From positions 1 through 20,642 of the IMG/VR virus record IMGVR_UViG_3300025120_000720: DNA of 20,642 nt; one strand, 5' to 3'. Numbering within the stretch: position 1 is the first letter of the stretch; each line of letters opens with the position of its first letter. Made by a program: the position numbers and the translations under genes. The notes under the pieces were generated by a model. That model was not told the DNA's origin. It did no database searches and saw only the letters and a list, made by a program, of their open reading frames with translations. Positions 1-20,642 of the stretch are shown here, piece after piece. Source of the stretch: a virus.

Positions 1-298
1 TGATCAAGAGAACCACCATGGTCGAAAGTAGTCCCGCTATCACTGTGCCTGCGGTCATTATGATTGTTGTCTTCGATGACTTCTGTCCTGACAGCATGTC
101 CTCGTTCATCCTCTTCAGTGATATCTCGATCGCTGAAAGTCTGTCGTGCAATCCTTTGTATCTCTCTGAACAAAGATCCACGTGTGCTTCAAGGTTCTGT
201 TTTTCTAATTCTGTTGTGTGTCCACTCATAAATTCTTTTAATTCTGTTTTGAGGTTCCGTACCTCCGTAAGTATCGCCCTGACGTCTGCCTGTTTCAT
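1..298 (-). CDS. Coiled-coil protein with C-terminal membrane segment (partial, runs off the window)
   Basis: The reading frame starts at the ATG complementary to 296-298 (MKQADVRAILTEV...) and is open to the left edge, so only about 99 residues are seen. Residues 1-70 are charged and heptad-like (LTEVRNLKTELKEF, LSAIEISLKRMNED), which suggests a coiled coil. Residues about 77-99 are hydrophobic (IIMTAGTVIAGLLSTMVVLLI) and look like one transmembrane helix. This layout, coiled coil followed by a membrane helix, resembles XhlA-like phage haemolysin/holin-associated proteins, but that is analogy only. An AATAAATA late box lies about 50 nt upstream, at 350-357. The Shine-Dalgarno is weak (AAGG about 13 nt before the ATG). 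The C-terminus is missing. Confidence 0.72.
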   Translation of the reverse strand, partial: MKQADVRAILTEVRNLKTELKEFMSGHTTELEKQNLEAHVDLCSERYKGLHDRLSAIEISLKRMNEDMLSGQKSSKTTIIMTAGTVIAGLLSTMVVLLI

Positions 299-348
299 TG
301 CCTGTGTATGCCTTAAAAGTTTTTGGTCTTGTGCCTAAATGTATACTG

Positions 349-879
349 TTATTTATTCTGCCAGCCGCCATACGTAAAGTATGTGTTTATTATATCGCCC
401 GAAAGTGCGTTTAACACCGTCTGTTCCTTGGTTGGTGTGTTCAGTGCCGGCTGTTGCAGGTCCTTTGTGATGAAGGTCTGTATGGGGAAGTGTGCTGTAT
501 TCTTGCATTCTGTCATCACAGGTACGAGGCTGAAGTCCTCCGTCAGTTGCTCCGTTGGATTATTTTCATTGCCGAACACGTCAGTCTGCTCTGTGAAGAA
601 AGTGAAGTGCCATGATGTGTTGTGTCCCTCATAGTAACTGCCAAATTTGGTAATTGATAGGTCGTGTGTGAATCTCACAGGATCTTCTTCCCATACGATG
701 TTAGCCCTTATTTGTAACATCTGTATCATGGTGTTGAAGTTGCTCTCCTGATTCCTTGCTATCCTCAGTGTTGCCTTGTCTTCTATCACATCTCCCGAGG
801 GTGTCTCGAACGGGAATGTGTTCCTGAGGTTACCGTTCTTGGATATGTCTACCAGGGTGTGCATCATGAAAGTGTGCAT
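349..879 (-). CDS. Hypothetical phage protein, 176 aa
   Basis: I do not recognise the family. The product is soluble, without signal peptide or membrane segment, and rich in aromatic and polar residues (SWHFTFFTEQTDVFG, YFTYGGWQNK at the C-terminus), a composition seen in beta-rich virion or tail-completion proteins; that is a guess. The start is uncertain: ATGs occur at codons 1, 5 and 6. The first is favoured because a late box, CGTAAATA on the minus strand (886-893), ends 6 nt before it, the same geometry as other late genes here. There is no Shine-Dalgarno. A terminator (898-934) directly upstream separates it from the paralogous pair at 958-1823, so it is its own late unit. Confidence 0.75.
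   Translation of the reverse strand: MHTFMMHTLVDISKNGNLRNTFPFETPSGDVIEDKATLRIARNQESNFNTMIQMLQIRANIVWEEDPVRFTHDLSITKFGSYYEGHNTSWHFTFFTEQTDVFGNENNPTEQLTEDFSLVPVMTECKNTAHFPIQTFITKDLQQPALNTPTKEQTVLNALSGDIINTYFTYGGWQNK
350..357 (-). promoter_or_regulatory. Possible late promoter box AATAAATA for the leftmost gene
   Basis: AATAAATA on the minus strand fits the NATAAATA form of T4-like late promoters. It overlaps the stop codon of the upstream gene (349-351) and leaves a leader of about 51 nt before the ATG at 298. It is less certain than the boxes that sit next to start codons. Confidence 0.4.
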
Positions 880-885
880 AGCGTC

Positions 886-893
886 TATTTACG
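886..893 (-). promoter_or_regulatory. Late promoter box CGTAAATA, 6 nt before ATG
   Basis: The minus strand reads CGTAAATA followed by GACGCT and the ATG at 879. It matches the T4-type late -10 element (TATAAATA) in the last six bases. It lies directly after the terminator at 898-934. Confidence 0.6.
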
Positions 894-897
894 TCGT

Positions 898-934
898 AAA
901 AAAAGGGCGATACAATTAAGTGCCGCCCTTTTAA
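898..934 (-). terminator. Rho-independent terminator (GGGCG/CGCCC type), minus strand
   Basis: A 9-bp perfect stem (AAAAGGGCG at 901-909 with CGCCCTTTT at 924-932) encloses a 14-nt loop. On the minus strand it runs into seven T residues (complement of 898-904). It ends the transcript of the paralogous pair at 958-1823. Sequence and loop length closely match the terminator at 7812-7845. Confidence 0.85.
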
Positions 935-957
935 TATTGATGTAATCTTAATTAAAA

Positions 958-1365
958 TTAAGATACAGCCGCCGCAGTTAAGATACCCATCTTAGTTTCT
1001 GTAACTGTCGCACCAGTAATATCAGCCGTGATGTTAGGGAAAGAATCACTAGATTGATCTAATGTTCTTAATCTCGCCTGTAAAGCCGCCACTGTTGTTG
1101 TAGATGATAACGTGTCTAGGTTATCTGTTCTTACCATAAACGTTTTTTGCGTACCTGAGTCTACTAAAGGACCCTCTGCAAGTATTTGTACACCCTCTTG
1201 TGCGAAGGCATGTCTTGCTAACATGATACCACCTAATGCTGTACCATCGCTAGCGTCGTTTACTTCAGACGCCATTGTGTTGATGAAATCAACAGTAAGA
1301 TATGTTACGTCTACACCTTGTGTTTCGTAGTTTTGATTTAAACTAAAGTTATTTTTTGTTGCCAT
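958..1365 (-). CDS. Probable structural protein, paralogue B of a tandem pair (135 aa)
   Basis: This protein is clearly homologous to its upstream neighbour (1401-1823). Shared blocks in the same order are the TVDFI/TVDYI segment, ALGG, GVQIL/GVNIL, a T-Q-x-(F/Y)-MVR-x-D segment, LDT(L/I)SSTTTVAA and QARLRTL/QAAIRAL. It has no signal peptide, membrane segment or cysteine. Small, Ala/Thr/Ser-rich, duplicated proteins behind a strong late promoter are typical of abundant virion proteins such as capsid decoration or tail-associated proteins, so I infer a structural role. The gap to the upstream gene is 35 nt and AT-rich, with an AAGGAA Shine-Dalgarno before the ATG at 1365. It shares the upstream late promoter at 1884 and ends at the strong terminator at 898-934. 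Confidence 0.8.
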   Translation of the reverse strand: MATKNNFSLNQNYETQGVDVTYLTVDFINTMASEVNDASDGTALGGIMLARHAFAQEGVQILAEGPLVDSGTQKTFMVRTDNLDTLSSTTTVAALQARLRTLDQSSDSFPNITADITGATVTETKMGILTAAAVS

Positions 1366-1400
1366 TGTATTATTTTCCTTATATTATATTATTATTGTTA

Positions 1401-1823
1401 TTATGCGCCAACAGACGTGTCACCCATGTCTCTATCAGCCGCTGTTGCAGATGATATAGTTGCTGTTACTTTGTCTGGTGTCATTGCGTTCAAGGCTCTA
1501 ATTGCCGCCTGGATTGCCGCTACTGTAGTAGTAGAACTGATTGTATCAAGAGCATCTCTTCTAACCATGTAAGTTTGCTCAGTGTCTGAGTTACTTAGGT
1601 TACCAGTGCCTAGGATGTTAACACCCTGGTTCTGTATAGCTTCCATTGATAAGTGTAGTCCTCCTAATGCCGCCGCCGCTCTAGGGTTTTTAATTTCCGC
1701 TGAAACGTCGGAGATGTAATCAACAGTGATAAAGTCAACTGCAACGCCTTCAGATTCTGTAGCTCTGTCTGGTGTTAAAAAGCTGGCTGGACCACCTGCT
1801 GGTAGTGTATTGTCGTATGCCAT
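1401..1823 (-). CDS. Probable structural protein, paralogue A of a tandem pair (140 aa)
   Basis: First gene of a two-gene late operon whose members are paralogues (see 958-1365). The N-terminus (MAYDNTLPAGGPASF) differs from the paralogue, and similarity begins near residue 22 (ESEGVAVDFITVDYI). The protein has no cysteine, signal peptide or membrane segment. It is the most strongly equipped late gene in the window: a perfect TATAAATA box at 1884-1891, a 60-nt leader with a small hairpin near its 5' end, and a full AAGGAGG Shine-Dalgarno at 1831-1837 spaced 7 nt from the ATG. This suggests an abundant product. I infer a virion role; no family name is assigned. Confidence 0.82.
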   Translation of the reverse strand: MAYDNTLPAGGPASFLTPDRATESEGVAVDFITVDYISDVSAEIKNPRAAAALGGLHLSMEAIQNQGVNILGTGNLSNSDTEQTYMVRRDALDTISSTTTVAAIQAAIRALNAMTPDKVTATISSATAADRDMGDTSVGA

Positions 1824-1856
1824 TTTAAATCCTCCTTGTTCTGTTTAAATGACTAA

Positions 1857-1873
1857 GATCCCGCTCAGGGATC
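1857..1873 (-). promoter_or_regulatory. 5' leader hairpin (GATCCC-loop-GGGATC)
   Basis: A 6-bp perfect stem with a 5-nt loop lies about 10 nt downstream of the late box, so it would be at the very 5' end of the transcript of the paralogous pair. Such hairpins can protect phage mRNAs from decay. It is too far from the Shine-Dalgarno (1831-1837) to mask it directly. Confidence 0.5.
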
Positions 1874-1883
1874 AAGTTGCAAG

Positions 1884-1891
1884 TATTTATA
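1884..1891 (-). promoter_or_regulatory. Late promoter TATAAATA with 60-nt leader
   Basis: Perfect T4-type late box on the minus strand, upstream of the paralogous structural pair. Unlike most late boxes here it is followed by a true leader containing a hairpin and an AAGGAGG Shine-Dalgarno. Confidence 0.8.
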
Positions 1892-1922
1892 GATCTATTT
1901 GGTAAATTATGCTGTAATATTA

Positions 1923-2519
1923 CTATTTGAGCCAAACTTCATCACTTTTAGTACTTTCAACTAATCTGTAGCCAAGATCCTTCAGTATTCCCTCTGCCAC
2001 TTTCACTGTGCCCAATCTCTTGTCTCTCTTCATCTCTATGTTGATCACGGCGTTGTTCTTGCTCAATGTTTCCCTCGCACCGTTAAGCAGTGGTACCTCG
2101 AACCCATCCACATCTATCTTTACGAAGTCCAGGTTGGCCAGTCCAAAGCTGTCAAGTGTCCTGCACTCTATGGCACCGTCTCCCTGTTTCAGCACAGTGG
2201 AGTTGAAGTCCTGCTGGGCCGTGTGTTCACGATCCGACAGACCATAGGGCCACAGCGTCACGTTTGATTCGGTGATGTTCTTGTTGAAGCACTCCCTGAA
2301 GTTGGGGTTGGGTTCGAAACAGACCACGCTGTCGAATCTCTCGGCTAAGGGTCTGGTCCATTGACCTATGTTGCTACCTATGTCCAGGCACACACGCCAT
2401 TGCTTGACATGTTTTAATGCGTTATCTCTCTGTGGCCTTTGCCCGTGTCCAGCATCTTCCAGGAAGGTTGGTTTGGTGTGCGATCCGTAAAGCACCCAGA
2501 AACTATTTTGGTTTGGCAC
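1923..2519 (-). CDS. FkbM family SAM-dependent methyltransferase (198 aa)
   Basis: An O-methyltransferase of the FkbM type, expected to transfer a methyl group from SAM to a sugar or other hydroxyl. The Rossmann motif I is visible (LDIGSNIGQW, residues 45-54), followed by the acidic ribose-binding strand FEPNP (68-72) and the family hallmark KIDVDGFE (134-141). The length is usual for the compact phage forms. The start is GTG at 2519, supported by an AAGGA Shine-Dalgarno about 8 nt upstream inside the end of the preceding gene, only 2 nt away, so the two are co-transcribed from the late box at 3088. FkbM enzymes often modify glycans, which fits the GT10-like glycosyltransferase and sugar dehydrogenase elsewhere in the window. 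The substrate is unknown. Confidence 0.88.
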   Translation of the reverse strand: MPNQNSFWVLYGSHTKPTFLEDAGHGQRPQRDNALKHVKQWRVCLDIGSNIGQWTRPLAERFDSVVCFEPNPNFRECFNKNITESNVTLWPYGLSDREHTAQQDFNSTVLKQGDGAIECRTLDSFGLANLDFVKIDVDGFEVPLLNGARETLSKNNAVINIEMKRDKRLGTVKVAEGILKDLGYRLVESTKSDEVWLK

Positions 2520-2521
2520 TA

Positions 2522-3082
2522 TTAAAGTTCCTTGAACTTTCTCTGTATGTCGGTGTTGGGCAGTTTTGACTGTAGAAGCTTTTTCAATCTTGCCAGCAGT
2601 TGTGCTTGGGTTTTTGTGTCTAGGTTGGTGTAGTCGGCCACGGCCCGTCTCACGGTACGGTAGTTGGCGTCTCTTATGTTCAGTGCCCTTTCTAACTGTG
2701 TTAAATTTTTAAAATGATCTTCCCATGTCCTCAGGTATCTCCTCACAGCCATAACGGGCAGTGGTTGTCTCTGTCTCATGGCCTGTGCTTGATTCTTGTC
2801 CTTCAATTTCTTCGTTATCTCTGGATCACCTGACACTATGGCCAGCATGTTGGCTAGGTCGTTATTCACTATCCTGACCTGATCGAATGTGCCTCTAGCC
2901 ATGGTTTGATTTGAGTACTGCTTGGCGAATGTTTTGGTGTCATTACTCTGACTCATCACTGCCAACGCTAGGAAACTGAGATATATCCTTTCTGTAACTT
3001 CTGGGAATGTGAATCTCTCCAAGTCACTATGTCTCCTAATGACCTTGCCCTCAGATACATACTTTAAAAAAGGTGTTAACAT
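2522..3082 (-). CDS. Hypothetical helical phage protein (186 aa)
   Basis: Not recognised. The sequence is helical and basic towards the C-terminus (QAQLLARLKKLLQSKLPNTDIQRKFKEL), without signal peptide or membrane segment. The frame is open further upstream, to an ATG at 3145, but the start at 3082 (MLTPFLKYVSEGK) is preferred: a perfect TATAAATA box lies 5 nt before it, and the longer version would run through the promoter and into the divergent glycosyltransferase gene. The family of charged cores with an N-terminal motif of this kind often sits next to DUF6267-like genes in marine phages, but I cannot name it. It is followed after 2 nt by the FkbM gene. Confidence 0.75.
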   Translation of the reverse strand: MLTPFLKYVSEGKVIRRHSDLERFTFPEVTERIYLSFLALAVMSQSNDTKTFAKQYSNQTMARGTFDQVRIVNNDLANMLAIVSGDPEITKKLKDKNQAQAMRQRQPLPVMAVRRYLRTWEDHFKNLTQLERALNIRDANYRTVRRAVADYTNLDTKTQAQLLARLKKLLQSKLPNTDIQRKFKEL

Positions 3083-3087
3083 ACGGG

Positions 3088-3095
3088 TATTTATA
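3088..3095. promoter_or_regulatory. Late promoter TATAAATA (minus), possibly shared by the divergent plus-strand gene
   Basis: On the minus strand TATAAATA ends 5 nt before the ATG at 3082. Read on the plus strand the same 8 bp are TATTTATA and end 6 nt before the ATG at 3102. The near-palindromic element therefore sits at the characteristic distance from both divergent starts. Only the minus-strand reading is a perfect consensus. Confidence 0.65.
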
Positions 3096-3101
3096 GAGCA
3101 T

Positions 3102-4127
3102 ATGCAAAGGAATTTTATTCTCACAGACATAATGAAGACTGGCAATCACAGCAGGCTGGAACAGTTCATTAACCTACATAGTCTAACCGATCAAACTTTT
3201 GACCTGGAAGGGGAGTACTATACTCTACACAACTACGATCTGGATAATTATGACCGGAAGTTTGCCATAATAGATGTAAGATATGCAAACGACAGGTTGA
3301 AAGACAACACTGAGTTCCACACAGAACTAAAAAGACGTTGCGAATTACTGCACAGCCAGGGATTTGTTTTTATAAAATCAAACCCATGGGAATCACTGGA
3401 AAACATTAAGAACACTCCACAGCATCCTGAGATAGAAATAGATCATATCAAGTGGACAGGAGGAGTCAGTTGGTTCTGGTGTTACATGTACAACAAACAC
3501 AAGGATAAAACTTTCAACTTTGATCACTCAAATAAAAAATATGACTTTTTGTATCTAAACAAACAACCTAGGGAACACAGAAAAAAACTATACAGCAAGT
3601 TGACAAGCAAAGAAACACTGTCCAACAGCATATACACTAATTGGCCAGATAGAAAGTTGCCAGCGGCGTATGAACTACCATGGGCACAGGACTATCCGAT
3701 GTATGGCATGGACCAAGACATTTTTGAAAAGCCATATAATGATACTGCCTGTTCGATAGTGTCAGAGACCAATGACAACGACTATGAGGTGTTCATGACA
3801 GAGAAGATATGGAAACCAATCATAGGCCAACAAGTTTTTGTAGTGCATGGCAACTACCTATACCTACAGCGGTTGAGAGACATGGGTTTCAAAACCTTTA
3901 ACAGCTACTTCGAAGAAGCATATGACTTGGATAAGGATACAGATACCAGGATCAATACTATTGTAGATGTGTGTGATCGTTTACGTGAAGCACCATGGCA
4001 AGACATCTACCTGCACACGAAAGCATTAAGGAAACACAACCATGATACATTTTTCAACAAGGAAAAGTTAAGTTTGGAGATTGATAAGACTTTAAATCTA
4101 TTTCTTGAATTTGCTGATAGCCGTTAA
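3102..4127 (+). CDS. Putative glycosyltransferase, GT10 (fucosyltransferase)-like C-terminal region (341 aa)
   Basis: The C-terminal half carries the pattern seen in GT10-like and related viral glycosyltransferases: a strand-rich start (KYDFLYLNKQPREHRKKLY, about 146-164), then TEKIWKPIIGQ (233-243), VFVVHGN, a leucine-rich stretch and GFKTF (262-266). In GT10 enzymes the equivalent region binds the nucleotide sugar. The N-terminal half is not recognised and may bind the acceptor. The frame is open upstream to 3009, but the ATG at 3102 is favoured because it clears the divergent gene and stands 6 nt from the shared late box; the ATG at 3132 is also possible. No Shine-Dalgarno is well placed. 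Its last 30 nt overlap the convergent gene ending at 4098. The donor and acceptor are unknown; virion or host-surface glycosylation is inferred. Confidence 0.7.
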   Translation: MQRNFILTDIMKTGNHSRLEQFINLHSLTDQTFDLEGEYYTLHNYDLDNYDRKFAIIDVRYANDRLKDNTEFHTELKRRCELLHSQGFVFIKSNPWESLENIKNTPQHPEIEIDHIKWTGGVSWFWCYMYNKHKDKTFNFDHSNKKYDFLYLNKQPREHRKKLYSKLTSKETLSNSIYTNWPDRKLPAAYELPWAQDYPMYGMDQDIFEKPYNDTACSIVSETNDNDYEVFMTEKIWKPIIGQQVFVVHGNYLYLQRLRDMGFKTFNSYFEEAYDLDKDTDTRINTIVDVCDRLREAPWQDIYLHTKALRKHNHDTFFNKEKLSLEIDKTLNLFLEFADSR

Positions 4128-5315
4128 GTTCCTTCTAGAAAATCCTAATCTATCTACTAGTTTGACAGCATTACCTGCCTTGTCCACGGCAACGAAACCT
4201 TCTGGTTCAGTTACTTGTAGTCCATTGTCTGTTTGTGAGAATGAGCCTATGGCCATTGCTTGGTTCATCTTCTTGAGAACGAATCCTTTCATCTGCTGTA
4301 CTGCCTTGTAGAAAGTCAGCATGGCCTGTAAAGGTTTCTTGGCCTTGTTAAGGAACACGGGCATCTGTTTCATCTTGTCCTGCCTTAGTTGTAAGGCCTT
4401 CTGTGCCTTTAGTCCCGACATCTGTTGTTGCATTCTGTCCGCATAGAACTTTCTAAATCCTTGCAAGAACTGATTCACGTTGCTTGGTAGTTGGCCTTGT
4501 CTGACCATCGCATTGATGTACATCATAAATGTAGGTACAAAGTCCGTGTTCTGTCCTAGCACAGATGCTAGGTCTCTTGGGACACCATTGAGTAGTGTTT
4601 CTAGTTTCTCAATGCTGTTGTAGAATTGTTTCGTTTCGTCATCTGTAAATTTAGCACTACCTGATACATCTTTGTAGGTTGCGTTATCAAAGAACACTGA
4701 ACTATTTTTTACAAATGAACTTACATCTGCCCCGCCCTGGGCATTCATATCTGCCAATGAGTCACCTGTGTAAGTTGTGTGGAATATGATTCCTACCTTG
4801 GCCACATCAATTTGCTTGGCTAATTCTGATTCTTCTGGAACTGCATATGTAATTTGATTGGGTGTAAAAGTTAAGTGAGGTTTGCCACTAATATTTTTTC
4901 TTGTGATATCCTCATCTGTGTACAGTAAGTCGCCTTGCACCACCCCTTGTATGTTAAGTTTTTTTAAATGCACAAGACATTTCAACAACTTCTGCCCCAG
5001 TTCATCCGTGCCGTGATTGTTTGCAATATCTTTTTTAGTGTAATTTATTTTTGGAGTGCCTGGATTGAAAACTGATTTCGTACCTACAAAGAACTTGCCA
5101 TTGTCTGGATTGGTACCACACACCACAGCTGGTGCACCGTCCCACTTGACTGACACACTCATGGCTTCTGAGCTTGTGCCTTTAAGTGTGAGTAGTAGTC
5201 CCCTGAAGTATTCCACCACAGCCTGTCCGCCCACATAGCCATCGGTGATTATGATGTCCTCTATGTGTTCCAGGTGAGTCCTCTTGAATTCTGTAAGGAC
5301 GTCTTCTATCAACAT
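4098..5315 (-). CDS. DUF6267-like phage protein with KWDG nucleotidyltransferase-like motif (405 aa)
   Basis: The N-terminal 200 residues resemble a protein family common in T4-like marine phages (I recall it as DUF6267; from memory, not searched). They include VSVKWDGAPAVV (K57-W-D-G60), FFVGTKSVFN, GVVQGDLLYT (124-133) and KVGIIFHTTYTG (173-184). K-x-D-G followed by an acidic G-D/E-L segment is also the arrangement of motifs I and III in ATP-dependent DNA/RNA ligases and capping enzymes, so a divergent covalent nucleotidyltransferase fold is possible. The C-terminal half is helical and Gln/Lys-rich. The start (MLIEDVLTEF) has a GAGGA Shine-Dalgarno and lies 2 nt after the stop of the upstream 99-aa gene. 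Both are read from the late box at 5624. Confidence 0.75.
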   Translation of the reverse strand: MLIEDVLTEFKRTHLEHIEDIIITDGYVGGQAVVEYFRGLLLTLKGTSSEAMSVSVKWDGAPAVVCGTNPDNGKFFVGTKSVFNPGTPKINYTKKDIANNHGTDELGQKLLKCLVHLKKLNIQGVVQGDLLYTDEDITRKNISGKPHLTFTPNQITYAVPEESELAKQIDVAKVGIIFHTTYTGDSLADMNAQGGADVSSFVKNSSVFFDNATYKDVSGSAKFTDDETKQFYNSIEKLETLLNGVPRDLASVLGQNTDFVPTFMMYINAMVRQGQLPSNVNQFLQGFRKFYADRMQQQMSGLKAQKALQLRQDKMKQMPVFLNKAKKPLQAMLTFYKAVQQMKGFVLKKMNQAMAIGSFSQTDNGLQVTEPEGFVAVDKAGNAVKLVDRLGFSRRNLTAISKFKK

Positions 5316-5317
5316 GA

Positions 5318-5617
5318 TTAATCCTCTCGGTATTCGCCGTCTTTGATTTTCAGTACGTTGTTCTTGATGTCTTGGTTCTCTTTGATGCGAGCGACACCTC
5401 TCGAGAACTTATTTGCATCCATGTTCTTTATCGCTGAATTGAACTTCTTCTCTAGTTTGAATGCAGTCTCCTGGTCAAAATTCTCTCTGATATATGTCAT
5501 CAGTCTTATAGCTGACTCAAGTATGTGTGAGGCTCTACTCTCTACCACCTCCTCCTTGTCCCGGTGTAGGGGCATTGAGCTTAATTCTTCTAATAGGCTT
5601 CTAGTATGTTTTTGCAT
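5318..5617 (-). CDS. Small conserved phage protein (99 aa)
   Basis: Helical, charged protein (SHILESAIRLMTYIRENFDQETAFKLEKKFN then a KFSRGVARI segment) of a kind I have seen next to DUF6267-like genes in marine T4-like phages; function unknown. No membrane segment or cysteine. The ATG at 5617 is preceded by a late box (AGTAAATA on the minus strand) ending 6 nt upstream and there is no Shine-Dalgarno. It ends 2 nt before the DUF6267-like start, so the two form a late operon. Confidence 0.75.
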   Translation of the reverse strand: MQKHTRSLLEELSSMPLHRDKEEVVESRASHILESAIRLMTYIRENFDQETAFKLEKKFNSAIKNMDANKFSRGVARIKENQDIKNNVLKIKDGEYRED

Positions 5618-5623
5618 TGTAGG

Positions 5624-5631
5624 TATTTACT
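5624..5631 (-). promoter_or_regulatory. Late promoter box AGTAAATA, 6 nt before ATG
   Basis: The minus strand reads AGTAAATA then CCTACA and the ATG at 5617. It drives the 99-aa protein and the DUF6267-like gene. Confidence 0.65.
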
Positions 5632-5650
5632 TCTTATTGTAACACAATTT

Positions 5651-5694
5651 AAGTATAAGTCTACTCATTTCACTTTCCTGTAGACAAAATACTT
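5651..5694 (-). terminator. Interrupted hairpin around the stop codon of the methyltransferase gene
   Basis: Two nested inverted repeats (AAGTAT...ATACTT and GTCTAC...GTAGAC, separated by 2-3 A residues on each side) enclose 15 nt that contain the stop codon at 5665-5667. It could be a 3'-end processing hairpin or a weak terminator of the operon read from 7798. There is no T run after it, so termination is not certain. Confidence 0.35.
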
Positions 5695-6327
5695 ACGTTT
5701 ATTGCTATCATCTCTTATATCAAGCACTTTGAGATTGAACATCTCTGCTAATTCTATGATAAATGGCACGTTCCATGCATAGAACTCTATCCATTTGGCT
5801 TCTGGTTTATCATGTTGTACACCCGGGTTAACCCTGAAGAACATCATGCCACCATCTTCTAGCATGTTCACACACTTGGAAACTTCTGCTATGATCTTGT
5901 TACGACCTCCAAAGTTAATAGACCCTAGGGCAAGTATTATATCAAACTTTTCGATGGATCTGTATTCCAAGATATCAATCTTGTGATCAGCACGATCGTT
6001 GTATGGATCTACACCAATCAAGTTATGTATCTTGCCTTTGAATTCGTTGTATCCACAACCAACATCTAGTACTGCTCTAGGTTTCATGTCGTTTATTTGA
6101 TCTATTAGTGCTAGTCCGGAGTGTTTCCACTTCTTCATGTCGTGGTCCCAGTGATCGGCGAAGTATTTGTGTAAACACTTGATATCTATGTTGGTGGCAT
6201 AGTCAACAAGATTGAGATGTTTGCTATCAACATCCACATCAAATGTTTCCTTGATCATTTGTTGTGTAACTTTAGACACATCGTTGCCTGTTTTGTTTAC
6301 AAGTTCTGCGAAAATCTTCCTATTCAT
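5665..6327 (-). CDS. Class I SAM-dependent methyltransferase, paralogue 1 (220 aa)
   Basis: The SAM-binding motif I is LDVGCGYN (87-94), followed by GVDPYND as the acidic strand and FDIILALGSINFGG as motif IV-like. It is a paralogue of the 190-aa protein at 9182-9754, which shares HSG(L/D), the (D/E)xIN(D/N)(M/L)KP segment, GCG, FKGKI/LKGKI, NLIG(V/Y)DP and ILALGS(I/V)N in the same order. The longer frame to 6462 is rejected because the ATG at 6327 forms an 8-nt overlap with the stop of the upstream sulfotransferase-like gene (ATGAATAG), a typical coupled start. The N-terminal about 60 residues are helical and absent from the paralogue. Substrate unknown; the operon with a P-loop protein and a 2OG oxygenase suggests modification of a small molecule, glycan or lipid. 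Confidence 0.85.
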   Translation of the reverse strand: MNRKIFAELVNKTGNDVSKVTQQMIKETFDVDVDSKHLNLVDYATNIDIKCLHKYFADHWDHDMKKWKHSGLALIDQINDMKPRAVLDVGCGYNEFKGKIHNLIGVDPYNDRADHKIDILEYRSIEKFDIILALGSINFGGRNKIIAEVSKCVNMLEDGGMMFFRVNPGVQHDKPEAKWIEFYAWNVPFIIELAEMFNLKVLDIRDDSNKRKYFVYRKVK

Positions 6328-6910
6328 ATAGGTACACCTTGATGTCCTTCTGTTCGTAGTTCTGTAACCTTCCATTAGGGCAAGGGAAGTCGATTCCCAG
6401 GCTCCTACAAAGATCCACATTGTCTTTTGGTGTGGATATCCTGTCTGCGTTGTCTTTGACAAACTGCATTATATCTCTGTTCTCTGCCTGTATGTTTTTC
6501 CACATCGTGTCTAGGTTTTCAAAGTATTGGTAGTTTGGGTACGTGATGTTGAACTCTCCACACAACTTCCACCATTCCAGACACTCGTAGTCGTTTCTGT
6601 ACACCATCACTATAGGATATCCAAGTTTTTTGAGAGTGTTTAGTTTATGTGCGAATGTATGCGACTTAATGATCCTTTTCCCAAGACCAGAGAATGGTTT
6701 GTCCCATTCCGTTACTTCGTTTCCAAACTCCATTCCCGTATCCCAATAAGCACCGGTGTGCATAAGTTGTTTACGTCCCGGAGTATCAGCATCATGCCAG
6801 TATGTTCTTTCGTGGGTGTAATCAGTTTGATCTACATCTGCAGATTTGTGTATGTTTTTAAACACACTGCTCCACTTTGATCCCGGAGCGCCTGTCATTA
6901 GTATGTACAT
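6320..6910 (-). CDS. Sulfotransferase-like P-loop protein (196 aa)
   Basis: The N-terminus has a P-loop-like strand-loop (YILMTGAPGSKWSSVF) in the place where sulfotransferases bind the 5'-phosphosulfate of PAPS. Later blocks fit the fold: RIIKSHTFAHKL (equivalent of the KTH/PKSH strand) and PIVMVYRNDYECLEWW (equivalent of the 3'-phosphate-binding R-D segment). Sulfotransferase-like proteins of this size are frequent in marine T4-like phages, mostly without a known substrate. The start is ATG at 6910 or codon 5; neither has a Shine-Dalgarno, and translation may rely on coupling, since the upstream 2OG oxygenase gene ends 12 nt before. It overlaps the methyltransferase start by 8 nt. It is the middle gene of the operon from the late box at 7798. 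Confidence 0.7.
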   Translation of the reverse strand: MYILMTGAPGSKWSSVFKNIHKSADVDQTDYTHERTYWHDADTPGRKQLMHTGAYWDTGMEFGNEVTEWDKPFSGLGKRIIKSHTFAHKLNTLKKLGYPIVMVYRNDYECLEWWKLCGEFNITYPNYQYFENLDTMWKNIQAENRDIMQFVKDNADRISTPKDNVDLCRSLGIDFPCPNGRLQNYEQKDIKVYLYE

Positions 6911-6922
6911 TAACTAATATTA

Positions 6923-7792
6923 CTATGAATCTTTATGTATGTCAAGATCGTGTGTAGAATCTTTAGTGGTACCTTCTATAAATTTCCAAGTCTTGTCTGT
7001 CGTCCTACCAGTGAATTGCAGGATGTACCTTGTGTCCCAGCCCATGTTGGCCGTACCGTGGGGATAGTCTTGCCAGTGCCAACTAATTACATCACCTGCC
7101 TTCCAGTGAGTGTGTATTGCTGTGCCTTGGTGCCATATCTGTCCTATGCTCCAATCATTTAAGAACACAACAAATCTGTGTACTTTCTTTGGATCCACAT
7201 CGTAGTCCAGTTCATCAAAACTGTTTTGTCTGTCTAGTCTTGCGGCAAAATTATCCATGTGCATGTGTAATAGTTGTCCACACACTTGTGAGTGCAACTT
7301 CAATTCGTAATCATAAAGTCCAAACAGGCCTTCAGCAAGTGCTATTGCTTTGGGGTCTGTGAACATGTTTGCTCTGCCATATATCTTGCCTTCGGGATCT
7401 CCACCTGATCTCACAATGTCATACACTTCTTGATCTATGCCGTAATTGTTACCAACACTTTTGTTTCTACTTGCCCAGTGAACAGCATTATCGAGAGCGG
7501 CGTCACCGTAGGTGTTTATAAAATAATCACAATCCATGTTGACATTACCATGGAACATTAAGACATCTTCTATGTTGTCTTTCTTGGTCCAGTCAAAGTG
7601 GTATGCACCTCTTTCTAAACTTCTTTTCTTTTCAAAATCCCAACGACTTTTACCATACTCAAGTTTCTTACCTGTAGTTTCAGCTGTCATTTTTGAATGT
7701 GCTTTCAAGTTTTTGATTGCTTCATCTGAATCTTGTAGATCGTCATCTATCTTTTTAAGTACATCAGTTTTATAGTCTTTTGTGTTATCCAT
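6923..7792 (-). CDS. 2OG-Fe(II) oxygenase family protein (289 aa)
   Basis: A double-stranded beta-helix dioxygenase is indicated by HMHMDN (H178-x-D180, iron ligands), about 65 residues later the distal His in YPHGTAN (H245), and R255 in WDTRYILQF, the usual 2-oxoglutarate-binding arginine 10 residues after the distal His. HWKAGDVISWHW just before is the strand typical of phage members. The first about 60 residues are charged and helical, probably a coiled coil, and are not part of the fold. The ATG at 7792 follows a GTTAAATA late box by 5 nt and has no Shine-Dalgarno. It is the first gene of an operon with the sulfotransferase-like protein and methyltransferase 1. Substrate unknown; hydroxylation of a protein, nucleobase or glycan precursor is possible. 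Confidence 0.85.
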   Translation of the reverse strand: MDNTKDYKTDVLKKIDDDLQDSDEAIKNLKAHSKMTAETTGKKLEYGKSRWDFEKKRSLERGAYHFDWTKKDNIEDVLMFHGNVNMDCDYFINTYGDAALDNAVHWASRNKSVGNNYGIDQEVYDIVRSGGDPEGKIYGRANMFTDPKAIALAEGLFGLYDYELKLHSQVCGQLLHMHMDNFAARLDRQNSFDELDYDVDPKKVHRFVVFLNDWSIGQIWHQGTAIHTHWKAGDVISWHWQDYPHGTANMGWDTRYILQFTGRTTDKTWKFIEGTTKDSTHDLDIHKDS

Positions 7793-7797
7793 ATTGA

Positions 7798-7805
7798 TAT
7801 TTAAC
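7798..7805 (-). promoter_or_regulatory. Late promoter box GTTAAATA, 5 nt before ATG
   Basis: The minus strand reads GTTAAATA then TCAAT and the ATG at 7792. It follows the terminator at 7812-7845 directly, a terminator-promoter pair like those at 886-934 and 14744-14790. Confidence 0.7.
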
Positions 7806-7811
7806 TCGTAG

Positions 7812-7845
7812 AAAAAGGGCGAACAAATTAATGACCGCCCTTTTA
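7812..7845 (-). terminator. Rho-independent terminator (GGGCG/CGCCC type), minus strand
   Basis: A 9-bp perfect stem (AAAAGGGCG at 7813-7821 with CGCCCTTTT at 7836-7844) and a 14-nt loop, followed on the minus strand by a run of five T. It ends the transcript of the diiron protein gene. It is a near copy of the terminator at 898-934. Confidence 0.85.
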
Positions 7846-7858
7846 ATAATTTTAATTA

Positions 7859-8551
7859 TTATGCGTACACTTCCATCAACTTGGCACTTTCTTGAAGTGT
7901 TCCAGTTTTGGAAGATGTAATTGCAAATAAGTCTTTTCTGAAGTTATTGATTACTGCATTGATCTCGTCTTGAGCTTCCTGTGTATCACAAAGTTTCTCA
8001 AGTTCCATTCTACCTAGAGTAGCGTGGAAAGATTCGTCTTTAGCAATTTTGGCATATCTAGAAGAGATAAATTTATCTTCTATAACTTCGGCCATCATAG
8101 CCCAGTTTCTTGCCGCTCTGCCTTCTGCAAGTAATTGATACAATCCCAACATCAATGGATTACCATTGCAGTTGTACTTCTTGATCATTGCCGCACCTTT
8201 TTGCTCTAATCTTGATGCATGGGCTTCAACGGCCTTCTGCATGTCAAGTTCTTCACCTTTTAGGTACTCAACTACTTCTTTTACGAATTGAAAGTGCTTC
8301 GCTTCGTCGTGTGCTTGTTTCGAAAGAAGGACTAGTTTCTCAGGATCTGTTCCAGCTGGAAGTGCCGCAACTTCTCTTGATATCTCTTCCATGTTCATTC
8401 TTTCGTTAACCATACGACCAGTGAAGTTGTCAATCAACTCGTCCTTGTCTGTTGTGTTTTCGTAGTAGTGCTTGATCTGTAACTCAGACGCTCTGAAGAG
8501 TGCTTCATTTTCAGATTCAAGTTTTGCTACGAATTCTTTTGATGTTAACAT
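7859..8551 (-). CDS. Ferritin-like diiron-carboxylate protein (230 aa)
   Basis: An all-helical protein whose metal ligands fall into the ferritin-like pattern: a Glu on helix 1 (E50, E55 or E56), DEAKH (E83-x-x-H86) on helix 2, AEG (E143) on helix 3, and DESFH (E173-x-x-H176) on helix 4. Two E-x-x-H motifs about 90 residues apart define the diiron oxygenase/ribonucleotide reductase R2-like fold rather than iron-storage ferritin. Whether it is an oxygenase, hydroxylase or oxidase cannot be told. The ATG at 8551 has an AGGAG Shine-Dalgarno spaced 6 nt and a late box (GGTAAATA) 28 nt upstream, so unlike most late genes it has a true leader. It forms its own unit, ended by the terminator at 7812. 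Confidence 0.85.
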   Translation of the reverse strand: MLTSKEFVAKLESENEALFRASELQIKHYYENTTDKDELIDNFTGRMVNERMNMEEISREVAALPAGTDPEKLVLLSKQAHDEAKHFQFVKEVVEYLKGEELDMQKAVEAHASRLEQKGAAMIKKYNCNGNPLMLGLYQLLAEGRAARNWAMMAEVIEDKFISSRYAKIAKDESFHATLGRMELEKLCDTQEAQDEINAVINNFRKDLFAITSSKTGTLQESAKLMEVYA

Positions 8552-8579
8552 ATGTTTCTCCTGCTTTATAAAGTACAGA

Positions 8580-8587
8580 TATTTACC
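8580..8587 (-). promoter_or_regulatory. Late promoter box GGTAAATA, 28 nt before ATG
   Basis: On the minus strand GGTAAATA lies upstream of the Shine-Dalgarno AGGAG (8558-8562) and ATG (8551) of the diiron protein gene. It stands back to back with the plus-strand box at 8605. Confidence 0.6.
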
Positions 8588-8604
8588 AATGTTGGTTACA
8601 CTGC

Positions 8605-8612
8605 ATTAAATA
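8605..8612 (+). promoter_or_regulatory. Late promoter box ATTAAATA, 8 nt before ATG
   Basis: ATTAAATA followed by GTTGGCAA and the ATG at 8621 of the glutamine amidotransferase gene. Confidence 0.6.
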
Positions 8613-8620
8613 GTTGGCAA

Positions 8621-9205
8621 ATGAAAATATTGATAAGCCAAATAGAATACATCAAGCCCGTCAGAAACTTCGTTTTTGATGCATTAGAACGTTCATACTA
8701 TCGGTTTTTAGCAGGCCACACACTGTTGCCTGTGCCCAATATGATAAAAGTACCGGATGTTGAATATGATTGCTTGATATTGACCGGAGGACCTGATAGT
8801 GTGGCTAGGAACCAAACAGAGAATTTGCTATATCAAGATGCTGTTGAGAAGGGAAAACCTATAGTAGGAATATGCCATGGTGCATTTGTGATCAATGATC
8901 TGTGTGGTGGAAAACTTGGCTCCATAGAAGGACATGTGGACAAGGATACTGAGATAACCTTAGAGGGAAACAAAAAAACTGTCAAATGTTATCATTCACA
9001 ATCAATAAAGGCATTAGCCGAAGACTTTGTTGCCATAGCACATGACAATGACGGGAACATAGAAGCATTCAAGCACAAGACACTTCAAGTATATGGAATT
9101 GTATGGCACCCGGAAAGAATGGACGAGCCAGTATTGCCTAGTGAGGTTGCTGACCTTTTAAGGACAGATCATCTTGATTTATTAAACCTCTTTCCTACGA
9201 TATAG
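8621..9205 (+). CDS. Class I glutamine amidotransferase-like protein (194 aa)
   Basis: A triad-type glutaminase/hydrolase domain: TGGPDS (55-60, oxyanion region), nucleophile elbow GICHGAF (C85), and WHPER with H163 and E165 as the rest of the triad. Class I domains release ammonia from glutamine, or hydrolyse gamma-glutamyl compounds when they stand alone (PuuD type). No synthase domain is fused, so the protein is either a free-standing hydrolase or partner of an enzyme elsewhere. The start at 8621 (MKILISQIEY) is preferred to the open frame from 8552, because an ATTAAATA late box lies 8 nt before it and the domain begins with this strand. It is divergent from the diiron gene and its last 24 nt overlap the convergent methyltransferase 2 gene. 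Confidence 0.85.
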   Translation: MKILISQIEYIKPVRNFVFDALERSYYRFLAGHTLLPVPNMIKVPDVEYDCLILTGGPDSVARNQTENLLYQDAVEKGKPIVGICHGAFVINDLCGGKLGSIEGHVDKDTEITLEGNKKTVKCYHSQSIKALAEDFVAIAHDNDGNIEAFKHKTLQVYGIVWHPERMDEPVLPSEVADLLRTDHLDLLNLFPTI

Positions 9206-9754
9206 CCAAACATATCTGTGAGGCCATAATCTTTCTGGCAGTGTACCGCCATCTGGACCGGTGAGGTTGTATTCTATTTCAACACGTTCAACATCAAAAT
9301 CCATTAATCTTGCAAACTGATCTATTTCTTTTGTGCCCCATTGAAACCATGTTAGTCCCTGGTCATTCTTGTACCCACCTGGTGCACCTCTCATGTAAAG
9401 TCTTCCGCCTGGCTTCAGCCAAGACTTCAGTTTGATCAACATGTTGGCTATGTCATCGTGATTGCCCCAGTTGACAGATCCCAGTGCAAGTATCACATCA
9501 GCACACTCTGGTTTGAATGGTGCGTCCCAGTGTCCACAAACTATGTCTGCTTCTTTGTCAAACACAGGATCATATCCTATAAGATTTTTAATCTTGCCTT
9601 TGAGAAAATTTATCCCACAACCAGCATCAATTACTAATTTTGGTTTCAGGTTGTTTATCTCGTCAACTAGGTTGTCACCCGAGTGTTTGAATAAATGAAT
9701 GTTTGACTGCCAAACATTTCTGTAAAAGTCGTCTTGTGCTTTTTGATCTATCAT
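9182..9754 (-). CDS. Class I SAM-dependent methyltransferase, paralogue 2 (190 aa)
   Basis: SAM-binding motif I is VIDAGCGIN (41-49), followed by LIGYDP and ADVILALGSVNWG as motif IV-like, then a GGRLYMRGAPGG strand. It is related to the methyltransferase at 5665-6327 along the whole core but lacks its N-terminal about 50 residues. The gene starts 12 nt after the stop of tctA, with no Shine-Dalgarno and no promoter box of its own, so it is probably the third gene of the tctC-tctA transcript. This is odd for a transporter operon. Its 3' end overlaps the convergent amidotransferase gene by 24 nt. The substrate is unknown. Confidence 0.85.
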   Translation of the reverse strand: MIDQKAQDDFYRNVWQSNIHLFKHSGDNLVDEINNLKPKLVIDAGCGINFLKGKIKNLIGYDPVFDKEADIVCGHWDAPFKPECADVILALGSVNWGNHDDIANMLIKLKSWLKPGGRLYMRGAPGGYKNDQGLTWFQWGTKEIDQFARLMDFDVERVEIEYNLTGPDGGTLPERLWPHRYVWLYRRKEV

Positions 9755-9766
9755 GTATGTTAGTTA

Positions 9767-11203
9767 TTATGCGTAGTCTATCCCTCTGTTTTTTTGTGTT
9801 ATACTTCTGTATACTAGAATGAGCACCAATGATAGCAACACAAGGAACAACGGTCTTGTCATCATTTCCTCTATGGTGTACATGGTGTTCATTTGTTGTA
9901 GTTTGTTTTGCCACTTGTCTATAATGATGTACGTTAAAAGTATTGCAGGTCTGCTTATTCTAAATTTGTAACAGAACAATCCCAATGCACTGCAACAGGC
10001 CAATGTCACATAGTCCATGTACAAACCTGTGACTGATTGACAGGTGTAAATTATTATAGCAAATATTATTCCAGCATATATCCAGTAAGGAATTTGTAAT
10101 ATCTTAACAAGAATTCTAGAAGTAAAGATACAGATAAAGAAAGTCAGTATGGTTGCCCCAACGAAGCCATACCCTAGTAGGGATATAAACTTCTTGTCTT
10201 CGAGCATGAAAGGATTACCTACATCAAGTCCAAATGTGATACACATGGCCATGAAGATTGCGGCGAATGGTGATGCTGGTATTCCAAACAGCACGGTAGG
10301 GATCAGACTGCCGGCCTTCTGGGCGTTGTTGGCTCCCTCACACCCTGCAAGTCCTTTGGGATTGCCCACTCCAAACTTGTCACTAGGGTGTGCCTTCACT
10401 GTGGCACCATAGGCCAGCATGTCCCCCACGGGTCCTACTCCGGGTAGCATACCTGCAACGAATCCTATGAAGCCTCCACGCAGTGAATCTTTCCATAATC
10501 TTATTGTTGTCCGGAAGCCGGCGAACAGTTGTGAGAAGTAATTGTTGATAGGTGCAGGTCTGTTCTTTCCAAGATGGAAACCTGATATCAGTTCTGGGAT
10601 ACCAAACAGTCCTGCTATCATCATGATGATCGGCACACCATCCTGTAGGTACAGTGTTCCGAATGTTAATCTTGGGCCACCTGTCTGTGGATCAATTCCC
10701 ATGAGTCCTATGAAAGAGCCAATCAGTATTGCACCAATACTCAACCAGAAACTCTTAGAAACTATGAATGCCACACAGGCAATTGATAGCGTCATGAACA
10801 TGAACAGTTCCGGCACACCAAACTTATAAATGATCGGTGCGTAGAATGGCAACAGTGCGAAAGCAAGAAGTCCAAAGAATATGCCGTTGAACGTGCTGTC
10901 CAACATGGCTATTCCTATCGCTTTGCCGGCCTCTCCATTCTTACTCATTTGATATCCGTCTATGATAGATGCCGCTGTGGTTGAAGCACCTGGTATACCT
11001 GTGAGTAGTGATGTGTATGAGTCTGCTGTACTGGATGCCGCTATGACACTTATTAAAAATATAAGTCCGTAGTAGGGATTTGGTTCAAAGTATCCTGCGA
11101 ATGAGAATACTAGTAGCATCGCAGTTCCGGCGCCTGCCATTGGGATCACACCTAACAGTATTCCGTAGAGTGTTCCTAGCAGGCACCAGAGTGCGTAGTC
11201 CAT
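9767..11203 (-). CDS. tctA: Tripartite tricarboxylate transporter permease, TctA family (478 aa)
   Basis: The large inner-membrane permease of a tripartite tricarboxylate transporter, which imports carboxylates by secondary transport using a periplasmic binding protein. About 10-12 hydrophobic segments are visible. Family signatures are all present: GVIPMAGAG (18-26), TGIPGAST with IIDGYQMSKNGEAGKA (68-95), GIDPQTGGPRLTFG (about 168-181), LRGGFIGFVAGMLPGVGP (about 242-259), EGANNA and LFGIPASP (about 290-312). The length is normal (about 500) and no frameshift is seen, so it looks functional. The start overlaps the tctC stop as TAATG, i.e. translationally coupled. No TctB-like four-helix subunit is found in this window, so the small membrane subunit may come from the host or be dispensable. 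A transporter permease in a phage context is unusual. Confidence 0.93.
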   Translation of the reverse strand: MDYALWCLLGTLYGILLGVIPMAGAGTAMLLVFSFAGYFEPNPYYGLIFLISVIAASSTADSYTSLLTGIPGASTTAASIIDGYQMSKNGEAGKAIGIAMLDSTFNGIFFGLLAFALLPFYAPIIYKFGVPELFMFMTLSIACVAFIVSKSFWLSIGAILIGSFIGLMGIDPQTGGPRLTFGTLYLQDGVPIIMMIAGLFGIPELISGFHLGKNRPAPINNYFSQLFAGFRTTIRLWKDSLRGGFIGFVAGMLPGVGPVGDMLAYGATVKAHPSDKFGVGNPKGLAGCEGANNAQKAGSLIPTVLFGIPASPFAAIFMAMCITFGLDVGNPFMLEDKKFISLLGYGFVGATILTFFICIFTSRILVKILQIPYWIYAGIIFAIIIYTCQSVTGLYMDYVTLACCSALGLFCYKFRISRPAILLTYIIIDKWQNKLQQMNTMYTIEEMMTRPLFLVLLSLVLILVYRSITQKNRGIDYA

Positions 11204-12261
11204 TATTTCAATAGTTCAGGTTTAAATTCAGCCTTCCAACCAAATATATTATTGAACCACCAAACAAGATTTTTAAGTTTCTTCTCAGTGTATTGTTTTC
11301 TCTGTTCTAAAACTATCTTGTCTGCTTTTTCACCTATCGCCCATTTGTAGTCACCGCCTGATGCTTTGGCAATGATTGCTCTTGACTCGGGATCTTTAAG
11401 CATTTTCTTAAGTGCTTTCACAAGTTCTTTCCTGTGAGGAGCATCTTTGTTAACCCATAAACCTTTTTGTAATGAGTCGTTTTGGAACTGTACTAACCTG
11501 TATGCTTCATACAATTCACCGCTAGGTTTTTCACCCCATGTCTTTTTGAACACAGTGTCAAAGTCATAACCTTTTGCGTTAGGGTTAGTTACGATTTTGT
11601 TTCTCTTTGCATCGTAAACACCTTGAGTGAACCAAAGTTCTCCATGCTCGAACTTCTTGATCTTCTTAGTCCATGCAGTTGGGTTACCTCTGAACACATT
11701 GAACTCACCGTTAGCGAACATCAATGTACCTTGCTTGTCATTTACACCTTTGACGTATTTCATGTCTTCGTCCACACATTTTTTGTATGATGCGATCTTG
11801 CCGTCAAGGTTACCACAGTACATAAGCACCATTCCTGTGACGTCACCTGCCGCGTGGTCGTTTCCGAATACCATGCCGCCGTTCTTTGGATCCCAGTCTT
11901 TTCTCTTGCCTACGAAGATGTCCAACAACTGTACTCCAATTGCGTCCCAATTTCTGTAGTCATACTCAACACCTGTTTTCACAAGTGTGTTCACGGTAGT
12001 AGTACCACCTGTGACTGTGATTGCATTTTCTTTGAATCTGTTGTCCTTGTTCCATTTGTTCATACCTATTAGGTGTCTTGCTCCTGGAATGTGGACTGAC
12101 TTGACATCACCATCCACGTGTTTCTTAAGTTCTTTTATTACCACTTGTGCCCATTGGTCCAACCCTGAACCTGGCTTCGTAGGAAGATAAATTGTGTAGT
12201 CTGCTATGGCTGATGTAGCCATGAATAAAGCAACTGCCACTACTGTTACTATTTTTTTCAT
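11203..12261 (-). CDS. tctC: Tripartite tricarboxylate transporter substrate-binding protein, TctC-like (352 aa)
   Basis: A periplasmic solute receptor of the TctC/Bug type. Residues 1-20 form a Sec signal peptide (MKKIVTVVAVALFMATSAIA, likely cleaved before DYTIYLPTKPG). The mature start follows the family pattern of a beta strand and a glycine-rich loop (PTKPGSGLDQWAQ), and ITVTGGTTTVN is the next ligand-loop region. Two cysteines at about 150 and 163 (YCGNLDG...KKCVDED) could form a disulfide. It is about 30 residues longer than usual TctC. The ATG at 12261 has an AAAGGA Shine-Dalgarno. A TTGACC/17/TAATAT promoter lies at 12289-12317, so it would be transcribed early by host polymerase. 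The ligand cannot be told: tricarboxylates, dicarboxylates and other organic acids are all used in this family. Confidence 0.88.
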   Translation of the reverse strand: MKKIVTVVAVALFMATSAIADYTIYLPTKPGSGLDQWAQVVIKELKKHVDGDVKSVHIPGARHLIGMNKWNKDNRFKENAITVTGGTTTVNTLVKTGVEYDYRNWDAIGVQLLDIFVGKRKDWDPKNGGMVFGNDHAAGDVTGMVLMYCGNLDGKIASYKKCVDEDMKYVKGVNDKQGTLMFANGEFNVFRGNPTAWTKKIKKFEHGELWFTQGVYDAKRNKIVTNPNAKGYDFDTVFKKTWGEKPSGELYEAYRLVQFQNDSLQKGLWVNKDAPHRKELVKALKKMLKDPESRAIIAKASGGDYKWAIGEKADKIVLEQRKQYTEKKLKNLVWWFNNIFGWKAEFKPELLK

Positions 12262-12288
12262 TCATTATCCTTTTTTTAGTTTATTGTT

Positions 12289-12317
12289 ATATTAACGCAA
12301 AATACCCTACAGGTCAA
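12289..12317 (-). promoter_or_regulatory. Sigma70-like early promoter of tctC-tctA
   Basis: On the minus strand: -35 TTGACC (12312-12317), 17-nt spacer, -10 TAATAT (12289-12294; 4/6 match). There is no TAAATA late box before tctC. The left arm of an inverted repeat (12297-12307) lies inside the spacer. Confidence 0.55.
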
Positions 12318-12374
12318 TACGAAGCATACGAGAAACATATGAGGGTAGAACGTAAGATGTGTGGGGTATTTTGC
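12297..12374. repeat. Inverted repeat across the tctC promoter
   Basis: GCAAAATACCC at 12297-12307 and its exact reverse complement GGGTATTTTGC at 12364-12374, 56 nt apart; with one mismatch the match extends to 14 bp. One arm sits between the -35 and -10 of the tctC promoter and the other lies 47 bp upstream of the -35. This is the layout of a two-site operator, though a regulator has not been identified. Confidence 0.55.
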
Positions 12375-12436
12375 AATGTTGTGAACTTCTGTGCAGAGCG
12401 TTACAACAAGTTATGTGCAAGTAATTATCTCACGCC

Positions 12437-12444
12437 ATTAAATA
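12437..12444 (+). promoter_or_regulatory. Late promoter box ATTAAATA, 5 nt before ATG
   Basis: ATTAAATA then CTTTT and the ATG at 12450. Confidence 0.65.
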
Positions 12445-12449
12445 CTTTT

Positions 12450-12890
12450 ATGAAACTGAGTCGGCAACAACAATACCGGATGTACTCACACCATGATCAT
12501 GACATAGACAGCCTGGACGAAGAGTTCTGGCCAGTGCTTGGCATATTGTTAGCCATACTAGGTGTGTGGACAGGCTTTGTACATTATGTCGATCACTTTA
12601 CCATGGACTTAATACCATGGTGGGCAGAGCCTTTCACTATCATACCTGTTGTGTTCATGTTCATAATGAAGGAACGATTTGACTCACTCAATCCACTACA
12701 CTGGTGGCCCATGTTATGGGGTTACCAGGCCCGACTACCAGACGAGGACAGGATAACAATAAGACCCCTGGACACAGAGAGGATAATGCAACAGCACGGT
12801 GGTAGGTTGAACGTGTACATTATAGACTACCAACACATCAAGTTCCGTAGGAAGAAGGATGCTGTTATTTTTGGTCTGAGATATTTCTAG
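12450..12890 (+). CDS. Two-TM hypothetical membrane protein (146 aa)
   Basis: Unrecognised. The N-terminus is basic then His/Asp-rich (MYSHHDHDIDSLDEE, about 11-25). Two hydrophobic segments follow (FWPVLGILLAILGVWTGFV, 26-44, and FTIIPVVFMFIM, about 61-72), then a Trp-rich turn (LHWWPMLWGY) and a basic C-terminal domain of about 60 residues (HIKFRRKKDAVIFGLRYF). The His/Asp cluster could bind metal. The frame is open to 12339, but the ATG at 12450 is chosen because an ATTAAATA box ends 5 nt before it. It is not TctB: that family has four helices and another layout. It overlaps the convergent 70-aa gene by 26 nt. A holin, spanin-like or envelope-associated role cannot be excluded. Confidence 0.7.
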   Translation: MKLSRQQQYRMYSHHDHDIDSLDEEFWPVLGILLAILGVWTGFVHYVDHFTMDLIPWWAEPFTIIPVVFMFIMKERFDSLNPLHWWPMLWGYQARLPDEDRITIRPLDTERIMQQHGGRLNVYIIDYQHIKFRRKKDAVIFGLRYF

Positions 12891-13077
12891 CAGATTTGAA
12901 TACTGTGCCGTACTTGCTCTCGTAAAGTTTTAACTTGTCTGACAGCTCTTGGACTATCTGTCTGTACTCAGCTATCTGCACTTCATGATTGCCCTGTTGT
13001 GCCAACAGCATACGGATCTGATTGTCCTTCTCCTCTATGGATACGGCTAGGGCCTTGATCTGGTCAGCATTATTCAT
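12865..13077 (-). CDS. Small coiled-coil protein (70 aa)
   Basis: Almost entirely heptad-like (IKALAVSIEEKDNQIRMLLAQ, then IVQELSDKLKLYESKYGTVF), so a coiled coil, with no cysteine or membrane segment. No known function is recognised. The start overlaps the stop of the upstream 46-aa gene as TAATG, so the two are translationally coupled and share the sigma70-like promoter at 13224-13252. Its 3' end overlaps the convergent membrane-protein gene by 26 nt. Confidence 0.7.
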   Translation of the reverse strand: MNNADQIKALAVSIEEKDNQIRMLLAQQGNHEVQIAEYRQIVQELSDKLKLYESKYGTVFKSARNISDQK

Positions 13078-13217
13078 TACTTGCCTTGACCTATGTAGGC
13101 CTTGTAAGATCTCTTCTTGGCTTTGTTCATAGAGCTCTTTTTAATTCTGCTCTTGTTACTGCCTTGGGAAGTTTTCTTAGGTCTGCCTTTTACATATCCA
13201 CTTGAATTGTTTAACAT
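13077..13217 (-). CDS. Small very basic protein (46 aa)
   Basis: A short gene that is easily missed. The product contains GRPKKTSQGSNKSRIKKSS and KAKKRSYKAYIGQGK, with over 25% Lys/Arg and no acidic residue. The GRPKK segment resembles an AT-hook, the minor-groove DNA-binding motif, and similar small basic proteins occur in marine T4-like phages. It starts at the ATG complementary to 13215-13217, with -10 TATTAT ending 6 nt upstream, and its stop overlaps the coiled-coil gene start. Nucleic-acid binding is inferred from charge only. Confidence 0.65.
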   Translation of the reverse strand: MLNNSSGYVKGRPKKTSQGSNKSRIKKSSMNKAKKRSYKAYIGQGK

Positions 13218-13223
13218 AGTTTT

Positions 13224-13252
13224 ATAATATAGTAGACAGAATATATAGTCAA
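13224..13252 (-). promoter_or_regulatory. Sigma70-like promoter TTGACT-17-TATTAT
   Basis: On the minus strand the -35 TTGACT (13247-13252) and -10 TATTAT (13224-13229) have an ideal 17-nt spacer and 5/6 matches each. It reads the 46-aa and 70-aa genes. The -10 ends 6 nt before the ATG, so the transcript may be nearly leaderless. A late box for the opposite gene lies 8 bp beyond the -35. Confidence 0.65.
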
Positions 13253-13260
13253 GTATATAA

Positions 13261-13268
13261 TGTAAATA
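13261..13268 (+). promoter_or_regulatory. Late promoter box TGTAAATA, 5 nt before ATG
   Basis: TGTAAATA then ATATT and the ATG at 13274 of the DUF1178 gene. Confidence 0.65.
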
Positions 13269-13273
13269 ATATT

Positions 13274-13687
13274 ATGATAAAATATCAACTTAGATGTAGG
13301 TGCACACACGAGTTCGAGGGTTGGTTCCCAGACAGCAAAGAATACAAACGACAAAAGAACAAGGGCATGATCAACTGTCCCATGTGTGATAGCACGGCAG
13401 TAGACAAAGCTATCATGGCACCAAACGTAAAGACTTCCAAAAAGCAAAACATACCAGAGGACTACTTTGTAATGGGAGAAAGTGCAGAACAGATATTGCA
13501 GAAGTTGAACAAGAAGATCAAGAAAGACTTCCAGGATGTTGGTAAGAACTTCGCCAAGGAGGCCAGGAAAGCACACAAAGGCAAACGAGATCAGAAGTTC
13601 TACGGTAAACCCACCAAAGAAGAGACCAACAAACTGTTGGACGAGGGCATAGACCTGTTCGCAGTGCCTGACTACAAGGACAATTGA
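13274..13687 (+). CDS. DUF1178 family protein (137 aa)
   Basis: The N-terminal 50 residues match the DUF1178 pattern: MI-x-Y-x-L-x-C start, HEFEGWF, a Ser-x-x-Y segment, then CPMCDST and the KAIMAP motif. The cysteines at 8, 10, 36 and 39 could form a small zinc ribbon. DUF1178 is a cellular protein family of about 150 residues, mainly alphaproteobacteria and other proteobacteria, of unknown function. The C-terminal half here is Lys-rich and ends in DLFAVPDYKDN. An ATG at 13274, 5 nt after a late box, marks the start; there is no Shine-Dalgarno. The last 16 nt overlap the convergent sulfotransferase-like gene. Presence in a phage suggests capture from a host. Confidence 0.85.
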   Translation: MIKYQLRCRCTHEFEGWFPDSKEYKRQKNKGMINCPMCDSTAVDKAIMAPNVKTSKKQNIPEDYFVMGESAEQILQKLNKKIKKDFQDVGKNFAKEARKAHKGKRDQKFYGKPTKEETNKLLDEGIDLFAVPDYKDN

Positions 13688-14199
13688 TTCCGGTAGTGTC
13701 CTATCCTTTGCATGACTTCATTAATGTTTGAAATAAGATCTGTGTATTGATTGCTATTTTTCTTCCAATAGGCTAATGGTAAATCCAAATCCTCATATTT
13801 GTAGATCTTATATAGATTTTGCTCAGCAACCAATTTGATAATTTTGTAGTAATTAAAGAATGTATCCACGAGTCCTAGATCAACGTGCTCTTTGGTTCGT
13901 TGTTCTCCATTGAATACCTGAGTTTTATTTGTGTAAACAAAACTGAGACACTGCTTGGTAAAGTCTTCTCGTAACAATATTCTCCATTCTATGTCAGGAT
14001 TTGCAAACATAACTTCCCCTATACCTTCACGTGGCATCATTGAAAAAATACAATTCTTTGGTAAATTACTGACGTAGTCGTAAACGTTTTTGTGATTGAT
14101 GTCAAATTCAGGTGCAATTTCCAATCCCGTGTCTTCTGCAAGTTGTTGCTCGTACGCAGAATGTCCTGACCTGTGCTGGCAGAGAACTCCGATCTTCAT
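13672..14199 (-). CDS. Sulfotransferase-like P-loop protein 2 (175 aa)
   Basis: The N-terminus (MKIGVLCQHRSGHSAYEQQLAEDTG) has the strand, loop and helix of the PAPS-binding region, with HRSGHSAYEQ in place of the usual R-S-G-T/S-T. About 60 residues on, IEWRILLREDFTKQCLSFVYTN corresponds to the R-D...S-x-x 3'-phosphate-binding segment. NLYKIYKYEDL is the later strand-E-D-L piece often seen in this fold. It is only distantly similar to the protein at 6320-6910, so it may be a separate acquisition. The substrate is unknown. A degenerate box, GGTTAAGTA, lies 6 nt before the ATG. There is no Shine-Dalgarno. Confidence 0.6.
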   Translation of the reverse strand: MKIGVLCQHRSGHSAYEQQLAEDTGLEIAPEFDINHKNVYDYVSNLPKNCIFSMMPREGIGEVMFANPDIEWRILLREDFTKQCLSFVYTNKTQVFNGEQRTKEHVDLGLVDTFFNYYKIIKLVAEQNLYKIYKYEDLDLPLAYWKKNSNQYTDLISNINEVMQRIGHYRNQLSL

Positions 14200-14245
14200 A
14201 TGATGTACTTAACCAAACCTAATAATCACGTCATTTTTTGCATGG

Positions 14246-14274
14246 TTGACACAATACACTTTCTAGTATATAAT
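14246..14274 (+). promoter_or_regulatory. Consensus sigma70 promoter TTGACA-17-TATAAT
   Basis: Perfect -35 (14246-14251) and -10 (14269-14274) hexamers with an ideal 17-nt spacer: the strongest host-type promoter in the window. The expected start is near 14281. It drives the basic protein gene that ends at 14731. Confidence 0.9.
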
Positions 14275-14359
14275 TGTAAACATGGAACGTAGGATAACAG
14301 AGAATGAAACTCCAGAGTTACGTAACCATATAACAATAAATCAAGGAAAAGGACACAAT

Positions 14360-14731
14360 ATGCTAAAAAGTATGTTCAATACACTTTTTCCTTCTATTAA
14401 AAAGGAAGAAAAAACCATGGCAAACTCAACACAATACGTTGTATACACAAGAAACTTCAAATCAAAAGCGAAGCAAATTGGTGTATTCGCGGAGCCGGCA
14501 TCTACTTACAAAGTAAACGGTGAAGTACACGGTGGTAAAATCAAGTTCAGAAACCTAGCGGTTAAATCAACTGCAAGAAAAACAGCTACTAACAAGTTGT
14601 TATCAAAAGGTTTAGACTTTACAGTAGAAGTATTAGGTGTTGCACCTAAGAACTCTGCTTTGACTATGAAGTCAAACATCATTTCTTTATTGAAGAAATC
14701 AGGAAGAAAAGTTATCAATTACTCTGCGTAA
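14360..14731 (+). CDS. Basic hypothetical protein, early gene (123 aa)
   Basis: Unrecognised. The core (from MANSTQYVVYTRNF) is strand-rich and rich in Lys, Ser and Thr (SKAKQIGVFAEPAS, KFRNLAVKSTARKTATNKLLSKG, LLKKSGRKVINYSA), with no membrane segment or cysteine; it could bind nucleic acid, on charge alone. Three in-frame ATGs compete: 14282, directly at the expected transcription start; 14360, with AAAAGGA 6 nt upstream; and 14417, with AAGGAAG 8-10 nt upstream. I chose 14360, which gives a hydrophobic N-terminal extension (MLKSMFNTLFPSIKKEEKT); 14417 is a good alternative and may be the conserved start. A perfect sigma70 promoter precedes it and a strong terminator follows it, so it is an independent early unit between late genes. 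Confidence 0.75.
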   Translation: MLKSMFNTLFPSIKKEEKTMANSTQYVVYTRNFKSKAKQIGVFAEPASTYKVNGEVHGGKIKFRNLAVKSTARKTATNKLLSKGLDFTVEVLGVAPKNSALTMKSNIISLLKKSGRKVINYSA

Positions 14732-14743
14732 TTGATTAATTCC

Positions 14744-14776
14744 AAAGGGGCGGTAGGCAACTATCGCCCTTTTTTT
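14744..14776 (+). terminator. Strong rho-independent terminator with GCAA tetraloop
   Basis: A stem of about 13 bp (AAAGGGGCGGTAG with CTATCGCCCTTTT, two G-U pairs) closed by a GCAA tetraloop of the stable GNRA class, followed by seven T. It ends the early basic-protein gene and shares the GGGCG/CGCCC stem core with the terminators at 898 and 7812. The late box of the radical SAM gene starts 6 nt later. Confidence 0.92.
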
Positions 14777-14782
14777 GTGGCC

Positions 14783-14790
14783 GTTAAATA
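14783..14790 (+). promoter_or_regulatory. Late promoter box GTTAAATA, 5 nt before ATG
   Basis: GTTAAATA then CTACT and the ATG at 14796. Confidence 0.7.
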
Positions 14791-14795
14791 CTACT

Positions 14796-15692
14796 ATGAA
14801 ACTATTACACGTAGAGGCCAGCACCTATTGTAATGCTAGATGCCCACTTTGTCCCAGAAGCCTGCACGGATACAAGGTTGAGGGGGTGTATCCTGAAGTC
14901 CATTTGAGTGTAGAAAAATTCAGAGAAGCATTGGAAAGATTCCCACACAGGGAATATGTTTACTTCAATGGTCATCTAGGTGACCCGATGATGAATCCAG
15001 CCATTGTCAAATTGGTAGAACTAACAAAATGTAGCACGTCTATCACAACGAATGGTAGCATAGGCACAAAAGAAACTTGGCAGTCACTAGCCAAACTAGG
15101 AATAGAGGGTAGGTTCAGCATAGATGGACTAGAGGACACAAATCATCTGTACAGACAGGATGTACAATGGAACAAAATCATGGAAAGAGCCAATTGGTTT
15201 ATCGCGGCGGGAGGCCATGCAACATGGAAATGGATTCCGTTCGCACACAACAAGCATCAAGAGAAACAGACAAGAGATCTTGCCTATAGGATGGGATTTG
15301 AAAAATTTTATGTGGAGGATCAGGGAAGAAGTTACGGCCCTGCCCTGGACAGGAAAGGAAACATAACCCATTGGATACTGCCCAAGGACGGTTCGTTGGA
15401 GCCTGGCAATTATGATGTGCCCGCAGGAATAAAAAGATACAAAGAAACACACAACAATTTTCAGCTAGAAGACAAGATATACGAAATAAATTGCGAACAC
15501 CTGCAGTTGAAAGACACATACATCAATGCCAAGGGTGAAGTATGTCCTTGTTGCTATCACGGATATGACATGCCTGAAAGACCGGTGGTGCTATTAGAAG
15601 ATCATCACAAGTTGATGAAGACATGGAAAACAAAGAAATGTAATCCTGTTTGTGCAAGTACCTGTGGTAATCGATTGAAAAAATTATACTAG
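14796..15692 (+). CDS. Radical SAM protein with SPASM-like C-terminal Cys cluster (298 aa)
   Basis: The [4Fe-4S] motif CNARCPLC (C12-x3-C16-x2-C19) with VEASTYC before it is the radical SAM signature. FNGHLGDPMMNP is the region where SAM-binding glycines occur, and SITTNG the following strand. The C-terminus has a second Cys set (NCEH, CPCC, KCNPVCASTC), as in SPASM/twitch enzymes that carry auxiliary iron-sulfur clusters. Such enzymes modify peptides, sugars or alcohols by radical chemistry; the substrate here is unknown. The ATG at 14796 is chosen over 14775 because a GTTAAATA box ends 5 nt before it. The gene end overlaps the convergent 128-aa gene by 9 nt. Confidence 0.88.
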   Translation: MKLLHVEASTYCNARCPLCPRSLHGYKVEGVYPEVHLSVEKFREALERFPHREYVYFNGHLGDPMMNPAIVKLVELTKCSTSITTNGSIGTKETWQSLAKLGIEGRFSIDGLEDTNHLYRQDVQWNKIMERANWFIAAGGHATWKWIPFAHNKHQEKQTRDLAYRMGFEKFYVEDQGRSYGPALDRKGNITHWILPKDGSLEPGNYDVPAGIKRYKETHNNFQLEDKIYEINCEHLQLKDTYINAKGEVCPCCYHGYDMPERPVVLLEDHHKLMKTWKTKKCNPVCASTCGNRLKKLY

Positions 15693-16070
15693 GTGGTCTG
15701 AACTGTCTGCGAAGGCAACCACATTTGCTAAATCGCCCTTACACCAATTGCCAGCATTAAGCAGAGTCGTCTTTCTTGAATTGTACTGGCCGGACCAGTC
15801 ATCGTCGGCTGAGATTCCTGCAGTGCCTTTAGTACCAAAAGCGAAAGTTGTTTTCAACTGTGTGTTATCACCGTTTCCGTCTGCTTTCAACTCCCACAAA
15901 AGAACCGTGCAACATTCGTCCATCACTGTCAAAGCGTCATCTGTGAAAAAGAAGGCCTTAGCCGCGTTCACATTGGCAAAAGTTGTCAATGCAGTTGAAC
16001 CGTCATCAACCTGAGATATAATCTTGGTTTGCTTGTTGTGTACTCCGTATGTATTGTCCGAGTTTGGCAT
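15684..16070 (-). CDS. Small secreted-type or structural hypothetical protein (128 aa)
   Basis: Not recognised. Ala/Thr/Asn/Asp-rich and strand-like (TTFANVNAAKAFFFTDDALTVMD, KTTFAFGTKGTAGISADDDWSG) with three cysteines (DECCTVL, NWCKGD). Composition and a perfect late box suggest an abundant virion protein. The TATAAATA box at 16076-16083 ends 5 nt before the ATG at 16070 and overlaps the stop codon of the upstream dehydrogenase gene. There is no Shine-Dalgarno and no signal peptide. Similarity to the paralogous pair at 958-1823 is not evident, although both are small and Thr/Ala-rich. Confidence 0.7.
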   Translation of the reverse strand: MPNSDNTYGVHNKQTKIISQVDDGSTALTTFANVNAAKAFFFTDDALTVMDECCTVLLWELKADGNGDNTQLKTTFAFGTKGTAGISADDDWSGQYNSRKTTLLNAGNWCKGDLANVVAFADSSDHLV

Positions 16071-16075
16071 AAACG

Positions 16076-16083
16076 TATTTATA
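16076..16083 (-). promoter_or_regulatory. Late promoter TATAAATA, 5 nt before ATG
   Basis: A perfect consensus on the minus strand, then CGTTT and the ATG at 16070. It overlaps the stop codon (16079-16081) of the upstream gene. Confidence 0.75.
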
Positions 16084-17263
16084 ATATTTCTTTACCATAA
16101 TGTACCACATTAGCCGCGGGAGGATAGGTCCTCCATGGATCGAATATGATAGTGCTGTCATCAGCAGTGAATTCGTCTGACTCGTGTACTCTAACTATGA
16201 CTTCAACCGGGGTATCAATGCCGTTTGCCAGCTGGCCACCGTGCTTTTGTACATAGTATTGCACCAACAAAGAGCTGGATCCATCCACTAGCTCTGTTCC
16301 TGCTTTGTAAGAATCTGACGAGAACCATATGTTTTTACCGTGTTCAAGTATAGCAAGTGCCATGTTCTCAGCCTGCTTCTCACGTGCGGTCATTATTGTC
16401 TCGAACATGTCGTAACCAAGATCAAGGTCCTTGGCCAGCCAACGCAGTGCGATGTTGTCTCGGGGGTGGCATGCACCTCCATCTCCCATGCCCGCTTTCA
16501 TGTATGCCGGACTGACTATCCGTTGTGTGCTTTTGGCAAGTGCCTGTGTGACTGTGTCCACGTTCATGTTGCCCAGACGGTGTGCAACATCCTGTATCAT
16601 GTTGACCAGTGCAATCTTGTTGCTGATGAATGTGTTGTAGAATATCTTCATTGCTTCTACTTCTTCCCATGTGCCAAACTCCATCCTTGGATAGTCATCA
16701 CACACTTGGTTATAGAATGCTTCTAGTTGCTGTGCTTTGTAGGCAGTTTCATACACACCTTTCTTTGTGCCTATCATAATCATCTCAGGATTGATCATGT
16801 CTTCTGCCACTGTGCCCATTGCAATGAGATATGGATTGTACAACAGTTTGACATTGGTAACCAAAGGTGCCAACTCTCTCCTTATGGTGCCAGGCAACAC
16901 GGTTGATATAAGCACCAGACTCTGCGTCACCCCCATGTGGGTGTTGCACTCGGTCAATACCTTCTTGACAGAATCGTAATTGAAATCTTTAACTTGCCTG
17001 TGGCTTGTGGGTTCTCTGCCATCGTATCCTTCTTCGTGTGGTGTTGGTGTTGCCACAAACACAATATCTCTGTCTCTGCAAAGGTCTTCTATTGAATCCC
17101 TAATCTCTACAAGGTCACTTGATTTGTGTGCGATATCGTATCCTGCGACATGGAATCCTTTTTTCCTTATGGCCTCCGCACATGGCATACCCAATTTGCC
17201 TAGGCCTATGAAGCCAATCTTCTCTCCGTATATAATTGGTTTACCAAAGAATGATTCTAGCAT
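16079..17263 (-). CDS. UDP-glucose/GDP-mannose dehydrogenase family protein (394 aa)
   Basis: An NAD-dependent nucleotide-sugar dehydrogenase: two-step oxidation of the C6 hydroxyl to a uronate. The NAD motif is GFIGLGKLGMP (17-27), then VFVATPTP (68-75), LISTVLPGT (118-126), EAMKIFYNTFISNKIALVN (203-221, with K206 and N210 at the catalytic positions), and GGACHPRDN with catalytic Cys265 (262-270). The C-terminal domain ends in IIFDPWRTYP, the DxWR element. All key residues are present, so it is probably active. Length is near the usual 400-430. The N-terminal 15 residues before the NAD strand are a small extension. No Shine-Dalgarno or late box is obvious; a tandem 11-bp repeat lies at 17277-17298. 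It likely supplies a uronic acid sugar for virion or cell-surface glycans. Confidence 0.92.
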   Translation of the reverse strand: MLESFFGKPIIYGEKIGFIGLGKLGMPCAEAIRKKGFHVAGYDIAHKSSDLVEIRDSIEDLCRDRDIVFVATPTPHEEGYDGREPTSHRQVKDFNYDSVKKVLTECNTHMGVTQSLVLISTVLPGTIRRELAPLVTNVKLLYNPYLIAMGTVAEDMINPEMIMIGTKKGVYETAYKAQQLEAFYNQVCDDYPRMEFGTWEEVEAMKIFYNTFISNKIALVNMIQDVAHRLGNMNVDTVTQALAKSTQRIVSPAYMKAGMGDGGACHPRDNIALRWLAKDLDLGYDMFETIMTAREKQAENMALAILEHGKNIWFSSDSYKAGTELVDGSSSLLVQYYVQKHGGQLANGIDTPVEVIVRVHESDEFTADDSTIIFDPWRTYPPAANVVHYGKEIL

Positions 17264-17276
17264 ATGTTCTTAGTTA

Positions 17277-17298
17277 TGGCTCGCTATTGGCTCGCTAT
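17277..17298. repeat. Tandem 11-bp direct repeat (2 copies)
   Basis: TGGCTCGCTAT occurs twice head to tail in the short gap between the dehydrogenase gene and the 78-aa basic gene, just upstream of the dehydrogenase ATG. Confidence 0.8.
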
Positions 17299-17318
17299 TG
17301 CATCTTTGATTTGGAACT

Positions 17319-17555
17319 TTATTTTGAGTAGTCTGGCAGAGGTCCACCGTACTTCTGTCCCTTGATACGCTTGCCGGCCACCTTCTTGGTCTTGCCGCCA
17401 ATCTTCTCACTACGGTTGCCCGTACGCTTCATCTTGCCCTTGCTCTTGCAACTGCTGATCCATGACGCTGGCAGTTTGCTCTTGGGCCTTGAACAGGCAC
17501 CGGCTGGTGCTGGGCCTATGTTCTCGTCTGTGTTGTAAACTTCGTATATCTTCAT
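17319..17555 (-). CDS. Small basic protein with Cys pair (78 aa)
   Basis: Contains ACSRPKSKLPASWISSCKSKGKMKRTG, then KIGGKTKKVAGKRIKGQKYGGPLPDYSK, with over 20% Lys/Arg. I believe this C-terminal GG-K-V-x-GK-x-IKG-x-KYGGPLPDY type recurs in marine T4-like phages, but I cannot name a family. The ATG at 17555 (MKIYEVYNTDENIG) is chosen over 17603, since a GTTAAATA box ends 8 nt before it and the divergent protein begins with a similar MKITEV. No membrane segment. Nucleic-acid binding or a virion-core role is inferred from the charge. Confidence 0.72.
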   Translation of the reverse strand: MKIYEVYNTDENIGPAPAGACSRPKSKLPASWISSCKSKGKMKRTGNRSEKIGGKTKKVAGKRIKGQKYGGPLPDYSK

Positions 17556-17563
17556 CGCACGTG

Positions 17564-17571
17564 TATTTAAC
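17564..17571 (-). promoter_or_regulatory. Late promoter box GTTAAATA, 8 nt before ATG
   Basis: Minus strand GTTAAATA then CACGTGCG and the ATG at 17555. Confidence 0.6.
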
Positions 17572-17640
17572 ACATCCGTCCTGCTAGGGTTGATCTTGTG
17601 CAAAGGGTAGCACGACGTAACTTTCAGTTATCAGTTAAGG

Positions 17641-17697
17641 ATTAGGTTAAGCATTAGGTTAAGCATTAGGTTAAGCATTAGTATAAGCATTAGTAAG
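17641..17697. repeat. 12-bp tandem repeats (ATTAGGTTAAGC, iteron-like)
   Basis: Three perfect 12-bp units (17641-17676), a fourth with two changes (17677-17688) and a partial fifth (to about 17697). AT-rich and located between the divergent genes at 17555 and 17736, just upstream of the late box at 17723. The reader should not confuse it with a CRISPR array: there are no spacers. Confidence 0.85.
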
Positions 17698-17722
17698 GTT
17701 TAGTTTAGTTAGGTGTAAGGAC

Positions 17723-17730
17723 TATAAATA
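17723..17730 (+). promoter_or_regulatory. Late promoter TATAAATA, 5 nt before ATG
   Basis: Perfect consensus followed by CTCAT and the ATG at 17736. Confidence 0.78.
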
Positions 17731-17735
17731 CTCAT

Positions 17736-18248
17736 ATGAAGATCACAGAAGTAATCCTAGCGCCAAAAGAATCCAAACACACAGGATCTAGCGCCACAAC
17801 ATCTAGTGCCATCAAAGGCGATCAGACACAAGATGTAGTGCCACAAGATATAGTATCAGAAAATAATCTGGCACTGGAGGTTGACAGCATCGAGGAACAT
17901 CCAGACCATTCAGCCATCGCGGAAGGCGTGAGCCAGATCCTGAGGCGTACCAAAGGCAAAGCACCCAAGCAAGGATTCAGATGCTCATCCGGACCCAGGA
18001 AAGGTCGTATCGTGGCCAAACCAAGCACCTGTTTCCAGAAGACTGACCCACAGAAGTCTGCAAAGATCAGGAAGAAGCGTCAGGCCAAGGCCGGAATAGC
18101 AGGCAAGAAACTGGCCATGACCAAGAGGTCTGGTGCGGGATCAAAAAGGTTACAGGGTGTCCAAATCAAAAAGGCCAAGAACAAAGGCAAGTCATTCAGA
18201 CCTAGAATGAAAGGTCGTTCTCCTATAAAATCTAAAATTGTGAAATAG
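17736..18248 (+). CDS. Very basic late protein with C-x14-C motif (170 aa)
   Basis: The N-terminal half (to about residue 65) is acidic/Ser-Thr-rich and probably disordered. The C-terminal half is strongly basic, with GFRCSSGPRKGRIVAKPSTCF (Cys-Ser-Ser-Gly-Pro-Arg-Lys-Gly-Arg, then a second Cys) followed by KSAKIRKKRQAKAGIAGKKLA and a Lys/Arg-rich tail. I have seen this GFRC-T/S-SGPRKGR-V/I-A-x-P-x-x-C layout in marine T4-like phages, without known function. A DNA-binding or capsid-core protein is plausible. It shares the MKI-x-EV start with the divergent 78-aa protein. The start is fixed by the TATAAATA box 5 nt upstream. Confidence 0.78.
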   Translation: MKITEVILAPKESKHTGSSATTSSAIKGDQTQDVVPQDIVSENNLALEVDSIEEHPDHSAIAEGVSQILRRTKGKAPKQGFRCSSGPRKGRIVAKPSTCFQKTDPQKSAKIRKKRQAKAGIAGKKLAMTKRSGAGSKRLQGVQIKKAKNKGKSFRPRMKGRSPIKSKIVK

Positions 18249-18265
18249 AACTAGTCTTCTAGTTC
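18248..18265. terminator. Palindromic hairpin between convergent genes
   Basis: GAACTAG (18248-18254), TCTT loop, CTAGTTC (18259-18265): a 7-bp perfect stem exactly where a plus and a minus gene end. It could stop both transcripts, but it has no T run, so rho-independent function is doubtful. Confidence 0.4.
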
Positions 18266-18487
18266 GATGCCATCATCTTTGAGTGCCTGCTCAACCACAT
18301 CTCGTGTTGAATAGGTCCAAACGGTAAATCCGGTCTGATCCATCTCGTCACCGTCTACCACTCCCTCTATGCCCTGTCGCTTTAGGGCAGAATTGATATC
18401 TGGTACTATGCTTCTGTCTATGTCGTTGTCTGTGTCTCCTAGGTCCGCTACCTGGAAATGATGTTTATGTGTTTCATTTATTGTCAT
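18251..18487 (-). CDS. Small acidic hypothetical protein (78 aa), last gene of early operon
   Basis: Asp/Glu-rich (LGDTDNDIDRSIVPDI, VVEQALKDDGIELED), no membrane segment or cysteine, no recognised family. A good AGGAGA Shine-Dalgarno stands 4-5 nt before the ATG at 18487. It lies 8 nt after the upstream gene, so it belongs to the leftward six-gene early operon. Its end faces the basic late gene at 18248. Confidence 0.72.
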   Translation of the reverse strand: MTINETHKHHFQVADLGDTDNDIDRSIVPDINSALKRQGIEGVVDGDEMDQTGFTVWTYSTRDVVEQALKDDGIELED

Positions 18488-18495
18488 ATCTTCTC

Positions 18496-18729
18496 CTAAT
18501 TGATTGATGGTGCATCGAAAGGTTGAATACTATCTCCAGTATCTGCAATGACCTTAACCATTGCTTCAAATCCTTCGTCTGTTAGGTTGCTTTTATATAA
18601 TCTCAAGGCCTGTGCCATCATTGTGCCGGCTATCATTTGATTGTTATACTTGGTCTGTAGAGCAATCATTACTTTGAAAACCTCTTGATAGCACTCGTTC
18701 AACAATATATCATCTTCTTTCTTACTCAT
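18496..18729 (-). CDS. Small hypothetical protein (77 aa), early operon
   Basis: Helical sequence (MSKKEDDILLNECYQEVFKVMIALQTKYNNQMIAGTMMAQALRLY) of unknown function. The frame stays open further upstream, but the ATG at 18729 is right: it overlaps the upstream stop as TAATG and has AGGAGG about 9 nt before it. Confidence 0.75.
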   Translation of the reverse strand: MSKKEDDILLNECYQEVFKVMIALQTKYNNQMIAGTMMAQALRLYKSNLTDEGFEAMVKVIADTGDSIQPFDAPSIN

Positions 18730-18938
18730 TATTTTAGTCCTCCTAATTTTAGTATTCCGTCTTTGGTTAATTGATATCCTTCTTCGTGGGCTGATGCCTT
18801 CCACTCTTTCTTCTCTGTCTTCTCGGCTATCTTCTTGCCTGTTTGAATACCTTTGATGATTACCGATGCTGGGTCTATTGACTTGTCTCCACCACCCACA
18901 ACCGTGAGCCATATTCCAAATATCGTTTCCAATATCAT
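18729..18938 (-). CDS. Small hypothetical protein with hydrophobic N-terminus (69 aa)
   Basis: The N-terminus (MILETIFGIWLTVVGGG) is mildly hydrophobic, and the rest is a Lys/Glu-rich helix ending in a winged-helix-like fragment (EEGYQLTKDGILKLGG). The ATG at 18938 is preferred over 18950, because it overlaps the stop of the upstream small membrane-protein gene by 4 nt (ATGA coupling). Function unknown. Confidence 0.65.
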   Translation of the reverse strand: MILETIFGIWLTVVGGGDKSIDPASVIIKGIQTGKKIAEKTEKKEWKASAHEEGYQLTKDGILKLGGLK

Positions 18939-19048
18939 CTCATAATCCACGGTCCAAACAATATCAGTATCAACATCGCTGGCACCACTATGGTCATTGG
19001 CCAGAAATCCAATAGTTCAAATATCATTTTTTTGGTTTTCTTTTTCAT
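18935..19048 (-). CDS. Micro-protein, single membrane helix (37 aa)
   Basis: Too short for many gene finders. The frame begins MKKKTKK at 19048, directly after the stop of the upstream gene (TAG-ATG), and continues into MIFELLDFWPMTIVVPAMLI and a hydrophobic stretch ending PWIMR. That is a positive N-terminus and one membrane helix (about residues 17-33). Its stop overlaps the ATG of the next gene (ATGA). The tight packing on both sides supports a real gene; an internal ATG at 19027 is a possible alternative. There is no Shine-Dalgarno. Confidence 0.55.
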   Translation of the reverse strand: MKKKTKKMIFELLDFWPMTIVVPAMLILILFGPWIMR

Positions 19049-19306
19049 CTATCTAAATTTACTTTCTAAATGGCCCAAGTGTTCTCGGCACCATTCTCTT
19101 ATTTCGTTTTTGGCTGGTATGATCTCCGCCTCTCTGTATCCAAAGCCGAAACAGATGTGTTGGAATCTGTCTGCGAATTTGTCCGGTCCCATCAAAGCAT
19201 CCTCACCATAAGAGGTACAGCCGTCTAGGTATTCACCTTGGTTGTATGATTCTATCATATCCTCGTATATCTCGTCTATGGATTTTGTCTGTAATCCTAC
19301 GGTCAT
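19049..19306 (-). CDS. Small hypothetical protein (85 aa), early operon
   Basis: Acidic, soluble (DEIYEDMIESYNQGEYLDG, FQHICFGFGYREAEIIPAKNE), not recognised. The ATG at 19306 overlaps the stop of the upstream gene as TAATG. The next micro-protein gene begins immediately at its stop. Confidence 0.72.
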   Translation of the reverse strand: MTVGLQTKSIDEIYEDMIESYNQGEYLDGCTSYGEDALMGPDKFADRFQHICFGFGYREAEIIPAKNEIREWCREHLGHLESKFR

Positions 19307-19548
19307 TATCTAACGATACCTTTCTGCATGATCTGATGATGATCTAAAGCATCTGCAACCACTGTGGGTTCTTCTGGCACCTTGTCCGTGATCTTGTAGT
19401 TGTGGATTTCAAGAACCTTCTTCATGTTCTCCACAGCCTCTAATCTGTTTGTTCTTGTTGGGAAACTTGAATCCGATAAGTCTAATTTGATCTTATTGAA
19501 CAAGTCCATCAATTGATCTACTTCTTTGTCGTTTAAATGATCTGACAT
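19306..19548 (-). CDS. Small hypothetical protein (80 aa), first gene of leftward early operon
   Basis: Acidic, helical (MSDHLNDKEVDQLMDLFNKIKLDLSDSS), no recognised family. The ATG at 19548 is chosen over the upstream one at 19578, because AAAGGAG stands 9 nt before it. The preceding leader mirrors that of the rightward gene at 19787. Transcription is from the sigma70-like promoter at 19584-19611. Confidence 0.72.
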   Translation of the reverse strand: MSDHLNDKEVDQLMDLFNKIKLDLSDSSFPTRTNRLEAVENMKKVLEIHNYKITDKVPEEPTVVADALDHHQIMQKGIVR

Positions 19549-19583
19549 TTTATTCAACTCCTTTGTTTGGTTATTCATAATTC

Positions 19584-19611
19584 ATTTTAGCACGGATCTC
19601 GATTGGGTCAA
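19584..19611 (-). promoter_or_regulatory. Sigma70-like early promoter with extended -10 (leftward)
   Basis: Minus strand TTGACC (19606-19611), 16-nt spacer ending TGC, then TAAAAT (19584-19589). The TG one base before the -10 makes it an extended -10 promoter. It is nearly the same as the rightward promoter at 19727-19754. Confidence 0.65.
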
Positions 19612-19618
19612 CCGGTGG

Positions 19619-19632
19619 ATATTATATAATAT
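19619..19632. repeat. 14-bp perfect AT palindrome
   Basis: ATATTATATAATAT between the two divergent early promoters. It could melt or bind a regulator; on the plus strand it contains a TATAAT without a matched -35. Confidence 0.6.
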
Positions 19633-19638
19633 AAAGCC

Positions 19639-19684
19639 GACTATACCTAGTGCCATTCAGTGAGACCAACTACTAGATATAGTC
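19639..19684. repeat. 13-bp inverted repeat with 20-nt spacer
   Basis: GACTATACCTAGT (19639-19651) and ACTAGATATAGTC (19672-19684) pair with one mismatch. The site is between the two divergent early promoters, 43 bp upstream of the rightward -35. ATAGTC is repeated once more right after it (19685-19690). Confidence 0.7.
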
Positions 19685-19726
19685 ATAGTCAAAAAACACC
19701 ACATTCTATGCGACTTCTACAGGTGG

Positions 19727-19754
19727 TTGACGCTATTACCATCCATGCTATACT
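19727..19754 (+). promoter_or_regulatory. Sigma70-like early promoter with extended -10 (rightward)
   Basis: TTGACG (19727-19732), 16-nt spacer ending TGC, TATACT (19749-19754). TG is positioned as an extended -10. Reads the 93-aa and Api92-like genes. Confidence 0.65.
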
Positions 19755-19786
19755 GAATTATGAAACTAACAAAAGGAGTTGAACAA

Positions 19787-20068
19787 ATGAAGATAGACAT
19801 ACACAATGACATCTTAAAGATGGATGATGCTGAATTATCATCGATCATAGAGACAGTGAAATTGAGAAGAAATCAATTACACTTCAAGAACGCCCATTCA
19901 TTAAGAATTGGCCAAAGAGTATCTTTCGCAGGTAGACGAGGAATTACCGAGAAGGGTACTGTTAAGAAAATTAAGATCAAATATGTTCTAGTAGAAACTG
20001 ACAGGGGTCAGAGATGGAATGTACCAGGATCACACCTAACTCAAATCAAGGAGGCAGTTAATGCCTAA
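19787..20068 (+). CDS. Small conserved phage protein with KOW/SH3-like core (93 aa)
   Basis: N-terminal helix (MKIDIHNDILKMDDAELSSI) followed by a strand-rich segment LRIGQRVSFAGRRGITEKGTVKKIKIKYVLVETDRGQRWNVPGS, the pattern G-x-x-V-x-F...G-x-V-x-K-I-x-x-x-Y-V-x-V-E...W-x-V-P seen in small SH3/KOW-like barrels. Proteins like this are common in early regions of T4-like marine phages; function not known. Start at 19787 has AAAGGAG 8 nt upstream; the ATG at 19760 is too close to the promoter to have a Shine-Dalgarno. It overlaps the next gene by 8 nt. Confidence 0.78.
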   Translation: MKIDIHNDILKMDDAELSSIIETVKLRRNQLHFKNAHSLRIGQRVSFAGRRGITEKGTVKKIKIKYVLVETDRGQRWNVPGSHLTQIKEAVNA

Positions 20069-20642
20069 TTGGTGCGATAATCAAATCACTATCACGGGTC
20101 CGAATTCCGTGATAGACAAGATAGAGAAGATAGTAAAAGAAGAGAAGGACGGTCACGGACTTCTTGATTTCATGTATCCGATGCCCAAGGAACTAGATGA
20201 CACGAGGGCAGACGGTAGCAAGGACAAAGAAATGTTGGCGAAGCATGGACACTCAGACTGGTACAGTTGGAGAACAGACAACTGGTGCACCAAGTGGGAG
20301 GTGAACGAGTTCTACGGTGTGGACAGGAAAGATGACACCATATCATTCGCATTCAGTTCAGCCTGGGCACCACCGACTGGTGCTTATACCCACTTCATAA
20401 CAAGCATGGCGGAGAAGAACTTGGATGTGTCCTTGAAGGCGTACTACTACGAAGGTGGATGTGATTTCGCAGGATGTTGGGACAATGGTGATGACGAGTG
20501 CATCAGCCCAAGCGATTACAAGTCCGACGATGATTACTGGAACGATGGATTGGGCTATGACCTGAACGAGATGTTCAACTTCATAGAGTCAATGCAGGAG
20601 TACGAAGCAGAACAAGAAGCTGAAAAGGAAGATGTCACAGAG
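20061..20642 (+). CDS. Api92-like ferredoxin-like domain protein (partial, runs off the window)
   Basis: The N-terminus MPNWCDNQITITGP and the later blocks MYPMPKEL, WYSWRTDNWCTKWEV and FSSAWAPPTG are the pattern of the phage and plasmid Api92/YubB-type protein (ferredoxin-like fold; function unknown), with the usual Cys-Asp-Asn near the start. A highly acidic C-terminal part continues to the window edge at residue 194. GGAGG stands 5 nt before the ATG, inside the end of the upstream gene, so the two are coupled by an 8-nt overlap. Not complete; length cannot be compared. Confidence 0.85.
   Translation, partial: MPNWCDNQITITGPNSVIDKIEKIVKEEKDGHGLLDFMYPMPKELDDTRADGSKDKEMLAKHGHSDWYSWRTDNWCTKWEVNEFYGVDRKDDTISFAFSSAWAPPTGAYTHFITSMAEKNLDVSLKAYYYEGGCDFAGCWDNGDDECISPSDYKSDDDYWNDGLGYDLNEMFNFIESMQEYEAEQEAEKEDVTE

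Follow-up and report, generated by a model that had tools for sequence, protein, structure and literature searches.

Probable late promoter boxes and their genes in the window

The window analysed here is an IMG/VR record of 20.6 kb, in which TAAATA was listed on both strands and the distance was taken as the number of nucleotides between the box and the ATG. All 14 sites precede a correctly oriented gene, with zero orphan sites. Eleven boxes are found at 5 to 8 nt (seven at 5 nt, two at 6 nt and two at 8 nt), and the three others at 28, 51 and 60 nt. The TAAATA core is strict and the first two positions are loose, giving a TATAAATA-like late box. The box coordinates and box-ATG distances given by an earlier sequence-only reading of the same DNA were all correct. 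Of the box sequence that it proposed, the core held, whereas the full TATAAATA occurs only in front of genes 3082, 16070 and 17736 and of the leadered gene 1823 (genes are named by the position of their ATG).

At the 5-nt spacing on the minus strand, TATAAATA (3088–3095) precedes gene 2522–3082 (186 aa), the first gene at a divergent junction, GTTAAATA (7798–7805) precedes gene 6923–7792 (289 aa), and TATAAATA (16076–16083) precedes gene 15684–16070. The same spacing is observed on the plus strand for ATTAAATA (12437–12444) and gene 12450–12890, TGTAAATA (13261–13268) and gene 13274–13687 (DUF1178), GTTAAATA (14783–14790) and gene 14796–15692 (radical SAM), and TATAAATA (17723–17730) and gene 17736–18248. 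Two minus-strand boxes lie at 6 nt, CGTAAATA (886–893) before gene 349–879 (176 aa, function unassigned) and AGTAAATA (5624–5631) before gene 5318–5617, a member of the virion structural protein family PHROG 11854. The 8-nt boxes are ATTAAATA (8605–8612, plus strand), in front of the class-I glutamine amidotransferase gene 8621–9205, and GTTAAATA (17564–17571, minus strand), in front of gene 17319–17555. The late mRNAs of genes 879, 3082 and 7792 are predicted to be leaderless, and that of gene 5617 to be leaderless or to carry a 1-nt leader.

The three distant boxes are all on the minus strand. TATAAATA (1884–1891) lies 60 nt before ATG 1823, which has the Shine-Dalgarno aaggagg, and GGTAAATA (8580–8587) lies 28 nt before ATG 8551, which has aggag; the Shine-Dalgarno sequences are strong in both cases (gcaggagaaacat, aaggaggatttaaa). 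An additional box, AATAAATA (350–357), 51 nt upstream of ATG 298, was absent from the sequence-only reading.

Several other elements are visible in the window. A near-consensus sigma-70-like TAGACA-17-TATAAT (13233–13274, plus strand) overlaps the late box of gene 13274, and possibly this start is served by tandem early and late promoters. A short tandem array of GCATTAGGTTAA-like units occupies positions 17640–17700, immediately upstream of the 17736 promoter. A perfect TTGACA-17-TATAAT lies at 14246–14282 on the plus strand with an ATG (14282) right behind the −10; the gene behind it may start at a later ATG, MANSTQ (around 14418, Shine-Dalgarno-like AAGGAAG), and not at 14282.

Six of the short-spaced genes begin at divergent junctions, and three boxes (879, 7792 and 14796) lie 5 to 6 nt behind an intrinsic terminator. 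These terminators are located at 903–930 (AAGGGCGG...CGCCCTTTTTTTT, −13.4 kcal/mol, ending about 5 nt before the box of 879), at 7814–7843 (−12.8 kcal/mol, ending 5 nt before the box of 7792) and, on the plus strand, at 14744–14776 (−18.7 kcal/mol, ending about 6 nt before the box of 14796). The three hairpins were found by targeted folding, and a generic terminator scan missed all of them. Over three sequences, a terminator stands directly before 8 of 63 short-spaced genes versus 2 of 236 other ORFs (p 8e-5). At 879, 7792 and 14796, RNA polymerase coming from upstream would be halted immediately ahead of the box. A similar GC stem (GGGCG...CGCCC) is common to all three terminators, and a T run follows the 879 and 7792 hairpins on either strand, as if they were bidirectional.

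The boxes might be late promoters whose first gene is nevertheless translated mainly from longer read-through RNAs, the leaderless transcripts chiefly feeding the downstream genes. Read-through is frequent in phage genomes, and genes 5617 and 16070 sit behind co-oriented genes; for boxes placed in this way, leadered read-through transcripts may also exist. However, nine of the eleven short-spaced genes are first in their unit (six at divergent junctions, three directly behind a terminator), and the genes mostly lack a Shine-Dalgarno that a longer transcript could use. We consider this explanation improbable and favour translation of the predicted leaderless mRNAs themselves.

The phage lineage and the spacing of its boxes

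Megablast of the window against phages gave no match. By gene content it is linked through contigs G011, G013, G012 and G016 to contig G015: G013 and G012 overlap over about 20 kb in which their proteins are 100% identical, one G013 protein recurs at 100% identity in G016, and G011 and G015 come from one metagenome. Judged from these links, a jumbo T4-type phage is the source of the window, which represents a fragment of its genome; the predicted genome size of about 280 kb is estimated from the chained contigs. G015 encodes the T4-type core virion and replication genes gp23, gp17, gp18, gp20 and gp43, together with uvsX, gp13 and gp25. It also has a match to gp41 and a 326-aa homologue of gp55 (protein search, 31% identity and E 5e-13; profile, E 7e-19). 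The gp55 gene is located in G015/G017 and not in the window's own contig; a weak gp55 match at position 66142 of G012 was rejected on examination, the real homologue being that of G015. The clamp loader gp44 is present, while gp33 and gp45 gave no clear profile match in G015, G016 and G017, perhaps being too divergent. The lineage is neither cyanophage nor pelagiphage, because the gp23 of G015 is nearest to those of Sinorhizobium phage Phosso (73%), Vibrio phage 2.275.O (69%) and the PA5oct group (68%). An HTVC008M-like lineage was considered and dropped: it is mainly auxiliary and nucleotide-metabolism genes that match, and the core genes are distant.

Two further gene observations concern the lineage. 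On the minus strand of the window (9767–12261), TctA (PF01970) is followed by a TctC-like periplasmic protein recognised by eye, which makes a tripartite tricarboxylate transporter pair. No host was inferred from TctA, for which the nearest cellular protein found was 39% identical (an Omnitrophota MAG), and the HTVC008M peroxiredoxin compared with alphaproteobacterial genomes singled out no host group. In contigs G001, G002, G004, G005, G011 and G013, a small ORF beside hsp20 matches ribosomal protein bS21 (E 9e-7 to 7e-4). Since bS21 affects translation initiation, a phage copy beside a predicted leaderless programme is worth attention.

Within the window, TAAATA-N5-ATG was observed seven times versus 0.31 expected from dinucleotide shuffles, and TATAAATA-N5-ATG three times versus 0.02. 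Each genome set was also scanned without bias for every hexamer at every distance ahead of its ORF starts. TAAATA at 5 nt was the top hexamer/distance pair, above Shine-Dalgarno, in G015+G011, in G016+G012, in G001/G002/G004 with the window, and in Pelagibacter phage HTVC008M. Shine-Dalgarno hexamers led in T4, Melnitz, PA5oct, Vibrio 2.275.O and Phosso, the box enrichment of Syn9 peaked at about 21 nt, and the 5-nt box signal was not found in C48C1 and P-SSM2. G015+G011 had no site at 0–4 nt and 48 at 5–8 nt (Poisson p about 1e-35 for the enrichment). The ratio of sites at 5–8 nt to those at 9–44 nt was 48:34 in this pair, compared with 1:42 in Syn9, 5:53 in T4, 7:97 in PA5oct and 2:57 in Phosso (Fisher p 6e-10 or less each), and it was 16:25 in HTVC008M versus 4:41 in Melnitz (p 0.002). 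In HTVC008M, the 12 ATGs at 5 nt, among them those of gp2, gp4, gp53, gp25 and gp3, are all independently deposited gene starts. The 5′ ends predicted for these genes in the record KC465899 fall at positions 6280, 7562, 11972, 18943, 19456, 31132, 49760, 75559, 75830 and 142360 on the plus strand and at 18916 and 16007 on the minus strand. TAAATA occurs often in AT-rich DNA, and chance or base composition would be the simplest objection to the pattern; the excess over shuffles, the top rank in the scan and the Poisson value refute it and leave it a negligible probability. The spacing to which the sequence-only reading had drawn attention is thus far above random expectation, and it is enriched genome-wide at 5 nt, with a sharp lower edge, in the lineage and in HTVC008M.

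Conserved starts and the predicted +1

In 80 related IMG/VR contigs and the window, 621 TAAATA sites were counted; of these, 195 lie at 5 nt and 86 at 6 nt, compared with just six at 0–4 nt. The box lies exactly 5 nt from gene 3082 in 49/49 distinct orthologues, from gene 13274 in the 22/22 orthologues having the conserved Met, and from genes 7792 and 17736 in 6/6 orthologues each. It lies 8 nt from gene 17555 in 7/7 orthologues and 6 nt from gene 5617 in 47/53. Gene 879 is looser, with orthologue boxes at 5, 6 or 9 nt and the exact box missing in 18/44, and in the majority of the 12450 orthologues the box is replaced, at almost the same position, by variants such as TATATA or TAAGTA. Both states are found among the orthologues of 16070, with the box at 5–6 nt or at about 22–24 nt, the latter with AGGAG in between (three orthologues). 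The distant boxes of the leadered genes 1823 and 298 are kept in relatives at 61–63 and 49–50 nt, respectively.

The start codons were checked by aligning the 11 short-spaced proteins of the window with their orthologues. The alignments reach residues 1–3, and the Met is conserved in most of the 11 families. For seven genes the N-termini aligned from residue 1–3 in every orthologue (44/44, 49/49, 53/53, 6/6, 23/23, 7/7 and 6/6), and third-codon-position variability begins directly after the ATG, at codon 2. Because the N-termini are conserved from residue 1, these ATGs are real starts for most families; support is weakest for 14796 (Met conserved in 1/13) and 16070 (4/6). If the annotated ATGs were wrong and the true starts lay downstream, the mRNAs would have ordinary leaders. 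An alternative start with a Shine-Dalgarno-like match does occur at codon 21 of 3082 and at codon 24 of 5617, and the N-terminal conservation of 14796 is weak. The residue-1 alignments, the variability from codon 2 and the independently called starts of HTVC008M make such a displacement hardly credible, and we retain the annotated ATGs.

The T4 late box is numbered from its first T at −13 (PMC2988020), which places +1 at the sixth nucleotide after the box; counted from the box in this way, the T4 P23 sequence has T at −1 and G at +1 (PMC7892883). In the leadered promoters of the lineage, the sixth nucleotide is A in 70–75% of the dereplicated sites, and the leadered sites of Melnitz (15/15) and Syn9 (6/6) all have a purine there. 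The initiator base at this position in the leadered promoters would place the start independently of the ATG. The signal is weaker when the leadered class is weighted by family (A or G in 68%), probably because chance TAAATA sites are included. At the 5-nt spacing, the sixth nucleotide is the A of the ATG, and the ATG is preceded by C or T in 99% of cases (22 families, weighted), like T−1 in T4 P23. With 6 nt between box and ATG, a T often occupies the sixth position, and transcription would then begin either at the A of the ATG or one base ahead of that T. The cliff seen below 5 nt is what an intact AUG requires if +1 is set at the sixth nucleotide. The initiator base at the T4 +1 position, seen in leadered promoters too, is as expected for the predicted start at or near the A of the ATG. 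The proposal that transcription would begin at this A or within 3 nt of it fits the spacing, although genes at 7–8 nt would have 1–3 nt leaders and be near-leaderless only.

For the IMG/VR searches with patterns at 4, 5 and 6 nt, the comparison used the fraction of listed matches standing at an ORF start and not raw counts. In viral contigs L390–L469, TATAAATAC-N-GTATG, which places the TATAAATA box at 4 nt, opens an ORF of at least 50 aa in 62/81 among the matches listed. This set may represent a further spacing class; with the box 4 nt before the ORF start, it is at odds with a +1 held rigidly at the sixth nucleotide.

A box fixed relative to the ATG could also be a translation-level element, either an A/U-rich unstructured initiation region or a Kozak-like signal, and not a promoter. 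An A/U-rich upstream context aids non-Shine-Dalgarno initiation in some bacteria (PMC6847099). However, the same box with the same initiator base is found 20–63 nt upstream of Shine-Dalgarno genes, boxes mark unit starts behind terminators at the frequency given above, and the box is the known gp55 consensus in a lineage that encodes gp55. A translational role in place of a promoter is very unlikely on these grounds, and the boxes are treated below as promoters.

Two late-gene classes and known systems

A Shine-Dalgarno-like match precedes 2/49 short-spaced versus 18/34 long-spaced genes of the lineage (p 3e-7), and 3/33 versus 18/29 in G015 (p 1e-5). The lack of a good Shine-Dalgarno noted in the sequence-only reading is therefore confined to the short-spacing class, and its division into two translation classes agrees with the far-box genes often carrying one, as do 1823 and 8551 with boxes 60 and 28 nt away. 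The short-spaced class includes terminase, neck and baseplate genes. In G015, it comprises terminase gp17 (7 nt), gp25 (6 nt) and gp13 (5 nt, measured from a start that lies 20 codons inside the longest frame), while gp23 and gp18 carry a Shine-Dalgarno and the gp19 box, 10 nt away, overlaps one. HTVC008M has gp2, gp4, gp53, gp25 and gp3 at 5 nt, and gp18, gp19 and gp23 with a Shine-Dalgarno. The boxes found for those genes in Melnitz, C48C1, Syn9, P-SSM2 and T4 are mostly 15–43 nt off, Melnitz gp2 (5 nt) being an exception. The claim that leaderless mRNAs span most of the late programme was overstated, as a Shine-Dalgarno is retained by the abundant virion proteins of capsid (gp23), sheath (gp18) and tube (gp19) in the lineage and in HTVC008M; the genes with predicted leaderless late mRNAs form a large class within the programme and do not make up all of it.

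The box, its spacing and conservation, the lack of Shine-Dalgarno, the initiator base, the gene starts and the lineage's gp55 homologue can be read from the sequences themselves. We consider it likely that the boxes are gp55-type late promoters of the T4 family, serving one class of predicted leaderless mRNAs and a second, leadered class with Shine-Dalgarno. The −10-like element would span −13 to −6 and the promoter would abut the coding sequence, with +1 at the A of the AUG at the 5-nt spacing and probably often at 6 nt, or 1–3 nt before the AUG at 6–8 nt. Such mRNAs would have no room for a Shine-Dalgarno, and initiation would be leaderless, the ribosome recognising the 5′-terminal AUG. In the second class, which would include capsid, sheath and tube, the box or the operon position lies further upstream and a Shine-Dalgarno would be used. 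We infer an in vivo transcription start at this base and translation of the leaderless mRNA itself.

As the nearest cultured relatives of both lineages are without the 5-nt class, its parallel gain in the two lineages is the simplest reading of this small genome sampling. It appears evenly balanced whether the jumbo group and HTVC008M independently moved many gp55 promoters onto the start codon such that leaderless mRNAs for low-copy assembly parts and Shine-Dalgarno mRNAs for bulk virion proteins provide a built-in dosage control at the level of translation.

The analysis yields base-exact predictions for the 5′ ends of dozens of marine-phage late mRNAs, and one of these phages, HTVC008M, is cultured with its host, HTCC1062. 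If confirmed, a phage sigma factor would set the translation mode through promoter position, and these phages would be a tractable natural setting in which to study the conditions that favour leaderless initiation. Late-promoter prediction has been reported as unsuccessful in pelagimyophages (PMC7029224); this failure may be explained by methods made for cyanophages, which expect an intergenic box and a leader. In the literature searched, we found no description of a leaderless class in pelagimyophages, nor of leaderless late mRNAs in T4-type phages, for which a mention in the Syn9 start-site or PA5oct omics papers is possible.

The arrangement resembles T4 late transcription (gp55 sigma, gp33, gp45; TATAAATA at −13 to −6) in the box, the gp55 homologue of the lineage, the virion-gene targets and the +1 purine. 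It differs in that the boxed late genes of T4 mostly have leaders of about 10–30 nt, many with a Shine-Dalgarno, whereas the lineage has a large predicted class at 0–3 nt. HTVC008M (Kyanoviridae) shares the 5-nt class, with 12 genes, but its core genes are not closely related to those of the window lineage. The T4-type jumbo phages PA5oct/Paride, Vibrio 2.275.O and Phosso are the nearest cultured relatives by gp23 (68–73%), yet PA5oct, Vibrio 2.275.O and Phosso, the three scanned, display no box enrichment at 5–8 nt and are dominated by Shine-Dalgarno. Leaderless mRNAs are known from bacteria such as Caulobacter and mycobacteria and from single phage genes such as lambda cI. The mRNAs predicted here would likewise have a 5′-terminal AUG without Shine-Dalgarno; in those systems, however, the promoter is recognised by a host sigma factor, whereas here a phage late sigma factor would serve a whole class of genes.
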